A stretch of DNA of 63,140 nt. It comes from Desulfovibrio sp. (GTDB taxonomy: Bacteria; Desulfobacterota; Desulfovibrionia; Desulfovibrionales; Desulfovibrionaceae). Position numbers and translations under genes: made by a program. The stretch lies in assembly GCA_017415765.1 (NCBI GenBank), contig JAFQED010000009.1:1-63140 (forward strand). The letters are read 5' to 3'. This document shows, one piece after another, positions 1 to 63,140 of this stretch. The notes under the pieces are model-generated. The model made no database searches. It worked only from the letters and a program-made list of their open reading frames with translations, and was not told where the DNA came from. How positions within the stretch are numbered: the stretch's first letter is position 1; each line of letters opens with the position of its first letter.

Positions 1-2
1 AG

Positions 3-1976
3 TTCTATGCCGAGCAGCTTGTGCAGCGCGGGCATAACTTTGCCATTGTGGACGAGGTGGACTCCATCCTCATTGACGAGGCCCGTACTCCCCTCATCAT
101 CTCTGGCGCGTCAGAGGAATCCGTTGGTATGTACCGCAATATAGACCAACTGGTTCGCAAACTCACACCAGAACACTACAGTATTGACGAAAAAGCCCGC
201 TCTGCCTCCCTGACTGATGCCGGTGTGGCCCGCTGTGAGGAGCTGCTTGGCCTAGACAATCTTTTTGACCCGGCTCACATCACGGCCCAGCACCATATTT
301 TGCAATCGCTCAAGGCTCACTGCATTTTCCGGCGGGATGTGGATTATATCGTGCAGAATGACCAGGTGGTCATCGTGGACGAGTTCACCGGCCGCCTGAT
401 GGAAGGACGCCGCTATTCCGACGGTCTGCACCAGGCCCTTGAAGCCAAGGAAGGAGTGACCATCGCCGCAGAAAACCAGACACTGGCAGCCATCACCTTC
501 CAGAACTATTTTCGCCTTTACGGCAAGCTGGCAGGCATGACCGGTACGGCCGATACCGAAGCGGTAGAATTTCAGCAAATATACAATCTTGAGGTCATTT
601 CCATCCCCCCCAACAAGCCCATGATCCGCAAGGACTTTCCTGACCTTATCTACCGCTCGCGGCAGGAAAAGTTTGACGCCATCGTGGAATCCATTGTTGC
701 ACTGCACAAGGCGCAGCAGCCGGTGCTGGTAGGCACCATTTCCATCGAAACCTCGGAAATGCTCTCCCGCCGCCTCAGCAAGCTGGGTATCCCCCACAAT
801 GTGCTCAATGCCAAGCAGCACGCCAAGGAAGCCGAGATCGTGGCGCAGGCCGGGCAAAAGGGCAAGGTGACCATTGCCACCAATATGGCTGGCCGTGGGA
901 CAGACATCGTGCTGGGTGAAGGTGTGGTGGAACTGGGCGGTCTGCATATCCTTGGTACGGAACGGCACGAAAGCCGCCGCATCGACAATCAGTTGCGCGG
1001 TCGCTCCGGCCGCCAGGGAGACCCTGGCTCTTCCCGCTTTTACCTTTCGCTGGAAGATGACCTGATGCGCCTTTTTGGCTCGGAGCGCATTGCCGGCATC
1101 ATGGAAAAGCTGGGACTGCGCGATGGTGAGGCCATTGAAAACGCCATGGTCACCCGTGCGGTGGAAAGTGCCCAGAAACGGGTGGAAGCCCACCATTTTG
1201 AAATCCGCAAGACCCTGCTGGACTATGACAACGTCATGAACCAGCAGCGTGAAGTCATTTACACTCTGCGCCGCGAACTGATGGTAGAGGACGACCTCTC
1301 CCCGGTACTGGAAGAATTTATGGGCGATGTGCTGGATGATGCCTACGGCGCGCTCTCCGGTCAGCGCGGCGATGCTCTGAAAGAACAGGAAGAAGCCACG
1401 CTGGGTCGGCTGCGCGATGTCTTCAATCTTGACCGTGTCCTGTCGGACAAGACTACGCTCCCCACACGCGAGGAAACCGAAGCGCATATCCGCGCCATGC
1501 TGGACGTGCTGCAAGCCGATACCGGCGAAAGCTACCGCGAAATCGTGCGCTACTTCCTGCTGGAAGAGCTTGACCGCTGCTGGAAGGAGCATTTGCGGAA
1601 TATGGACGCCCTGCGTGATGGCATTGGTCTGCGTGGGTATGGGCAGCGCGACCCCAAGCTGGAATACAAGCGAGAAGGCTTCTCCATGTTCCAGGATATG
1701 CTTTTCCAGATACGCGAAGGGGCCTTCAGGGCCTTAACGCGGGTTCGTGTGCAGCGGGCCAGCCCAGAGGAAGAAGCCTACGCCGCTGCCGCTAGCGAGG
1801 CTGTTGCGCAGGAATTTCGTCACAAAGAGGAACCTGCCAACATCTCCTATTCTGGCGGCGACACTGGTGGGGCAGAACGTCAGCCCGCCAAGGCTACGCC
1901 GCGCATAGGGCGCAATGATCCCTGCCCATGTGGCAGCGGTAAAAAATACAAAAAATGCTGCGGCATGGGCAAGTAG
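3..1976 (+). CDS. secA: Protein translocase subunit SecA (5' end outside window)
   Basis: SecA is the ATPase motor that drives preproteins through SecYEG. The reading frame is open from base 3, so the N-terminal part, including Walker A, lies outside the window. Visible here are the [11 protein letters not shown] Walker B/DEAD-type segment, the second helicase lobe with [10 protein letters not shown] and [11 protein letters not shown], the helical scaffold and wing region, and a C-terminal SEC-C zinc motif ([13 protein letters not shown]) that binds SecB and phospholipid. The visible part is about 657 residues. The stop is 7 nt before the folC start. Confidence 0.97.
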
Positions 1977-1983
1977 CCGCGCC

Positions 1984-3363
1984 ATGCCCCCCCTTTTTTC
2001 CCATTTTCAGGACGTGGAGGCCCATCTTGCCAAGATGGGCCTCTTCCATCAGGATTTGCGGCTTGAACGCATGGAACGTGCCTTGGCTGTCCTGGGACTG
2101 AGTGGCTCATCCAGACTGCCTTTCAGGGTTGTTCAGATATTGGGAACCAACGGTAAAGGATCCACAGCGGCTTTCCTGGACAGTCTGGCCCGACAGCACG
2201 GCTGCAGAACAGGACTGTACACCTCACCGCATTTTGTGTCCCCTGCCGAGCGTATCCGTATTAACGGCCAGCCTGTATCGACCGCCCTGTGGGCTGCGTC
2301 TGCCAATAAAATCATGGCAGCAGTCCCGGAACTGACCTATTTTGAATTTTTAACAGTTCTGGCTTTGCTGCTGTTTCGGGATGCCAGGGCCGACCTGGTC
2401 ATTCTGGAGGCTGGCCTGGGCGGTCGTCATGATGCCACCACAGCCGTGGCAGCCGACCTGCTCTGCTTCACGCCCGTGGCTCTTGACCATTGCGATGTAC
2501 TCGGCCACAGTTTGTACGAAATTGCCACCGACAAGGCCGCAGCTATCCGTTCTGCGGCTCCTGTCTGTACGGCGGTGCAATTTCCCCAGGTGGCCGCAGT
2601 TTTGCGCCAAGCTGCAAGCAGGCACAATGCCCCGCTGGAGGAAGCCCCTCCCCTGCCGTCCGAAGTTGGCAGACTGGGCCTTGCCGGGACACATCAGCGC
2701 GGCAATGCCGGGCTGGCCCTTGCCGCATGGCGCAAGCTGGCCCCCTTGCTGGGCCGTGAAGCTGGCACCCCCCAAAGCTGGGCCAAGGCCCTGCGCCACG
2801 CCTTTATTGCCGGACGCCTGCAAGTTGCCCCTGCCACGCCAGAGCGTCCCGCCCTCCTGCTTGACGGCGCACATAATCCCCATGGCATGAATACCTTGGT
2901 TGCGGCCCTGAAAAGCGGATTGCCAACCGCATCCCCGCCGCAGGCGGTAATTTTCTCCTGCCTTGCAGACAAGGACTGGCCAACGTCAGCACGTATGCTC
3001 AAGGCCGCCTTACCGCCGGACTGTCCCGTTTTTGTCCCCGGACTGGACAATCCCCGTGCCGCCGACCCTGCGGGGGTGTGCCGCTTTTGGAATACCTTGC
3101 CGCGTGGCGGCCATGCCCAGGTACAAGACGGCCCACATGCTGTGCAGAAGGCCCTGGCCCGTGCTGCAGCGGCCAGATCTCACACACAAGATACACGGGC
3201 TGACACAGGGCCTGTCCTTGTCACCGGCTCGCTCTATTTGCTGGCCGAGGTCTTTGCCCTGTACCCTCGCCTGCTTGTCGCGCCCCATATCAAGCCGAAT
3301 GTCATACCGACTGGCCTACCGCAAAACACGCCCGAAGCCAGCCCAAGAAAGGATAAAATATGA
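1984..3363 (+). CDS. folC: Folylpolyglutamate synthase / dihydrofolate synthase
   Basis: FolC adds glutamate to dihydropteroate and extends the gamma-glutamyl tail of folates. The 459-residue protein has the Mur-ligase-type P-loop GTNGKGST near residue 55, then TSPHF, LEAGLGGRHDATT and the C-terminal DGAHNPHG motif. The ATG at 1984 is chosen because it follows the secA stop; an upstream in-frame start at 1915 would overlap secA. Its stop overlaps the next ATG by 4 nt (ATGA), which suggests translational coupling to the aminopeptidase gene. Confidence 0.93.
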   Translation: MPPLFSHFQDVEAHLAKMGLFHQDLRLERMERALAVLGLSGSSRLPFRVVQILGTNGKGSTAAFLDSLARQHGCRTGLYTSPHFVSPAERIRINGQPVSTALWAASANKIMAAVPELTYFEFLTVLALLLFRDARADLVILEAGLGGRHDATTAVAADLLCFTPVALDHCDVLGHSLYEIATDKAAAIRSAAPVCTAVQFPQVAAVLRQAASRHNAPLEEAPPLPSEVGRLGLAGTHQRGNAGLALAAWRKLAPLLGREAGTPQSWAKALRHAFIAGRLQVAPATPERPALLLDGAHNPHGMNTLVAALKSGLPTASPPQAVIFSCLADKDWPTSARMLKAALPPDCPVFVPGLDNPRAADPAGVCRFWNTLPRGGHAQVQDGPHAVQKALARAAAARSHTQDTRADTGPVLVTGSLYLLAEVFALYPRLLVAPHIKPNVIPTGLPQNTPEASPRKDKI

Positions 3364-4763
3364 ATCAGCAACCCAACTATACACCACGCTCCGCGTGGGA
3401 AAGCTGTGCCGAACCGGCCCAATACGAGGCTGTGGAGACCTTTGCCAAACGCTATCTGGATTTTATCAGCCAGTGCAAGACGGAACGCGAAACCATCGCC
3501 TATGTCCGGGAACGTCTGCTCCAGGCCGGTTACGTTGAAAAGTTCTCTCCCGATGCCCCCTGCCTTTTTCGCCAGCTGCGCGGCAAGGCCCTGTTTGCCG
3601 TACGGCGTGGCTCTGCTCCTCTTGAACGGGGGCTCTCACTTATTGCCGCCCATGCCGATACCCCCCGGCTGGACTTCAAGCAACGTCCCCTTATCGAACA
3701 GCCCGGCGTAGCACAGGCTAAAACACATTATTACGGTGGCATCCGCAAATATCAGTGGCTGGCACGACCGTTGGCCCTGCACGGTGTCGTTGTGCGCGAC
3801 AATGGCGAGTGTGTTCAGGTGACTGTAGGGGAAAAGCCGGACGAGCCGGTTTTCTGCATTGCGGATCTTTTGCCGCATCTGGCCCAGAAGCAAGCCCAAC
3901 AGACAGTCAGTGATGCCTTTGAGGGCGAAAAGCTCAATATCATCCTTGCCCACCGACCCAAGACAGACAGGCAGGATGGGGAGACCGCTGACACGTCAGA
4001 CAGCACGGGCAAGGATGCCATCAAGGCCAGTCTGCTGGACTGTCTGCACAAAAAATACGGTATTGTGGAAGAAGACCTTATCAGTGCCGAACTTCAGGCA
4101 GTACCCGCCGGGCCAGCCCGTTTTGTGGGTTTTGACAAGGCCTTGCTGGGCGGTTACGGTCAGGATGACCGCATCTGCGTTTTTACCGCACTGGAAGCCC
4201 TGCTTACGGCCACACCCGGAGAAGGGCATATGGCCCTGATGCTCTGGGATAAGGAAGAAATCGGCTCCGATGGTGCCAGCGGCGCATCGTCACGCTTTTT
4301 CCAGTACTGTGTGGAAGACCTGGCCCGCGTGTGGGCTGCTGACACTCCGGCCTCGCATATCCTGCAAAACAGCCGGGCCATTTCGGCTGATGTTCATGCG
4401 GCCTTTGACCCGGACTTCCCCGAAGTCCATGAAAAGCAGAATGCCGCCCAACTGGGTTTTGGGCCATGCTTTGCCAAATACGGTGGTTCACGCGGCAAGT
4501 ACAGTGCCAGTGAGGCTGATGCAGAATACCTTGCCTGGCTGCGGGGCATCTTCAATACCCGTGGTATCCCGTGGCAGGCGGCCGAGCTGGGCAAGGTGGA
4601 TCAGGGCGGCGGGGGTACTGTGGCACTCTTCCTGGCGGCCTACGGTATGCAGGTCATTGACCTTGGGCCAGCCCTGCTCTCCATGCACAGTCCGTTTGAG
4701 CTGGCCAGCAGTGTTGACCTGTATGCGACATGGCAGGCCTATACGGCTTTTTTGGAAGCCTGA
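3360..4763 (+). CDS. M18-family aminopeptidase
   Basis: Predicted zinc aminopeptidase of the M18 (aspartyl aminopeptidase) family, 467 residues. Family landmarks are present in order: AAHADTPRLDFK (first metal His and Asp), GGYGQDDRICVFTALEAL, LWDKEEIGSDGASG (catalytic/metal Glu pair), SADVHAAFDPDF, and the late MHSPFELAS with the last metal His. It is translationally coupled to folC by a 4-nt overlap. The physiological substrate cannot be read from sequence; peptide turnover is the likely role. Confidence 0.88.
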   Translation: MNQQPNYTPRSAWESCAEPAQYEAVETFAKRYLDFISQCKTERETIAYVRERLLQAGYVEKFSPDAPCLFRQLRGKALFAVRRGSAPLERGLSLIAAHADTPRLDFKQRPLIEQPGVAQAKTHYYGGIRKYQWLARPLALHGVVVRDNGECVQVTVGEKPDEPVFCIADLLPHLAQKQAQQTVSDAFEGEKLNIILAHRPKTDRQDGETADTSDSTGKDAIKASLLDCLHKKYGIVEEDLISAELQAVPAGPARFVGFDKALLGGYGQDDRICVFTALEALLTATPGEGHMALMLWDKEEIGSDGASGASSRFFQYCVEDLARVWAADTPASHILQNSRAISADVHAAFDPDFPEVHEKQNAAQLGFGPCFAKYGGSRGKYSASEADAEYLAWLRGIFNTRGIPWQAAELGKVDQGGGGTVALFLAAYGMQVIDLGPALLSMHSPFELASSVDLYATWQAYTAFLEA

Positions 4764-4868
4764 TCACAATCCCAGCCATAGCGCGTATTTCAGCAGGGCA
4801 AAACCCGCTTGCACCTGAAACCGTTTTGCGCGATACTCGCTGGCCGAATCCACAAGGGGGCTGCAACC

Positions 4869-6077
4869 ATGCAGAACATCAAGAAAGTCGTGCTTGCCTA
4901 TTCCGGCGGGCTGGATACATCCGTCATCCTCAAATGGCTCATGGAAACCTACAAGTGCGAGGTCATCACCGTCACGGCTGACCTTGGCCAGCCAGAAGAC
5001 CTTTCCGGCGTGGAGGAAAAAGCCCTCAAAACCGGTGCCAGCAAGGCCTATGTGCTTGACCTGCGTGAGGAAATGGCCCGTGACTTTGTCTTTCCCATGC
5101 TGCGGGGTGCGGCCATTTATGAAGGACGCTACCTGCTGGGGACATCCATTGCCCGGCCGCTCATAGCCAAGGCACTGGTGGATGTGGCCCGCAAGGAAGG
5201 GGCCGATGCCATTGCCCACGGTGCCACCGGTAAGGGCAACGACCAGGTGCGCTTTGAATTTGCTGCCAATGCCCTTGCCCCTGACCTCAAGGTCATTGCC
5301 CCGTGGCGCGAGTGGGATCTCATGTCGCGCACGGCTCTGACCGCCTTTGCCGAAAAACACGGTATCTTCATTTCCAGCGAGGCCAAACGCTACAGCATGG
5401 ATGCCAACATGCTGCACACCAGCTTTGAAGGCAGCGAACTGGAACAGCCCGGCAATGAACCCCATGCCTCTTGCCATCAGCGGTGCGTACCGGTGGAGGA
5501 AGCCCCGGACACCCCCGAAATCGTCAGTGTAGAATTTGAACGCGGCAATCCTGTGGCCGTCAACGGGGAACGCCTCTCCCCCTATGAAATCATCCGCACA
5601 TTGAGCGAAATTGCCGGACGTAACGGCATTGGCCGTGATGACATGGTGGAAAACCGTTTTGTGGGCATGAAGTGCCGTGGCGTGTACGAAAATCCGGCCG
5701 GGACCCTGCTCTACAAGCTGCAACGCGACCTTGAGGGCATCTGCCTTGACCGGGAACTGCTGGGCATCCGCGACATGCTGGCCGTGCGCTACTCCCAGTG
5801 CGTCTATAACGGCTTCTGGTATTCGCCCGAACGTGAGGCCATGCAAGCCTTTATGGACAAGGCACAGGAAACCGTCAATGGTACCGTCCGCGCCAAGCTC
5901 TACAAGGGCGGTGTCTGGCCCCTGGCCCGCGTCTCGTCCACCTCGCTCTTTTCCGAAGACCTTGCCACCTTTGAAGAAGGCGGCGACTATGACCATAAGG
6001 ACGCGGCAGGCTTTATCCGGCTCAACAGTCTGCGTCTGCGTCTGTACGCGGCCATCAAGGACAGGCTTGGCCGCTAG
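4869..6077 (+). CDS. argG: Argininosuccinate synthase
   Basis: ArgG joins citrulline and aspartate using ATP in arginine biosynthesis. The 402-residue protein starts [18 protein letters not shown], with the ATP pyrophosphatase P-loop SGGLDTS at residues 13-19. It continues with the family segments [13 protein letters not shown] and [18 protein letters not shown]. The ATG at 4869 follows a purine-rich AAGGGGG site and matches family N-termini; an in-frame upstream start at 4809 adds 20 non-conserved residues. A strong terminator follows at 6101-6128, before argH. Confidence 0.96.
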
Positions 6078-6100
6078 GCCTCCCGTATCCGAACGGCCTC

Positions 6101-6128
6101 GCCCCGCTTTTGGTGGCGGGGCCTTTTT
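6101..6128 (+). terminator. Rho-independent terminator after argG
   Basis: GCCCCGC (6101-6107) pairs with GCGGGGC (6116-6122) around an 8-nt loop and is followed by CTTTTT. It sits between argG and argH, so argH may depend on read-through or on its own promoter. Confidence 0.8.
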
Positions 6129-6146
6129 GCCAGTAAGAGGAAAGGC

Positions 6147-7545
6147 ATGAAAACCAATCAAAGCTGGGGGGGGACGTTTCAGCCAGGGCCCCAAGGAAGC
6201 CGTTGCCCAATACACAGATTCGCAACGCTATGACCGCACCCTCTACGCGCAGGACATCCGCGCTTCGCAGGCCCATGCCCGTATGCTGGGGCGTCAGGGG
6301 GTTATCAGCCCTGCCGAGGCCGATACCCTTGTCCGGGGGCTGGATGATGTGCGCGCCGAAATAGAAGCTGGCAGCTTTGTCTGGAAGCCGGAACTGGAAG
6401 ATGTACACATGAACATCGAAGCCCGCCTGACGGAGCTGGTGGGCGAGGTGGGCAAAAAACTGCACACCGGTCGCAGCCGCAACGATCAGGTGGGGCTGAC
6501 CTTCCGTCTGTTTGTGGCCGACTGCCTTGACCTCTGGCAAGCCCGGTTGGTCGAGCTTTGTACGGTGCTGACACACCGTGCCAAGCAACACCGCGATGCC
6601 ATCCTGCCCGGCTGCACCCATTTGCAACCAGCCCAGCCAGTGAGCCTGGCTCACCATCTGCTGGCCTACGCCTGGATGTTCCGGCGCGATCACCAGCGCA
6701 TTGGCAGCAGCCTGGAGCGGGTGCGCGTTTCCCCGCTGGGGGCAGCGGCCCTGGCCGGTACCACCTATCCCCTCGATCCGCCATCGGTGGCGGCGGAAGT
6801 GGGCTTCGGGGCGGTATATCCCAACTCCCTGGATGCCGTCTCCGACCGTGATTTTGTGCTGGAAGCCCTGTTTGATGCCTCCTGTATCATGATGCACCTT
6901 TCGCGTCTGTGCGAGGAAATCATCCTCTGGGCCAATCCCGCTTTTGGCTTTGTGCGCCTACCGGACAGTTACGCCACAGGTTCTTCCATCATGCCGCAAA
7001 AAAAGAATCCAGACGTAGCGGAATTGATGCGCGGTAAGACCGGACGGGTCTATGGCTCACTGACCGCGCTGCTTACCATGATGAAGGGGCTGCCGCTGGC
7101 CTATAACCGTGATATGCAGGAAGACAAGGAAGGCTTTCTGGACACCCACGCCACAGTGGAGGCATCACTCCGCCTTATGGCTGGCATGTTGGAAGAGCTG
7201 GGCTTCAATACGAATCGTATGCGTGAAGCCTGCAAGGCGGGCTTCCTGAATGCAACGGAATTGGCTGATTATCTGGTGGGCAAGGGCTTGCCTTTCCGCA
7301 CGGCCCATCACGTCACCGGACAGGCCGTGGCCTTGGCCGAAAGCCAGGGCAAGGGGCTGGAAGATCTGGATCTACCAACCCTACAGACCTTGGAACCGCG
7401 CATTGAGGCCGATGTCCATGCAGTGCTGGACTACGCAGCCGCTGTACAGCGGCGTGAAACCCTAGGGGGCACTGGCCCGCTTTCCGTTGCCCGCCAGATT
7501 GATGAGCTGGGACACTGGCTGGCAGGACAGCAGGAGTCGGTATGA
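6147..7545 (+). CDS. argH: Argininosuccinate lyase, with apparent +1 frameshift in a G8 run
   Basis: ArgH cleaves argininosuccinate to arginine and fumarate. The downstream frame (from the ATG at 6283) carries the fumarase/aspartase-superfamily signature [11 protein letters not shown] and the TGRSRNDQV and HLQPAQPV segments. The expected start MKTNQSWGG lies at 6147 behind GTAAGAGGAAAGGC, but in a different frame. Eight Gs at 6166-6173 stand where seven would give [16 protein letters not shown] and join the frames. With seven Gs the protein would be about 465 residues. The rest is intact, so this is a sequencing error, a recent mutation or a phase-variable tract. The only in-frame ATG downstream (6283) would remove about 45 residues. 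The stop overlaps the next ATG (ATGA). Confidence 0.88.
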
Positions 7546-8120
7546 GCACGTCATCCCTCTCCCCGCAGGGGACGAATCCTGACGCTGCCAATTCTGGCGG
7601 ACAGGAGACTACTGCCCGAAAGAAGCGCAAGATCCCGTGGCTGGTTTGGGCCATACTTGTTTGGGGGGGGATCACCTGGCTGCTGTGGGGATTGATGATG
7701 CGGCCAGAAATCCCGCCTTTGAAGGAAGGTCTGCTGGCTTTGGCGGGAACAGTTCCGCCCGCCATCGGAACAGCTTTTGGGACTGACATACCGACTGACA
7801 GTTGGACGCGAGACTATCAGGCCCATCTGCTGGCAGGAGAAAAGAAACACACTGACCCGGCCCACAGGGACGCCCACAGGGTCCTTTGCATCAGGGAGGC
7901 TATCCAGGCCAACCGACTGGACGTGGCTTGCGCCACTGCCCGCAGCATAGAAGGCCCGGCCAAACGCGATGAGGTCATGGTCGATCTCATCCCTCTGGTG
8001 GCCACAGACTGCCAGGGACTGCCCCTTGCTGTCTGGACATCCCTGACCCTGCACAGCAAGGAAGCTAAGATCCCGATACACAAGCTGCTCAATGAACGCT
8101 GGGACGAATGTCCTCGCTGA
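7542..8120 (+). CDS. Unknown single-pass membrane protein
   Basis: A 192-residue protein I do not recognise. The first ~30 residues are polar and end in a basic cluster (RKKRK). A Trp-rich hydrophobic segment follows at about residues 32-52 ([20 protein letters not shown]), so the rest is probably anchored by one helix. The C-terminal two thirds carry paired cysteines (VLCIREA, VACATAR, ATDCQG, WDECP) and look like a compact helical domain. It overlaps argH by 4 nt and may be co-translated with it. Confidence 0.7.
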
Positions 8121-8146
8121 AACACCCCGGCGCAACAGGAGTCCGC

Positions 8147-9001
8147 ATGAGCCACGCTTCCTACTCCTGGCCTCACTGGCTTGGTGCAACGCGCATTGAT
8201 GACGCCAGTCTGGGCGCAGCCTATGAGGCAACCCCCGCTGCACAGCGGGCTGCACTCAAAACAGGCTTGGCATTGGGGCATATGCACTTTGGGCAAAGCC
8301 TCGGTACGGTCTTCACAAGGCGCAGTGACCGGCATCTGGGCTTCTGGCAGCAGGAACAGCGTATGCCCGCCCACTGGGCATTGGTGTGTATCAGTCCCTC
8401 TTACAGTGCAGCAGCCCGTCTGGCAGCGGCCTGTTTGCCCGCCCTGCTGGCCGATGTCCCTCTGCTGGGCGTGGCCTGTGTGGGTGGGAAGCCACAGCCC
8501 TCGGCACTGGTTTGCCTTGAGCTCTGCGGGGTAGAAGACATTTTTGCGCTGGAGATCGATGCAGGAATAAAGCTTCTCCAGTCCCTTCCGAGCAACAGAG
8601 GTCGCCTTGTCCTCCTGCACAGTGGGGAGCTGACACAGCTGGCCCACCTGGCGCGTGATTTGCGCATACCCTGCTTTGAGGAAGCCGCACCACCTCGTCT
8701 GCTGCTCAAGGATCCCGCTGCCTTTGACGCGGCTCTGCTGGACTTTGCCCACGGAAGCCCTGTCCCTGCTGCTCCCACTGAAGGTACGACAGACGAGACC
8801 ACAATGGCAGATGCCGTGTATATGGTAAAGCCATCTCTAGCCACACCTACGGACGGCCCTTCTACCGCTGCAACTCTGCCCCCTCTTGTGCTGACGCCCG
8901 GCTGTGAGGGCTTTTGGCTGCATCAGGGCTTGACAGCAGACTTTTTCACCCTTGTGCAGCGCAGCTTCGGCCCGCTGCCCCTGCCCCCCCTTTACCTTTG
9001 A
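8147..9001 (+). CDS. Conserved-looking protein with weak HisD-like resemblance
   Basis: A 284-residue protein of unknown role. The ATG at 8147 has an AGGAG site 6 nt upstream; a start at 8108 would overlap the previous gene and lacks such a site. The middle (around LLADVPLLGVACVGG and LELCGVEDIFALEIDAG) faintly resembles the Rossmann-like half of histidinol dehydrogenase, but I see no complete zinc or NAD site. This is a resemblance only. It lies directly upstream of the EF-G paralogue, in the same orientation with a 12-nt gap. Confidence 0.65.
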   Translation: MSHASYSWPHWLGATRIDDASLGAAYEATPAAQRAALKTGLALGHMHFGQSLGTVFTRRSDRHLGFWQQEQRMPAHWALVCISPSYSAAARLAAACLPALLADVPLLGVACVGGKPQPSALVCLELCGVEDIFALEIDAGIKLLQSLPSNRGRLVLLHSGELTQLAHLARDLRIPCFEEAAPPRLLLKDPAAFDAALLDFAHGSPVPAAPTEGTTDETTMADAVYMVKPSLATPTDGPSTAATLPPLVLTPGCEGFWLHQGLTADFFTLVQRSFGPLPLPPLYL

Positions 9002-9013
9002 GCGAGGCTCGCC

Positions 9014-11056
9014 ATGCCAGCCATTGACGACATCCGCAATATCGGGATCATCGCCCATATTGATGCGGGCAAAACCACTCTTTCAGAACGAATGCTCTTC
9101 TACAGCCGCAAAATCCACCGCATGGGTGAAGTCCATGACGGAGCAGCCACCATGGATTATCTGCCGGAAGAGCAGGAGCGCGGCATTACCATCACCTCGG
9201 CCTGCACCACCTGTCAGTGGAGGGACAAGACTATCAACCTGATTGATACCCCCGGCCATGTGGACTTTACCATAGAAGTGGAACGCTCACTGCGGGTATT
9301 GGACGGAGCTGTGGGGGTCTTTTGCGCCGTTGGAGGAGTAGAGCCACAGTCCGAAACAGTCTGGCGACAATCCGAGGGCTTCCGCGTCCCCAAAATCGCT
9401 TTCATCAATAAACTGGACAGGATCGGGGCAAATTTTGAAGCTGTGCTTGACGCCATGCACAGCCGCCTTCAGTGCAATCCCGTTCCCCTCACCATCCCAC
9501 AGGGACAGGGCGAAGATTTCACAGGTGTCATCGACCTCCTTACCGAGGAAAGTTTGCACTTTGACCCGGCAGATCAGGGGAGTACCGTCCTTCGCAGTCC
9601 CCTGGACGAGGAGACAGCAGCCTTCGCTGCCCCGTGGCGCGAGCAGATGCTGGAAAAACTGGCCGAGTCTGATGAAACTTTTCTTGAGTTATGGATGGAG
9701 GGGAACTTCGATCGACAGGATATACTGGCAGCCCTGCGCCGGGCCACACTGGCCCGCAGCCTGACGCCGGTATTCTGTGGTTCGGCTCTGCGCAACAGCG
9801 GGGTGCAGCCCCTACTGGACGCCGTGTGCGATTTACTGCCCGCCCCCGTTGATGTCCCTGCCCCGTTCGCCCGCCTTGCCGATGGCACTGAAAGCCCGGT
9901 CCCAGCAGATCCGGCAGCCCCAATGGTAGCACTGGTCTTCAAGGTGCTGGTGGAAAATGGCCGTAAGCTGGCCTTCATGCGGCTCTATGCCGGCCAGTTC
10001 CGCGAGGGAGACAGCCTCCGTAATGCAGCCCGTAAACAGGATGACCGGGTAGGACGTATTTTCCGCCTCCATGCCGACAGACGCGAGCAGCTTGATGCAG
10101 CGAGAGCGGGCGACATCGTTGCCGTGGTAGGCCTGCGCGGGGCGCACACCGGGGAAACATACACCGCACGAGGGCATGAGCTGATTCTGGAAGCCATTGA
10201 TGCCCATGCCCCGGTACTGACCCTGGCATTGGAGCCACGCAATGCCGATGAGGGCAAGGTGCTGGACGATGCCTTAGCCCGCTATCTGGAAGAAGACCCC
10301 ACCCTGCGTTCTTCTGTTGATGAGGATTCGGCAACACGGATGCTTTCTGGCATGGGAGAGCTGCACCTTGAAGTCCTGCTTGAACGGATGCGGCGCGAAT
10401 ACGGCATCAGCCCCCGTGTGGGACAACCGCAGGTCGTCCTGCGTGAAACTATCCGCAAAGAGGCCGGGGCTGAGGCACTCTTTGACCGCGAACTCGGCAA
10501 GGAACGCCATCAGGGTGAGGTGCATCTCAATGTGTCTCCCCGACCGCGCAACGCGGGTAACAGCGTACAGGTAGGAGATTTTTTACCCACAGATCCGCAA
10601 GAATCCCGCAAGATTTTACCCCCCGCCCTGCTGGAGGCCGCATTGGATGGTATTCGTGATGGCTTGCAAAGCGGGCAGCTGACTGGCTGGCCCGTGGTAG
10701 ATGTAGCCGTGACCCTGACCAATGTGCAGCGTACAGAAGGCCTGACTACTGCTCCCGGCTGCCATATGGCGGCAGGTCAGGCCCTGCGTGACGCTCTGGC
10801 TGCAGCTACGCCTGTGACGCTGGAACCCATCATGCGTGTGGAAATCAATGTGCCGGAAGACTTCCTTGGTCCTGCCATCAGCCTGTTCAATACTGCTGGT
10901 GGCAAGGTGGAAGACCTGGCTGACCATTCCGGCCGCAAGCTGCTGCGGGGCACTGCCCCCTTGCGACGTCTGTTCGGCTTCTCCACTTCCCTGCGTTCGG
11001 CAACCCAGGGACGGGCCGGACTGGTGCTGGCCTTTGACCGTTTTGACCTGCCCTGA
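9014..11056 (+). CDS. Elongation factor G (FusA-type paralogue)
   Basis: Translational GTPase of the EF-G family, 680 residues, acting in ribosome translocation or recycling. The G domain has AHIDAGKTT (residues 14-22), the switch-II DTPGHVDF, and NKLDRIG for guanine recognition. Domains II-V follow, with the domain IV/V segment near VEINVPEDFLGPAI. It is not next to rpsL, rpsG or tuf, so it may be a second copy rather than the main fusA; I give no symbol for that reason. It is followed 3 nt later by rsmA. Confidence 0.9.
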   Translation: MPAIDDIRNIGIIAHIDAGKTTLSERMLFYSRKIHRMGEVHDGAATMDYLPEEQERGITITSACTTCQWRDKTINLIDTPGHVDFTIEVERSLRVLDGAVGVFCAVGGVEPQSETVWRQSEGFRVPKIAFINKLDRIGANFEAVLDAMHSRLQCNPVPLTIPQGQGEDFTGVIDLLTEESLHFDPADQGSTVLRSPLDEETAAFAAPWREQMLEKLAESDETFLELWMEGNFDRQDILAALRRATLARSLTPVFCGSALRNSGVQPLLDAVCDLLPAPVDVPAPFARLADGTESPVPADPAAPMVALVFKVLVENGRKLAFMRLYAGQFREGDSLRNAARKQDDRVGRIFRLHADRREQLDAARAGDIVAVVGLRGAHTGETYTARGHELILEAIDAHAPVLTLALEPRNADEGKVLDDALARYLEEDPTLRSSVDEDSATRMLSGMGELHLEVLLERMRREYGISPRVGQPQVVLRETIRKEAGAEALFDRELGKERHQGEVHLNVSPRPRNAGNSVQVGDFLPTDPQESRKILPPALLEAALDGIRDGLQSGQLTGWPVVDVAVTLTNVQRTEGLTTAPGCHMAAGQALRDALAAATPVTLEPIMRVEINVPEDFLGPAISLFNTAGGKVEDLADHSGRKLLRGTAPLRRLFGFSTSLRSATQGRAGLVLAFDRFDLP

Positions 11057-11059
11057 GCC

Positions 11060-11866
11060 ATGACAATAGCCAGCCCCCGTGCCAAGAAAAGCCTGGGTCA
11101 GCATTTTTTGCGGCATGAATCCATCTGTCTGCGTATTGCAGCCCTGCTCCAACCCCGCGAGACTGACCATATTCTCGAAATAGGCCCCGGCCCCGGTGCC
11201 TTGACCCGTGCCCTGGAGGCCGGCCCACACGCCAGCCTGCTCCTACTGGAAAAAGACCGCCACTGGGCAGTGGAACGCCAGCGGCTGGGAGGGGCAAACA
11301 CCCGGGCCATCCTGATGGATGCCCTGCGCTTTGACTGGCGGCGTCTGGATGCGGCCCATCCCTGTAAGATTATTGGCAACCTTCCCTATAATGTGGCATC
11401 TCCCCTGATTTGGGATATTTGTTCACAGGCCACAGGGTTGGTACGGGCTGCCTTCATGGTACAAAAGGAAGTAGGCCAGCGGCTGGCTGCCAGGCCGGAT
11501 AGCGGCCAGTACGGTACGCTTTCTGTCTGGGTGCAGAGTTACACACGCCCCCGTATGGAATTTATTGTAGGGCCGGGAGCCTTCAGCCCACCGCCCAGGG
11601 TGGATTCAGCTGTGCTTTCCTTTGAGCCTCTGCCCCTTGCCGACAGGCCCCGTTATCCCCGCGCCCTGGGTCGCCTCCTGCACATTGTCTTCCAGCAACG
11701 GCGCAAGCAGTTGGGGAGCATCTTCCGCAAGGGGGGGATGGGATTCATGCTGGAAGCACTGGAAGCCATCGGCCTCTCTCCGCAGCTTCGCCCGGAAAAC
11801 CTCACACCAGCGCATTTCGGCTCTCTTGCTACTTTTTTTGCCCGAAGCCTTGACAATAGCCATTAA
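11060..11866 (+). CDS. rsmA: 16S rRNA dimethyladenosine transferase
   Basis: RsmA (KsgA) dimethylates two adjacent adenines in the 3' hairpin of 16S rRNA during 30S maturation. The 268-residue protein has the N-terminal KKSLGQHFL motif (residues 9-17), the SAM-binding EIGPGPGALT (40-49) and the catalytic NLPYNV (107-112). The C-terminal RNA-binding region contains QQRRKQL. The gene begins 3 nt after the EF-G gene, so two ribosome-related functions share a transcript. Confidence 0.94.
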   Translation: MTIASPRAKKSLGQHFLRHESICLRIAALLQPRETDHILEIGPGPGALTRALEAGPHASLLLLEKDRHWAVERQRLGGANTRAILMDALRFDWRRLDAAHPCKIIGNLPYNVASPLIWDICSQATGLVRAAFMVQKEVGQRLAARPDSGQYGTLSVWVQSYTRPRMEFIVGPGAFSPPPRVDSAVLSFEPLPLADRPRYPRALGRLLHIVFQQRRKQLGSIFRKGGMGFMLEALEAIGLSPQLRPENLTPAHFGSLATFFARSLDNSH

Positions 11867-11972
11867 AAGAGTTGAGACTGAAAGCACTTGTCTGGCGGCA
11901 GCATAGTGGGACTTGTCCCATGATTCTCAAGGTCGTGCTGTCGTCATTTGTAATCGTTGAGGAGGAAAACTG

Positions 11973-12245
11973 ATGACGAAAGCAGATCTGGTTGACAAGA
12001 TCGCAGCCAAGGCCAACGTGACCAAGGCTGCCGCCGAGCGTTCCCTGAATGTTTTTCTTGCTTCACTGGAAGAGGGCCTGATCAGGGACGGCAAAATTAC
12101 CCTGAGTGGCTTCGGTACCTTTGCTGTGGAAAGCCGCAAGGCGCGTCAGGGGCGTAATCCCCGCACCGGCGAAACTCTGACCATCCCCGCCTGTAAGATG
12201 GTCAAATTCCGCCCTGGCAAGACGCTCAAGGACATCCTGAACTAA
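11973..12245 (+). CDS. HU-family DNA-binding protein
   Basis: A 90-residue nucleoid protein of the HU/IHF family that bends DNA as a dimer. It has the standard helical N-terminus (MTKADLVDKIA), the GFGTF turn and the beta-arm sequence RKARQGRNPRTGE, with the proline that intercalates DNA. A good ribosome site (TTGAGGAGG) precedes the ATG. The upstream gap contains a small palindrome (TGGGACTTGTCCCA). It is probably monocistronic: a hairpin and a strong terminator lie downstream before rpsU. Confidence 0.93.
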   Translation: MTKADLVDKIAAKANVTKAAAERSLNVFLASLEEGLIRDGKITLSGFGTFAVESRKARQGRNPRTGETLTIPACKMVKFRPGKTLKDILN

Positions 12246-12303
12246 AATGACTTGGATCTGCAAAGGTGCGTAGCAAACCTCCTGGATGGCCGGTGCAGGT
12301 ATC

Positions 12304-12330
12304 ACAAACATCAACATGAGGGATGTTTGT
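12304..12330 (+). other. Hairpin of unknown role downstream of the HU gene
   Basis: ACAAACATC (12304-12312) pairs with GATGTTTGT (12322-12330). It lies in the 270-nt gap between the HU and rpsU genes, upstream of the terminator at 12370. It could be part of the HU mRNA 3' end or of a small RNA. I recognise no known RNA family here. Confidence 0.4.
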
Positions 12331-12369
12331 CCTCCCTTATGGGCATGCGGGTATAGCAGACTTGCACTG

Positions 12370-12391
12370 CGGCGGCTTTGGCCGCCGTTTT
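12370..12391 (+). terminator. Rho-independent terminator between HU and rpsU
   Basis: CGGCGGC (12370-12376) pairs with GCCGCCG (12381-12387) around TTTG and is followed by TTTT. It separates the HU transcript from the rpsU cluster. Confidence 0.8.
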
Positions 12392-12424
12392 GCCAGTGTC
12401 GCCACAAGTTTTTGGTATTTCAGC

Positions 12425-12453
12425 TTGCCTTTTGTAAATAAAGGGGCTATGAA
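12425..12453 (+). promoter_or_regulatory. Sigma70-type promoter of the rpsU cluster
   Basis: TTGCCT (12425-12430), a 17-nt spacer and TATGAA (12448-12453). It sits just after the terminator and upstream of rpsU, where the promoter of the rpsU-dnaG-rpoD cluster is expected. Confidence 0.5.
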
Positions 12454-12516
12454 TTCTTTTCTATTTTTGCCGTTGCAGTATTATTTGCTGCCATGGCCGT
12501 AAAGGGGGTGATTTCC

Positions 12517-12720
12517 TTGCCCGGAGTTTTTCTTAACGATGATGACTATAATTTTGACATCGCCCTGCGCCGCTTCAAGAAGCAGGTGGAAAAAGCTGGT
12601 ATTCTTTCCGAAATGAAGAAGCGTCAGCACTACGAAAAGCCCAGCGTGATGCGCAAAAAGAAGAAGGCTGCTGCCCGCAAGCGTCTGATGAAAAAAATCA
12701 GAAAAATGAGCATGGCCTAA
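12517..12720 (+). CDS. rpsU: 30S ribosomal protein S21 (TTG start)
   Basis: Small-subunit protein S21, 67 residues, helix-rich and very basic, with the ending [14 protein letters not shown] typical of S21. The start is set at TTG 12517, giving (M)[19 protein letters not shown]. This is the family N-terminus, and TTG lies 6 nt after AAAGGGGGTG (12501-12510), a near-perfect anti-SD complement. An ATG at 12493 would add eight non-family residues and bury the SD site inside the gene. It heads the cluster with yqeY, mutS2, dnaG and rpoD. Confidence 0.92.
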
Positions 12721-12735
12721 TTTGTCAAACATTTA

Positions 12736-12771
12736 CAGGCTGCGGGGAATCTTCGGATTTCCCGCAGCCTG
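12736..12771 (+). terminator. Strong hairpin after rpsU
   Basis: A 13-bp stem (CAGGCTGCGGGAA-type arms, 12736-12748 and 12759-12771) with a short loop. The T-tract is poor (GCGCTTTCCC), so it may act as an attenuator or mRNA-stability hairpin that lets rpsU be expressed more than the genes downstream. Confidence 0.6.
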
Positions 12772-12801
12772 CGCTTTCCCACCCTTCACCCTCCCACCGC
12801 C

Positions 12802-13257
12802 ATGAGTCTGTTTGAACGTATTGAAAAAGAATATATCGAAGCCTACAAGGCCAGAGATACCCTGCGCCTTGGTGTGCTGCGTCTCCTGAAAACCTCGGTC
12901 AAGAATAAACTGGTAGAGTTGAAACGCCCCGGCGGCAGTCTTTCAGATGCCGAAATGCTGGATGTCATCATCAAGGAGGGCAAACAGCGACAGGATTCCA
13001 TAGAACAGTTCAAGGCCGCCAATCGTCCCGACCTGGCAGACAAGGAAACCGCCGAACTCAGCATCCTGCAGGACTATCTGCCCAAAGCTCTCAGCGCGGA
13101 AGAACTGGACGCCGTTATCGCCGCTACCATTTCGGAGCTCAAGGCCACCAGTCCACGGGATATGGGTCGCGTCATTGCAGCCATTATGGCGGCCCACAAG
13201 GGGCAGGTGGATGGCAAGGCCCTTTCCGAAGCTGTCAAGGCACGGCTGACAGCCTGA
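12802..13257 (+). CDS. GatB/YqeY domain protein
   Basis: A 151-residue YqeY-family protein, related to the tail domain of the GatB amidotransferase subunit. Family features are the start SLFERIEKEYIEAYKARD, the LRLLKTSVKNKLVEL helix, EGKQRQDSIEQF and the late GKVM-type segment DMGRVIAAIMAAHKGQVDG. The biochemical role is unsettled; the family is often found beside rpsU, dnaG and rpoD, as here. The gap to mutS2 is 8 nt. Confidence 0.9.
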   Translation: MSLFERIEKEYIEAYKARDTLRLGVLRLLKTSVKNKLVELKRPGGSLSDAEMLDVIIKEGKQRQDSIEQFKAANRPDLADKETAELSILQDYLPKALSAEELDAVIAATISELKATSPRDMGRVIAAIMAAHKGQVDGKALSEAVKARLTA

Positions 13258-13265
13258 TCGGTCGC

Positions 13266-15623
13266 ATGATCCATCCGCGCACACTACAGGCCCTGGAGTT
13301 CGGCAAGATCGTCGAACACCTGGCCACACTCTGCTGTTCCGGTGCCGGGCGCGATCGCGCCCTTGCGCTGGTTCCCCTGCCCGATGCCGAATCCGTCACA
13401 TGGGCCACCCGTCTGTATGAGGAAAGCAGCGTCTGGGCCGCCCAGCCGGTTGGCAATGGACGGCCCTTTGCCCTGACGGCCTTTCCCGATGTGGGGGGAT
13501 TACTGAACGCCACGCACCGCTCTGCTCATAGCCCGGACGCTGATGCCTTCTGGGCCTTGGGGCAAGTGCTGCGACAAGCCAGGGACGCACACGCCTCTAT
13601 CTGTGCCCCCGCAGCAGCAACACAATGGCCCAGTTTGCTGGCCCTGGCAGAAGCCACCCCCTTACCTCAACAACTGACGGCCGCACTGACCCGCTGTATT
13701 TCCGATGACGGACTTATCAAGGATGAAAGTTCCCCGGAGCTGTATCGACTGCGCGGTGAATTGCGACGTCTGCACCAGAGCTGTATGCACAAGGTCAAGG
13801 ATTATGCCCTGCAATACAATATGCTCCCCTATTTGCAGGACAACTTCATGACCCTCTCCTCCGACCGCTATGTGCTGCCGCTCAAGGCCAATTTCAAAGG
13901 ACGGATGCAGGGCATCATCCACGACTGGTCACAAACGGGAGAGACCTGCTACTTTGAGCCGATGTTTCTGGTGGAAATCAACAACCACCTGCAGGAGCTC
14001 AAGCACGAGGAGCGCGAGGAAGAACGCAAAGTTCTGACATACCTGCACGGCCTTCTCCAGCAGGAAATGCCCGGTGCGCAGGCCGCGCTGAACCTGCTGG
14101 CAGAGCTGGATCTCCTGCAAGCCAAACGGCGGCTGGCTGCCCTCTATGGTGGACGCAGTGTCAGTCTGTCCCCGGAGGCTGAAGGTATCCATCTGGCCGG
14201 GGCGCGCCACCCTCTGCTGGCCCTGGCCCGTACCCGCGAGGATGAAAATTCTCGTAAGGTCTCGCCTGTACGCCCGTTGGACATTACACTGCGCCCTGGA
14301 GAACGGGCATTGGTCATCACCGGTGGCAACGCTGGCGGCAAAACCGTCTGTCTGAAGACCCTCGGCCTGACAGTAGTCATGGTGCTGAGTGCCTTGCCCG
14401 TACCTGTGGAGGCCGGTTCCCATCTGCCGTGGTTTGAGCGGATGGATGCCTTCATCGGTGATGAACAAAGCCTGGATGACAATGTTTCCACCTTTACGGC
14501 GCAGATCGACCATCTGGCCAAGGCATGGAAGCATCTTGACCAAAATGGCCTCGTCCTGCTGGATGAATTTGGCGCGGGTACAGACCCGGCCCAGGGGGCA
14601 GCACTTGCGCAGGCGGTACTTGACGAACTGCTGGAAAAACATACCTTTGTTCTGGCGGCAACGCACTTCCCGGCACTCAAGAGCTATGCACTGACCCGCG
14701 AAGGAGTGCGGGCAGCTTCCATGCTGTTCGATCCCGATACCCGACGTCCGCTGTTCCGGCTGGCCTATGATCAGGTGGGGGCCAGTCTGGCCCTTGATGT
14801 TGCGCGGGAGCACAGACTGCCCGAAGCCATTATTCGTCGGGCAGAGCATTACCTGCTGCAGGATGGTCAGGACACCAGCCTCCTCCTGGAACGTCTCAAC
14901 CAGTTGGCTGCCCAACGAGAGAAAGAGCTGGGCATCCTCCGGCAGGAACAGCAAAAAGCCCGGCAGGGCCTGACCAGGGTCCGTGAGCAGTTTGAACAGG
15001 AACGCGCCCGTCTGCACGATGAAGTCCGCGCCCGGGCAGCCGAGCTGATGCGGGCATGGAAGGAAGACCGCGCTACCGCCAAACAGGCCCTGAAGGAAAT
15101 GTCGCGTCTGCGGGCCGGGCTGGCCCAACCTCGTGAGGATGCCGACGCAGCCTCCGATGTGCCACAGCCTGTGCATTTTGTCCTTGGTCAGACGGTGCTG
15201 CACCGCGTTTTCAACAAGAGCGGTCGGATCACCGATATGGACGAACGCCGCAAGCGGGTACGCCTTGACCTGAACGGCGTAAGTCTCTGGGCCGAAATGA
15301 AGGATTTACGCGCCTCCACGCAACCGGGGCAGCCGATACCTTCTGGTGCAAAAGATGTGACGCGCTTGGCATCGGATGGTTTTTCGCTGCGGCTGGACTT
15401 GCGTGGCATGCGGGCTGAACAGGCCCTGGCCGAAGTCGAGCGTTTTTTGGACAAGGCCCTGCTGGACGGGGCCTCCGAGGTGGAGGTTATCCACGGACGG
15501 GGCACCGGCGTCTTGCGCCGTCAGGTGCATGATATGTTGCGGGCCAATACTGCGGTAGAGCGTTTTGCCCTTGCCCCAGAGGATAGAGGCGGCGATGGCA
15601 TGACCATTGTCAGCTTGCGCTGA
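13266..15623 (+). CDS. mutS2: Endonuclease MutS2
   Basis: MutS2 is a MutS-like ATPase with a C-terminal Smr nuclease domain, linked to recombination control and rescue of collided ribosomes. The 785-residue protein has Walker A GGNAGGKT near residue 353, Walker B LLDEFGAGTDP and the ATHF switch. A long coiled coil rich in Glu, Gln and Arg spans about residues 535-620. The Smr domain at the end has LDLRGM and the HGRGTGVLR loop. It lacks the mismatch-recognition domain of MutS1, as expected. It lies between yqeY and dnaG. Confidence 0.95.
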   Translation: MIHPRTLQALEFGKIVEHLATLCCSGAGRDRALALVPLPDAESVTWATRLYEESSVWAAQPVGNGRPFALTAFPDVGGLLNATHRSAHSPDADAFWALGQVLRQARDAHASICAPAAATQWPSLLALAEATPLPQQLTAALTRCISDDGLIKDESSPELYRLRGELRRLHQSCMHKVKDYALQYNMLPYLQDNFMTLSSDRYVLPLKANFKGRMQGIIHDWSQTGETCYFEPMFLVEINNHLQELKHEEREEERKVLTYLHGLLQQEMPGAQAALNLLAELDLLQAKRRLAALYGGRSVSLSPEAEGIHLAGARHPLLALARTREDENSRKVSPVRPLDITLRPGERALVITGGNAGGKTVCLKTLGLTVVMVLSALPVPVEAGSHLPWFERMDAFIGDEQSLDDNVSTFTAQIDHLAKAWKHLDQNGLVLLDEFGAGTDPAQGAALAQAVLDELLEKHTFVLAATHFPALKSYALTREGVRAASMLFDPDTRRPLFRLAYDQVGASLALDVAREHRLPEAIIRRAEHYLLQDGQDTSLLLERLNQLAAQREKELGILRQEQQKARQGLTRVREQFEQERARLHDEVRARAAELMRAWKEDRATAKQALKEMSRLRAGLAQPREDADAASDVPQPVHFVLGQTVLHRVFNKSGRITDMDERRKRVRLDLNGVSLWAEMKDLRASTQPGQPIPSGAKDVTRLASDGFSLRLDLRGMRAEQALAEVERFLDKALLDGASEVEVIHGRGTGVLRRQVHDMLRANTAVERFALAPEDRGGDGMTIVSLR

Positions 15624-15703
15624 TCCCGCAGGGACAGGTCAAGGCGTACCAATCAGGCCGGTCTGACTGCCTTTTGTGCGGCCGACCATGCCGGAGCACT
15701 GCC

Positions 15704-17434
15704 ATGCGATCCAGGGATGCCATCCGCGCCATTAAGGAAAAACTGAGCCTCGTGGACATAGTGCGCCGCTATGTGGAGCTGAAATCCAATGGGCCGCGCC
15801 TTGTGGCCCCCTGTCCGTTCCATCAGGAGACCAAGCCTTCCTTTTCCGTCAACCCGGAACAGGGACTGTTCTACTGCTTTGGCTGTCAGGCATCTGGCGA
15901 TATTTTTGACTTTTATGCCCGTATCAACGGGCTGGACTTCAAGGAGACTCTTGAACACCTTGCCGCTGAGGCTGGTATCAGCATCCAACGCGGGACACAT
16001 GATACCCGGCAGGCTGGAGCAGAACGCCATCAGCGTTCCGCGCGGCAGCAGATGCTGCGCATGTATGAGCTGGCGGCCAGCCACTTTGCTGCGTCCCTGC
16101 GTGGAAACGATGGCGCAGAAGCCCGCACCTATGTGGAAAAACGGGGACTGAGCCAGGAAATTGTGGAACGCTTTGGCCTTGGCTGGGCCAAACGGGACTG
16201 GCAATCCCTGGCCGATGCCATGCGGCGGGCGGGCTTTAATCCTAGCCTTGCCAGTGAGGCCGGTTTGCTGGGGCAATCCGGTCAGGGGCGTTTTTACGAC
16301 CGCTTTCGTGGTCGGCTGATCTTTCCCATCAAAAATCTTTCCAGCCAAATCATTGCCTTTGGCGGTCGCATCATCGGGGATGAGGACGAGGCAAAATACA
16401 TCAACAGTTCCGATTCGCCCATTTACAAAAAGGGAGACCATCTTTACGGCCTGGCACAGGCCCGGCGCGGCATCAGTGCCAAAGGCCGCGCCCTGCTGAC
16501 CGAAGGCTACATGGACGTGCTGACCCTGCACCAGTTTGGCTACGATAATGCCGTGGGTGTGCTTGGCACGGCCCTGACGCCGGAGCAGATAAAACGGCTT
16601 TCGGGTTTCACCTCGCACCTAATCCTGCTTTTTGACGGCGACCGGGCAGGACGAAAGGCAGCCCTGCGTTCTTGCGAAATGCTGCTCACACGCGGGCTTT
16701 CCTGCAATGTGGTGCTGATGCCCGAAGGAGAAGACATTGACAGCCTTCTGCGCAGACAGGGGGTGGAGGCCTTTGAAGGTCTGCTGGCCGCTGCCCCTGA
16801 TGGATTGCGCTTTTGTGTAGATGTACTCCGCGCCCTGGCCCCACGAGAAACCGTGGAATGGGCACGCAATTTCATCAGCCATGTGGAGGTGCCAGAACTG
16901 GTCAGCCTGTATGCCTCCAGTCTGGCGCAGCACCTGCATCTCTCGGAAGAAGTTTTCCGGGGGGGACTGGCTGACCGCAAGGCTGCTGACAGGGCTGGAA
17001 AAGCCCCAGCCAGCCTCGGCAGCCGTGCCAAACAAAATATGCGCGATGTGCAGATCATGATGTACGCCGTACGTTATCCAGAGCGACTGGCAGACTTACG
17101 CGCCCTTGGGGCAGATCTGGCCCTCCAGTCGGCCAATGCGCGGCAGTTTTGGGACATTATCGAAGAATGGGGAGAGGCAGCTCCCCATTATTTGAACGAA
17201 CGGCAAAAAGCCTTCTGGTACAAGGAGCGCGGCCCGGACAAGGCACCACTGGACAATGGGGACAAGGAGCTGGAAAGTCTGCGTCGCAACCTGGACACCT
17301 ACTACGCATCCACGCAAAATTCCTCTGTTTTCGCTGCCCTGCGCGAGAATATGGGCAGAGGTGACTTTGCTGCGGATTTGGATTATCTTCGCGCACTCAG
17401 GGACAGCTTGGAGAAAGGGCATGAGCAATCTTAA
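15704..17434 (+). CDS. dnaG: DNA primase
   Basis: DnaG makes RNA primers at the replication fork. The 576-residue protein has a CHC2-type zinc ribbon (C37, H40, C58, C61), the RNA polymerase core and a TOPRIM domain from about residue 262 ([12 protein letters not shown]) with [13 protein letters not shown]. The C-terminal third is the helicase-interaction region. The ATG at 15704 follows GGAG and matches family starts ([20 protein letters not shown]). The last 14 nt overlap the rpoD start, so the two are probably co-translated. Confidence 0.95.
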
Positions 17435-19190
17435 GGATATCCAGCAGATACAATCTCTTATCGCCAAGGGCAAGGGTACCGGCTATCTGACCTTCGATGA
17501 GGTCAACAAGGCCCTGCCCATGGAAATGAGCACTCCCGAGCAGTTTGAAGAAATTATCGGCATTTTTGAACAGCTCGAAATCGCTATCGTGGACACCGAA
17601 AAGGAAGGCAAAAAGGTTACCTCGCCCCCTGCCGACTCCGATGAGGATTTGCCCGAAGGCAGCCTGAGTCTTGCCGAGGACGAAGAGTCTGCCGACTACT
17701 CCTCCCGCAGCACAGACCCGGTACGGATGTACCTGCGCGAGATGGGCGCAGTGCCCCTGCTTGACCGCGATGGTGAAGTGGTCATTGCCAAAAAGATCGA
17801 AATGGGCGAGCAGGACGTACTCTACGCTCTGGTGGAAGTGCCGGTGGCCGTGGAGGAACTGATAAACGTGGGCGAAGACCTGCGCCAGAACCGCATCAAG
17901 CTCAAGGATGTGGTCAAGACCATTGAGGAGGACGACCCCAGCGAGGACGAAATGAATCAGCGTTCCCGCGTCATCCTCCTGCTGGATGAAATCAAACAGG
18001 TTTTCAAAAAAAAGCGCAAGATATACAAGAAGCTGGATGACTGCTGCACCCTTGAACGCCGCGTGGCCGGTGCCCAAAAAGAAATCATGGCTTTCAAGGA
18101 CGAGATCGTCACCCGTCTGCGTGACATCAAACTGGAAAAGACCCTCATTGACCGTATCATTGAAACGGTTGAGGACTATGTGCGCCAGATGCACAACTGC
18201 CAGCGTGACCTTTCGGCCTATATCCTTTCCACCGGCCGCACTCAGGCCGAGATACAGGCCCTTTTCGATGGTTTGGAAAAGCGCGAAATCAACCCCGCCG
18301 ATGCCGCACGCGACCTCAAGCTCAGTGTAGATGAACTCTTTTCCTTCAAGGAAATGATCATCGGCAAGATCGAGATCCTGAAACGTCTGCAGGAAAAATG
18401 CTGCCACAACGTGGGAGATCTGGAAGAAGTGCTCTGGCGTATCAAACGTGGTAACATTGCTGCCATGCGCGCCAAGCAGGAACTTATACGCTCCAACCTG
18501 CGCCTTGTGGTTTCCATTGCCAAAAAGTACACCAACCGAGGTCTGCAATTCCTTGACCTGATACAGGAAGGCAACATCGGCCTGATGAAGGCTGTGGACA
18601 AGTTTGAATACCAGCGTGGCTACAAGTTTTCCACCTATGCAACATGGTGGATACGGCAGGCCATTACCCGCGCCATTGCCGACCAGGCCCGCACGATCCG
18701 TATTCCTGTACACATGATCGAAACCATCAACAAGCTCATCCGCACCTCGCGCTATCTGGTGCAGGAACTGGGGCGCGATCCCACCCCCGAAGAAATTGCC
18801 GAGCGCATGGAATACCCGGTGGAAAAGGTCAAAAAGGTACTCAAAATTGCCAAAGAACCCATTTCACTGGAGACACCCATTGGCGATGAAGAAGACTCCA
18901 GCCTTGGCGATTTCATTGAGGACAAGAAGGCCGTAGCCCCGGCTGAAGAGGTCATCAATACCAAACTCTCGGAACAGTTGGCCGCCGTTCTGGCCGACCT
19001 GACCCCACGCGAGGAGCAGGTTTTGCGGAAACGCTTTGGCATTGCAGAAAAAAGCGACCACACGCTTGAGGAAGTGGGAAAACTGTTTAACGTCACCCGT
19101 GAGCGGATCCGCCAAATCGAGGCCAAGGCCCTGCGCAAGTTACGCCACCCGGTACGCAGTCAGCCGCTGCGCTCCTACTACGAGAACTGA
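17421..19190 (+). CDS. rpoD: RNA polymerase sigma factor RpoD (sigma70)
   Basis: Primary sigma factor, 589 residues. It has region 1.1 ([18 protein letters not shown]), region 1.2 ([16 protein letters not shown]), a non-conserved insert, regions 2.1-2.4 ([26 protein letters not shown] is the core, followed by [14 protein letters not shown]) and region 4 ([11 protein letters not shown] and [17 protein letters not shown]). The ATG at 17421 overlaps dnaG and is preceded by GGAGAAAGG; the longer frame from 17256 lies inside dnaG. It reads the TTGACA/TATAAT-like promoters seen in the host half of the window. Confidence 0.96.
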
Positions 19191-19202
19191 GGCGTGCCCT
19201 TT

Positions 19203-19892
19203 ATGCCACTGCCCATTCTGAACATGGGGCTGAAAACAGTGCTGCTGGCATGGATGCTGGCAACCTTGCTGTATTGCCCTGTCCATGCGCGTGGCCCCCT
19301 CCTGCCACAGGGGCAAGGTGCGGTAGCTCACAATTTTGACGGCGACACGCTCAAGCTCACTGACCGCCGGGTAGTACGTCTGGCCGGTATCGATACTCCT
19401 GAACTGGGCGGTAAAAAAGATCCGCCGCAGTATCATGCCCGCGCATCACGCGACTTGCTCAACAACCTTGCCAAGGGGAAAAAGATCCATCTCTATGGCG
19501 CAGGAGAGGAGAGCAAGGATCGCTATGGCCGCATCACAGCCGAAGTCCTGCTGGATGATGGCCGTTCACTCAATGAGATCATGGTGCGCGAGGGCGCGGC
19601 CTTTGTCTATCCCCACAAGGGACAGGATCCAGAACTGCTGGAACGGCTGCTCAGTCTGCAACGGCAGGCCATTCAGCAACGCAAGGGGATGTGGGAGCAT
19701 CTGCTCTCGCTGCCGGTAGCCCATCAGACCTATCTGGGAAACCGTAACTCCCAACGCTTTTTTCCGGCAGACTGCACCGAGGCCCAACGCATCAAGCCGC
19801 GCAACCGCGTCTATTTCGGCACGTTGATGGACGCATTCCTGCTTGGCTATGCACCGGCACGGGTATGCCCATTCTGGCCAACGGAGAAATAG
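19203..19892 (+). CDS. Secreted thermonuclease-like protein with Ada-type Cys tail
   Basis: Staphylococcal-nuclease-family protein, 229 residues. A signal peptide or anchor spans about residues 8-30 (MGLKTVLLAWMLATLLYC). The SNase core has the FDGDT, VRLAGIDTPE and DRYGRITAEVLLDDG segments with the expected catalytic Asp and Arg residues. The end (GNRNSQRFFPADC, later GYAPARVCPFWP) resembles the metal-binding module of Ada, an unusual combination. It is probably periplasmic. The start is set at ATG 19203, 12 nt after the rpoD stop; a GTG at 19194 is the alternative. Confidence 0.82.
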   Translation: MPLPILNMGLKTVLLAWMLATLLYCPVHARGPLLPQGQGAVAHNFDGDTLKLTDRRVVRLAGIDTPELGGKKDPPQYHARASRDLLNNLAKGKKIHLYGAGEESKDRYGRITAEVLLDDGRSLNEIMVREGAAFVYPHKGQDPELLERLLSLQRQAIQQRKGMWEHLLSLPVAHQTYLGNRNSQRFFPADCTEAQRIKPRNRVYFGTLMDAFLLGYAPARVCPFWPTEK

Positions 19893-19893
19893 G

Positions 19894-20415
19894 GTGTCCA
19901 AAAAACAGCTTGATGCCGCACAGGGTGTGGAGGCCGCCTGTATCCTCTTTCGGCTCAACAGTGGACAAAAAGCCCTTTTACGACTGGCAGGGGAAGCGGG
20001 TTTGCCTGTCACCCTCCTTTCACTGGCGGAACAGACGGCCCTGCACCAGGAATGGCTGGCCTTTGTTCATGCCGTGGTCACGGCTGGCCTTATGCAGCAC
20101 GCGCCCAACAGTGTACTGGTGGGCTATCTGCGGGAAACCGGGCATTTGTTGAGAGAGGCTGTCCAGTCCACTGCTGCCGCACCGCTGACGCAACAGGAAT
20201 TTGTAGATGGCCCCTTTGCTGTCCAAATGGCTCTGCTGGGTCAGGGGCGGCAGTCCGAATGTCCGGCTCTTTTCTGTCAGCGGCTGCAAGACATCCCCCA
20301 ACTGCGTGAAGCCGCACAGGACAAGAGGGTGGAAGCCCGGCTGGCTGCGCTGATGGCCCTTGTCATCAGTGCTATCTGGGACAAGCTGGAAAGCTACGAT
20401 ATTCTATCGGATTAG
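19894..20415 (+). CDS. Unknown protein (GTG start)
   Basis: A 173-residue, Leu/Ala-rich helical protein without a family I recognise. No signal peptide or clear membrane segment is visible. The GTG at 19894 is preceded by ACGGAGAAAT and follows the nuclease stop by one base; the longer frame from 19843 would overlap the nuclease gene. Two cysteines (AACIL and SECPALFCQ) are spaced too far apart for an obvious metal site. It probably belongs to the transcript that ends with the MFS gene. Confidence 0.65.
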   Translation: MSKKQLDAAQGVEAACILFRLNSGQKALLRLAGEAGLPVTLLSLAEQTALHQEWLAFVHAVVTAGLMQHAPNSVLVGYLRETGHLLREAVQSTAAAPLTQQEFVDGPFAVQMALLGQGRQSECPALFCQRLQDIPQLREAAQDKRVEARLAALMALVISAIWDKLESYDILSD

Positions 20416-20487
20416 AGCGAAATACCATTGAAAATACCAGCGGTAATGGGCTGAAGCGCAGAGACAGACAATAAAGCTGAGGTAGGA

Positions 20488-21765
20488 ATGCCCTTTCTGA
20501 ACGGGTCACAAATGCTGCCACACTCCCCTACCACGCAAGAGCAGCCTCCCCAAAATCTCCTGAGCCGTGACTTCCTGCTGATCTTCTGCATTGCCATGTG
20601 CAGCAACTGCTTTATTGCCGTATTCTACTGCTTTGAGCAGTGGCTTGATGCCATCACCGTGCCGCCGGCATGGCGCGGTCTGCTGATCTCCTCCCTTTTC
20701 GGCATGGTGCTGCTGTTCAGGCCAATAGCCAGTATCTTTTTTTTGCGTCGCAGCAAGCTGGCGGCCATGGCTGTCTCCATGCTTATTTTCAGCGCAACCA
20801 TGCTTGGCTACCCGCTGGTGGAAAGCAGTGGCGACCCATGGATAATCCTTGCCCTGCGGATGATACAGGGGGCCGCACTGGCTGTGACATCCAGCTGCAC
20901 GGTGGCCGTGCTGGTCTCCTGCATACCAGCGGGCCAGAGTGCGCGGGGCTTTGCACTCTTTTCCCTGACCCTGCTCCTGCCCTACTCCATCATTCCCGCC
21001 GTGGCTGAAAAAGTCCTGCCATTGCTGGGCGGCGAGGCTAACCTCTTTGCCCTGACTGCCCTGCTGGGCCTGCCCGCGCTGGTCATGCTCCTGCCGCTGG
21101 CCCCCCGTCTGCGCCAGCCCGATTTACCCCTCACCGATGCCAACGATCCACAGCAGGAGGACAGTTCACTCTGGCAGGCGATCCGCCATTCGGGACTGGC
21201 CCTGGTCTATCTGGCCTGCCTGACCTTTGGCACCATGACCATGACAACCATCTTTTTCATGAAAGGGCTTTGCTCGCTGACCGGAGCCGAACCGGCCATT
21301 TTTTTCTCAACCTATACCATAACCATCATGCTGGTACGCCTGATTGGCAGCCACCAGATGGACAGGTTACCCCGCTATCGGGTAACCGTACTCTGCTGTG
21401 TTCTGCTGGTCTGCTGTATGCTGGGTCTGGCCTGGGGGCCGCGCTGGCTTTTCTTTCCACTGACAGCCCTCTATGGTTTGTGTCTGGGGCTGCTCTACCC
21501 GCTGATGGCAGGGGCTATTTATGATCGCTCCACACCTGCCACACGCTCGCTCAATTCCAACATCATGATGGCGGCTTTTGATGCCAGTGGCGTCTTTGGC
21601 CCGCTGCTGGGGGGGCTAGTAGTGCAGGCCGGCCTTGGCTACCGAGGGGTGTTCACGGCTCTGGCAGTGGACATCAGCCTGTGCGGACTTTGCCTGATCC
21701 TGGATCGCCAGCGGCTGTTGCGACAGGAGGAACTCTCCCAAAAGTCTCGGTCTGACGCCAACTGA
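20488..21765 (+). CDS. MFS transporter
   Basis: A 425-residue integral membrane protein with about twelve hydrophobic segments in two halves separated by a polar linker (TDANDPQQEDSS). Charged short loops such as LRRSK and DRSTPATRS sit where MFS motif A and its repeat are expected. The substrate is not predictable; general architecture suggests drug or metabolite efflux. A GAGGTAGGA site precedes the ATG. The gene converges on the minus-strand gene at 21787 with only 21 nt between stops and no clear terminator. Confidence 0.85.
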   Translation: MPFLNGSQMLPHSPTTQEQPPQNLLSRDFLLIFCIAMCSNCFIAVFYCFEQWLDAITVPPAWRGLLISSLFGMVLLFRPIASIFFLRRSKLAAMAVSMLIFSATMLGYPLVESSGDPWIILALRMIQGAALAVTSSCTVAVLVSCIPAGQSARGFALFSLTLLLPYSIIPAVAEKVLPLLGGEANLFALTALLGLPALVMLLPLAPRLRQPDLPLTDANDPQQEDSSLWQAIRHSGLALVYLACLTFGTMTMTTIFFMKGLCSLTGAEPAIFFSTYTITIMLVRLIGSHQMDRLPRYRVTVLCCVLLVCCMLGLAWGPRWLFFPLTALYGLCLGLLYPLMAGAIYDRSTPATRSLNSNIMMAAFDASGVFGPLLGGLVVQAGLGYRGVFTALAVDISLCGLCLILDRQRLLRQEELSQKSRSDAN

Positions 21766-21786
21766 AACTCTTACCCTGTATAACCG

Positions 21787-22482
21787 CTATAAGCCCTGCT
21801 GCTCAATCTCGCTGCGAATCAGGCTGTAAAGCTCTGGCAGGTTTTCAACGCCCACAAGACGAAAGTCCGTACCTTCCCTACGGATGCGCCCGAGCACGGG
21901 ATAGGTCTCTCCATTACCTGCATCATGGACACTGAAGGGGACAAGCCAGTCCCCAGAGACAGTGTTGGCATTGGGCAGATTGGCAGGGACAAGTCTGGCT
22001 TCACCCACCAGGCAAATTTCCTTCCGCCCGAGGGAAGCATCGCCAAAAAGGGGGGAAAACAACCCACCAGTCGATGTATGACTTGGGTCTGCCTCACGCC
22101 CGGCAAAAGCCCCGGAGCCGACCCCATCCAGCACAAAGGCCCGCGCCGCTCCCATGAGCAGGGCACGGACACTGGCCGCATCCACCCCATCGCCAGCAGC
22201 ACGGGAAAAAAGCAAGGCCAGTATTGGCGGTAACTGGCTGGCCCCATCCGGCCTTGCTGCTTCGGCCGCCATAAAGTCCAGAACTTGTGCCAGGATGGTA
22301 TCCACATCAACAGCCTGTGCAAAAGCTGCGCTGTCGGCAGTTTCCAATGCGCTGGCAGCGCGGGTCAGACAATGGCGCGGATCATCAGGAGCAAAATCAG
22401 GCTCAATGCCAAAGGAAGTCAAGGCAGGGAACAGGCACAGGGTAAAAACAAGTACACCCGCAAGGCTGGACTGAATGTTCAT
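21787..22482 (-). CDS. Unknown exported protein
   Basis: A 231-residue protein with a likely signal peptide (MNIQSSLAGVLVFTLCLFPALTSFG-type core, residues 1-22). The mature part resembles helical periplasmic proteins of Desulfovibrio with no assigned role. The ATG at 22482 overlaps the cobU stop (ATGA) and is preceded by GGAG; the longer frame lies inside cobU. Its translation is probably coupled to cobU, though nothing in it suggests cobalamin chemistry. Confidence 0.7.
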   Translation of the reverse strand: MNIQSSLAGVLVFTLCLFPALTSFGIEPDFAPDDPRHCLTRAASALETADSAAFAQAVDVDTILAQVLDFMAAEAARPDGASQLPPILALLFSRAAGDGVDAASVRALLMGAARAFVLDGVGSGAFAGREADPSHTSTGGLFSPLFGDASLGRKEICLVGEARLVPANLPNANTVSGDWLVPFSVHDAGNGETYPVLGRIRREGTDFRLVGVENLPELYSLIRSEIEQQGL

Positions 22483-23057
22483 AACAGGCACTCCGGCAAG
22501 GTTCCTTTCAAAGCCAGGGGCAACCCACAACTGACAAGCACTGCCCGGGTACAGGCCCGCGCCAGTATCTGGTTGGCCTTTCCCAATACATCTCGGTACT
22601 GACGCCCCAAGGGGGTAACAGGCACAATACCGCTACCGACCTCACTGCTGACAACAGCCAGGGATGGCCCGCAGCCCTCCTCCTGCCACTGGCTGATGGT
22701 GTCGGCCAAATGCTGCACACGCTCCAAAACAGCCTCGTCCGAAAGGCCCGCAGCCAGCAAATTGGCGATCCACAGGCTGATACAGTCCAGCAGGACGACA
22801 TTGCCCCCATCTTCGGCAGTGCCATAGTGGCCTGTACGGATCTCCATCAGCACAGTCAATGGCTCCAGAGATTCCTCCCTGCATTGCCAGCCCGTACCAC
22901 GAGCCTCCTGGTGCAAGGCAACCCGTGCGGCCATTTCAGCATCTTCTACCCGACATGTGGCCAGATACAGCCGCCGGGGGGACTGGGCTTCGGCCCAGCG
23001 TTGTGCCAATGCACTTTTGCCACTGCGCGTGCCCCCCACAAAAAAAATACTTTCCAT
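22479..23057 (-). CDS. cobU: Adenosylcobinamide kinase / guanylyltransferase
   Basis: CobU phosphorylates adenosylcobinamide and attaches GMP to make AdoCbi-GDP in the nucleotide-loop step of B12 synthesis. The 192-residue protein has the P-loop GGTRSGKS near residue 8, ALHQEARG with the His that carries GMP, the LLDCISLW segment and SSEVGSGIVP. The ATG at 23057 follows GAGGTGGG at a somewhat long distance; a TTG at 23078 overlapping the upstream stop is an alternative start. It is relevant to the phage part, where a B12-dependent reductase is encoded. Confidence 0.93.
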   Translation of the reverse strand: MESIFFVGGTRSGKSALAQRWAEAQSPRRLYLATCRVEDAEMAARVALHQEARGTGWQCREESLEPLTVLMEIRTGHYGTAEDGGNVVLLDCISLWIANLLAAGLSDEAVLERVQHLADTISQWQEEGCGPSLAVVSSEVGSGIVPVTPLGRQYRDVLGKANQILARACTRAVLVSCGLPLALKGTLPECLL

Positions 23058-23074
23058 GCGGATCTTGTCCCACC

Positions 23075-24244
23075 TCAAGGCCTGACCTGGCTATCTGCCC
23101 CGTGCCCAATGGCCTGTATACCGTGTTGGGCACACCGCCGGGCAAGATCCCGCAGGACATTGGCAATGGCAAGGGCCGCAGCAGGTGCATCCAGGCCCTG
23201 ACGGGTACGCCGCTCCATCCATTCTGCCAGGAAGAGCAGACTGTCCTCATCCAAAGTCTGCCCGCCAGCCTTGCGGATGTCCCCCACCAGCATACGCCGG
23301 ACAGCGGCCCGCTCTTCCAGTGCGCCCCGGTAACGGGCAGAAAGACCGTCCACCCGCAGACGTGCTGTTGCCAGTTGGGGGGTATCGGCCTTGCTTTCAC
23401 GCAGGGTGTCCAGTTCAAAGATGGCTTCTGTCATCTGGGCATTGATGTCCACTGCGTTCTCAGAAATCTGCTCCAGCTGCTTCAGGCGTTTGCTCAAGTC
23501 CGGCAGGGAGGCGATCCCTTCCAACGCTCCTGCCACGGTTACGCAGCGTCCGGCCAGGGCCAGCTCCATCTGGCGGGTCTGGGTAGGGGTCAGGCCGCGT
23601 GTCACGGCTGCTGCCCCCAACCCTTCAATAAAACGTTCCACATAGAGACCATACAAGCCCTGGACCATGGCCGGATGAAAGGCATAGCGCAGTAAACCAG
23701 ACCGTCCTCCTTCTGCCTGTCCGGCCAGCTTCAGGCCATACCGCTGGTTAAGGCTCTGTACTCCCAGATTGAGCGTACCGCCACTCTGCCCCGGCTTATA
23801 GCGGGAAACCACATAGCCAGCCAAATCATCAATAAAGGCTGGGCGCACCCGGCTGTCCTCGCTGACTTTGGACATGGGCAATGGCAGTACATCATCCTGC
23901 CCGGCAGGCGTGACAGCCCCCTGCACGACCTGCCCTGCCAACGTCCCCGGCGCGGTGGCCGGGTGCGTTACGGAAACAGGTGGAGGTGGTGGAACTGCCC
24001 GCAACATATTGCCCATACCAGCCAGAGGGGTATCCCGTGCGATAGTATCAATGGTGTCAGCAGCCTGTTTGCGCCATGTTTCGCGTGTCTCCGGCTCGCG
24101 CGTCAGCCAGAAAGCCGTACCGGCCACCACAAGAAGGATCAGTACCGCCCACACAACCACACGGCGGCTGCCAGCCCTGTGCGGTTCTGGTTCAGGCAGA
24201 CTTTCTGGGGTGGCTAATCCGGCTGTTCTCTTTTTCAAATCCAT
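23075..24244 (-). CDS. Unknown single-pass membrane protein with helical domain
   Basis: A 389-residue protein. After a polar N-terminus (residues 1-28) a transmembrane helix follows (VVVWAVLILLVVAGTAFWL, about 29-47). A Pro/Val-rich linker (VPPPPPVSV) leads to a large, mainly helical soluble domain with predicted coiled-coil stretches near LPDLSKRLKQLEQISENAVD. The soluble part probably faces the periplasm. The ATG has an AAGGAG site. It is first in a three-gene minus-strand unit with cobU and the exported protein. I do not recognise the family. Confidence 0.75.
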   Translation of the reverse strand: MDLKKRTAGLATPESLPEPEPHRAGSRRVVVWAVLILLVVAGTAFWLTREPETRETWRKQAADTIDTIARDTPLAGMGNMLRAVPPPPPVSVTHPATAPGTLAGQVVQGAVTPAGQDDVLPLPMSKVSEDSRVRPAFIDDLAGYVVSRYKPGQSGGTLNLGVQSLNQRYGLKLAGQAEGGRSGLLRYAFHPAMVQGLYGLYVERFIEGLGAAAVTRGLTPTQTRQMELALAGRCVTVAGALEGIASLPDLSKRLKQLEQISENAVDINAQMTEAIFELDTLRESKADTPQLATARLRVDGLSARYRGALEERAAVRRMLVGDIRKAGGQTLDEDSLLFLAEWMERRTRQGLDAPAAALAIANVLRDLARRCAQHGIQAIGHGADSQVRP

Positions 24245-24577
24245 GAAAACTCCTTGCAGCTTTTACCGTGGCAATAAAGTTACCATTGCTTGTGTACACT
24301 GTGAAGTTTTTTCCAGACAGTTTCGTAACTTTTGGTAGAGATCTCACTGCGGCATCGGTTTCCCTCGATTTTTTCCAGCCAAGCAATAGAGATATTCACT
24401 TCCCTTCTGATTTTGCAAAAATTTCTATTGGTATTTCAATGATTTGGAGACAACTTTTCTTGCAAAAAATGAAATTCTCAAGCAATAACAATTATTGACG
24501 GCAATAAGAGCCAATGCTAGTGTTTGAAAACTCACTTTTTTTATGAGCTTTCATCCAACCCGTACACGGAGGAGTGT
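24245..24577. other. A+T-rich divergent intergenic region
   Basis: This 333-nt gap separates the minus-strand membrane-protein gene from plus-strand cstA. It has no convincing reading frame. It is markedly A+T-rich and must hold both divergent promoters; one candidate for cstA is listed separately. I see no known riboswitch fold. Confidence 0.6.
24495..24523 (+). promoter_or_regulatory. Candidate cstA promoter
   Basis: TTGACG (24495-24500), a 17-nt spacer and TAGTGT (24518-24523). The -35 box is good and the -10 box weak, which would suit a regulated gene. The position 55 nt upstream of the cstA start is reasonable. Confidence 0.35.
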
Positions 24578-26011
24578 ATGCCCAATTACATGTACTTCAT
24601 TCTGGCCTGTGTAGCCCTTGTTGTGGGCTACATTATCTATGGCGGTATCGTGGCCCGCATCTTTGGTGCCCAGCCCGAACGCCCCATGCCAGCGTATACC
24701 CAGGCAGATGGCGTGGATTTTGTGGAAATGCCCACCTGGAAAGTCTGGCTGGTACAGCTTTTGAATATTGCCGGTGTCGGCCCGGTCTTCGGTCCCATCC
24801 TTGGCGCACTGTGGGGGCCTTCGGCTCTTGTCTGGATCGTTATTGGCAGCATCTTTGCCGGAGCTGTGCATGACTATATGTCCGGTATGCTTTCCGTGCG
24901 TTACAAGGGTGCCAACGTTCCGGAGATCGTGGGGGATAATCTTGGCAATGCCGCCAAGCAGTTGATGCGTGTCTTTGCCACAGTGCTGCTGATTCTGGTG
25001 GGGGTGGTCTTTGTGGCAGCCCCGGCTGGGCTGCTGGCCAAGCTGACCCCTGTCTGGATGGATATGAAGTTCTGGGTCGTAGTCATCTTTGCTTACTACT
25101 TCCTGGCTACCATCATGCCCATTGATGCCATCATCGGTCGTTTTTACCCCATCTTCGGGGCTATCCTCATCTTCATGGCCGTGGGTATGACTGTTACCAT
25201 GTTCACCAGTGGTACGGAGTTCTACAATTCTGCCCACTGGGCCAACCAGCATCCCAAGGAACTGCCCATCTTCCCGCTGGTTTTCATTACTGTGGCCTGT
25301 GGCGCGCTTTCGGGCTTCCATGCCACCCAGTCCCCGCTCATGGCCCGCTGCATGGCCAATGAAAAGCTGGGCAAGCCCGTCTTTTACGGCAGCATGATCG
25401 CTGAGGGCTTCATCGGTCTGGTCTGGGCTACCGTGGGCATGAGCTTCTACCATGGGCCGGAAGCCCTGTCCGCAGCCCTTGCCGCTGGCGGCCCCGGCAA
25501 CGTGGTGAGTGAGACATCCTTTGCCCTGATGGGCACTGTGGGTGGTGTGCTGGCCATCCTTGGCGTAGTGGTGCTGCCCATCACCTCTGGCGATACGGCT
25601 TTCCGCGCTGCCCGCCTGACCATTGCCGAGACCTTCCGCTATTCGCAAAAGCCCATCATGTCGCGCCTGTATATCGCTCTGCCCATGTTTGCCATCGGCA
25701 TCGTGCTTTCACTGGTGGACTTCAACATTATCTGGCGGTACTTTGGCTGGGCCAACCAGTCGCTGGCTACCATCATGCTCTGGACCGCCGCTGTCTGGTT
25801 GGCCCGGCATGAACGCTTCCACTGGATATGCAGTCTGCCCGCCACATTCATGACGGCGGTCTGCGTCAGCTACATCTGCTACGAACCCACCATGGGGCTG
25901 GGCCTTGGCATTGACATTGCGAATATGATTGGCGTGGCACTGGCACTGGTCTGCTTTGTGGCCTTCATGATGCTGGGCCGTCGTAGGCTCGCCCCTGCCG
26001 AGCAAGCCTAG
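24578..26011 (+). CDS. cstA: Carbon starvation protein A (CstA family)
   Basis: CstA-family inner-membrane transporter, linked to peptide or pyruvate uptake. The 477-residue protein has about a dozen hydrophobic helices. Conserved segments are ITSGDTAFRAARL, SGFHATQSPLMARC, and HDYMSGMLSVRYKGANVPEIVG in the N-terminal half. It is the short form, without the long C-terminal extension of E. coli CstA. The ATG at 24578 lies behind GGAGGAG; the longer frame from 24524 has no site. A strong terminator follows. Confidence 0.92.
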   Translation: MPNYMYFILACVALVVGYIIYGGIVARIFGAQPERPMPAYTQADGVDFVEMPTWKVWLVQLLNIAGVGPVFGPILGALWGPSALVWIVIGSIFAGAVHDYMSGMLSVRYKGANVPEIVGDNLGNAAKQLMRVFATVLLILVGVVFVAAPAGLLAKLTPVWMDMKFWVVVIFAYYFLATIMPIDAIIGRFYPIFGAILIFMAVGMTVTMFTSGTEFYNSAHWANQHPKELPIFPLVFITVACGALSGFHATQSPLMARCMANEKLGKPVFYGSMIAEGFIGLVWATVGMSFYHGPEALSAALAAGGPGNVVSETSFALMGTVGGVLAILGVVVLPITSGDTAFRAARLTIAETFRYSQKPIMSRLYIALPMFAIGIVLSLVDFNIIWRYFGWANQSLATIMLWTAAVWLARHERFHWICSLPATFMTAVCVSYICYEPTMGLGLGIDIANMIGVALALVCFVAFMMLGRRRLAPAEQA

Positions 26012-26065
26012 TACTCTTGCTTCTCCCCCCGGCCCGGACTATACTTGATGGGCCGGAACACTTCC

Positions 26066-26096
26066 GGGCAGGGCCTTTGGCCCTGCCCTTTCTCTA
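26066..26096 (+). terminator. Rho-independent terminator after cstA
   Basis: GGGCAGGGCC (26066-26075) pairs with GGCCCTGCCC (26079-26088) around TTT and is followed by a T-rich tail. It isolates cstA from thiD. Confidence 0.88.
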
Positions 26097-26114
26097 TTTT
26101 TTGACGGAGGCAGC

Positions 26115-26915
26115 ATGTCCACCCATCCCAATATCCTGACCATTGCCGGTTCCGACTCCGGCGGAGGTGCGGGTATCCAGGCCGACCTTAAAACCATTAT
26201 GGCTCTTGGCGGGTATGGTATGAGTGTCATCACCGCTCTGACAGCCCAAAATGGGGAAGGGGTCAGCGGTATCCACGCGCCGGAACCGGACTTTGTTGCC
26301 CTGCAGCTACAAACGGTACTGGATGGCTTTCCTGTGGCCGCAGCCAAGACCGGTATGCTCTTTTCTGCCGGGGTCATCCGCGCACTGGTTCCCATCCTGA
26401 GCGATCGTGACTTCCCACTGGTAGTAGATCCGGTTTCAGTGAGTCAGAGTGGCAGCCGCCTCCTGCGCGAGGACGCCATCACAGCACTAAAAGAAGAAGT
26501 CTTGCCCCTGGCAGACCTGCTGACCCCCAATCGCCCGGAAGCCGAAATGCTGACCGGCATGGCCATTGACGGTCAGGAAGCAGCCTTTGCCGCTGGTGAA
26601 CGTTTGCTGCAAATGGGGGCCAAGGCGGTGCTCATCAAGGGCGGACATATGGAAAGCAGCATCATGGTCACGGATTTTCTCTGCCAGCCCGGACAGCCGC
26701 CCAAGGCCTTGCCACAGGCACGGGTGGAGACTGGCAATAATCACGGCACGGGTTGCACGCTTTCAGCAGCCATAGCTGTAGGATTGGGCAAGGGGCTGCC
26801 ACTTCAGGCTGCTGTTGCCAGTGCGCAACGCTATCTGAACCTGGCCCTCCGCAAGAGCTACAATCCTGGCAAAGGCGCAGGGCCAGTCAACCACGCTGCG
26901 GGGCTTCTAGGCTGA
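26115..26915 (+). CDS. thiD: Hydroxymethylpyrimidine/phosphomethylpyrimidine kinase
   Basis: ThiD phosphorylates HMP to HMP-PP for thiamine synthesis. The 266-residue ribokinase-fold protein begins with the family motif [19 protein letters not shown]. Later come [21 protein letters not shown] and the catalytic anion-hole segment [14 protein letters not shown]. An ACGGAGG site precedes the ATG. No TPP riboswitch is evident in the ~100 nt upstream, and no other thi gene is adjacent. Confidence 0.93.
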
Positions 26916-27046
26916 TATGACAGTCAGCGCGTAGCTGTTCCTCATGCTTGGCACTGGCCCAGTGTTTGCAGCAGGTGGCAATAGTCGCTGTATCCGTGAA
27001 GAACTGTCAAAAAATGGGCATCCCGCTACCCACAACAGCAGACAAG

Positions 27047-27484
27047 ATGGCATTCCGCTTCAGTATGCAAAAGGTTCTCGAATACCGGGAACAACAGGAA
27101 GAAGAAGCCAAGGTACGTCTTGGCGCGGCCCAGAGCCGTCTGCTGGATGCCCGTCAGAATGAAGCCAGGCTGCGCAGCGAGATAATCGCCACCCGTGACA
27201 GGATGGACAGCATAGGTTTTGTGAACCAGGGTGAACGCTGGCTGCAGGAACAATATCTCAAAGGCTTGCAGAGTGATTTAGCCAATGCCGTGATGCAGAT
27301 CCGCATGGCCGAACAACTGGTAGAAGAAGCCCGCAAGCTGCTGGCCGCCCGCGCTATGGACCGCAAGCTGCTGGACAAGCTCAAGGAACGGCAAAAACAG
27401 CATTACCAGCACGATGCCTCCCTGAAGGAGCAACATTTCAATGACGAAATCGCGACACTCCGCTACAAGGCTCCGTCTTTCTAG
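27047..27484 (+). CDS. fliJ: Flagellar FliJ-like protein
   Basis: A 145-residue, almost wholly alpha-helical coiled-coil protein beginning MAFRFSMQKVLEYREQQEEEAK, the typical FliJ N-terminus and length. FliJ is a soluble chaperone of the flagellar type III export gate and interacts with the FliI ATPase ring. The start at 27047 is chosen on this match; the longer frame from 26948 adds a non-family stretch. It overlaps the MotE-like gene by 44 nt, supporting a flagellar context. No other fli gene is in the window. Confidence 0.78.
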   Translation: MAFRFSMQKVLEYREQQEEEAKVRLGAAQSRLLDARQNEARLRSEIIATRDRMDSIGFVNQGERWLQEQYLKGLQSDLANAVMQIRMAEQLVEEARKLLAARAMDRKLLDKLKERQKQHYQHDASLKEQHFNDEIATLRYKAPSF

Positions 27485-28616
27485 TCTTTTTCGCTGGCTG
27501 GCGATGCTTTGCTTTATCAAATTGTGTCTTGTGGCTATGCTTATGCTGGACTTGCCCCTGCCCGGATGGCTTGGGGGGGACAGCACGTTGTCCGAAAATC
27601 CTCTGGTCAGTCAGCAGCCAGAACATCAGGTGAGCCAGCAGATAGAACAGCTTGCTCTGAAGCCCTCAAGCCCAGCCGCAGGGCCGGAAAGTCCTGAAGG
27701 GCAGCTGCAGGTGACACAGCACCCGTCTGTCTCATCCGTGCTGGCAGCAATAGACAGAATTGACGCCACGCACAGGGATGCTGCCCCTGAGCCGCAGGGA
27801 GCCGCAGCAGCCCGTCTGGCCGCTACGACCAAACCGCAGCCGCAGACTCCGCCAGTGGCAGCGGTTCCCCCTCTGACCACTCCCCTGCTGCGGGCAGGCG
27901 TGACCAGCAAGCCTAAGCCAGAGGAAGGCTTGCTGAATATGCTGGGCCTGACCCGTCTGCCCATTCCGGCCTTGGGCAGCGTACAAACAGCCCATGCCGC
28001 CGCACAGGATATGCCCGTGCCGTCTGTCCCTCTTGGTGGCGACTCCCCCTTTGCACCGGCGGAACAAGTCAGCCCCTTGCGCGGCGCAGCAGGCTCTGCT
28101 TCCGTGTCCCCAGAGGCACCGGTCGTCCCCGCTCTGCCCGGCATCATGACTGCCCAGGCAACCAATATCCCGCAGGACAACAACTTTCCCGGTTTGCCCC
28201 GTAGCAGGGACATTACCAGTCCCGCCCCTGCGCCCAATATTACCCCCAATAGCCCTCCTGGAGACCCCAATTTTAAGGCGCAGGAGCTGGCTCGACAGCA
28301 GCAGGACATTCTGATGCTCCGTCAGCAGATGGATCAGCGTCTGCGCGAGCTGGAAGAGGCCGAGCGCAAGATGAAGGACATGATAAGTCAGGCCCGTGAG
28401 CTTGAAGACCGCAAAGTGCGCAACCTCATCCAGATGTATGCCAACATGAAGCCACGCATGGCGGCCAAGGCCTTGGAAAGCATGGACGAGCGCGTGGCTG
28501 TCAGGATATTGTCAGGTATGGCACCCAAGCAATCCGGCGAAATCCTTACCTACACCAACCCGTCCAAGACAGCCAAGTTTACCGAGCTTATCACGCGTAT
28601 GAGGATGCCTGACTGA
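27441..28616 (+). CDS. MotE-like protein with MgtE_N-type C-terminus
   Basis: A 391-residue protein with an N-terminal hydrophobic anchor (about residues 16-38). A long, low-complexity Pro/Ala/Ser-rich linker of roughly 230 residues follows, then a coiled coil (about 278-325). The end (MYANMKPRMAAKALESMDE to the TITRMR-like finish) is an MgtE_N/MotE-type helical domain. Family members act as flagellar motor chaperones or assembly factors. It overlaps fliJ, which agrees with this. The linker is unusually long. Confidence 0.75.
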   Translation: MTKSRHSATRLRLSSLFRWLAMLCFIKLCLVAMLMLDLPLPGWLGGDSTLSENPLVSQQPEHQVSQQIEQLALKPSSPAAGPESPEGQLQVTQHPSVSSVLAAIDRIDATHRDAAPEPQGAAAARLAATTKPQPQTPPVAAVPPLTTPLLRAGVTSKPKPEEGLLNMLGLTRLPIPALGSVQTAHAAAQDMPVPSVPLGGDSPFAPAEQVSPLRGAAGSASVSPEAPVVPALPGIMTAQATNIPQDNNFPGLPRSRDITSPAPAPNITPNSPPGDPNFKAQELARQQQDILMLRQQMDQRLRELEEAERKMKDMISQARELEDRKVRNLIQMYANMKPRMAAKALESMDERVAVRILSGMAPKQSGEILTYTNPSKTAKFTELITRMRMPD

Positions 28617-29422
28617 TGCGTCTGCGGCTGGTGCTGGCCTATCTGGGAACGGCCTACAGTGGCTGGCAGATACAGGAAAAACCTTGTCCACCGCCCACCA
28701 TACAGGGACGGCTGGAAGCCGCGCTGCATAGACTGACCGGTCGGCAGATACGGATTTTTGGCTCTGGCCGTACCGATGCCGGAGTCCATGCCCACGCCCA
28801 AGTGGCCCATTGCGATGTCCCCGATGCCAGGGCCGGGCAGGACTGGCGACGTTGCCTCAACGCCTTGCTGCCGGATGACATCCGCGTACTGGGGGCCTTT
28901 CCGGCCCTGCCGGACTTTCATGCCCGCAAGGACGCCTGCTGCAAGACCTATGTGTATCAATTTTGGCAGGAACACGCCTTTATCCCGCCGGCCCTGACAC
29001 CCTTCGTCTGGTCGTGTGGCCCTCTGGATGTTGCTGCCATGCTGGCCGCTCTCCCCTGCCTACAAGGAGAGCACGACTTTGCCAGTTTGCAAAACGCCGG
29101 TACGGATATTGATGGTACCGTCCGCCGGATCAGTCATCTGGAACTGGAAACCATGCCACAGCAGAGTTTCTATCCGACGCATGCGCCCCTGCTGCGGCTG
29201 CGTGTGACAGCCAACGGCTTTCTTAAGCAGATGGTGCGCAATATAGCTGGTCTTGTGGTGGCCTGTGGTCGGGGCAAGCTGGATGCAGGGCAGATCCCTA
29301 CCATTCTGGCGGCCTGTGACCGCCGTGCCCTGCCTTCGCCCACCGCCCCTCCGGGGGGATTGACCCTGGCACAGGTAGAATACCCCACGCACAGGCTGGC
29401 AATACCCCACGATCCGGTATAA
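28616..29422 (+). CDS. truA: tRNA pseudouridine synthase A
   Basis: TruA makes pseudouridine at positions 38-40 of the tRNA anticodon arm. The 268-residue protein has the catalytic-Asp motif GSGRTDAGVHAHAQV, YVYQFW-type beta strands and the late FLKQMVRNIAG motif. The ATG overlaps the upstream stop by one base (TGATG), so it is probably translated from the flagellar-gene transcript. Confidence 0.95.
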   Translation: MRLRLVLAYLGTAYSGWQIQEKPCPPPTIQGRLEAALHRLTGRQIRIFGSGRTDAGVHAHAQVAHCDVPDARAGQDWRRCLNALLPDDIRVLGAFPALPDFHARKDACCKTYVYQFWQEHAFIPPALTPFVWSCGPLDVAAMLAALPCLQGEHDFASLQNAGTDIDGTVRRISHLELETMPQQSFYPTHAPLLRLRVTANGFLKQMVRNIAGLVVACGRGKLDAGQIPTILAACDRRALPSPTAPPGGLTLAQVEYPTHRLAIPHDPV

Positions 29423-29615
29423 ACGCGGGATTGGCGTAAAAGAGCAGACTGAGATGACAACTTCGTGCTCGCTGTTCTAGCTGCTACTCCGGCCCTTTGA
29501 TTTCATGCGATTACCCTGCGACTGCCCTGCTTTGCCATTGCAAGGGCACAAGGCTGCATGGTATCCCCTGACAGGAACACTTTTCTGGAAACTTCAGACA
29601 TCGGGGAGGATAGCC

Positions 29616-29963
29616 ATGAATTACGATCTCTGTCTGCATCTTGACAGCAATGACCCGGCCATGCTGCGCCTTGTCCTGAAAAATGCCACCAACTACCTCA
29701 ATGCCCTGCCCGACGAAAAGGTCAGTCTGAGCGTAGTGGTCAATGGGCCGGGTGTAGTGCATTTTGCCACGACCGATGCAGATATGCGCCAACAGACAGA
29801 AGGCCTGATGGCCCGCGGTGTACGCTTTTGCCTGTGTGCCAATGCCTTGGCCGACAACCAGCTCACTGCGGCAGACCTCTGGCCCGGTTGCGAAGTTGTC
29901 CCCGCCGGACTGGTGGAAGTGGTGCGCTTGCAGCGGGCCGGTTACGCCTATATCCGGCCCTGA
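29616..29963 (+). CDS. DsrE-family protein
   Basis: A 115-residue protein of the DsrE/DsrF/TusD superfamily, small alpha/beta proteins that often carry a sulfur-relay cysteine. The start MNYDLCLHLDSNDPAMLRL, the VVVNGPGVVHFA strand and the conserved-position Cys in VRFCLCANAL support this. The ATG at 29616 follows GGGGAGGA; the frame from 29505 lacks a site. The sulfur-carrier role is a family inference. Confidence 0.8.
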   Translation: MNYDLCLHLDSNDPAMLRLVLKNATNYLNALPDEKVSLSVVVNGPGVVHFATTDADMRQQTEGLMARGVRFCLCANALADNQLTAADLWPGCEVVPAGLVEVVRLQRAGYAYIRP

Positions 29964-29975
29964 CCCCATAAATAC

Positions 29976-30001
29976 GGCTGGCCGCCAACAGGCGGCCAGC
30001 C
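29976..30001. terminator. Shared hairpin between converging dsrE-like and hemL genes
   Basis: An 11-bp perfect stem (GGCTGGCCGCC 29976-29986, GGCGGCCAGCC 29991-30001) with an AACA loop between two converging genes. It probably terminates both directions, although neither side has a long T-run. Confidence 0.7.
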
Positions 30002-30054
30002 AAAAGAACCAAGTCACGACAATCCGTTAAAAGCGCAGCCGTGCAGTCTTTGCC

Positions 30055-31326
30055 TTAAAAGCTGACCTTGTGGGCGGCTTCCAGTGCGCGGCTGAAGTCC
30101 TCCTCGCTGTGCACAAAGGAGACCATGCCGGTTTCATAGCCAGAGGGGGCCAGATAAATCCCCTGCGCCCGCATCTGCTTGTAAAAGCTGGTAAAGAGCG
30201 CGTGGTTACAGCCCTTGGCATCGTCAAAATTCCTGACGGGCTTTTCACTGAAATAGGGACAGAACATGGATGCCAAAGTGGGCATCTGGATGGGGACGCC
30301 CTTTTCCTGCAGGATGTCGCGCAGGGCTTCGGCAAAGCTGCGGGTGCGGGTTTCCAGTGCGCTGTAGTCTTGCCGGGCCAGCTTGCCCAGCGTAGCCAGA
30401 CCAGCAGCCATAGCCAGAGGATTGCCCGACAGGGTGCCTGCCTGATAGACAGCCCCCTTGGGAGCGACCTGCTCCATATAGCAACGCTTGCCGCCAAAGG
30501 CCCCTACTGGCAGGCCACCGCCGATGATCTTGCCAAAGGTGGTCAGATCCGGGTCAATACCAAAACGGGCCTGCGCCCCACCAAAAGCTGCACGGAAGCC
30601 CGTGATAACCTCATCAAAAATGAGCAGACTGCCATACTGGCTGGTCAGGCTACGCAGCCCTTCCAAAAAGCCGGCTTCGGGCAGTACAAGGCCCATATTG
30701 GCGGCAACCGGCTCAACGATGACCGCTGCCAGTTCCTCACCATGCCGCTTGAAACATTCCTGCACGGCCTCCAAATCATTGTAGGGGGCCAGCAGGGTGT
30801 CGGCTACCACGGCTTCGGGTACGCCGGGCGTACCGGGGATGGAGAAGGTTGCCACGCCAGAACCGGCCGCCGCAAGGAAGGGGTCGGCATGGCCGTGATA
30901 GCAGCCCACAAATTTCAGCACCTTGTTGCGGCCAGTAACCCCACGGGCAAGGCGCAAGGCACTCATGGTGGCTTCGGTACCGGAATTGACCATCCGCACC
31001 ATTTCCAAGCTGGGCAGGGCTGCAATAACGGCTTCGGCCAAGGCTACTTCGTCCGGGCAGGGGGCACCATAGCTGGTGCCGCGCCCTGCTGCGGCACGTA
31101 CCGCTGCGGTAACATCGGTATCATCATGCCCCAGGATCATGGGCCCCCACGACAGCACAAAGTCTATATATTCCCGCCCGTCCACGTCCTTCAGGTGGCA
31201 GCCGTGGGCTTCGGCAATAAAAAGAGGTAGACTGTCCACATTGTGGCAGGCCCGTACGGGGCTGTTGACCCCGCCGGGGATGAGCTGGCAGGCCTTTTCA
31301 AAAAGTTGGCGGGAGGTATCGTCCAC
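30055..31326 (-). CDS. hemL: Glutamate-1-semialdehyde 2,1-aminomutase (GTG start)
   Basis: HemL converts glutamate-1-semialdehyde to 5-aminolevulinate, the C5 route to tetrapyrroles. The 423-residue PLP enzyme has [15 protein letters not shown], the DEVITGFR segment and the PLP-lysine motif [13 protein letters not shown]. The start codon is GTG at 31326, behind AAGGAG; the protein then reads (M)[25 protein letters not shown] as in the family. It is probably co-transcribed with the ahbB-like gene upstream, linking early and late tetrapyrrole steps. Confidence 0.95.
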
Positions 31327-31384
31327 CGGTGGCTCCTTCTGGATGTTCAGGCATGGAGGTCATGACGCCGACAGGGGCGCAGGA

Positions 31385-31864
31385 TCAGGCAAAATAGGTC
31401 ATGGAGGTTTTTTTCAGTTCCTTCAGGCTGCGTAGCACGGCATATTCCTTAAGCGGCCATGACTCGCGCAGGTCTGCCACCACACCCAGACATTCCTCCT
31501 CGCTGCGGCCATGCACCATGGTATAAAGGGTGTAAGGCCAGTCCGCCGCCGGGCTGGGGCGAAAATAGGCGTGTGATACATGGCTGTTGGCAGCGGCTAT
31601 GGGGCCACAAAGCTCGGCCTCGGCCTCGCTGGCTTTCCAGGCTACCATGGCATTGTGCGTCCAGCCGGTTTTCTGGTGCTTGATGCTCGCTCCGAAACGG
31701 CGAATGGCCCCGTCCTCCTTAAGGCGACGCAACAGAGCCAGGACTTCCTCCTCGCTGACATCGGCCTCGCGGGCAAGGTCTGCATAGGGGGTAAGGCTAT
31801 GGGAGAGATTACCCTGCACAATACGCAGGACAGCGCGTTCGGCATCCGTGAACTGATAACTCAT
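31385..31864 (-). CDS. ahbB: Siroheme decarboxylase subunit (AhbB-like)
   Basis: Lrp/AsnC-fold protein, 159 residues, of the AhbA/AhbB/NirDLGH group. These decarboxylate siroheme to didecarboxysiroheme in the alternative heme pathway of sulfate reducers. An N-terminal winged-helix segment ([22 protein letters not shown]) is followed by [20 protein letters not shown] and [11 protein letters not shown]. The KHQKTG form resembles AhbB more than AhbA; the assignment between them is not certain. The ATG at 31864 follows GGGGAAG. The hemL neighbour fits a tetrapyrrole role. Confidence 0.75.
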
Positions 31865-32005
31865 GTCTTCCCCGTGGCAAAAGAACCGCGCAACCTGAAT
31901 CGACCGCACGGCCTTGCAGGATGTCAGGCTGTTTCCTGTCCCATATGGGACAGGTGGCCCCGGCATGGCCTGCCTGTGGCGGTAAACCGTGCCGGGGCGT
32001 TTGTG

Positions 32006-32560
32006 CTATCGTTTGAAGGAACGGGCAAACAAGTCCTGAATGGCTATGCGGGCATTGTCTTCCAGAAAGCGGGTTCCCGTAGCGGCAAAATGGGCACACT
32101 CAATGGCAGGATTGTCCACTTCAGTCCAGCGATCCTGCTGCCAGGTGAACCAGAGGCCACGCGGCTGGTCAAAAACCAGCAGAGGCTTGTTGCAGATTTT
32201 GGCAAATTCTGCACCCCAGCCAGTGCCTCCCTTGACTGTATCATCCGGCTGGATGGCACCCACCACCAGAACCTGATCACCACTGCTGACCTGCCAGCAG
32301 ATGGACTGCAAGACCTTGCGGAAGAGAGGGGCGCGAGTATATTCGCGATTCATGAGCTTGGAAACGTAGGTCAGGCTGACATCCTTGAGTGCCAGCTCTT
32401 CGGAGGTGAGCACACGCACACCGCGCTTGCGCTCGATCTGGTGACCTTCAAAGCTGTAGTTGACCTCTTCGATGCCCCAGCTTTCTGCCAGCGCACCGAA
32501 AAATTGTTCCGTCCCGGCCGCGCCGCCGCTGAAAAGAACGCATTGATTGGGATTGAGCAT
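32006..32560 (-). CDS. Unknown Rossmann/SLOG-like protein
   Basis: A 184-residue protein. The N-terminus (VLFSGGAAGTEQFFGALAE) and the QVLVVGAIQPDD, GGTGWGAEFA and KPLLVFDQ segments look like an alternating beta-alpha fold similar to SLOG or nucleotide-binding proteins. This is a fold impression, not a family identification. A GAGGAG site precedes the ATG. It lies upstream of the ahbB-like gene on the same strand with a 140-nt gap. Confidence 0.6.
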   Translation of the reverse strand: MLNPNQCVLFSGGAAGTEQFFGALAESWGIEEVNYSFEGHQIERKRGVRVLTSEELALKDVSLTYVSKLMNREYTRAPLFRKVLQSICWQVSSGDQVLVVGAIQPDDTVKGGTGWGAEFAKICNKPLLVFDQPRGLWFTWQQDRWTEVDNPAIECAHFAATGTRFLEDNARIAIQDLFARSFKR

Positions 32561-32697
32561 GCTTGTCTCCTCGTATGGTAATCAGGCAGCCGCACCGGGC
32601 GGCCACGCAATGCGGCATCATGGCAGAATTTGCCCTGATGGGCAAGGCGACAAAAGGGAGAAAAGTCGGGGAAAACTGCCGGGCCGGACAGCACACA

Positions 32698-32734
32698 GAA
32701 AACGCCCCGGTGCGTATGCCGCTGCCGGGGCGTT
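32698..32734 (-). terminator. Rho-independent terminator after the RRM gene
   Basis: On the minus strand AACGCCCCGG pairs with CCGGGGCGTT (plus-strand 32701-32710 and 32725-32734) with a 14-nt loop and a following TTTCTG. It closes the RRM transcript. Confidence 0.75.
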
Positions 32735-32756
32735 GGAAAAGCCTTCGGATGCCCTG

Positions 32757-33023
32757 CTAGTAACGGGGCTGACGCGGTGCTCTGGGCTTGGCTTCGTTGA
32801 CACGCAGGGTGCGGCCACCAAAGCTGAAGTTATCCAGAGCTTCAATGGCGGCATCGGCTTCGCCGTCCTCCATTTCCACAAAACCGAAACCGCGTGCGCG
32901 TCCGGTCTCCCTGTCGCTGATGAGTTTCACGGAAAGAACTTTGCCGTATTCAGCAAAAAGATCCTGAACCTGTTCTTCCGTAGCCGACCAGGGAAGATTC
33001 CCCACATAGATGGACTTGGACAT
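32757..33023 (-). CDS. RRM RNA-binding protein
   Basis: A single RNA-recognition-motif protein of 88 residues. RNP2 (IYVGNL, residues 5-10) and RNP1 (RARGFGFVEM, about 42-51) are both intact with their aromatic RNA-stacking residues. A short Arg/Pro tail follows (AKPRAPRQPRY). Such proteins often act as cold-shock or general RNA chaperones. It is alone between terminator and intergenic region, with GAGGGTG before the ATG. Confidence 0.92.
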   Translation of the reverse strand: MSKSIYVGNLPWSATEEQVQDLFAEYGKVLSVKLISDRETGRARGFGFVEMEDGEADAAIEALDNFSFGGRTLRVNEAKPRAPRQPRY

Positions 33024-33182
33024 GAAACACCCTCACAAAAAAAGCTGACTCTCCGCGTATCTTTCCGGCAAACCCTATCGACGGTACGCGGCCCTCGCAA
33101 TGGACAAAAACACGGATTGTTGTGCTTGTCAACGAATCTGGCGAAAAAAATGGCTCTGCGCCCACGCGGGCTGTTTGCCGGG

Positions 33183-34652
33183 CTACTCCCGTGCTGCGCC
33201 TTCGGAAGGCGCGGGCATCCAGTCCGGGGCCATATCCGCAAAAGCCGTGTAGGGAGAAAGATACATCAGTTCTGCCACGCCCACAGGCCCGTTGCGCTGT
33301 TTGCCGATGATAATCTCGGCAACGCCATTGGCCGGACGGTCGGCAGGTTTCTGAAATTTGTACACGTCATCACGATAGACAAACATGATGACATCCGCAT
33401 CCTGCTCAATGGCCCCGGATTCCCGCAAGTCCGAAAGCATGGGTCGCTTGTCGCCACGTTCTTCCACTTTGCGGTTGAGCTGGGACAGAGCCACCACCGG
33501 CACGTCCAGCTCCTTGGCAAGGCCCTTGAGTGAACGCGAAATGTCCGAAATTTCCAGCTCGCGAGAGTCTGTCCTGCGGCTGCTGCGCATCAGCTGAAGG
33601 TAGTCCACCACCACCAGCCCCAACCCCTTGTCTGCCCGCAGACGGCGGGCGCGGGCACGCAGCTCAAGAGTGCTGAGAGCCGGGGTATCATCAATAAAGA
33701 TGGGGGCGCGGGCCACTTCGTCCGCAGCCGTATAGAGCTTGCCCCAATCCTCGTCACTCAGCAGGGACGGACGGCGCAGTTTGGAAAGATCCACCTTGCC
33801 CCAGACCGCCAGCATACGCTGCATGAGCTGTTCCTTGCTCATTTCCAACGAAAAAACTGCCACAGGCACGTTTTGCCGGATAGCTGCGTTCAGGGCCATG
33901 CAGAGGGCAAAAGCCGTCTTGCCCATGCTGGGACGCGCCGCCACGATGACAAGATCAGAGGCCTGTAGACCTGCAGTGAGTTTGTCCAGCCGGGCATAAC
34001 CAGTAGTGACACCGGTAATAATATCGTTGGAACCGGCCAGTTTGGAGAGATTTTCAAAAACCTTGTCCAGCAACTCACGTGAGCCGGTAAAATCCCGCCC
34101 GGTGGTGCGTTGCGAGATAGCAAAAACCTTTTGCTCGGACTCTTCAAGCAGGTTGCCCACCTCGCGTGAGGCATCAAAACAATCGCCTATGATGTCAGAA
34201 CAGGCCTGGATCAGCCCGCGTTGCAGGGCCTTATCGCGCACCAGAGTAGCGTAATAGTCAGCATTGGCACCGGAAACAGCCACCTGGCTCAGATCGGCCA
34301 GATAGACGGCCCCGCCGGCTTCTTCCAGCTCCTCACGGTTTTTGAGCTGCTCGGCAGTAGAGACAAGATCAATGGGCGCGGACTTGCGGTAGAGTTCCAG
34401 AAAGGCCCGGAAAATGACCACATGGGCAGGAAGGTAAAAATCCTCAGCCGTGATGGTGTCCACAATGCTGTGCATGAGCTGCGGGCGCAGCAGCACACCG
34501 CCCAGCACGGCCTGTTCTGCCTCCACACTGTGCGGGGGCACCCGGCGCAACAAATCTGCCCCACCCTGTCGCCCTTGCCGTCCCTTGTCGGAAGACAAGA
34601 CGCCCCCGGCCTCACGGCCGGGGGCAGTCTGATATTCATTGCGAGGAGGCAT
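33183..34652 (-). CDS. dnaB: Replicative DNA helicase
   Basis: DnaB is the hexameric fork helicase. The 489-residue protein has the N-terminal helical domain (VEAEQAVLGGVLL), Walker A ARPSMGKTAFAL, VFSLEMSKEQLMQRM, Walker B VVDYLQLM and the arginine-finger region. A Gly/Arg-rich N-terminal extension of ~35 residues is unusual. The gene starts 3 nt after the rplI stop, as in the conserved rpsF-rpsR-rplI-dnaB arrangement. Confidence 0.95.
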   Translation of the reverse strand: MPPRNEYQTAPGREAGGVLSSDKGRQGRQGGADLLRRVPPHSVEAEQAVLGGVLLRPQLMHSIVDTITAEDFYLPAHVVIFRAFLELYRKSAPIDLVSTAEQLKNREELEEAGGAVYLADLSQVAVSGANADYYATLVRDKALQRGLIQACSDIIGDCFDASREVGNLLEESEQKVFAISQRTTGRDFTGSRELLDKVFENLSKLAGSNDIITGVTTGYARLDKLTAGLQASDLVIVAARPSMGKTAFALCMALNAAIRQNVPVAVFSLEMSKEQLMQRMLAVWGKVDLSKLRRPSLLSDEDWGKLYTAADEVARAPIFIDDTPALSTLELRARARRLRADKGLGLVVVDYLQLMRSSRRTDSRELEISDISRSLKGLAKELDVPVVALSQLNRKVEERGDKRPMLSDLRESGAIEQDADVIMFVYRDDVYKFQKPADRPANGVAEIIIGKQRNGPVGVAELMYLSPYTAFADMAPDWMPAPSEGAARE

Positions 34653-34655
34653 GAC

Positions 34656-35171
34656 CTACTGGGCGTCAGCTTCGGCGGGGGCTTCAGCCTCGGCAGTAAG
34701 GGGGGGCTCTTCTTCCTCGATGACAGGCGCGTCAGAAACGACCTTCACCGGGACAACGGCAACCACATTGGCATGCAGACGCACACGCACGGGATGTTCG
34801 CCAAGGGAACGGATGGGGGCATCCATCAGGATGCGGCGACGGTCAACCTCAACACCAAGGGCAGCCAGGGCATCACCAATGATGCTGGAAGTCACCGAGC
34901 CATACAGCTTGTCGTTGTCACCCACATGCATGGGAATAACCACGTCAAGGGCTTCCAGGCGGGCCTGCAAGCCCTGGGCTTCGGCGCGCAGGGCATCCAT
35001 GCGGGCCTGGAGCTTTTTGCGTTCCAGTTCAAAAACCTTGAGGTTGGCTTCGCTGGCCACCATGGCAAGGCCCTGCGGCAGCAGGTAGTTGCGGCCATAG
35101 CCCGCCTTGACAGAGACCACATCGCCAAGGGAACCGAGATTTTCAACATCGGCGCGAAGTATCAGTTTCAT
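34656..35171 (-). CDS. rplI: 50S ribosomal protein L9
   Basis: L9, 171 residues, links 23S rRNA near the L1 stalk to neighbouring ribosomes. It begins MKLILRADVENLGSLGDVV with the conserved N-terminal domain and GYGRNYLLPQGLA, then the long connecting helix and C-terminal domain. The end has an extra acidic, Ala-rich tail (EAPAEADAQ) of ~20 residues. A GGGAGG site precedes the ATG. Confidence 0.95.
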   Translation of the reverse strand: MKLILRADVENLGSLGDVVSVKAGYGRNYLLPQGLAMVASEANLKVFELERKKLQARMDALRAEAQGLQARLEALDVVIPMHVGDNDKLYGSVTSSIIGDALAALGVEVDRRRILMDAPIRSLGEHPVRVRLHANVVAVVPVKVVSDAPVIEEEEPPLTAEAEAPAEADAQ

Positions 35172-35182
35172 GCTGCGCCTCC

Positions 35183-35446
35183 CTAGATGGAACTCTTTTT
35201 CTTGACGACAGAGTCGTGCGTGGCGGTGTAGATGAGCAGGGCCATCTGGCGGGCGCGCTTGATTTCGCGGGTCAGAAGACGCTGGTGCTGGGCGCAGGTG
35301 CCAGTGATGCGCCGGGCAATGATCTTGCCGCGCTCAGTGATGAAGTCGCGCAGGATGTCGGGACGCTTGTAGTTCAGAGGCAGTTCCTTGTCTGCACAGA
35401 AGCGGCAGAACTTACGGCGCGGGGCAAATTTTTTCTTGAAAGCCAT
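35183..35446 (-). CDS. rpsR: 30S ribosomal protein S18
   Basis: S18, 87 residues, binds 16S rRNA with S6. It carries [19 protein letters not shown], then the [22 protein letters not shown] motif. Its start follows the rpsF stop directly, with the GGAGG site inside the rpsF end. Confidence 0.96.
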
Positions 35447-35755
35447 TTAGGCAACCTCCCCGGCCTCTTCGTTGGCCAGCTTGACGGTGACGAACTTGAA
35501 GATGCCATCGGTGATCCTGATATTGCGTTCCAGCTCGGCCACCAGCGGGGCAGGAGCGTTGTACTCCAGCCGGACATAGTAGCCGCGCATCAGCTTGCGC
35601 ACCGGATAGGCCAGGTCACGCATGCCCCAGTGATCCGCCTCCACAAGCGCACCGCCTTCGCGCTCAATGACAGCCGTCAGCGCGTTGAGGATGCCCTCAC
35701 GGTTCTCGGCGGAAAGCTCCGGCGAAAGGAGCAGCAGGGTTTCAAATTTCCGCAT
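35447..35755 (-). CDS. rpsF: 30S ribosomal protein S6
   Basis: S6, 102 residues, starting MRKFETLLLLSPELS as in the family. It contains DHWGMRDLAYPVRKLMRGYYV, typical of the four-stranded sheet that binds S18. The ATG at 35755 lies behind AAGGAGAACC; an upstream in-frame ATG at 35791 is not conserved. It is the first gene of rpsF-rpsR-rplI-dnaB. Confidence 0.95.
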   Translation of the reverse strand: MRKFETLLLLSPELSAENREGILNALTAVIEREGGALVEADHWGMRDLAYPVRKLMRGYYVRLEYNAPAPLVAELERNIRITDGIFKFVTVKLANEEAGEVA

Positions 35756-35817
35756 TATGGTTCTCCTTATGGATTGGCAGCCCGCCCCCAACTGTCAGGA
35801 ACGAGCAAGGAACGGGT

Positions 35818-35846
35818 TACATACACGCAGCGCATCGGACTGTCAA
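35818..35846 (-). promoter_or_regulatory. Sigma70-type promoter of rpsF operon
   Basis: On the minus strand: TTGACA (plus 35841-35846), exactly 17 nt, then TATGTA (plus 35818-35823). It is ~60 nt upstream of rpsF. Confidence 0.7.
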
Positions 35847-35893
35847 GCCCCACTCTCAGCCGCGCATGGTCACAAAAGCCTGGCCGCACCCTG

Positions 35894-36679
35894 CTACCAT
35901 GCCAGACGCACAGGGGCACCGTGGGCGGCCATGACCTCCTTGCACTGGCGGATACTGTACTCGCCATAGTGTACGATGGAGGCTATCAGCGCGGCCGAGG
36001 CCCTGCCGCCAGCTTCGCTCACGGCCTCGTACATATGTTTTGGGGAGCCCGCCCCGCCGGACGCAATGACCGGGATGGAGACGGCTTCAACAATGCTGCG
36101 GGTCAAACGCAGTTCGTAGCCATCCTTGGTGCCATCAGCATCAATGGAATTGACGCACAACTCCCCTGCTCCCAGCTCCTGGCAACGGCGCGCCCACTGG
36201 ATGGCATCCAGCCCGGTACGCTTGCGCCCACCGTGGATGACGATTTCGTACCCAGAGGGGATGCCCTCATCCACAGGGACAGCCAGAACATCCATACCCA
36301 CCACGATGGCCTGAGAGCCAAAGGCGGCCGCACCCTCGCTGATAAGCTCCGGCGTTTTGACCGCTGCGGAATTGATGGAAACCTTTTCGGCCCCGGCCAG
36401 CAGCACGGCACGCATATCGGCCACGCTGGCAATACCGCCGCCCACGCTGAAGGGGATAAAAATTTCGGCAGCCACGCGCTCCACCACGTCCAGAAAAATG
36501 CCGCGCGCCTCGGCTGAGGCAGTAATATCGTAAAAGACAATTTCGTCCGCGCCCTGCTCGTAGTATTGCCGCGCACTGGCCACGGGGTCGCCAATGTCCA
36601 CATTGCCCGCAAACTTGACGCCCTTGGTCAAACGGCCATTGCGCACATCAAGGCAGGGAATGACCCGCTTACTGAGCAT
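35894..36679 (-). CDS. hisF: Imidazole glycerol phosphate synthase subunit HisF
   Basis: HisF is the cyclase half of IGP synthase, making IGP and AICAR in histidine synthesis from PRFAR and HisH-derived ammonia. The 261-residue TIM barrel starts [20 protein letters not shown] with the catalytic Asp, and has the second phosphate-binding half SGGAGSPKH. It overlaps hisH by 11 nt, consistent with a stoichiometric HisHF complex. Confidence 0.96.
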
Positions 36680-37310
36680 GATGCCCCTCCTGACAATAGC
36701 TGTAGAAGTTGCGGAGCATGGTCAGGCCGGGGCCGCCGCTTTTTTCCAAATGAAACTGGGCTGCCCAGAGGCCGTCCCGACCATACAGGGAGCAGAATTC
36801 ATGCCCGTAGCTGGTAGTGGCGATGACCAGACTCGGCTCTGGCTCTACATAGTAGCTGTGTACAAAGTAGAACTGCGCCCCCGCTTCCACCCCGTCCAGC
36901 AAACGGCAAGGCTGGCGTTGCACCAGGCTGTTCCAGCCCATGTGGGGCACAGGGGCCGGGCTGCCGTCCTCCTGCCGCAGGTCACGTGCAAAACGGCGGC
37001 ACTGCCCGGACAAGATGCCCAGCAAGAGGGTATCGTTCTCCTCGCTGCGCTCAAGCAGTATCTGACAGCCAAGGCAGATACCCAGCAGGGGCTGCCGACG
37101 GGCCACGGCCTGCCGCAGGGCGAGATCCAGCCCGGTGGCAGCAAGGGCCTGCATGGCCTGCCCTGCCGCACCCACTCCAGGGAAAACGATCCCGGCCGCG
37201 CTCTCCAGTCGGGCAGCGTCGGACGTTATTTCGCAGGGGATGCCCAGGTGTTCCAGTGCGCGCCGCACGCTGGTCTGATTGCCCGCCTCGTAGTCCAGAA
37301 TGGCCAGCAT
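36669..37310 (-). CDS. hisH: Imidazole glycerol phosphate synthase subunit HisH
   Basis: HisH is the glutaminase half of IGP synthase. The 213-residue class-I amidotransferase has the nucleophile elbow GICLGCQ and the His-Glu pair in [10 protein letters not shown]. It begins [23 protein letters not shown]. It is first in the two-gene hisHF unit, with a well-placed promoter upstream. Confidence 0.95.
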
Positions 37311-37363
37311 AGATAATCCTTGTGTAATGATGGTTGGCCGACTGCGGCCTTGACCGCGTGGGG

Positions 37364-37392
37364 AATATAGCCCTTTCGTCTGTAGGACGCAA
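37364..37392 (-). promoter_or_regulatory. Sigma70-type promoter of hisHF
   Basis: On the minus strand: TTGCGT (plus 37387-37392), 17 nt, TATATT (plus 37364-37369). It lies ~55 nt upstream of the hisH start. Confidence 0.65.
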
Positions 37393-37452
37393 CGCGGCCC
37401 TTACCCGGCTGACACTGGACGACTGGACGGCATACCGGGCTGCAATTTTTTA

Positions 37453-37494
37453 CTGACAAAGGATATTATCACGGTTATACAGAAAGCGTGATAA
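37453..37494 (+). promoter_or_regulatory. Promoter with overlapping palindromic operator upstream of tauE-like gene
   Basis: CTGACA (37453-37458), 17 nt, TATACA (37476-37481). An inverted repeat TTATCACG (37466-37473) / CGTGATAA (37487-37494) with a 13-nt centre brackets the -10 box. This is a typical repressor-operator layout. The regulator is unknown. Confidence 0.6.
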
Positions 37495-37596
37495 GCTTAC
37501 ATCCTGCCGGGCTGCGTCAGGTCTTACCGCAGGTGGCAGAAAGGATAGTCGGGCAGGACAGCAGAACGACAACCACAGCCGAATCCGGGAGGCAGT

Positions 37597-38502
37597 ATGT
37601 TTTTTCCCACAGCTGGCATCGAGTGTAATCCCCTGCTCCCCTTTTGTGCCGCGCTGGCGGTCTCCTTTTTCACGTCTATGGGTGGGGTTTCCGGGGCATT
37701 TCTGCTTTTGCCATTCCAAATGAGCGTGCTGGGCTACACCAATCCCAGCGTGAGTGCCACCAACCAGTTTTTCAATGTGCTGGCCTGTCCGGGTGGGATC
37801 TTGCGCTACTGGCGCGAAGGCCGCCTGATTTGGGCTTTGGCCGCCGTGGTAGCCCTGGGGACCCTGCCCGGAGTTTTTGCAGGTGCGCTCATCCGCATTT
37901 TTCTCCTGCCAGACCCGCGCCATTTTAAGGTGTTTGCAGCCCTCGTTTTGCTCTATCTTGGGCTGCGTATGCTGCGTGATGTCTGGCGCAGCCGCCAGAA
38001 GGGCAAACAGGGGACAACTGCCTCCAAAGCCGGGACGCCTTCTGCCAATGCTCTTTGCCGGGTGATGGCATGGAACAGCCGCTATCTGCTCTTTGACTTT
38101 GACGGACAGGAATACCGCGTTTCCTGCCGGGGGCTGGCCCTGCTCAGTCTTGTGGTGGGACTTGTTGGCGGGGCTTACGGCATAGGCGGCGGAGCGATCA
38201 TGGCTCCCTTTCTGGTGTCCATGCTGGGTCTGCCTGTACATGCCGTGGCTGGTGCTACCCTCTGCGCCACCTTTCTCACTTCAGTTGGCGGGGTAGCTTT
38301 TTACAGTCTGCTGGCTCCCTTCTGGCCGGAACTGTCGGTCGCACCGGATTGGGGTCTGGGGCTGCTGCTGGGGCTGGGTGGCCTGTGCGGGATGTATCTT
38401 GGCGCACGCTGCCAGCGGCTTGTCCCGGCGCGATACATCAAATATATGCTGGTTGCTATTTTGCTCTTTACAGCATGTCGCTATTTGGGCCAAGCTCTCT
38501 AA
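37597..38502 (+). CDS. TauE/SafE-family membrane transporter
   Basis: A 301-residue polytopic membrane protein with about eight hydrophobic segments in two repeats separated by a basic loop (RSRQKGKQGTTASKAG). The start of each half carries the family Gly-rich pattern (FTSMGGVSGAFLLLPF and VGGAYGIGGGAIMAPFLVS). TauE/SafE proteins are thought to export sulfite or sulfonates, plausible in a sulfate reducer but unproven here. GGGAGG precedes the ATG. Control by the upstream operator is likely. Confidence 0.85.
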   Translation: MFFPTAGIECNPLLPFCAALAVSFFTSMGGVSGAFLLLPFQMSVLGYTNPSVSATNQFFNVLACPGGILRYWREGRLIWALAAVVALGTLPGVFAGALIRIFLLPDPRHFKVFAALVLLYLGLRMLRDVWRSRQKGKQGTTASKAGTPSANALCRVMAWNSRYLLFDFDGQEYRVSCRGLALLSLVVGLVGGAYGIGGGAIMAPFLVSMLGLPVHAVAGATLCATFLTSVGGVAFYSLLAPFWPELSVAPDWGLGLLLGLGGLCGMYLGARCQRLVPARYIKYMLVAILLFTACRYLGQAL

Positions 38503-38549
38503 GGCGGGGCTGCCCCGTCTGATGTGTCTATCCAAGGATACGGCTTGCC

Positions 38550-39380
38550 ATGAATGATATGACTGCGCTGCCCATCGCCCTGTTTGATTCGGGCGTGGGC
38601 GGCCTTACCGTGCTTAAGGCACTGCGCCAGTGCCTGCCGCATGAGGACTTGCTCTATCTGGGGGATACGGCCCGTCTGCCCTATGGCACCAAGGGGCCGG
38701 AAACTATTGTCCGCTATACCTTGCTGGCTGCCCGGATGCTGGTAGGACGCGGGGCAAAGATGCTGGTGGTGGCCTGCAATACGGCCACAGCCGCTGCACT
38801 GCCAACCTTGCAGGAGGCTCTTGCCCCGCTGCCCGTGCTGGGTGTGGTGGAACCGGGAGCCAGGGCCGCTGCCGCAGCCAGCCGTAACGGTGAAATTGTG
38901 GTCATCGCAACCGAGGCCACTATCAGCGGCGGCGCATACCAACAGGCCATTGTGCGGATTCGGCCAGAAGCACAGGTGCGCGGCAGGGCCTGTACGCTCT
39001 TTGTCCCTATGGCCGAAGAAGGCCTTATGCACGGCCCACTGGCCGAAGGGCTGGCCCATCACTATCTGGACGACATTTTTAATCCCGCGCTGACCGCCCC
39101 CCGGCCCGACACCCTGTTACTGGGCTGTACGCACTTTCCTCTTTTGCAGACAGCCCTGCAAAACGTGGTAGGGCCACAGGTACACATTGTAGATTCGGCG
39201 GCCACTACGGCAGCCTGTGTATCCGAAAGGCTGGCCCAGACCAACCTGCTGCGCCCGGCAGACAGGCCCGGCACAAGCCATTTTATGACCACAGATAATC
39301 GCGCCCGCTTTGTGCGCACGGGCAGCCTGTTTTTGGGAGAACGCCTGCACAACGCCGATGTAGAACTTGTTGACCTGTGA
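38550..39380 (+). CDS. murI: Glutamate racemase
   Basis: MurI makes D-glutamate for peptidoglycan. The 276-residue protein has FDSGVGGLTVL, LGDTARLPYGTKG, the first catalytic Cys in VVACNTATAAA and the second in LLGCTHFPLL. It follows the tauE-like gene by 47 nt in the same direction, and ends just before the tRNA cluster. Confidence 0.95.
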   Translation: MNDMTALPIALFDSGVGGLTVLKALRQCLPHEDLLYLGDTARLPYGTKGPETIVRYTLLAARMLVGRGAKMLVVACNTATAAALPTLQEALAPLPVLGVVEPGARAAAAASRNGEIVVIATEATISGGAYQQAIVRIRPEAQVRGRACTLFVPMAEEGLMHGPLAEGLAHHYLDDIFNPALTAPRPDTLLLGCTHFPLLQTALQNVVGPQVHIVDSAATTAACVSERLAQTNLLRPADRPGTSHFMTTDNRARFVRTGSLFLGERLHNADVELVDL

Positions 39381-39433
39381 GACAGGGCCAGCCACGGCAC
39401 AGTTGGCAAACAAAAAAAATCGGAACTTGACTG

Positions 39434-39462
39434 TTGACAAGGGCAGCAAGTTTTTATATCAA
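39434..39462 (+). promoter_or_regulatory. Promoter of the tRNA-Gln/Glu cluster
   Basis: TTGACA (39434-39439), 17 nt, TATCAA (39457-39462). It ends 12 nt before the mature 5' end of tRNA-Gln, a usual tRNA-operon geometry. Confidence 0.65.
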
Positions 39463-39474
39463 CTCTTTGCACAC

Positions 39475-39549
39475 TGGGTTGTCGTTCAATTGGCAGGACG
39501 GCGGATTCTGGCTCCGCTAATCAAGGTTCGAGTCCTTGCAACCCAGCCA
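39475..39549 (+). tRNA. tRNA-Gln (CTG)
   Basis: A complete cloverleaf with CCA encoded. Acceptor TGGGTTG pairs with CAACCCA; the anticodon loop TTCTGGC gives CTG. The T arm has GGTTCGAGTCC. First in a three-tRNA unit. Confidence 0.95.
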
Positions 39550-39558
39550 GAAATATGC

Positions 39559-39635
39559 GTCCCCATCGTCTAGCTGGCCCAGGACAACGGCCTTTCACGC
39601 CGTCGACAGGGGTTCAAATCCCCTTGGGGACGCCA
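39559..39635 (+). tRNA. tRNA-Glu (TTC), copy 1
   Basis: A 77-nt tRNA with CCA encoded. Acceptor GTCCCCA pairs with TGGGGAC; anticodon loop CTTTCAC gives TTC. It is identical to the copy at 39674. Confidence 0.95.
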
Positions 39636-39673
39636 AATTTTTTGAAGCAATTAAAAGACTTTATATAAACCAC

Positions 39674-39750
39674 GTCCCCATCGTCTAGCTGGCCCAGGAC
39701 AACGGCCTTTCACGCCGTCGACAGGGGTTCAAATCCCCTTGGGGACGCCA
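39674..39750 (+). tRNA. tRNA-Glu (TTC), copy 2; possible integration site
   Basis: Identical 77-nt copy of the tRNA-Glu at 39559. It is the last gene before an integrase remnant and the phage-like region, so its 3' end is the natural candidate attachment site. The other attachment half is not in the window. Confidence 0.93.
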
Positions 39751-39768
39751 AATTCAGGTACAACCAAG

Positions 39769-39808
39769 AGTGCCAAGGTGTAAAAGGCCTTGGCATTCTT
39801 TGTTTTTT
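39769..39808 (+). terminator. Terminator of the tRNA cluster
   Basis: TGCCAAGG (39771-39778) pairs with CCTTGGCA (39788-39795), extendable by two pairs, and is followed by TTCTTTGTTTTTT. Confidence 0.85.
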
Positions 39809-39989
39809 CCTTCCGATATGGTTTCCCCAAGTCCATCTACGTCCAGTTGCATCCACACTTTTTGTAGGTATATTTGTAGGCATCAATCTGGTACGCTGAT
39901 TTTGATACCTACATGGATAACTCTTTGAAAATTCATGTATTCTTGTCCACGGAGGTATCAGGAAATCCAACGTAAACCACGGAGTACCC

Positions 39990-40649
39990 ATGCCTCTGAA
40001 CGATACCTACATCCGTAGTCTGAAACCCGATCTCAAACCCCGCAAGTACTTTGACGGCGGTGGCCTGTTCCTCTTCATCCCCACCAGCGGCAGCAAATTG
40101 TGGCGCATGGCCTACAGGTTCAACGGCAAGAGCAAGCTACTCAGTTTCGGGGAATACCCCACGGTCTCTCTCAGGGATGCCAGAGCGCGGCGGGAGGAAG
40201 CCAAACAACTCATTGCCAAAGACATTGACCCGTCCGAACACAAGCGGGAGGTACGGCAGGCCAAAATCGATGCCGAACGCAACAGCTTTGAAAACATCGC
40301 CAGGGAATGGCATGAAACCCGTATGGCCGAATTTTCCGAAAAGCATCAGGGAACGGTCATGTATCGGTTGGAAACCTATATTTTTCCGGCCATCGGCAAG
40401 GTCGGCATCACCAAACTGGAAACGCAGGACATCATGGCTGTGGTCAAGCCTTTGGAACAGAAGGGAAACTACGAGACATCACGCCGCCTGCTCCAGATCA
40501 TCAGTCAGGTCTTCCGCTATGCGGTCATCACCGGCAAGGCCAAACACAACATAGCGGCGGATATGCGAGGTGCGTTGCGTCCGCGTAAAGTCACGCATCG
40601 GGCGGCCCTTGTCGAACCGGAAAAGGTCGGGCAGCTCACGCGCAACTAG
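39990..40649 (+). pseudogene. Truncated P4-type tyrosine integrase
   Basis: A 219-residue remnant of a P4-like integrase, which is normally ~400 residues. The N-terminal arm-binding domain (LNDTYIRSLKPDLKPRKYFDGGGLFLFI and LLSFGEYPTVSLRDAR, about residues 4-60) and the core-binding domain (about 100-200) are intact. The frame stops after EPEKVGQLTRN, just where the catalytic domain with the Arg-His-Arg-Tyr residues should begin. It cannot be a recombinase on its own. It lies 240 nt after tRNA-Glu in the usual orientation for an island integrase. Confidence 0.88.
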
Positions 40650-40676
40650 ATAACTCACTGTAATTACACAACAATC
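40648..40676 (+). promoter_or_regulatory. Phage promoter-class element, copy 1
   Basis: Degenerate -35 box GATAAC (AA at 40652-40653), a 17-nt spacer and CAATCT as -10 (40672-40677). It is the first and weakest copy of the CTRAAY-N17-CAATAT element, located just after the integrase remnant. No gene follows within 250 nt. Confidence 0.35.
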
Positions 40677-40797
40677 TAAAAATAAAATGTGACGTATGTG
40701 CCCATATGCCCAAAGGAAACCATGGATAAGCCTGTGTCCAACCTATTGGAATAGCAGGAAAAAATAGAAAGTTCTATATTTGGCGATAAAAGTCGCT

Positions 40798-40814
40798 ATG
40801 TGCCCTGGGCACAT
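40798..40814. promoter_or_regulatory. Perfect palindrome, possible operator
   Basis: ATGTGCCC-T-GGGCACAT, 8-bp arms around one central base. The half-site ATGTGCCC recurs 102 nt upstream (40696-40703), followed by ATGCCC. This looks like a repressor-binding site pair in the control region ahead of the antirepressor gene. Confidence 0.5.
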
Positions 40815-40832
40815 GGCCGCACGATACAGCAG

Positions 40833-40860
40833 AACCCCCTGAATTTTCAGGGGGTTTTTT
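40833..40860 (+). terminator. Strong Rho-independent terminator
   Basis: AACCCCCTGAA (40833-40843) pairs with TTCAGGGGGTT (40846-40856), followed by a run of six T. It ends whatever is transcribed from the 40.65-40.83 kb gap, which holds no gene I can see, and insulates the antirepressor promoter. Confidence 0.88.
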
Positions 40861-40877
40861 GTTTTCTGGCGAATTGA

Positions 40878-40906
40878 CTGAATTTTTGTGGGACTACGGA
40901 CAATGT
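40878..40906 (+). promoter_or_regulatory. Phage promoter-class element, copy 2 (antirepressor gene)
   Basis: CTGAAT (40878-40883), 17-nt spacer, CAATGT (40901-40906). It lies directly behind the terminator at 40833 and 37 nt before the antirepressor ATG. Confidence 0.6.
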
Positions 40907-40942
40907 TCTGCTGAAGGCAGAGACATCCACAAGGAGAAAAGG

Positions 40943-41698
40943 ATGGATTTGAAAATTTTTGGAAACAATGACTTCGGGAATATTCGAGTTCTGGAGAAAG
41001 ACGGTGAGCTTTGGTTTGTCGCCAAGGATATGATTAGAGCTCTGGGTTATGAGTCTAGTTCCAAGATGGGCATGCTTCTCAAACATGTACCGAAGGAATG
41101 GAAGGGGGTAAATCTGATTTCCACCCCTGGCGGAAATCAGGAAATGGCAACACTTTCCGAGCAAGGCCTCTACTTTTTTCTGGCGAGGTCAGACAAACCA
41201 AAAGCCCTGCCTTTCCAAAAATGGCTGGCTGGTGAGGTGCTACCAACCATACGGAAGCACGGCGCATATCTTTCTCAACAGAAGGTCAAGGAAATCCTGA
41301 CAGACCCGGACACCATCATACAGTTGGCTATGACGATCAAGGAGGAGCGAAACCTCCGCATTGCAGCTGAGGAGGAGCGGGACATCGCAGTGGGTCGCCT
41401 GGCGCAGTACGAGAAGCAAATCAAGAACGACTCTGACTACATGCCTGTGCGAGGCATCTCATGGCTACAGGATTACTTCGAGGACGTGAATGCCATGTAC
41501 CAGCAGGTGGGTAGGCAACTCAGTACGCTTTCACGAATGATGGGCTATCCGATCCACAGGAACTCCTATTGTGCCCACCCGTCAGGGCGCAGGTCGTATC
41601 ACCTGGATGTAATCAGCAAGCTTAAGGATCAAATTGCCAGCAACGATGTCCTGCTCGCGCAGTTCCGTCGCAAGTATGGTTGCGGGAGTATCCAATGA
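40943..41698 (+). CDS. BRO-N type phage antirepressor
   Basis: A 251-residue phage regulator. The N-terminal Bro-N domain (FGNIRVLEKDGELWFVAKDMIRALGY, then EWKGVNLISTPGG and the LARSDKPKALPFQKWLAGEVLPTIRKHG segment) is clear over residues 1-115. A charged helical linker (EERNLRIAAEEERDIAVG) leads to a C-terminal domain that may mediate DNA or protein binding. The ATG at 40943 follows AAGGAG; the frame from 40859 runs through the promoter. Such proteins often lift repression or tune lysis-lysogeny. The stop overlaps thyX. Confidence 0.85.
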   Translation: MDLKIFGNNDFGNIRVLEKDGELWFVAKDMIRALGYESSSKMGMLLKHVPKEWKGVNLISTPGGNQEMATLSEQGLYFFLARSDKPKALPFQKWLAGEVLPTIRKHGAYLSQQKVKEILTDPDTIIQLAMTIKEERNLRIAAEEERDIAVGRLAQYEKQIKNDSDYMPVRGISWLQDYFEDVNAMYQQVGRQLSTLSRMMGYPIHRNSYCAHPSGRRSYHLDVISKLKDQIASNDVLLAQFRRKYGCGSIQ

Positions 41699-42426
41699 AC
41701 ATCAAGAAAACAGGAACAGGCAAAGTCATTCTCCTGGCCGGGGGCGGCAAGGTCTACACCGACATAGCAGCACGCTTTGTACGCAGTGAGCGTGACATAG
41801 AGGAAATCGCAAACTCGCCCTACTCCGCCCAGATCGTCAAAAACATCCTGTCAGCCGGACACAAGGCCGCTCTTGAGTTCGACTACTTCATCTTCGGCGT
41901 AGAAGGCTTCTCACGGGTTACGGAAACGCAGCTCGTGCGAAAGCGAATGGCATCCTACCTCATCAAGTCAGGCCGTGCAGAGCTCGGAGGGGCTCGCAGT
42001 TATTCGCTGGTCATGCCGGAAGAGATTTCGAGTTACCCGGGAGTAGCAGAATGGCTCAAGCAAGGCCGTGCTCTCTACGAGCGCATGGTAGCAGACGGAA
42101 TCCCGGAAGAAAACGCCAGGTACATCAAGCCGCAGGCCACAGAGTTCAAGGCCATTATCGGTATGAACGCCCACGCCCTGCATGATTGGTTTTCCATACG
42201 CTGCTGCATGAACGCCCAGAATGAGATCCGTGATCTCGCCTGGAAAATGCTCAAGCTGTGCCGTGAGGCTGCCCCTGACCTGTTTGAGGGGGCCGGGCCT
42301 AACTGCGTACAGCTTGGATACTGTCCAGAGAATGAGAGGCAGCACAAAAGTTGTGCACATGGTGTGTTGACTAAAAATAAGGCTCTCCGAGTGTTAAAAG
42401 AATATAAAGGAGGTGCTGATGACTGA
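41695..42426 (+). CDS. thyX: Flavin-dependent thymidylate synthase ThyX
   Basis: ThyX makes dTMP from dUMP using FAD and methylene-tetrahydrofolate. The 243-residue protein has the signature RHRxxSxxxxSxR as RKRMASYLIKSGR (residues 82-94), with the central His replaced by Lys. A second conserved region FSIRCCMNAQNEIRD (166-180) matches the family's Arg- and Gln-containing helix. The ATG overlaps the antirepressor stop by 4 nt. It fits with dUTPase and ribonucleotide reductase downstream as a phage dNTP-supply set. Confidence 0.92.
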   Translation: MNIKKTGTGKVILLAGGGKVYTDIAARFVRSERDIEEIANSPYSAQIVKNILSAGHKAALEFDYFIFGVEGFSRVTETQLVRKRMASYLIKSGRAELGGARSYSLVMPEEISSYPGVAEWLKQGRALYERMVADGIPEENARYIKPQATEFKAIIGMNAHALHDWFSIRCCMNAQNEIRDLAWKMLKLCREAAPDLFEGAGPNCVQLGYCPENERQHKSCAHGVLTKNKALRVLKEYKGGADD

Positions 42427-42784
42427 AGAATTGCCTGATGCGGCAATATTTGACCACTCATCGCACATTGAATTGTGGGATTGGCTGGCAAAGAATCCTG
42501 AATGTATGAAATTGGATTGGCCTGGCTGGTATACAGGAGTGCATGTAGATGAGGCAGACTGCTTTGCCTGTAAATTTGTAATGCAGTTTTACCAGAACAA
42601 TTTGGAAAATTGTAATGCTCACTGCCCTCTTGAATGGCCAGGAGGCAACTGTGTAACGCCAGACCACACAGGCCTTTTTAACAGGTGGTTTAATCTCTTT
42701 GGTAGCAGTGATTTGGAAACCAGAGCACAACTCGCCAGGCAGATTCGCGATCTTCCGGTCAGGGCTGGGGTAAAATGTAAGTAA
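42419..42784 (+). CDS. Small Cys/Trp-rich phage protein
   Basis: A 121-residue protein of unknown role. It contains a cysteine cluster (CFACKF, then CNAHCPLEWPGGNC) that could bind a metal, and many Trp and Asp residues. It overlaps thyX by 8 nt and has AAAGGAGGT immediately upstream. I recognise no family. Confidence 0.7.
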   Translation: MTEELPDAAIFDHSSHIELWDWLAKNPECMKLDWPGWYTGVHVDEADCFACKFVMQFYQNNLENCNAHCPLEWPGGNCVTPDHTGLFNRWFNLFGSSDLETRAQLARQIRDLPVRAGVKCK

Positions 42785-42810
42785 CGATCAAAATAAACAG
42801 GAGGTATCTG

Positions 42811-44877
42811 ATGCTTGATTTTCACAAATTCAAAATAGCGGTTGCAAAGCAGTTCAAGGAGATGAGCGAAAAAGGCCCGTTGTTTGAGACAACGGCAGAC
42901 AGGGATACGCTTATCAATACGTATCTTGATTCATTCCCGGAAGGAACAAACAAAGTATATATCACAAATCGTGAGTATGATTGCGGCACCTGCAAGAACT
43001 TCATTCGCATTGTAGGCGGAATCGTCAGTGTGGATGAAAACCTAAATGTACACACCATATGGGATGTGGAAGCCAGTGACATCGATCCGGCATTCAAAAC
43101 AGTTGCTGCTGCTCTTGCCAGTGAGGTGCGCAAACACGGCATCCTGAACAAATTCCTGCACTTTGAATCCGTGGCCGGAGTGAATGAGAACCACCAAATG
43201 CTTGCAGACGGCAGAGTTAAGAAGTGGGAGCACTTTTTTGTGAACATACCTGCCGCATACAGATACAACAAGAACAGGCAATCTCGCGGCAGCATTCATG
43301 GTGATTCTGCTGCAACGCATGATGTCTTCAAGCGTGGTTTGGATGAGCTGACCATGGATGCAGTGGATACAGTCATTGAACTCATACAGCAGAACTCGCT
43401 GTATCGCGGTCAGGAGTTTCTGCATTTGGTGCGGGAATTTCGCGGTTTCATGACAGCTTATGCTGGCCTGCCCAGTGAGAAGAAAGACCTCTTTGTATGG
43501 AGAAACGTGTATGGGCCTGACGGAGAGCTCTCTAGCCGTGGGTCGCTGCGCATCCGCAATACATCTATTGGCACACTGCTGGTCAATCTCTCGGAAGGCA
43601 TGGATCTGGAAGACGCTGTTGCCCGCTTTGAAAGCATTGTTGCCCCGCAAAATTATAAGCGGACTACAGCACTTGTCACCCAGGCAATGGTGGATCGGGC
43701 CAAAGAAAAGGTCGATGAACTCGGTCTGTCCTCGGCTCTGCAACGCCGCTATGCCACGATAGAGGATCTGGACATCAACAATGTCCTTTTCCTGAATCGT
43801 GAAGCAGTCACCATTGAAGAAAAAACCGGACAGACAGACCCGTTCTCTGGTGTCGCCAACAAGGGGGCCGGGGATAGGCAGTTCAGCAAGGTCGAGGAAA
43901 TAACCATCGACAAGTTCATTGCTGACATCCTTCCTCGGGCACGAAACATAGAAGTTATGGTCGAAAACAGGATGTTGGGAAACATGATGTCCCTGCTTAC
44001 TGCTTCCGACCCGACAGCAGGAAAGCTCTTCAAGTGGGATAACCCATTCTCCTGGTCGTATAATGGTGATGTAACGGACTCCATAAAGGAGCGTGTCAAA
44101 AAGGCAGGTGGCAATATAGATGCGGAGCTTTGCTGCAGGTTGTCATGGAATAATTACGATGACCTTGATCTGCACATGGAAGAAAGAACACAGAACGGTA
44201 CAAATACCATCTTCTACGCAGATAAGAAGTCGTTAATTTCAAAAGGATGCCTTGACGTTGATATGAATGCCGGTCGTGGAACAACGCGTTGCCCGGTAGA
44301 AAATATCTATTACGGTGCAATCAAAAACATGCCTGACGGTGTGTACAAACTGCTTGTGCATCAATACTCCAAGCGGGAAACTTCTGATGTAGGATTTGAT
44401 GTGGAAATAGACATCCTCGGAGAAGTCCACTCCTACAGCTACTATAAGGATGTTAGAAATAACGAGCGCATCCCTGTAGCAGAAATCCATAAGACAGATG
44501 CAGGCATACGGGTTGTGGATCTTTTGAAGCCGTCCACTGCCGTCAATGATGTATGGGGTATCAAGACACAGGTATTCACACCGGTAGTCGCCATTACGAA
44601 GTCACCAAACTATTGGGATTGTGCGCAGGGTAACCAGCATACCTTCTTCTTTCTGAAAGGCTGCAAGCCGGACATGCCAGCTCGTGGATTCTACAACGAG
44701 TTTCTGTCTGGCGGGCTGCATGAGCATCGGAAGGTATTTGAGATTGTTGGTGGCAAGATGCGGGTTGGTGAAGTCCAAAATCCGCTCTGTGGCGTAGGCT
44801 TCTCTTCCACAAAGCGTAGCAGCATCGTAGCCAGGGTCTCTGGCAACTTCACAAGACTTGTGAAAATCATTTTCTAA
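42811..44877 (+). CDS. Large phage protein with DUF2135/YfaP-like domain
   Basis: A 688-residue protein of unknown function. The N-terminal third has a CGTCKNFIRIVGGIV segment and a His-rich stretch (KFLHFESVAGVNENHQML). Around residues 435-540 lies a beta-rich region resembling DUF2135/YfaP: LSWNNYDDLDLHM, GCLDVDMNAG, ENIYYG, GVYKLLVHQYSKR and VEIDILGE. Such domains occur in von Willebrand-factor-A-associated surface or ternary-complex proteins. No signal peptide or membrane helix is visible. The neighbour at 44889 starts 11 nt after its stop and may encode a partner. A GGAGG site precedes the ATG. Confidence 0.8.
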   Translation: MLDFHKFKIAVAKQFKEMSEKGPLFETTADRDTLINTYLDSFPEGTNKVYITNREYDCGTCKNFIRIVGGIVSVDENLNVHTIWDVEASDIDPAFKTVAAALASEVRKHGILNKFLHFESVAGVNENHQMLADGRVKKWEHFFVNIPAAYRYNKNRQSRGSIHGDSAATHDVFKRGLDELTMDAVDTVIELIQQNSLYRGQEFLHLVREFRGFMTAYAGLPSEKKDLFVWRNVYGPDGELSSRGSLRIRNTSIGTLLVNLSEGMDLEDAVARFESIVAPQNYKRTTALVTQAMVDRAKEKVDELGLSSALQRRYATIEDLDINNVLFLNREAVTIEEKTGQTDPFSGVANKGAGDRQFSKVEEITIDKFIADILPRARNIEVMVENRMLGNMMSLLTASDPTAGKLFKWDNPFSWSYNGDVTDSIKERVKKAGGNIDAELCCRLSWNNYDDLDLHMEERTQNGTNTIFYADKKSLISKGCLDVDMNAGRGTTRCPVENIYYGAIKNMPDGVYKLLVHQYSKRETSDVGFDVEIDILGEVHSYSYYKDVRNNERIPVAEIHKTDAGIRVVDLLKPSTAVNDVWGIKTQVFTPVVAITKSPNYWDCAQGNQHTFFFLKGCKPDMPARGFYNEFLSGGLHEHRKVFEIVGGKMRVGEVQNPLCGVGFSSTKRSSIVARVSGNFTRLVKIIF

Positions 44878-44888
44878 GGAGGTTCAAC

Positions 44889-45296
44889 ATGAACATTTTT
44901 CAGAAGGCTATCAAGGAAAAGCTGCTGTTTGAGTCCGGCGCAGGAATGATCTCTGTTGTCGATCTCTACAGCCTGCCGCTGACAAGTAACAATCCCGCAA
45001 AGCCATCCCTCGATGACATGGCTTTGGCTGTATACAGGCGCATAAAGGAGAAGGATGAGATTTCCTTCGTCACCAAACAGGAAAAGGATACGACTCTCGA
45101 AATGGACAAACTGCGTCTGGAAGTCTTGAAAGCCGTCATCGATGACAAGCTGGCTGATCAGGAGAAGGCCCGACAGGATCGCGCCAAGGCTGAATTGCGT
45201 GAAAAGTTGATGGCCCTCAAGGTTCGTAAGGAAGACGCGAATCTGGAAAGCATGTCTATTGAAGAAATAGACAAGGCCCTGGCAGAGTTAAAGTAG
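44889..45296 (+). CDS. Small coiled-coil phage protein, partner of the 688-aa protein
   Basis: A 135-residue protein, mostly charged alpha helix, with a likely coiled coil from about residue 60 to 120 (LEMDKLRLEVLKAVIDDKL and KARQDRAKAELREKLMALK). The N-terminus (MNIFQKAIKEKLLFESGAG) is more hydrophobic. TAAGGAGG overlaps the previous stop, so it is translated together with the 688-residue protein; a physical partnership is inferred from this spacing alone. Confidence 0.75.
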   Translation: MNIFQKAIKEKLLFESGAGMISVVDLYSLPLTSNNPAKPSLDDMALAVYRRIKEKDEISFVTKQEKDTTLEMDKLRLEVLKAVIDDKLADQEKARQDRAKAELREKLMALKVRKEDANLESMSIEEIDKALAELK

Positions 45297-45464
45297 TCCA
45301 CTGAGCAGATGCTACCGCTACCGTGTAGTCTTGGGCGAGGCTCTAGCCTGAGTTTAGTGCAACGGAGGGGCGATCATAACCGTCCTTATCTCCTACCGGA
45401 TGAGCAGCCATGCCGGGCGGCTTTGTAGTCCGGCTAAATTTATCCTGTAGTGCTGGAGAAAGAA

Positions 45465-45869
45465 ATGGGAGAATTGAAGCCCTGCCCATTATGTGGGCTG
45501 CCTGCATCCAATTTGGATGGTGCAACAGGAGAACGCCGTATTGGTTGTTTCCGTGAAGAGTGCCACATGGGATTTGTTTGGTACAGAGAAGGCGACGAAA
45601 ACGACAGGCTGCGGGCAGAAAAGGAATGGAATGCCATACCCCGCAAACTGCAGTGGACAGACAAGAAGCCTGATGAAAGCAATCATTGGCAATGGTTCTG
45701 GTATAGAGATAGTTTTGGTAGAGACCCATACCCTGTTTATATCCAAGTCGCATGGCACGGTAAGGAGAAGAAGGTTTATACATCAGTGCGCCCAGACTCC
45801 GATAGATTGTTACCTATAGATAAGATGGGTGGGGTATGGGCTGGGCCAATACTTGAGCCACAAGAGTAA
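45465..45869 (+). CDS. Lar-like zinc-ribbon protein
   Basis: A 134-residue protein with an N-terminal Lar-type restriction-alleviation pattern: LKPCPLCGLPA, RIGCFREECHMGF, then EKEWNAIPR. Lar of the Rac prophage modulates type I restriction; the family is common in phages and its role here is inferred. The C-terminal half (WQWFWYRDSFGRDPYPVYIQ) is a separate domain. The ATG at 45465 follows GGAGA. It heads a run of tiny cysteine-rich genes. Confidence 0.75.
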   Translation: MGELKPCPLCGLPASNLDGATGERRIGCFREECHMGFVWYREGDENDRLRAEKEWNAIPRKLQWTDKKPDESNHWQWFWYRDSFGRDPYPVYIQVAWHGKEKKVYTSVRPDSDRLLPIDKMGGVWAGPILEPQE

Positions 45870-45911
45870 AACTGCACGGAATTAGATCAGTTGCAGATCC
45901 TGGGAGTAAAT

Positions 45912-46091
45912 ATGACAAGCGAAGAATCCAAACTGATAATAGATAAACTGGCATCGTGGTTATCACATTATTGTGATTGTCCTATGCCTGATGACTACAC
46001 TTGTGAATACAAAAGCGGTACGAATTGTGATGGCAGTGTAGAAAAGGCAAAGGATTGTTGGATTAAAGCCGCAAATGAGGATATTAAATGA
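45912..46091 (+). CDS. Tiny cysteine-rich phage protein
   Basis: A 59-residue acidic protein with five cysteines (CDCPMPDDYTCEYKSGTNC). This suggests a metal knuckle. GGGAG lies upstream of the ATG at 45912. No family recognised. Confidence 0.6.
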   Translation: MTSEESKLIIDKLASWLSHYCDCPMPDDYTCEYKSGTNCDGSVEKAKDCWIKAANEDIK

Positions 46092-46172
46092 GAATCAGTA
46101 CAGGGTGTAATTTCAAACACCATCAGCCAGTGATTGTGAGAGATACCGACACGCAGACTGGTAGGAGTAGGT

Positions 46173-46529
46173 ATGCTGACAGAACGAGAAAAGAAATGGC
46201 TGGAGGAACGTCAGAACATGGACGCTCTCGCTCCATGTTGCAGAAAGCAATGTTCATTCTTAATTTATAAGGAAGATTGCATAGACTGTAACATGTTTTT
46301 GCGAGGAGTAAGATGGTGTCCATTTTCAACCGACTGGCGGGACGCTGCAGAATTTGAAGCCCGTGTAGTAGTAGAGGTAGCCAGACTATATGGGAGCTTG
46401 GCGAATATCAGTATTTGTCCAAATAAAATGGGAGTAATCAAGCAAGCCAGAATTAACGTGGAAAAAAAATGGATGTTGAAAAATGCCTACAAAATCAGAA
46501 TTGAAATGGCTGGAGGAACGGGAACATAG
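46173..46529 (+). CDS. Small phage protein, KWLEER/DAAEFEARV family, member 1
   Basis: A 118-residue protein beginning MLTEREKKWLEERQN with a cysteine-rich middle (CCRKQC, CIDCN, WCPFS) and then DWRDAAEFEARVVVEVARL. The same frame of motifs recurs in the next gene, so the two are paralogues. AGGAGTAGG precedes the ATG. The function is unknown; a small metal-binding module is likely. Confidence 0.65.
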   Translation: MLTEREKKWLEERQNMDALAPCCRKQCSFLIYKEDCIDCNMFLRGVRWCPFSTDWRDAAEFEARVVVEVARLYGSLANISICPNKMGVIKQARINVEKKWMLKNAYKIRIEMAGGTGT

Positions 46530-46767
46530 ATTACATTGGAATGGGGTGTATAGCAATCCGTGCCTTTCAGGTGCTTGGAAAATTTTTCTTGCTCCTGACT
46601 ACAAGGACGCCGCAGAATTTGAGGCCCGTGTGTCTGAGTTGTTGACAGGGGCTTTGTACTTAACACCCTGCAATACTTGTTTATATAGCACAGAAAAAAT
46701 CTCGTGCAGGACTTGCCGTCTTAAGTATGCTCGGATTGAGGCGGAATACTTACTGGAGAGAGAATGA
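46483..46767 (+). CDS. Small phage protein, KWLEER/DAAEFEARV family, member 2
   Basis: A 94-residue paralogue of the preceding gene: SELKWLEEREHR, DYKDAAEFEARVSELL and a C-terminal CNTCLYSTEKISCRTC zinc-knuckle-like pattern. It overlaps member 1 by 47 nt and member 1 reaches it without an obvious separate ribosome site. Its stop overlaps the next ATG (ATGA). Confidence 0.65.
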   Translation: MPTKSELKWLEEREHRLHWNGVYSNPCLSGAWKIFLAPDYKDAAEFEARVSELLTGALYLTPCNTCLYSTEKISCRTCRLKYARIEAEYLLERE

Positions 46768-47066
46768 CTATTTGCCAAAAGTGTGGGCGTGAAACTGGTC
46801 TACTAGTTAATGGAATATGCGGCCCGTGCCAATTCAATGAACAGCACAAAAACGATCCTCCAGTGAAGCCAAGAGTGCAGGAACTCGAAGAAGTTTTGGA
46901 ACAAATATACGATGACTTGGGGAAGGCAGACGGAGTTTGTCGTGTATGCTTCACTTTTACCCACAAGGCATGGTGCTGGTATCCAAGGTTGTGTCAAGCT
47001 CTAGGCAAACCGCTTGATAAATTTGACAAAGAGCATCTTGAAAAAATGAGGAGAATAGAAAAATGA
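46764..47066 (+). CDS. Small zinc-ribbon phage protein with WCWYP module
   Basis: A 100-residue protein. The N-terminus is a zinc ribbon (CQKCG, then CGPC), followed by an acidic helix, then CRVCFTFTHKAWCWYPRLC and LGKPLDKFD. The second module reappears in the 174-residue protein at 48036. It is coupled to its neighbours by 4-nt overlaps on both sides. Confidence 0.7.
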   Translation: MTICQKCGRETGLLVNGICGPCQFNEQHKNDPPVKPRVQELEEVLEQIYDDLGKADGVCRVCFTFTHKAWCWYPRLCQALGKPLDKFDKEHLEKMRRIEK

Positions 47067-47302
47067 TAATATCACGCATAGTAATGCTGATTTTTATTAC
47101 TTTGTGCCTGATTGGATGTGAAAATGATAAACAAAATCCGTTAAAACGCACAAGTAACTATGATACCTTAACAGAATACTGCTTCAAAGGGTATGTATTC
47201 TTGACATATTCAGATTTTTACAAAGGAGGCTTAACTCAAGTCTGGGAAAACACCGTAGACGGACCACGCCCTAAAATGTGTACACAAGAAGGAGCAGAGT
47301 AA
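47063..47302 (+). CDS. Small phage-encoded lipoprotein
   Basis: A 79-residue protein with a lipoprotein signal peptide: a hydrophobic segment (VMLIFITLCLIGC) ending in a lipobox LIGC. After cleavage the mature part is ~60 residues. Phage lipoproteins can act in superinfection exclusion or lysis; which applies is unknown. It overlaps the previous gene by 4 nt. Confidence 0.7.
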   Translation: MIISRIVMLIFITLCLIGCENDKQNPLKRTSNYDTLTEYCFKGYVFLTYSDFYKGGLTQVWENTVDGPRPKMCTQEGAE

Positions 47303-47839
47303 ATGCTGATACAAGAACAACTCGATGACCTTAGAACCAGGGCTATAGCCGCTACGCCGGGGCCGTGGAAGCCAGACTATCGCCAGATGTACGTTTTTGA
47401 TGAGGCAGAGGTAAATATCTGCTGCCAGATTCGTGGCTATGGGGACATGGCGTATACACACAGCGACGCGGCGCGTGAAGCGCAGATGCGAGCAAACAAT
47501 GCTTTTATTGCTGCAGCCAACCCGTCAGTGATTTTGCAGTTGCTGGACATGGTGAAACGGCTAGAGAAGGAGCGGAACTGGTTGGCAGACCGCGTATCTG
47601 AGGACAGTTATGGTGATGTGATATGTCCTTATCACCACATGCCACAAGATACGAAATGTCCTTTGTGGGTATCATATTCTGGCGAAAGTCCTGAAAATGA
47701 TACACTTGAGGCTTGGAAATATATGGTATTTGGCGATTATGATGATCCTATAGATTGTTGTGCTGATAGGGCAAAATGCTGGCGTTACGTTGCCAGCAAG
47801 GCAGTAGATGGTATGTCCAATGACGACCTGCAACAGTAA
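47303..47839 (+). CDS. Ead/Ea22-like phage protein
   Basis: A 178-residue protein resembling phage Ea22/Ead-type proteins: TPGPWKPDYRQMYVF, then AREAQMRANNAFIAAANPSVILQLLDMVKRLE, a widely shared phage segment. The C-terminus adds a Cys-rich tail (CPYHHMPQDTKCPLW and CCADRAKCW). The ATG at 47303 follows AAGGAG within the lipoprotein gene. Function unknown. Confidence 0.7.
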   Translation: MLIQEQLDDLRTRAIAATPGPWKPDYRQMYVFDEAEVNICCQIRGYGDMAYTHSDAAREAQMRANNAFIAAANPSVILQLLDMVKRLEKERNWLADRVSEDSYGDVICPYHHMPQDTKCPLWVSYSGESPENDTLEAWKYMVFGDYDDPIDCCADRAKCWRYVASKAVDGMSNDDLQQ

Positions 47840-47884
47840 CAGTAAATGGTGCGAATCCGATATCAAAGCTTTGGAGAAACATAA

Positions 47885-48055
47885 ATGATAGATACGAAAA
47901 CAAAATATGCCGTGTGGAATACAGCAGAAATCTGTCGAAGGTGCTCTACACGTGCTTTTTGGAAAAGAGAAGACTGCAGCAAAGAAACATGCCCTCTTAC
48001 TGTAGAGATGGAGCGGCTGAGGAGGAGCGGAATAAATGACAAATCTCAGAGATAA
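47885..48055 (+). CDS. Tiny cysteine-rich phage protein, short form of the N-terminal module of the next gene
   Basis: A 56-residue protein with ICRRCSTRAFWKREDCSKETC (shown here as its key cysteines: CxxC, then DC, then C). The same pattern (CERCQSRTDWDSSDCDKNSC) opens the 174-residue protein at 48036. It overlaps that gene by 20 nt, and its end carries GGAGGAG, the ribosome site of the next gene. It has only a weak own site (GGAG at 47873). Confidence 0.6.
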   Translation: MIDTKTKYAVWNTAEICRRCSTRAFWKREDCSKETCPLTVEMERLRRSGINDKSQR

Positions 48056-48560
48056 AATATATTCAGCAATAAGCCACCCAGTCTGCGAACGCTGCCAATC
48101 CAGAACCGACTGGGATTCGTCTGACTGCGATAAGAACTCCTGCCATGACCTTTATGCCGAGGAAACAGATACAGTCTTGGGTATCATAGAACAGGAGCAA
48201 GAGGTACATAGCCAAAAGTTGCGTGAGGCCTATTCTCCACTGAGGAAGATACTGCGGACATTCGGTGGAAAAAATGACGGGCTGTGTCCATTGTGCGCAA
48301 GTCGTAATCACAAATCATGGTGCTGGTATCCAGAAGTACTCAGTTTGTGCAATTACCCTCTCGACAAGTACGATTTGGCCAGCACGAACCCGCAGAAGGA
48401 CAGAAGATGCTGCCCAAATCCCGAATGCGGAAGTGAAACATCATTGATCGTAAACTACGAGGGAGCAATCCATGTCACTTGCGTTGGCTGCGGCATGCGT
48501 GGGCCGAGTTCGGAGTTTGTGCAGAAAGCTGTTAAACTATGGAATGCGCTTCCGAGGTAG
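48036..48560 (+). CDS. Three-module cysteine-rich protein with Lar-like C-terminus
   Basis: A 174-residue protein built of three recognisable pieces. Residues ~15-40 carry a CxxC...DC...C knuckle, shared with the tiny gene just upstream. Residues ~75-110 carry CPLCASRNHKSWCWYP and PLDKYD, shared with the gene at 46764. Residues ~118-174 are a Lar-type zinc ribbon (CCPNPECGSE, CVGCGMRGP and VKLWNALPR). The role may be restriction alleviation by family; the composition suggests module shuffling. Confidence 0.75.
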   Translation: MTNLRDKIYSAISHPVCERCQSRTDWDSSDCDKNSCHDLYAEETDTVLGIIEQEQEVHSQKLREAYSPLRKILRTFGGKNDGLCPLCASRNHKSWCWYPEVLSLCNYPLDKYDLASTNPQKDRRCCPNPECGSETSLIVNYEGAIHVTCVGCGMRGPSSEFVQKAVKLWNALPR

Positions 48561-48595
48561 GATAAAAACAACAACCTAGAAGGTGGAGATACCGC

Positions 48596-49126
48596 GTGGC
48601 AAACAACTATACCAGCTATGCAGCGGAGTTCGAGTTCCCTCAGAAAGCCGCTGAAGATTTCATAAATATTCTGCGTGCGTTTGGATCTGTGGGTAGTGAA
48701 AATTCAGAGGAGGTCTGCAAAATTCTACCAGAATGGTACGCAAAAAAGTATGATCTTCTACAGGATGGTAAAGTCAGCATCAACAAATTTGAAGATTTTT
48801 ATGACCGGGAGGAAATGTACCGTGTTTCTTCGCCGGAAGTCATTGAGTACGATAAATCTGCAGGCGTTCTCTATTTTGGGAGTGAATCTGATGACCCATA
48901 TGTAATAGCAGACATTCTGTCGGATGTCATGCAAGAGCATGGCTGCGAAGAAGCAATTTGCTTCGAGGTAGCATTTACCTGCAGTAAACTGCGCCCTGGT
49001 GAGTTTGGAGGGGCTGCAATCGCAGTAGGGCCTGGGATAGTGAGAAGCATGGGGACTGCCGAGATGACTGACAGCCTGAAAAGAGGAATCGAGGCAGAGC
49101 TTTGGCGTTCGGAGTCAAAGTCCTGA
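48596..49126 (+). CDS. Unknown phage protein (GTG start)
   Basis: A 176-residue acidic protein, mixed alpha/beta, with no family I recognise. The end has ELRP-like KLRPGEFGGAAIAVGPGIVRSM. The GTG at 48596 follows AAGGTGGAG by 7 nt. A terminator hairpin follows at 49163. Confidence 0.65.
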   Translation: MANNYTSYAAEFEFPQKAAEDFINILRAFGSVGSENSEEVCKILPEWYAKKYDLLQDGKVSINKFEDFYDREEMYRVSSPEVIEYDKSAGVLYFGSESDDPYVIADILSDVMQEHGCEEAICFEVAFTCSKLRPGEFGGAAIAVGPGIVRSMGTAEMTDSLKRGIEAELWRSESKS

Positions 49127-49162
49127 GAAAATACACCTGGCACGTTATTCTATACACAGCTA

Positions 49163-49196
49163 AGCCGGGCAGCCACAAGCTGCCCGGCTAAATTTT
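49163..49196 (+). terminator. Terminator overlapping a phage promoter element
   Basis: AGCCGGGCAGC (49163-49173) pairs with GCTGCCCGGCT (49179-49189) and is followed by AAATTTTTG. The 3' arm and T-run overlap the -35 box of promoter copy 3. Confidence 0.85.
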
Positions 49197-49216
49197 TGTG
49201 GGCATTGAGACAATAA
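49189..49216 (+). promoter_or_regulatory. Phage promoter-class element, copy 3
   Basis: CTAAAT (starting 49188), 17-nt spacer, CAATAA (49211-49216), about 28 nt before the ATG at 49244. Confidence 0.6.
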
Positions 49217-49243
49217 TTATCAAACAAATTTACGGAGGTTGGG

Positions 49244-49540
49244 ATGTTGTTTTTCAAAAAGAAAAAGCAGGCAGATGATTACGGCGCAGTCCAACACTTC
49301 AGTGTAGAAAATGTTCTTAATCTGTTGGACAGAATGACCATAATGAACATTGGTGATATAGTCTGGTTCGTAGCGGCAGGTAAAAAATGTCGTGGCTATG
49401 TCATTGATATGCCAACACGCGAATCTAGCTACAGGCCTGTCGTACAGGAGATCAATGACAATGGCACGATTGGTCCGTGTACATATGTAGCCCCACAGTA
49501 CATAATCAGCATAGAACATAGAAATATAGGTATGAGGTAG
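49244..49540 (+). CDS. Unknown small phage protein
   Basis: A 98-residue protein with a very basic start (MLFFKKKKQ) and a predicted beta-rich body (GDIVWFVAAGKKCRGYVID). No family recognised. GGAGG precedes the ATG. It is first in a three-gene unit with the membrane protein at 49545. Confidence 0.65.
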   Translation: MLFFKKKKQADDYGAVQHFSVENVLNLLDRMTIMNIGDIVWFVAAGKKCRGYVIDMPTRESSYRPVVQEINDNGTIGPCTYVAPQYIISIEHRNIGMR

Positions 49541-49544
49541 TGCT

Positions 49545-49955
49545 ATGATAACAGCGTTTGACATCTATTTTGTAGGCATGTTGGACTCATTGAAGAGCAG
49601 CATGGGAGCTTTATCCCTAGCATCAATAGTTATCGGATTAGTGGGTGTTATTATACTGACATTCGTGTATGCTAATGATTCGATACTTGATGATGTACAA
49701 AAAACACAGTTACTGAAAGTTGGTAAGCGCGTTTTGATAACAGCGTTGATTATATTAACTTTGTCTTGTGGGGTACGTACATTCCTCCCGTCGAGTAAGC
49801 TAGCGGCTGCAATGTACATCCTTCCAGCGGCTGCCAATAATGAGGATCTACAGAAAATTGGCGGAAACTCATTGAAAATACTGCGTGATCTTACGGAAAA
49901 ATGGCTACAGGAAACTGCTGATCCAGAAAAATCTACAAAACCGGGTACATTGTAG
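49545..49955 (+). CDS. Small phage membrane protein
   Basis: A 136-residue protein with two transmembrane segments: SLASIVIGLVGVIILTFVYA (about 24-44) and VLITALIILTLSCGV (about 63-78). The C-terminal helical part is polar. The size and context would suit an exclusion or lysis-accessory protein, but no family is evident. GAGGTAG precedes the ATG. Confidence 0.65.
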   Translation: MITAFDIYFVGMLDSLKSSMGALSLASIVIGLVGVIILTFVYANDSILDDVQKTQLLKVGKRVLITALIILTLSCGVRTFLPSSKLAAAMYILPAAANNEDLQKIGGNSLKILRDLTEKWLQETADPEKSTKPGTL

Positions 49956-49963
49956 GTGCTCTA

Positions 49964-50182
49964 ATGAAAAAACCCTATTGGGCAACCGCCAAGGTAAAAT
50001 TCTACCTTGCCACTTGTTGGGCTCGTGATTTGCACACAGACGAGCCCTGGATTGAAGGTGTAGACTGGATCAACGACAAGCTCATTTTTCTGTGTGCGTG
50101 GTACCATAGATGCTTTATTCAACCATTTTTAGAGGTTGAGGCATTACCGCTGAAGATTTTGGAAATGTACAAGGAAGAATAA
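49964..50182 (+). CDS. Unknown small phage protein
   Basis: A 72-residue, Trp- and Cys-rich protein (YLATCWARDLH, LIFLCAWYHRCF). The central hydrophobic stretch is borderline for membrane association. Short site AGGTG precedes the ATG. Confidence 0.55.
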   Translation: MKKPYWATAKVKFYLATCWARDLHTDEPWIEGVDWINDKLIFLCAWYHRCFIQPFLEVEALPLKILEMYKEE

Positions 50183-50235
50183 GCAAGAACCTCGCCTGGA
50201 AGTACTCTGGGTGGGGTTCTTGCCGCAAAATTTTT
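50183..50235 (+). terminator. Hairpin after 49964 gene
   Basis: GCAAGAACC (50183-50191) pairs with GGTTCTTGC (50215-50223), with a partly paired interior and AATTTTT after it. Confidence 0.65.
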
Positions 50236-50263
50236 AGCAACCAGCTGGTATAAGGTTGTGAAG

Positions 50264-50298
50264 AGCTCCTGAAGAATATTTTTCTTCGGGGGCTTTTC
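50264..50298 (+). terminator. Terminator just upstream of the nrdJ promoter
   Basis: A 13-bp stem with G-T wobbles (50264-50276 with 50282-50294) and a TTTT tail. It precedes promoter copy 4 by a few bases. Confidence 0.75.
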
Positions 50299-50304
50299 TA
50301 TGGC

Positions 50305-50333
50305 CTGAACCATTTTTGCTGCGGAAACAATAT
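50305..50333 (+). promoter_or_regulatory. Phage promoter-class element, copy 4 (nrdJ)
   Basis: CTGAAC (50305-50310), 17-nt spacer, CAATAT (50328-50333). The -10 box falls in the loop of an 8-bp hairpin TGCGGAAA/TTTCCGCA (50320-50341), so the leader or the promoter itself may be regulated by a dyad. Confidence 0.65.
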
Positions 50334-50360
50334 TTTCCGCAAACACAAAGGAGTGACACA

Positions 50361-52586
50361 ATGGAAATGCCCTGTGATTTACAAGATCCAAAAATTTCAA
50401 AAAACACAGAAATCGTTCTGCGAAAGAGATACCTGCGCAAGAACATCGCAGGTGATGTTGTAGAAACGCCAAAACAATTTTTCTGGCGGGTGGCCTCTAC
50501 CATTGTTGAAGTTGAACGAGGTTCAAGCCAGGAAAAGGAGGAAATAGCTCGGACATTCTACAATATGATGGTGAACAGGGATTTCCTGCCAAACTCCCCT
50601 ACCCTCATGAATGCTGGTACAGAACTGGGGCAGCTTTCTGCATGCTTTGTTCTGCCTGTGGAGGACTCTATTGAGGGGATATTTGATGCGGTAAAATATG
50701 CAGCCATGATCCATAAATCTGGTGGAGGAACCGGATTTTCGTTTTCCAGACTGCGTCCGAAAGACAGTAAGGTTGGAAGTACTGGCGGTGTTGCGTCCGG
50801 ACCTCTTTCTTTCATGAAAGTTTTTGACGTTGCAACAGAACAGATAAAACAAGGCGGAAAAAGGCGTGGGGCAAATATGGGCATATTGCGTGTTGACCAC
50901 CCAGACATTAAAGACTTTATACACGCAAAAGAAGAGGAAGGTCAACTATCTAATTTCAATTTATCAGTTGGTCTGACAGAATCTTTTATGGTCGCAGTAG
51001 AGAACAATGCAGATTATGACCTTGTCGATCCAACAACACAAGAGTCTGCAGGCAAGCTTAATGCCAAAAGTATATTTGATCTGCTTGTCAAGAAAGCATG
51101 GGAATCTGGTGACCCAGGAATTGTATTTCTTGACCGTATAAACTCTTTTAACCCAACTCCTGAGCAGGGTGAGATTGAAGCTACAAACCCCTGTGGGGAG
51201 CAACCCCTTCTTCCATTTGAGGCTTGCAACCTCGGTTCAATAAATCTTGCGAAGTTTTACAATCATAATACAAATGATATAGACTTCTCAAGATTACGAG
51301 CAACAGTACATAATGCTGTTCGCTTCCTTGATAACGTCATTGACGTATCCAGATTCCCAATTGAGCAGATAGCCAACAATGTCAAGAAGAACAGAAAGAT
51401 AGGCCTTGGCATCATGGGCTTTGCTGATCTGCTTTTCCAGATGGGTATCCCATATGACTCCGAAGAAGGTATACGAAAAGCCGAAGAAGTGATGAGCTTC
51501 ATTCAGGCCGAAGGGTATAACGCATCAAGACTGCTGGCGAGCGAACGCGGCGCATTCCCGTCGTTTGATACCTCAATATTCGCAGACCTCACGCCTATTC
51601 GTAACGCAACTGTAACCACTATTGCCCCAACCGGAACGCTTTCCATCATCGGAGAGTGTTCATCTGGCATTGAGCCAATCTTTGCACTCTCCTTTACCAG
51701 AAACATCATGGATGGACAAAAGCTCACAGAGGTGAGCCCCTATCTGGAAAAAGCCCTGAAGGATGCCGGCCTCCACACGCCGGAAATCCTGGCTGAGGTA
51801 GCAGCCAAGGGCTCGATCCAGCACATCGAAGCCATACCGGAGCGCATTCGCAGGGTTTTTGTCACTGCCCTGGACATAGCTCCTGAATGGCATTTGCGTA
51901 TGCAGGCCGCTTTCCAGAAGTACACGGACAATGCCGTTTCCAAGACTGTAAATCTCCCAAACAGCGCGACGGAAAAGGACATCCACGACATTTATGTCAT
52001 GGCCTACAAGCTCAACTGCAAGGGTGTCACTGTGTACCGTGACGGCTGCAAGAGCGTCCAGGTGCTGACAACAGGCGAAGGGCAGAAACGACAGGAAGGC
52101 TCAACGCCGCAGGAACCTGCCCCTGAAAGCACGATCCGCAAGGTACGCCCGGACATTGTCCAGGGCTTTACCCAGAAAGTACAGACTGGACTCGGTACCA
52201 TGTACCTCACAGTGAACGAGGTAGACGGTAAGCCGTTTGAGGTATTTGCCACCATCGGCAAGTCTGGTCGTTCCACAACAGCCAAGGCCGAAGCTATTGG
52301 GCGTCTGGTCTCTCTTGCTTTGAGATCAGGCGTTGGCGTTCGTGAGGTGGTAGAGCAAATCAAGGGCATCGGTGGCGAACATCCGATATTCCGCAGCAAG
52401 GGACTGACCCTCTCCATACCGGATGCCATCGCCTGGGTTCTGGAAAAACGCTACCTCCGGGATAACCGGGTGGCTGGGGAGCTGGCACTTGGAGAAAAGC
52501 CTTGTTGCCCGGAATGTGGGGAACCCCTGAAGTTTCAGGAGGGATGCCTGTCGTGCACATCGTGTGCGTATTCCAGATGCGGATAG
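50361..52586 (+). CDS. nrdJ: Adenosylcobalamin-dependent (class II) ribonucleotide reductase
   Basis: NrdJ reduces ribonucleotides to deoxyribonucleotides using a B12-derived radical, with no small subunit and no oxygen need. The 741-residue protein has SACFVLPVEDSIEG, the substrate-site NPCGEQPLLPFEACNLGSINL, PTGTLSIIGECSSGIEP and, at the end, a TSCPD domain followed by a cysteine tail (CCPECGEPL and CTSCAYSRCG) for re-reduction. The ATG at 50361 follows AAAGGAG. An anaerobic, B12-making host such as a Desulfovibrio could supply the cofactor; cobU is in the same window. Confidence 0.95.
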   Translation: MEMPCDLQDPKISKNTEIVLRKRYLRKNIAGDVVETPKQFFWRVASTIVEVERGSSQEKEEIARTFYNMMVNRDFLPNSPTLMNAGTELGQLSACFVLPVEDSIEGIFDAVKYAAMIHKSGGGTGFSFSRLRPKDSKVGSTGGVASGPLSFMKVFDVATEQIKQGGKRRGANMGILRVDHPDIKDFIHAKEEEGQLSNFNLSVGLTESFMVAVENNADYDLVDPTTQESAGKLNAKSIFDLLVKKAWESGDPGIVFLDRINSFNPTPEQGEIEATNPCGEQPLLPFEACNLGSINLAKFYNHNTNDIDFSRLRATVHNAVRFLDNVIDVSRFPIEQIANNVKKNRKIGLGIMGFADLLFQMGIPYDSEEGIRKAEEVMSFIQAEGYNASRLLASERGAFPSFDTSIFADLTPIRNATVTTIAPTGTLSIIGECSSGIEPIFALSFTRNIMDGQKLTEVSPYLEKALKDAGLHTPEILAEVAAKGSIQHIEAIPERIRRVFVTALDIAPEWHLRMQAAFQKYTDNAVSKTVNLPNSATEKDIHDIYVMAYKLNCKGVTVYRDGCKSVQVLTTGEGQKRQEGSTPQEPAPESTIRKVRPDIVQGFTQKVQTGLGTMYLTVNEVDGKPFEVFATIGKSGRSTTAKAEAIGRLVSLALRSGVGVREVVEQIKGIGGEHPIFRSKGLTLSIPDAIAWVLEKRYLRDNRVAGELALGEKPCCPECGEPLKFQEGCLSCTSCAYSRCG

Positions 52587-52613
52587 AAAATCCAGAGGGT
52601 CGTAAGAGCGGCG

Positions 52614-52646
52614 AAGGCCGGGAAGCATAAGCTCCCCGGCCTTTTT
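52614..52646 (+). terminator. Terminator after nrdJ
   Basis: AAGGCCGGG (52614-52622) pairs with CCCGGCCTT (52635-52643), with a short inner stem and a TTTTT tail. Confidence 0.88.
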
Positions 52647-52678
52647 AATAGAAAATTCTAATTTTTCTTCCGAACGGG

Positions 52679-52707
52679 CTAAATCTTTTTGGATTCGGAA
52701 ACAAAAA
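52679..52707 (+). promoter_or_regulatory. Phage promoter-class element, copy 5
   Basis: CTAAAT (starting 52680), 17-nt spacer, CAAAAA (52702-52707). It overlaps an inverted repeat TTCCGAA/TTCGGAA. It lies ahead of the HTH gene at 52753. Confidence 0.5.
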
Positions 52708-52752
52708 TTTGAATGTTCTATAACCACACAAACAACCGGAGGCAGATAGCTC

Positions 52753-53022
52753 ATGGAGACACAGCAGAATTTTACTGAAGCCATTGCCCGCATATATAAG
52801 TGTACTGGCGTAAAGACACAGACTGCTCTGGGTAAGGTGCTTGGCCTGAAGCAGTCCTCTGTCTGTTATGGTTTCCAGGCAGAAACCATACCGTACAGAT
52901 GGCTATATATCCTCCTGCGGGACAGGAACATAAACCCCGTCTGGATTTTGCACGGGGAACCGCACAAACGCTATGTAATTCCTTCTGAAACTACCGAGCT
53001 GGAGGTAGAAACTACATGCTAA
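52753..53022 (+). CDS. Cro/CI-like HTH protein
   Basis: An 89-residue protein with a helix-turn-helix: TALGKVLGLKQSSVCYGFQ over about residues 25-43, in the style of phage CI N-terminal domains, then a PYRWLYILLRDRNINPVWIL segment. It could repress the phage promoter class or bind the palindromes seen here; neither is shown. Its stop overlaps the dUTPase ATG by 7 nt. Confidence 0.7.
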   Translation: METQQNFTEAIARIYKCTGVKTQTALGKVLGLKQSSVCYGFQAETIPYRWLYILLRDRNINPVWILHGEPHKRYVIPSETTELEVETTC

Positions 53023-53474
53023 AAGAGTGGATGCGGAAAGCAGTACTACTACCTTTCAAAAAATGTCGGCCTGACGCCATAGAACCGAAATATGCGCATA
53101 GCGGAGACAGCGGTATGGATCTGTACTGCCCGGAAAGAGTCTGGATTCCAGGGCAGAAAGCAACGCTCATAGATACGGGCATCGCCTTCGATATTCCCGA
53201 CGGGTACGAGATCCAGGTCAGACTGAGGTCGGGAGTAGCCCTGCGTTATCCTATCGTAATGCCAAACTCTCCAGGTACCATCGACAGCGGGTATCGAGGC
53301 AGCATCGGCATCATAGTTTTCAACGTAAGCAACAATGGATTCTACATCGAGGCAGGGGAACGTATCGCTCAGGCTGTTCTCTGCCCTGTGGAGTTCGCCA
53401 TGCTGAGAGAGGCGGAGAGCCTTTCTGATACTGAACGCGGTGCTGGGGGATACGGACACAGCGGAAGGTTCTAG
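53016..53474 (+). CDS. dut: dUTPase
   Basis: Trimeric dUTP pyrophosphatase, which keeps uracil out of DNA and provides dUMP for ThyX. The 152-residue protein has all five motifs: DSGMDL (31-36), RLRSGVAL (69-76), NSPGTIDSGYRGSI (84-97), RIAQAVL (116-122) and RGAGGYGHSG (141-150). The last is shortened and ends at RF, so the usual flexible C-terminal phenylalanine-containing tail is short but present. Confidence 0.94.
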   Translation: MLKEWMRKAVLLPFKKCRPDAIEPKYAHSGDSGMDLYCPERVWIPGQKATLIDTGIAFDIPDGYEIQVRLRSGVALRYPIVMPNSPGTIDSGYRGSIGIIVFNVSNNGFYIEAGERIAQAVLCPVEFAMLREAESLSDTERGAGGYGHSGRF

Positions 53475-53475
53475 C

Positions 53476-53877
53476 ATGACAGAACGCTACAGAGACCCTG
53501 CGGAAGGGGCAATACGCTGCCCGGCGAGAGGGTATCAACTCCCTCTGCTGAGCTGCTTGAAGTGTCGAAAATTCCCCTGCTCTGCGGTTTCCGTCGAAAT
53601 GCTCAGAGTTCTGGAAAATTCGGCATTTGTTGACCACGAGTTTACGGGGCTTTTACCCAGGAGGATACGCATGATCATTTTCAAAAAAACTAACGGAGCT
53701 CTTGTAGAAGCACCGACACAATTCAATGTGGATAACCCTGACTTGCGTCTGCTTGAGGATGTAGCGGAAGTCCTGGTCGTCGGAAAGTCTCTGGTGAAGC
53801 AGGTAAAGCTTGTTCCAAAGCCCAAAGAGGAAATAGCCAAGATTCGTCAGAGCAGGTCTTCCAGGAAAAGCGCGTAA
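53476..53877 (+). CDS. Unknown phage protein
   Basis: A 133-residue protein with an N-terminal Cys-rich segment (IRCPARGYQLPLLSCLKCRKFPCSA) that might bind zinc, and a basic C-terminus (IRQSRSSRKSA). No family recognised. It starts one base after the dut stop. Confidence 0.6.
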   Translation: MTERYRDPAEGAIRCPARGYQLPLLSCLKCRKFPCSAVSVEMLRVLENSAFVDHEFTGLLPRRIRMIIFKKTNGALVEAPTQFNVDNPDLRLLEDVAEVLVVGKSLVKQVKLVPKPKEEIAKIRQSRSSRKSA

Positions 53878-53899
53878 CCTGCGCAAATATCCCGCCTTC

Positions 53900-53930
53900 A
53901 GTTTGGGCTGCTTGTCAGGCAGCCCAAACT
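53900..53930 (+). terminator. Hairpin upstream of promoter copy 6
   Basis: A 12-bp perfect stem AGTTTGGGCTGC/GCAGCCCAAACT (53900-53911 and 53919-53930). No T-run follows, so termination is uncertain; a processing or insulation role is also possible. Confidence 0.6.
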
Positions 53931-53956
53931 AACTCCCAAAACTAAACTTCTTGGGA

Positions 53957-53986
53957 ACTAAACTTCTTGCAGACTCGAAACAATAT
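53957..53986 (+). promoter_or_regulatory. Phage promoter-class element, copy 6 (tRNA array)
   Basis: CTAAAC (AA at 53961-53962), 17-nt spacer, CAATAT (53981-53986), 7 nt before the mature tRNA-Ser start. The -35 box and its flank (AACTAAACTTCTTG) are duplicated 16 nt upstream at ~53940. Confidence 0.65.
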
Positions 53987-53993
53987 TCTCTCT

Positions 53994-54083
53994 GGAATGG
54001 TGGCCGAGAGGTCTATGGCACCGGTCTTGAAAACCGGAGTCGGTGCAAGCTGACCGCAGGTTCAACTCCTGTCCATTCCGCCA
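53994..54083 (+). tRNA. tRNA-Ser (TGA), phage-encoded
   Basis: A 90-nt class II tRNA with CCA. Acceptor GGAATGG pairs with CCATTCC; the anticodon loop CTTGAAA gives TGA; a long variable arm is present. Confidence 0.93.
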
Positions 54084-54085
54084 AT

Positions 54086-54162
54086 CGGAGCGTAGCGCAG
54101 CCCGGCAGCGCACCTGCTTTGGGAGCAGGGGGTCGAAGGTTCAAATCCTTTCGCTCCGACCA
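54086..54162 (+). tRNA. tRNA-Pro (TGG), phage-encoded
   Basis: A 77-nt tRNA with CCA. Acceptor CGGAGCG pairs with CGCTCCG; anticodon loop TTTGGGA gives TGG. Only two bases separate it from tRNA-Ser. Confidence 0.94.
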
Positions 54163-54193
54163 TGGAAAAGCAAACCAAATACGAGGTATCTCT

Positions 54194-54493
54194 ATGCCGA
54201 AGCTTTATCTGGAAGATCAACTTTCTGTTCTGACCGCCATGCTTGACCTGTACAAGCTACTCAAAAACTCCCAGAAGGGAGAAGACATCAAGGAAATCGT
54301 GTCTGACTTTAATGGTTTTGTATCAGCAATGAAGGCCAGTACAGTTGAGTGCGACATCCAAGCCTACGCCAAGTACACAGATGCCGGTATCAGCCCCGAA
54401 CATGCCATCCAACTCATCCTTAGACGCAGGCAGGACATCAAGGAGTTGGCTGGTGCTATTGGTAAAAGCATACATATCAGCAGCGGGAAATAA
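54194..54493 (+). CDS. Unknown small phage protein between tRNA genes
   Basis: A 99-residue helical protein (LEDQLSVLTAMLDLYKLLK, then AIQLILRRRQDIKELAGAIGK). The start is set at ATG 54194 behind ACGAGG; the longer frame from 53951 runs through two tRNAs and is not real. The stop codon abuts the tRNA-Thr 5' end. Confidence 0.65.
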   Translation: MPKLYLEDQLSVLTAMLDLYKLLKNSQKGEDIKEIVSDFNGFVSAMKASTVECDIQAYAKYTDAGISPEHAIQLILRRRQDIKELAGAIGKSIHISSGK

Positions 54494-54569
54494 GCCTGGT
54501 TAGCTCAGTTGGCAGAGCAGCTGATTTGTAATCAGCCGGTTGGGGGTTCGAGTCCCCTGCCAGGCTCCA
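54494..54569 (+). tRNA. tRNA-Thr (TGT), phage-encoded
   Basis: A 76-nt tRNA with CCA. Acceptor GCCTGGT pairs with GCCAGGC (one G-T pair); the anticodon loop TTTGTAA gives TGT. Confidence 0.94.
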
Positions 54570-54583
54570 GAAATGTAGCAACG

Positions 54584-54614
54584 ATGCGGGGCGCTCAGCA
54601 GCGTCCCGCATTTT
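54584..54614 (+). terminator. Terminator of the phage tRNA array
   Basis: A 12-bp stem ATGCGGGGCGCT/AGCGTCCCGCAT (54584-54595 and 54600-54611) with one G-T pair, CAGC loop and TTTT tail. Confidence 0.85.
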
Positions 54615-54667
54615 GCTGTGTGATTTTATTCATGACTTGATTAGCGATTTGATTCGTGAGGTGTGTG

Positions 54668-55882
54668 ATGGAACAACCAACTCTTACCAAGGAGCAGGAG
54701 AAGGTATCCAAGGCCATCGTGGACTTCGCCCTGCGTAACAAGCGTGGGTATATGGCAGTTGCTGGGTACGCCGGTACCGGCAAGACCACAGTAATGGGTG
54801 TCAGTGCAGCCAGAATCATCAACAGCCGTCCTGACATATCCATCGGCTACTGCGCTCCGACCGGGAAGGCGGCGAGCGTGCTTGGCCGCAAGCTCATAGA
54901 TTTCGGTGCCATGAACGAAAACTCTTCTGTCCATACAGTGCATGGCCATATCTACAGGCTGAACAGGAAAGCATCAAAGGGTGGAAAAATGGTCTGGGAC
55001 AGGAAAAGCGATGCCCTGCCCTACGATATGCTTGTCGTGGACGAAGCCTCTATGGTCACCAGGACCATGTTCAATGACATCATGAGCTACGAGGTGCCTG
55101 TAGTTTTCATCGGGGACTCAGGGCAGCTGCCACCAGTCAACAGCAGCATATTCACCCCGTTGACCAGGACACAGCATGTGCTGACAGAAGTACACCGTCA
55201 GGCACTTGAGAATCCCATTATCCGCTGGGCAACGGAAATCAGGAATGGCGGTGCAATACCAGCTACGACAAACGCCTCCTTTGCCTACATGAGCAAACGA
55301 GACCCAAGGGCATCGAAGATACGTGATTCCTTCATCCAGAAGCTACCTGACGGCGACTCAATGATCCTCTGTGGTATGAACAAGACAAGGATCGCGCTCA
55401 ACGTCATGGCTCGTAATGCACTCGGCCACTCTGCCAACGGAACTCTGCCAGGCAAGGGTGAGCGTGTTATTTGTCTGAAAAACGTAAGAGACCGGGAAAT
55501 CTGTAATGGGCAGATCTTCACTGTGCGCGGTTCAGGCCCAATAAGTGCCAACGACAGCTGCTATATGCTGGATGTAGGTATGGGTGGATACATGGTTGCG
55601 TACTCTGGGGCCCTGCACTCTGAAAATGGTACACGCCTGGCCCAGAGCATGGCATCAGAGTCTGCTGAAATAAAGATGTGCCTTGCCAGCAGCTCGCAGG
55701 ACGAGGCATATCTCTTTGATTTCGGGTATTCCTGCTCCGTGCACAAGGCGCAGGGATCCGAGTGGGACAATGTGCTGCTCTACGCCGAGCGTAACAGTCA
55801 TATGAGTGATGATGACTATCGGAGGTGGCTGTACACCGGCATGACCAGGGCAAGGAACAAGCTGTGCATTTTTGTGTCGTGA
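54668..55882 (+). CDS. SF1B DNA helicase (Dda/RecD-like)
   Basis: A 404-residue helicase of the RecD/T4-Dda type. Walker A GYAGTGKT (residues 33-40), VVDEAS (123-128), motif III GDSGQLPP, motif V HKAQGSEWDNVLL and motif VI YTGMTRARNKL are all present. A phage replication or recombination role is likely: it could open forks or remodel DNA ends with the FEN-type nuclease downstream. The ATG at 54668 follows GTGAGG; a GTG at 54656 is an alternative. Confidence 0.9.
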   Translation: MEQPTLTKEQEKVSKAIVDFALRNKRGYMAVAGYAGTGKTTVMGVSAARIINSRPDISIGYCAPTGKAASVLGRKLIDFGAMNENSSVHTVHGHIYRLNRKASKGGKMVWDRKSDALPYDMLVVDEASMVTRTMFNDIMSYEVPVVFIGDSGQLPPVNSSIFTPLTRTQHVLTEVHRQALENPIIRWATEIRNGGAIPATTNASFAYMSKRDPRASKIRDSFIQKLPDGDSMILCGMNKTRIALNVMARNALGHSANGTLPGKGERVICLKNVRDREICNGQIFTVRGSGPISANDSCYMLDVGMGGYMVAYSGALHSENGTRLAQSMASESAEIKMCLASSSQDEAYLFDFGYSCSVHKAQGSEWDNVLLYAERNSHMSDDDYRRWLYTGMTRARNKLCIFVS

Positions 55883-55888
55883 GAAAGG

Positions 55889-55922
55889 AAAGGCCTCCCA
55901 AACATAACTTTGGGAGGCCTTT
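55889..55922. terminator. Bidirectional terminator between helicase and hicB
   Basis: A perfect 14-bp stem AAAGGCCTCCCAAA/TTTGGGAGGCCTTT with loop CATAAC, flanked by A and T on both sides, between two converging genes. Confidence 0.88.
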
Positions 55923-55937
55923 GACTGTATACTGGTG

Positions 55938-56273
55938 CTACCCGGACACAGCCTGGCGTACTGCATCAGTTATAAACGAATTGAGCGATTTACCCTCAGA
56001 GGCTGCGGCCAGTGTTGCACGTTGGTATATTTCTGGAGGAAGTCGCAGGGCAAACTTGCCAAGTACCTTCCTGGCCGGGACTCCATCCTCAGCGCACATA
56101 CGGAGAAAAACAGCCAAGGATTTTTCACCTTCCTCCCTCAGGGTTGCGGCATCAGCAGCATAAAAGTCCGCACCGCCGTTCAGGCCAACGAACTCACCAC
56201 GAAACATCTCAATATCCGGGTCATAGGCAATAACAGCGTGATAGCCGCCTTCAAATTCCATGATATTTTTCAT
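55938..56273 (-). CDS. hicB: HicB-family antitoxin
   Basis: A 111-residue HicB protein. The N-terminal RNase-H-like fold (YHAVIAYDPDIEMFRGEFVGLNGGADFYA) binds the HicA toxin, and the C-terminal ribbon-helix-helix (LPPEIYQRATLAAASEGKSLNSFITDAV) binds DNA. The ATG at 56273 overlaps the hicA-fragment stop (ATGA); a start at 56300 is in-frame but lies within hicA. The antitoxin appears complete while its toxin partner is not. Confidence 0.88.
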   Translation of the reverse strand: MKNIMEFEGGYHAVIAYDPDIEMFRGEFVGLNGGADFYAADAATLREEGEKSLAVFLRMCAEDGVPARKVLGKFALRLPPEIYQRATLAAASEGKSLNSFITDAVRQAVSG

Positions 56274-56425
56274 GGTCTTACCCCATTTTCTTCCAACCAT
56301 TTGCGAATACTGACCACAGCCCCCTTATCTGTATCGGGTGACGGGTGCGGTCTGTGGAAAACACGCCTGTCGTTGAAAAGACGAACGCATATGCGAGAGC
56401 CTTCAGCTTCAATCTCTAAGCACAT
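56270..56425 (-). pseudogene. hicA: N-terminally truncated HicA toxin
   Basis: Residues MCLEIEAEGSRICVRLFNDR, then VFHRPHPSP, DTDKGAVVSIRKWLEENG and VRP, form the second half of a HicA-type toxin. Relatives carry about 30-35 further residues before the GSR segment. Upstream is directly the 3' end of the ATPase gene, so the missing part was probably lost at a recombination joint. The frame continues in phase from that stop codon, but no ribosome site is visible. It is likely inactive. Confidence 0.72.
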
Positions 56426-56449
56426 GTACCAAGTGAATTTTCTGCCCAA

Positions 56450-57667
56450 TCAGTCATACTGCCGCCTGATAAAATTGGACAGCAGGGGCACGGCAAGCGA
56501 GTATTTACCAAACCTGTTCCTGAAAACAAGCCCGCGATCAGACAGGGTATTGAGCATCTGGATCACATGGCTCGGACTGAAGGGCTTGATGGGCAACTCC
56601 TTGGACTTGTTAGAAACTTCCATGCCAGTGAACTCATCATCGCACGAATCCAGCGCAACAACGGCGCGTAGTAAGTCTTTTTGCCTGTCTGTTGTCTGAG
56701 ACCATCTCCCCTGGAAAAAGTCGGAGTCCAACTTCCTGATTATGTTCTCTATAGGAATTGTTGGGGTTTCATTTGCAGTCACCTTCGCAATCCACAAGTC
56801 GTACACTTCCTTGCAGATATACTGTAAAAAATACGGATAGCCACCAGAAACTGTGACAATAGTATTTACAGAGTTTTCGCCAAACTGGATAGGATGTCCT
56901 TCCACCGGACGCAAAATGGCTTCTCTGGAAGCTGCTTCATCCAGTCTGGACAGCGTCATGACATGGAACATGCGTTCGGCATAGGTCCTTGCTTCCACAA
57001 GCTTGGGAAACAGCGTTGGCAGACCAACAAAGAGCAGCATGAACGGTATACCCTTACGTTGCAGGGATTGAAAAACCTCAAGCAGCGCAGAAAGTGGGTA
57101 CTGTGCCTCCTGCTTGTGATCCGAAAGATTCTGGGCCTCGTCATAAGCAAAGACGATTCCTCTGACCTCAGTGTTTTTCAGGAGTTTCCAAATCTGCTCC
57201 AGGACATGCTTCAGCTTATCCGAGACGAGACCCGGTGTGGCCCTGTACATGGATTCCAGGGTTTCATAGCTGAGAGGAAATCTTTGGACTTCGGAATCAC
57301 CCAGGTATCCAATTTTCTGATGCTGGGCCTGCTCAAACAATACAGAAGATGCCGCAGCAGCTGTATCTACCAGCAGGCGCATGGCAATGGCGTCTTCTGA
57401 AATGCAGGCAGACTCAGACAAATCTGTACCCGCCCAGAGCCAGCCACTTTCAAGAGCAATGGGCTTCAATGATTCCAGCAGGACAGTCTTTCCCACACCG
57501 CGCAGCCCGGTAATAACGGCATTATCCGTAATCGTTTCCTGAGAAAGAAGTTTGCGCATTTCTTCCTGTTCAGCAGATCGGCCCGCAAGGTACGGTGGCA
57601 GATGCCCGGCACCCGGTCGGAATGGATTTCTGTACATGCTGGTTTTTGGCGTATTGGCAGTTTGCAT
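56450..57667 (-). CDS. AAA/STAND-type ATPase
   Basis: A 405-residue P-loop protein. Walker A GLRGVGKT is at residues 54-61 and Walker B around GIVFAYDEAQNL. Later sensor-like segments (LLFVGLPTLFPKL, MTLSRLDEAASREAI) and a C-terminal winged-helix-like part (AVVALDSCDDEFTGMEVSNK, SPSHVIQMLNTLSDRGLVFR) resemble archaeal-ATPase/Orc-type or STAND proteins. As minus-strand cargo inside a phage region it may serve defence or exclusion; this is inference from position. GAGGA precedes the ATG. Confidence 0.8.
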   Translation of the reverse strand: MQTANTPKTSMYRNPFRPGAGHLPPYLAGRSAEQEEMRKLLSQETITDNAVITGLRGVGKTVLLESLKPIALESGWLWAGTDLSESACISEDAIAMRLLVDTAAAASSVLFEQAQHQKIGYLGDSEVQRFPLSYETLESMYRATPGLVSDKLKHVLEQIWKLLKNTEVRGIVFAYDEAQNLSDHKQEAQYPLSALLEVFQSLQRKGIPFMLLFVGLPTLFPKLVEARTYAERMFHVMTLSRLDEAASREAILRPVEGHPIQFGENSVNTIVTVSGGYPYFLQYICKEVYDLWIAKVTANETPTIPIENIIRKLDSDFFQGRWSQTTDRQKDLLRAVVALDSCDDEFTGMEVSNKSKELPIKPFSPSHVIQMLNTLSDRGLVFRNRFGKYSLAVPLLSNFIRRQYD

Positions 57668-57692
57668 GGCTGTGTCCTCAGATTTTATGTCA

Positions 57693-57720
57693 TAAATTTA
57701 GTATTATAAGTAAATTTAGT
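57693..57720 (-). promoter_or_regulatory. Direct-repeat operator over the ATPase promoter
   Basis: TAAATTTAGT occurs at 57693-57702 and 57711-57720, 18 nt apart, flanking the minus-strand TATAAT-like ATTATAAG core at 57703-57710. A TTGACT follows further upstream. This looks like a repressor site controlling the ATPase gene. Confidence 0.5.
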
Positions 57721-57753
57721 CAATACACATTTTAGGAAAGGTAACTCTCCAAG

Positions 57754-57783
57754 GTGAACTATTCAGCCCTACTTTGACAATAT
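57754..57783 (+). promoter_or_regulatory. Phage promoter-class element, copy 7
   Basis: GTGAAC (AA at 57757-57758), an 18-nt spacer and CAATAT (57778-57783), about 37 nt before the ATG at 57820. Divergent from the ATPase promoter. Confidence 0.55.
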
Positions 57784-57819
57784 TTGTGAATACGCATCAC
57801 AAACCGCAGGAGAACACCA

Positions 57820-58785
57820 ATGATCACCAAAATCGGAAAAGAAATCGTACATATAGCAAACCTTCTGGCCAAGGCTCATGAGTTCAAATACAGGAATCTT
57901 GAGAAGTACGCGGCAACCAGATACAAGGAATTACTGCCTGGGCTGTCTCCTGAATCCAAGACAAGGCTTTCCGACGTGGTTAAACCTCTGGCGGAGGAGC
58001 TGGCTGGGATTCGTCGTGGGACAGAGAATATGATAGCCCGTGCTGGGTATACCATGAGGCCTGCTACCACTGATGAGGAGATTAACACGGCACTAGGCGG
58101 AGGTGGTGCTGTGACTGATCACAAAACAAAAACAGTACTGTATCTTGATCCCCAAATGCTTAAAGGGCGTAGGGAGTATAGGAAAGATAAAAGGCTTATT
58201 CCATTCTACAACACAGCTCGTAAGAATTATGGTTATGTAAATGAGGGGCTATTGCGCCATGAAGCTTTCGAGGCAGATGAGTATACAAAAGCCAAGAGCC
58301 GTGGAGTAACGCCATTTTTAGAAGTTTTTACAACTCAGAATCTCAACAAGCCAGATATGAAAAGATGGAGAAATGGTATAGGTATTACAGACAAGGTATT
58401 GGAAAACCAGACAACTGATCCGTACTACATAAAACGTCTTGGCAGTACCGAGAATTTGGATAGCTTCTTTGATGAGCCTGTAGGTAGGCATGTAAATCTG
58501 AAGGTACTCGCGAAGGAGACTGAGTTTCTTAATAAGTCATTTTACAACCATATGGCTAATTCTATTAAAAATTATAGGAGACGCTATGGTGAGGCAGACA
58601 TACTTGCAGATAATATGGATTTAGATAGGAGCAGAGGAGATATTTACTCTACTCTGTTGACAAAGAAAGACTACAAAAACATGGCTACTCCAAGAAAAAA
58701 TGTGTTGGATCATAGAATAGAACGAAATAGTGATGACATAAATGAGATCTATGACGTACATAGATCAACAATAAAGAGGAGGTAA
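57820..58785 (+). CDS. Unknown phage protein with HEAFE motif
   Basis: A 321-residue basic protein. The N-terminal third is helical; the middle has GLLRHEAFEADE, an HExxE-like pattern that in some phage proteins precedes a metallopeptidase fold, but no second metal ligand is clear. The rest is rich in Lys, Arg and Asn. It has no membrane segment. GGAG precedes the ATG. Function unknown; codon use is distinctly A+T-rich. Confidence 0.65.
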   Translation: MITKIGKEIVHIANLLAKAHEFKYRNLEKYAATRYKELLPGLSPESKTRLSDVVKPLAEELAGIRRGTENMIARAGYTMRPATTDEEINTALGGGGAVTDHKTKTVLYLDPQMLKGRREYRKDKRLIPFYNTARKNYGYVNEGLLRHEAFEADEYTKAKSRGVTPFLEVFTTQNLNKPDMKRWRNGIGITDKVLENQTTDPYYIKRLGSTENLDSFFDEPVGRHVNLKVLAKETEFLNKSFYNHMANSIKNYRRRYGEADILADNMDLDRSRGDIYSTLLTKKDYKNMATPRKNVLDHRIERNSDDINEIYDVHRSTIKRR

Positions 58786-58789
58786 TAAT

Positions 58790-59275
58790 ATGCTAGGCCC
58801 AACATCAACAACCGTTGGACTTGCCATACCATATGATACTGACCTTGAGAATATTGAAACTTATAGGGGATACTTAAAAAACTGCTCTAAATCTACATAC
58901 CATACAATATCAAGAACAGCGTTAAGGCTGTTGGACCTACCTGATGCAGAGCTTCACAAGTTTTTGGAAGAATCCAAGCTCATGCGATGTTGCTGCAGAA
59001 TATCGCAGGTTGATATGTATATTGTTGGTAGTAGTAGGCTAAAAGAGCTAGGTCTTCCAGACTTTGATGTACGCTTAGCCAGGCCATACCAGGAAGACGT
59101 GGAAGATATGAAATCATATAGAGCCTATCTTGTGCGATGTAGCAAATCAAAAGTGCAGGTTATAGCTAATTCTGCTATACGTATGCTACAATTATCGGAT
59201 GAGGAGCTTGAGCCATTTCTGCTGGAGTCCAGAGCCCTCGGTAAGTACATCAAAATTGAACAAAAAGACATGTGA
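58790..59275 (+). CDS. Phage protein made of two repeated ~50-residue units
   Basis: A 161-residue protein with an internal duplication. Residues ~15-65 (DTDLENIETYRGYLKNCSK, TALRLLDLPDAELHKFLEES) match ~100-150 (QEDVEDMKSYRAYLVRCSK, SAIRMLQLSDEELEPFLLES). A cysteine triplet (RCCCR) lies between the units. The repeats look like small helical hairpins. GAGGAGG precedes the ATG. No family recognised. Confidence 0.7.
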   Translation: MLGPTSTTVGLAIPYDTDLENIETYRGYLKNCSKSTYHTISRTALRLLDLPDAELHKFLEESKLMRCCCRISQVDMYIVGSSRLKELGLPDFDVRLARPYQEDVEDMKSYRAYLVRCSKSKVQVIANSAIRMLQLSDEELEPFLLESRALGKYIKIEQKDM

Positions 59276-59308
59276 AGCCATGTGCCACTCACAGGAGTAC
59301 ACAATATC

Positions 59309-59596
59309 ATGCAAAATGAAAAACTTTTGAAAGTGTATATGGATATGTTCCGAAAATTCTCTAGGGAATGGGCACGCTCATCGGATAAATATAAGGATCG
59401 TAACCTGAAACGTGACTTCAGTACAGTAATGATGCAAATGCACACCTTTGTAAAACGCTACGTTGGTATGCAGAAGTATCCTGAAATGAACCCCAAACTT
59501 GAGAAATACCTGATAATCAATAACTACGTTACAAAAAATGCCAGAGGTGGATTTGATGTGTCTTCAGCTAGGTATAGAGAGTATCGTGGAGACTAG
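59309..59596 (+). CDS. Unknown small basic phage protein
   Basis: A 95-residue, Lys/Arg/Tyr-rich protein (KVYMDMFRKFSREWARSSDKY). The ATG at 59309 is 13 nt after an AGGAG; a GTG at 59282 is in frame but has no site. It ends 4 nt inside the stop of the converging minus-strand gene. Confidence 0.55.
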   Translation: MQNEKLLKVYMDMFRKFSREWARSSDKYKDRNLKRDFSTVMMQMHTFVKRYVGMQKYPEMNPKLEKYLIINNYVTKNARGGFDVSSARYREYRGD

Positions 59597-60123
59597 GTGT
59601 TATTATTGCTATGATTCTTTACTTCCGGGTAAGCCTTTTCCAAGAGGTAAAAAGTAATACCCCAAGATTCCGGCAAGATGTCACGGTACATACTTGTATA
59701 CATGACAGATTTAGCTGCTGGTGATGCTGCAAAGTCCATCATATTGACGCGGAGTTCTCCAAGAGCTGCGAGCATAGCAAAATATGAATTGGCTGCCATC
59801 TCATATTCTGAGACACTTGTACCTATGGAAGAAAGAAGTTGTACGGGGCGCAACTTTGAAATCCATTTGAATATAAAAGCTGCACGCTTATGGTTGTCAG
59901 GAATTGTGATGCAGTGAAATGGACTCCATCGTTCCAAATCTATCATATATGATATACATGCGTGACAAAGGGTTGGCATGCAAAGTACGACTCTCCGATG
60001 ATTTTGGAATGGGGGAGAACTCTCCATCATATTAAACATCTTGGCAAGACGTGCAGCTAAATTTTTGGCCTTATCGCGTCTTGCCAAGATATGTTGCTGT
60101 GCTGCCTTGCCATGAGATGACAT
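59593..60123 (-). CDS. Unknown phage protein, second gene of a minus-strand module
   Basis: A 176-residue protein, mostly helical with several aromatic residues and a few cysteines (RVVLCMPTLCHACISYMIDL). No family recognised. It starts directly at the stop of the gene at 60123-60326 (TAATG), so the two form an operon. GGGAG precedes the ATG. Confidence 0.6.
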   Translation of the reverse strand: MSSHGKAAQQHILARRDKAKNLAARLAKMFNMMESSPPFQNHRRVVLCMPTLCHACISYMIDLERWSPFHCITIPDNHKRAAFIFKWISKLRPVQLLSSIGTSVSEYEMAANSYFAMLAALGELRVNMMDFAASPAAKSVMYTSMYRDILPESWGITFYLLEKAYPEVKNHSNNNT

Positions 60124-60326
60124 TATTTGAACTCCCAGAAACTTTCAGGAAGCTGCGAAAATGCCTCAATAGCTTGTATCTGGCGATCAAGAATTACATT
60201 GTCCGGCTCTACATCTCCAGAATTATGAATACCAGATTCCATAAACTCAACTAAGCGTTCATTACTAAATATAGAATCCAGCTCTTTTTCCTGATCGGCA
60301 CTCAAAACCGGAATTGCAGTTCCCAT
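60123..60326 (-). CDS. Small protein, first gene of a minus-strand module
   Basis: A 67-residue acidic protein (MGTAIPVLSADQEKELDSIF, later SGDVEPDNVILDRQIQAIEA). The ATG at 60326 follows GGAGGGTGGC. Size, acidity and leading position resemble antitoxins or immunity proteins, but no DNA-binding motif is visible, so this is only a suggestion. Confidence 0.6.
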   Translation of the reverse strand: MGTAIPVLSADQEKELDSIFSNERLVEFMESGIHNSGDVEPDNVILDRQIQAIEAFSQLPESFWEFK

Positions 60327-60374
60327 AAGCCACCCTCCAAGTCCTACTGGATTGGGTGTAAGTATACCCATCCA

Positions 60375-60415
60375 TCTATATGGTACTATTGCCAAATGTC
60401 AGACAGCTTGACATT
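60375..60415 (-). promoter_or_regulatory. Promoter with overlapping palindromic operator for the 60.1-60.3 kb module
   Basis: On the minus strand: CTGACA (plus 60397-60402), 16 nt, TATAGA (plus 60375-60380). A 7-bp inverted repeat AATGTCA/TGACATT (60395-60401 and 60409-60415) covers the -35 box, so a repressor probably blocks this promoter. Confidence 0.5.
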
Positions 60416-60522
60416 GTAAAAAGCCATATGCCTAAAATGCACACAACGGGCAAGTGACGGCACAAAAAATTCTTTTTGTCAATCTCGATTTTGTATTGAC
60501 AAGGGAAAATACTCTCAAAGCA

Positions 60523-60607
60523 GGAGGTCAACCCGAAACCGGAAACCTAGCCCCTAAAAGACATGACCTCTGACGTAGCGACTAAGAAGTGCCACTTACG
60601 GTGGCAT
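60523..60607 (+). ncRNA. Possible structured RNA between opposing genes
   Basis: A 7-8-bp helix GGAGGTCA (60523-60530) / TGACCTCT (60564-60571) encloses a C-rich interior with a repeated GAAACC, and a second hairpin TGCCAC/GTGGCA (60590-60595 and 60601-60606) follows. TTGACA lies upstream at 60495-60500. No reading frame uses this stretch. It could be a small RNA or an RNA-level control element; I match it to no known family. Confidence 0.35.
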
Positions 60608-60622
60608 ACCCGTGCAGCACAG

Positions 60623-61840
60623 CTATACCTCTACTCTATCAATAATCTGTCGCGCACGGCACCGAACAAGCTCAGTCATAGCACGAATGGTGCCCTGCTC
60701 CACGTATACTTCCGGGTGCGGCTTCAATTTCAGAGTAAGGCATTGCTGTAACCTGGGAATATGTCTCGGCCTGGCAAAAAGCCGGGCCTGGTCATCGAAG
60801 GACAGGAAAGCAGCCGTTGTTCTGGAAGCCAACCCTTCAATGTCCAAATCCACAAGGCTGCCCAGCCCTACGCCAAAAGAGAATCCGTTGTCGTACAGAG
60901 GTGCCGGGCGTAACAGCTCGCCGCTATCCGTGTCGAACAGATAGCCGAAATTCCCCAAGTGCCTGTCCTGGTTCAATATCAGGGCATCAAAGACCATCAT
61001 GTCCTCAAACGCCTCAGCTCCGAAAATCTGGCCAAGTTCGTACTGTGTAGATGGATTTTTCAGGCTATCCAAGGTGAGTTTTTTGAGGCTCACCCCCTGG
61101 TGCAGGAAGTATGTTTTAGCATCGATGAGCCCGATATGTTCATCAGTAAACAGTCTGCAGGTACAGACGTTTTCGTGGCTGCCATCAGCATGACCATATA
61201 CTGCAAGCTCATAGGGGATGTGTTTTACCCCGAACTGCCTGCATACCTGAGAGGCAAACCATTCAGCTGTTGCCTGTGATAGTCCGTCCATGCCAGCGGT
61301 GTAATTATCTGCCTTGCGGAGAAAGATACCGCTATCATCCAGCCCCCAGGCTTTTTTCAGAGCTCCTTTGGAGGTGAACTCGGGAGAACTCAGTCTGAGG
61401 CTGGAATACTTGCTGCCAGTAAGACCAAAGACCAACTCCCCGACAGCCTCATCAAACCTGTTTCGATACAGGCTAACTTCAGACCATGCTCGTCTGTCAG
61501 TAAGCTCTGTTACCCAAAAAGTGTCATTGAGCGACAGCAGGTTACACAGCCTGGCATAGCGCATGGGGTCTTTCGGGTCGAAACCCTCAAGCATTTCAAT
61601 GCGGGCAAAAAGTTTTCGCCCAAGAGGAGATGTACGCCGATCTATCCAGTCAAGCAGTAGCTTGTCTGTGATTTCGCCTGCCTGCAGCTCAAATGGAAGA
61701 ATCCTGTCCAGATTCTGGCATACGGACAAAATACGCAGGTCGTAGCTGGAATATTCCTTACCGGAAACAGTCTGTGCTTCTTTCCGCATTTCAAAGCGGA
61801 TAAGCTCGCTATCCTTGTTCTTCAGAACGAATAGGGACAT
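60623..61840 (-). CDS. HipA-like kinase
   Basis: A 405-residue protein with a HipA-type kinase C-terminal domain. Catalytic segments are LILNQDRHLGNFGYLFD (Asp and Asn of the catalytic loop) and LLRPAPLYDNGFSFG (metal Asp). The N-terminal ~150 residues are not obviously HipA_N. HipA phosphorylates GltX in E. coli; the target here is unknown and no HipB-like antitoxin is adjacent. ATG 61840 is chosen because it lies after a GGAGG and downstream of a good promoter, whereas ATG 61888 lies inside it. Confidence 0.8.
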   Translation of the reverse strand: MSLFVLKNKDSELIRFEMRKEAQTVSGKEYSSYDLRILSVCQNLDRILPFELQAGEITDKLLLDWIDRRTSPLGRKLFARIEMLEGFDPKDPMRYARLCNLLSLNDTFWVTELTDRRAWSEVSLYRNRFDEAVGELVFGLTGSKYSSLRLSSPEFTSKGALKKAWGLDDSGIFLRKADNYTAGMDGLSQATAEWFASQVCRQFGVKHIPYELAVYGHADGSHENVCTCRLFTDEHIGLIDAKTYFLHQGVSLKKLTLDSLKNPSTQYELGQIFGAEAFEDMMVFDALILNQDRHLGNFGYLFDTDSGELLRPAPLYDNGFSFGVGLGSLVDLDIEGLASRTTAAFLSFDDQARLFARPRHIPRLQQCLTLKLKPHPEVYVEQGTIRAMTELVRCRARQIIDRVEV

Positions 61841-61873
61841 CGCAGAAAGCCTCCAGCTGGAAACATCTGGATA

Positions 61874-61902
61874 ATCATAGCATTTCAAAGACAGGCCCTC
61901 AA
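61874..61902 (-). promoter_or_regulatory. Host-type promoter of the HipA-like gene
   Basis: On the minus strand: TTGAGG (plus 61897-61902), 17 nt, TATGAT (plus 61874-61879). It abuts the plus-strand phage element of copy 8, so divergent transcription is expected. Confidence 0.6.
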
Positions 61903-61903
61903 C

Positions 61904-61930
61904 TAAACTATTCCGCAGCGTCCGACATAG
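61904..61930 (+). promoter_or_regulatory. Phage promoter-class element, copy 8 (FEN gene)
   Basis: CTAAAC (61903-61908), 17-nt spacer, CATAGT (61926-61931). A dyad CCGACA/TGTCGG (61922-61939) overlaps the -10 box, as at nrdJ. Confidence 0.55.
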
Positions 61931-61972
61931 TTTTGTCGGGCGTAATTTTTTCCAAACAAAGGAGCACTAGCC

Positions 61973-62989
61973 ATGAAAACCCTGATTCTCTTTGACTACA
62001 ACAACCTGGCGCATCGGTGCGTGCATCTCAAGCAAATCTCAGGTTCTGCCACAGACGAGTCCTGGGGCCTGCTGTCCTACATGGTGTTCAATATCATGTA
62101 CGATTTTGTCATGGACACCGTAGAGTTCATGGACGAAGGTGACTCTGTTGACGTTGTCCTGGCTTTGGATGACGCCATCAACGGCTATTGGCGACGGGAC
62201 ATCTACCCCCCGTACAAGGCAGACCGTGCTAAAAAGCGTGCTGCCGATGACATCGACTGGTCCAGGGCCTATACGGAGTTCAACAAGCTGGCAGATACGA
62301 TCGGCAGGTACACACCGTGGAAGGTTATGCGTGTACCCAAGTGTGAGGCTGACGATATTATCTACACCCTGGCTGTGAATCACGAGGGTGGCGTCATCGT
62401 ACATAGCGGCGACTCCGATTACCTGCAGCTGGTGTCAGAAAATATCCTGCTCTACTCTGCCACGGCCAGAGACTATGTGGATTTTCCCCACACCTGCCGC
62501 GTTGCCGGAACGCAAGTACATTGCAAGAGTCCAGAAGAATACCTCGTGTATGCTGTTCTCACCGGGCAGGGTGGCAAGGACAATGTGTACAATGTGAAAA
62601 CTCCCACGGACTGGGATACAGAATCCGGCAAGCGCAAGCCTGGCTTTGGCGTTGCTGCTGTAACGAAGCTGCTCAAGTCCGGTAAGCCTTTGGAAGATGC
62701 GTTGAAAGACGCTGGCTTGTGGGATAACTACTTGAGGAACAAGACCCTCATTGATATGAGGGAGATCCCGTACAGGTATCGCGATGCAATTCTGGCGGCA
62801 TTCGGTGAGTATATGCCAGAAGCGGCTGATGTGCGGGGTATGCTGTCAGAATACGATTGGCCATCTATCTATGGCGTAGCTGATGATATGAGCGTGCGGT
62901 TGCAGATGGCAGCGGATGGGGTACGGAAGATAGAGTGTGAAGTCAGTACCGATTTTGCCGACGAAGAAACGTGTGAGTTTGTGTTGTAA
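61973..62989 (+). CDS. FEN-type 5'-3' exonuclease / flap nuclease
   Basis: A 338-residue nuclease of the T4-RNase-H/Pol I-5'-nuclease fold. The acidic residues that bind two metals are in FDYNN (D8), ALDDA (about 64-68), CEADDII (about 124-130) and HSGDSDYLQL (about 144-153). IYPPYKADR is the arched phosphate-binding segment. TGQGGKDNVYN replaces the usual GDKSDNI of the helix-two-turn-helix. It would remove primers or flaps during phage replication. AAAGGAG precedes the ATG. Confidence 0.9.
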   Translation: MKTLILFDYNNLAHRCVHLKQISGSATDESWGLLSYMVFNIMYDFVMDTVEFMDEGDSVDVVLALDDAINGYWRRDIYPPYKADRAKKRAADDIDWSRAYTEFNKLADTIGRYTPWKVMRVPKCEADDIIYTLAVNHEGGVIVHSGDSDYLQLVSENILLYSATARDYVDFPHTCRVAGTQVHCKSPEEYLVYAVLTGQGGKDNVYNVKTPTDWDTESGKRKPGFGVAAVTKLLKSGKPLEDALKDAGLWDNYLRNKTLIDMREIPYRYRDAILAAFGEYMPEAADVRGMLSEYDWPSIYGVADDMSVRLQMAADGVRKIECEVSTDFADEETCEFVL

Positions 62990-63014
62990 TTCGTGTGCAT
63001 ATTCACACATTGAT

Positions 63015-63051
63015 AATATTTAAGAAAAATATTGCACTTTTCTTAAATATT
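63015..63051. repeat. 14-bp inverted repeat, A+T-rich
   Basis: AATATTTAAGAAAA (63015-63028) pairs with TTTTCTTAAATATT (63038-63051), perfect, 9-nt loop. It lies just after the FEN gene. Confidence 0.75.
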
Positions 63052-63057
63052 AGTAAG

Positions 63058-63097
63058 TAATATGCCGGTCTAAATATCATTAAAGACCGGCATATTA
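63058..63097. terminator. 14-bp hairpin, probable bidirectional terminator
   Basis: TAATATGCCGGTCT (63058-63071) pairs with AGACCGGCATATTA (63084-63097), perfect, 12-nt loop. It lies between the plus-strand FEN gene and a likely minus-strand gene end. Confidence 0.75.
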
Positions 63098-63102
63098 ACA
63101 AA

Positions 63103-63140
63103 TTATTTAATTTTTACTTCTATCAACTTTCCAGCTTTAT
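63103..63140 (-). CDS. Possible C-terminal end of a minus-strand gene (partial)
   Basis: On the minus strand a frame enters the window, reads KAGKLIEVKIK and stops at 63103-63105. It is very short and supported mainly by the converging-gene layout and the hairpin between. Confidence 0.35.
   Translation of the reverse strand, partial: KAGKLIEVKIK

Follow-up and report, generated by a model that had tools for sequence, protein, structure and literature searches.

Which form of RNA polymerase reads the phage genes of this Desulfovibrio contig, and from which promoters, is the question raised by a short bipartite element that recurs in their leaders. The window, i.e., the whole 63-kb stretch of DNA that was analyzed, contains seven genuine copies of CTRAAY-N17(18)-CAATAT, and the phage to which they belong extends to the contig end. 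The initial annotation had offered three possible readers: a phage-modified host polymerase, a phage sigma factor, or an activator. There is good support for its view of the sequence as a promoter element that recurs in the phage, and among the three readers a phage sigma factor fits best, because related phages encode one whose region-4.2 helix is FliA-like in two carriers of the motif.

Sites of the element and their surroundings

All seven sites are intergenic and lie on the plus strand, and the second box ends 27 to 45 nt before the start codons of six genes and 7 nt before a tRNA; both the orientation and the nearness to gene or tRNA starts had been claimed before. The first site (CTGAAT-N17-CAATGT, 40878-40906) is located 36 nt from the BRO/antirepressor gene 40943-41698, which has a Bro-N match in Pfam, and is directly preceded on its 5' side by a terminator-like hairpin (40831-40858). 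The second (CTAAAT-N17-CAATAA, 49188-49216) overlaps the 3' end of another such hairpin (49163-49189) and is separated by 27 nt from gene 49244-49540. The same distance is found between the exact copy CTGAAC-N17-CAATAT (50305-50333) and the ribonucleotide reductase gene 50361-52586, identified by a Ribonuc_red_lgC match, whereas 45 nt separate CTAAAT-N17-CAAAAA (52679-52707) from the HTH gene 52753-53022, which is followed by a dUTPase gene (53016-53474). The other exact copy, CTAAAC-N17-CAATAT (53958-53986), precedes tRNA-Ser (53994-54083); the site listed previously is genuine, but starts at 53958 rather than 53957, and CTAAACTTCTTG occurs a second time 16 nt upstream of it. The sixth site (GTGAAC-N18-CAATAT, 57754-57783) lies 36 nt from gene 57820-58785 and is divergent from an AAA ATPase gene on the minus strand (56450-57667), and the seventh (CTAAAC-N17-CATAGT, 61903-61931) lies 41 nt from the FEN-like exonuclease gene 61973-62989, divergent from a minus-strand HipA-like gene and with its -10 box inside a terminator-like hairpin (61918-61943). 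Only the copies at 50305 and 53958 fit the strict consensus with either spacer; three of the others carry one mismatch, one carries two, and 61903 carries three.

Two of the sites thus overlap terminator-like hairpins, and the phage has a repressor-like HTH gene (phrog_4, E 1.2e-5), as would suit, instead of a promoter, an operator such as a repressor site, or a processing or replication signal in the RNA or DNA. We consider this quite improbable, because the two boxes bear no inverted-repeat relation to each other, and the one-strand orientation, the spacing of 17 to 18 nt, and the distance of 7 nt to the tRNA 5' end fit transcription starts. Taken with motif and recurrence, strand, spacing, and placement suggest that the element serves as a promoter.

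Comparison with chance

The sites were scored with an 18-column matrix in a leave-one-out manner on both strands of the 63 kb, with spacers of 17 to 18 nt. The seven sites reached 17.2 (61903, the weakest) to 24.9, and the next best distinct place in the window reached 10.3; with a 16-nt spacer also permitted, no other place in 1-39750 and 40650-63140 scored 12 or more. An eighth copy proposed by the initial annotation at 40648 (CTAGAT...CAATCT, at the cut end of an integrase) was rejected, its score of 8.5 lying at background level. The number of matches expected at a score of at least 17 is 0.034 per strand in the phage half. An extended 29-mer was found at seven places of the 2.1-Mb assembly with at most two mismatches, five of them in this window and on one strand, and the reversed pattern, used as a control, at none.

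An excess over shuffled sequence, on which the initial annotation had made its proposal depend, was present but modest: the loose pattern CTRAAY-N17/18-CAW, which misses site 57754, matched seven times on the plus strand, once within a gene, versus a mean of 1.9 in shuffles (P 0.005). This modest figure and the presence of only two exact copies would agree with an origin by chance, or by selective choice of sites, in leaders rich in A+T. Such an origin is nevertheless very improbable in view of the leave-one-out scores, of the recurrence in related phages, and of a survey of 179 other viral loci (2.64 Mb), which contained 12 matches of at least 17, several on near-identical contigs, and no more than two per locus.

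Recurrence in related phages

G050 and G016, two related phages whose hosts are of the genus of the present host, also carry the motif on their gene strand; G016 is IMG/VR record 2791354756_000002. In G050, the ortholog of the HTH gene 52753-53022 is preceded at 107 nt by a weaker copy. Several results speak against the explanation preferred below: the scores at the two orthologous places in G050 are only 13.9 and 8.3, strong copies in G016 number only two and the loose pattern is not enriched there (4 versus 4.6 expected), and expectation maximization (EM) on the upstream regions of both phages did not return the motif, yielding a terminator-like sequence from G050 and a different element, TGTTATAAG, from G016. 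Also against it, V397 (plus strand, 0.4 expected per strand) and V399 (minus strand, 0.08 expected per strand) have one match of at least 17 each.

Near DNA relatives in the phage collection were limited to five records, in each of which the match covered tRNA-Pro or tRNA-Thr, and three proteins compared with named phages matched many records, all below 60% identity, with no close relative among them. The FEN protein had one match in the genome-contig collection (30%, a Synechococcus MAG), and the helicase alone had one weak match in the viral-contig collection.

Comparison with host promoters

Neither box of the element matches the sigma-70 pattern TTGACA-N17-TATAAT. Nor do the data support the earlier statement that such boxes serve the host half instead: in neither half did the number of sigma-70-like pairs clearly exceed that in shuffles (phage part, 28 versus 27.4 and 1 versus 3.1 in shuffles).

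The consensus of sigma-28 (FliA) promoters, as given in PMC2859248, is TAAAGTTT-n11-GCCGATAA, and sigma-28-like sites found in the genus read CTAAA-nnn-TTTT-N11-CGATAA. The phage element has in common with the latter the CTAAA -35 half, the T's after it, and the spacing, a likeness that was absent from the initial annotation. The first box, claimed earlier as CTAAAY or CTGAAY with a 17-nt, once 18-nt, spacer, is indeed CTRAAY in six of the seven sites, but GTGAAC at 57754, the one site with N18, so that TAAAGTTT is matched in part and not in full: the third base of the phage element is A (in only four of seven) or G, and TRAA is followed by C or T, with T in six of seven at column 8 and in all seven at column 9. 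The -10 box departs from GCCGATAA (core CGATAA), the element having CAATAT instead; all seven sites have CA for CG, the last base being A in two and T in five, whereas CG is present in 10 of 10 zero-mismatch sigma-28 matches from the genus. The phage element is moreover clustered in the phage half only, unlike sigma-28 promoters.

Host FliA could itself read the phage promoters and thereby couple phage expression to motility: it is present in this host, and a sigma-28-type site with the same -35 half and spacing occurs there before a fliD-like gene (C14:10092), as one of those found in the genus. This is unlikely, given that the G of CGATAA is missing from every phage site, and that a PF04542 search found no FliA counterpart in G050, where the genome is rated 100% complete and the phage has the motif.

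Sigma factor of related phages

Seven related phages (G050, G016, and five IMG/VR records) encode a sigma-70-family factor. The proteins of G050 and G016 match phrog_351 (E 5e-12 and 4e-19, respectively), whose family name, RNA polymerase sigma factor, is an annotation and not a tested function. Region 2 scores 22.3 bits in both with Pfam (cut-off, 24), and 24.7 and 24.8, above the cut-off, in the genome search; region 4 reaches 27.6 bits in G016, above the cut-off of 24.1, and 15.7, below it, in G050. Fold matches are to sigma factors, and the relatives' protein is a member of the sigma-70 family with regions 2 and 4. It stays below the cut-off of the FliA/WhiG subfamily model TIGR02479 (32.9 and 36.7 bits versus 189.6). 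The likeness to FliA lies in the -35-reading helix of region 4.2, which is FliA-like (SRISQIHT) in the two phages with clear copies of the motif and not FliA-like in the other five; the link between helix and motif thus comprises seven phages, two of them positive, which counts against the preferred explanation. Also against it, RpoD/RpoS-type models outscore FliA_WhiG for the G016 protein.

The G016 protein had no tblastn match at E≤1e-3 in 50,697 phage records, and sigma alignments against the viral-contig collection returned nothing beyond the G016 record itself. Two further candidates were discarded, one (G004:C119) as an RpoD-like fragment judged by eye and one weak match (G000:C57) as merely a 67-residue frame. 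A further point against the preferred explanation is that neither a phage sigma gene nor the phage primase was found in the 2.1-Mb assembly, the only sigma factor found in the window being host RpoD; that this phage, which extends to the contig end, has a sigma factor of its own is something we infer.

Phage promoters may also be read by host sigma-70 with an activator, as in the middle promoters of T4, where MotA plays this part. Applied here, a phage activator would bind over the CTRAAY box, which would agree with a -35 half unlike TTGACA, with the A at position 2 and the T at position 6 that CAATAT shares with the sigma-70 -10 box, and with the tandem CTAAACTTCTTG at the tRNA-Ser site. We hold this possible but doubtful: a fixed distance of 17 to 18 nt between two boxes is the geometry expected of sigma regions 2 and 4, sigma-28 sites of the genus have the same -35 half, and relatives have a phage sigma factor with a matching helix.

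The seven copies are probably bipartite promoters belonging to a large phage or prophage-like element, at which the host core polymerase would act with a sigma-70-family factor that the phage itself encodes. The flagellar-type -35 (CTRAAY, then T's) would be read by region 4.2 of this factor and the nonflagellar -10 CAATAT, 17 nt away, by region 2. Once made, the factor would activate, as a single regulon, genes for nucleotide metabolism, tRNA, regulation, and DNA processing. A bolder proposal, which we advance tentatively, is that the -35-reading helix of this phage family converged on, or was taken from, host FliA while the -10-reading part remained its own, giving half-flagellar promoters in which the -35 tracks the helix and TGTTATAAG stays constant. 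If so, phage transcription and the motility regulon of the host could disturb each other, either at the -35 element or via an anti-sigma factor recognizing region 4, and a phage regulon with a -35 of flagellar type would raise the question of crosstalk between infection and motility. To our knowledge, phage sigma factors are commonly annotated, and few have known promoters; here the promoters, the sigma family, and the variation in its recognition helix can be compared directly, which makes sigma-promoter coevolution testable in vitro.

Known phage sigma systems and a second element

According to PMC8948821, late promoters of Salmonella phage 7-11 (GTAAtg-(16)-aCTA) are read by the phage sigma factor gp47. 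The present element, defined from sequence alone, is likewise a recurrent two-element consensus before phage genes and unlike that of host sigma-70, and the 7-11 promoters are used by host core polymerase with a phage sigma factor having region 4, as proposed here; both boxes differ in sequence, the -35 here being of the host flagellar type. Middle and late promoters of phiEco32, read by gp36, also differ from sigma-70 sites, but consist of a single element (tAATGTAtA) read by a sigma factor without region 4 (PMC8948821), a layout closer to that of TGTTATAAG.

Among the full-text literature matches listed, neither the motif nor TGTTATAAG is described as a promoter of phages in any title or abstract opening, which is no proof of absence, and the main text of a Desulfovibrio prophage paper (PMC6006170) mentions neither sigma factor nor promoter.

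TGTTATAAG is a second, family-wide element with 40 intergenic copies. As the sigma-bearing phages share this promoter-like sequence too, the sigma factor may read either of the two elements, a point against the preferred explanation. A-rich flanks make a comparison of a shared -35 for both elements indecisive. One copy of TGTTATAAG, TGGTATAAG (50246-50254, plus strand), is located upstream of the ribonucleotide reductase gene and scores 15.3; all of some 2 million simulated positions stayed below 14.

A promoter-like element in the phage part of the window

The initial annotation listed eight intergenic plus-strand copies of the element CTRAAY-N17-CAATAT. Seven of these stand, whereas the copy at 40648 does not: the scoring matrix built from the seven upheld sites gives only 8.5 at 40646. 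Leave-one-out scores were 22.5 at position 40878, 22.4 at 49188, 24.9 at 50305, 20.5 at 52679, 20.4 at 53958, 20.0 at 57754, and 17.2 at 61903, and the best distinct non-site score was 10.3 (63 kb, both strands, spacers of 17 to 18 nt). A first-order simulation predicted 0.034 matches per strand with a score of at least 17 in the phage part. Of the 12 plus-strand frames of this part whose gap measures 40 nt or more, seven (one overlying tRNA-Ser) have a site scoring above 22 with the full, not the leave-one-out, matrix, and the other five score below 5; all five minus-strand frames score below 2. An extended 29-mer with up to two mismatches was found at seven places in the whole assembly, five of them in the window and on a single strand, and its reversed-pattern control at none. 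Among the other matches listed across the genus (79 genomes), no comparable one-contig cluster occurred. A de novo EM run recovered the motif unprompted, calling two false sites and missing one true site; fewer seeds were used for its shuffled controls. The element is very probably a real promoter-like one.

The consensus comprises CTRAAY, two free bases, and TT, with CAATAT starting 17 nt (18 nt in one site) past the first box; the two boxes show no inverted-repeat relation to each other. The end of the −10 box lies 27 to 45 nt before the start codon in six genes and 7 nt before tRNA-Ser, where a start 7 to 8 nt downstream would set +1 at the tRNA 5′ end. Terminator-like hairpins lie directly upstream of 40878 and overlap 49188, and at 61903 the −10 box is inside such a hairpin. 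Upstream of tRNA-Ser, CTAAACTTCTTG is present in two tandem copies 16 nt apart (53942 to 53970).

Genomic context

The window is the whole of contig C74 in an assembly of 74 contigs and 2.1 Mb. Its GC content is 58% over bases 1 to 39,950 versus 47% from 40,651 on, and the latter part, reaching the contig end, is phage-like, encoding a BRO antirepressor, ThyX, ribonucleotide reductase, dUTPase, a Dda-like helicase, a FEN-like exonuclease, and three tRNAs. The integrase at 39990 to 40649, which follows tRNA-Glu, matches arm-binding and central domains but no catalytic domain; as the GC content drops past its cut end, it represents a remnant or else a junction made in assembly. The minus-strand genes for an AAA ATPase (56450 to 57667) and a HipA-like protein (60623 to 61888; HipA_C score below the cutoff) lack the CTRAAY motif and may be lysogeny or accessory genes. 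The ATPase leader contains TATAAT at 57708 on the minus strand. Two adjacent small genes (46173 to 46529 and 46483 to 46767) have starts that look alike by eye (KKWLEER and LKWLEERE), possibly reflecting a duplication.

The motif in related phages

Related elements were found in three genomes of the same genus, on G050:C59 (FEN 59%, dUTPase 57%, helicase 44%), G005:C2 (helicase 52%, integrase 28%), and G016:C9 (ThyX 61%, helicase 34%), the last agreeing in content with IMG/VR record 2791354756_000002. Contig G050:C78, probably a further part of the G050 phage, has a GpA-type terminase match; its primase (40%), sigma (34%), and reverse-transcriptase genes have counterparts in G016. In both relatives, the reverse transcriptase gene precedes a RuvC-like gene (L130:1109-2254 and L105:9713-10867, minus strand), and a family-A DNA polymerase carries an N-terminal uracil-DNA-glycosylase-like match (L130:8249-10296 and L105:16161-19058, minus strand); the G050 polymerase copy ends early.

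Matrix matches of at least 17 numbered three on the plus and none on the minus strand in G050 (0.013 expected per strand), and two and none, respectively, in G016 (0.064 expected). A loose pattern, part of whose G050 matches are not intergenic, occurred eight times in C59 versus 2.1 expected and five times in C78 versus 0.84; it was not enriched in G016 (4 versus 4.6), G005, or host DNA. Two placements are orthologous, one before the HTH gene in the window phage and G050 and one that G050 shares with G016, between the genes for reverse transcriptase and a RuvC-like protein; the G050 sites score low at both (13.9 and 8.3).

A candidate sigma factor and comparison with sigma-28

A PF04542 search gave sigma-like matches in G016:C9 and G050:C78. 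Both proteins (305 and 382 residues) match phrog_351, and the predicted model of the G016 protein (mean pLDDT 64.8, pTM 0.38) matches sigma factors. Five IMG/VR records picked for a similar primase or FEN also hold homologs; a search of the window's assembly gave none. Region 4.2 reads GRVSQLHSQALNRLR in host FliA, SRISQIHTSAISKLR in G050, and SRISQIHTRAVEKLR in G016, the host Rpo sigma being aligned as well, and WVFTIEKKANRKLY, RVFQIEAQAKKKIK, WIFQLEKRSTSKLN, WIFQLQRRALGKVR, and RVCQYSKNGLYKLK in the other five phages. Of the seven aligned phages, G050 and G016, whose helix is FliA-like, are the only ones to have a clear CTRAAY motif, a correlation that, coming from few and related phages, may serve as a lead.

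The E. coli sigma-28 consensus is given in PMC2859248 as TAAAGTTT-n11-GCCGATAA. When CTAAA-nnn-TTTT-N11-CRATAW was searched in 79 genomes of the genus, all 10 zero-mismatch matches read CGATAA; one-mismatch matches included both CG and CA forms and are little informative because in many genomes they are about as frequent as the reversed control. The window host has a zero-mismatch match before a gene resembling fliD by eye. Compared with these sites, the phage sites have the same −35 box and spacing but carry A where CGATAA has G (7/7); the spacing was preset to that of the phage, so the search is uninformative on the sigma-28 spacing preferred in the genus. Phage-sigma promoters are a known kind, e.g., in phage 7-11 (PMC8948821). 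Among the literature matches listed, we found neither a flagellar-type −35 joined to a different −10 nor a link of that −35 to a varying sigma helix. On balance, we lean towards the CTRAAY element being read by a phage sigma.

A second, family-wide element

In seven related phages, GTTATAAG has 40 intergenic copies on the gene strand versus none on the opposite strand. The full form, TGTTATAAGnAnnTR, is a second, family-wide promoter-like element, intergenic and on the gene strand in the records of L147, L146, L149, L150, and L004 and in G016:C9 and G050:C59 and C78. It is constant across phages with differing sigma helices, so the sigma could read this element, CTRAAY, or both; we rate the link to CTRAAY higher because of the helix match. 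The base before GTTATAAG is T in 40/40 copies, and at start-site distance past it T (78%) is followed by G or A (97%). G follows TGTTATAA at 40/43 intergenic gene-strand places versus 2/10 in plus-strand coding DNA. The window phage has one clear copy, the variant TGGTATAAG at 50246 to 50254 before the reductase gene, and locus L176 has two further copies of the element.
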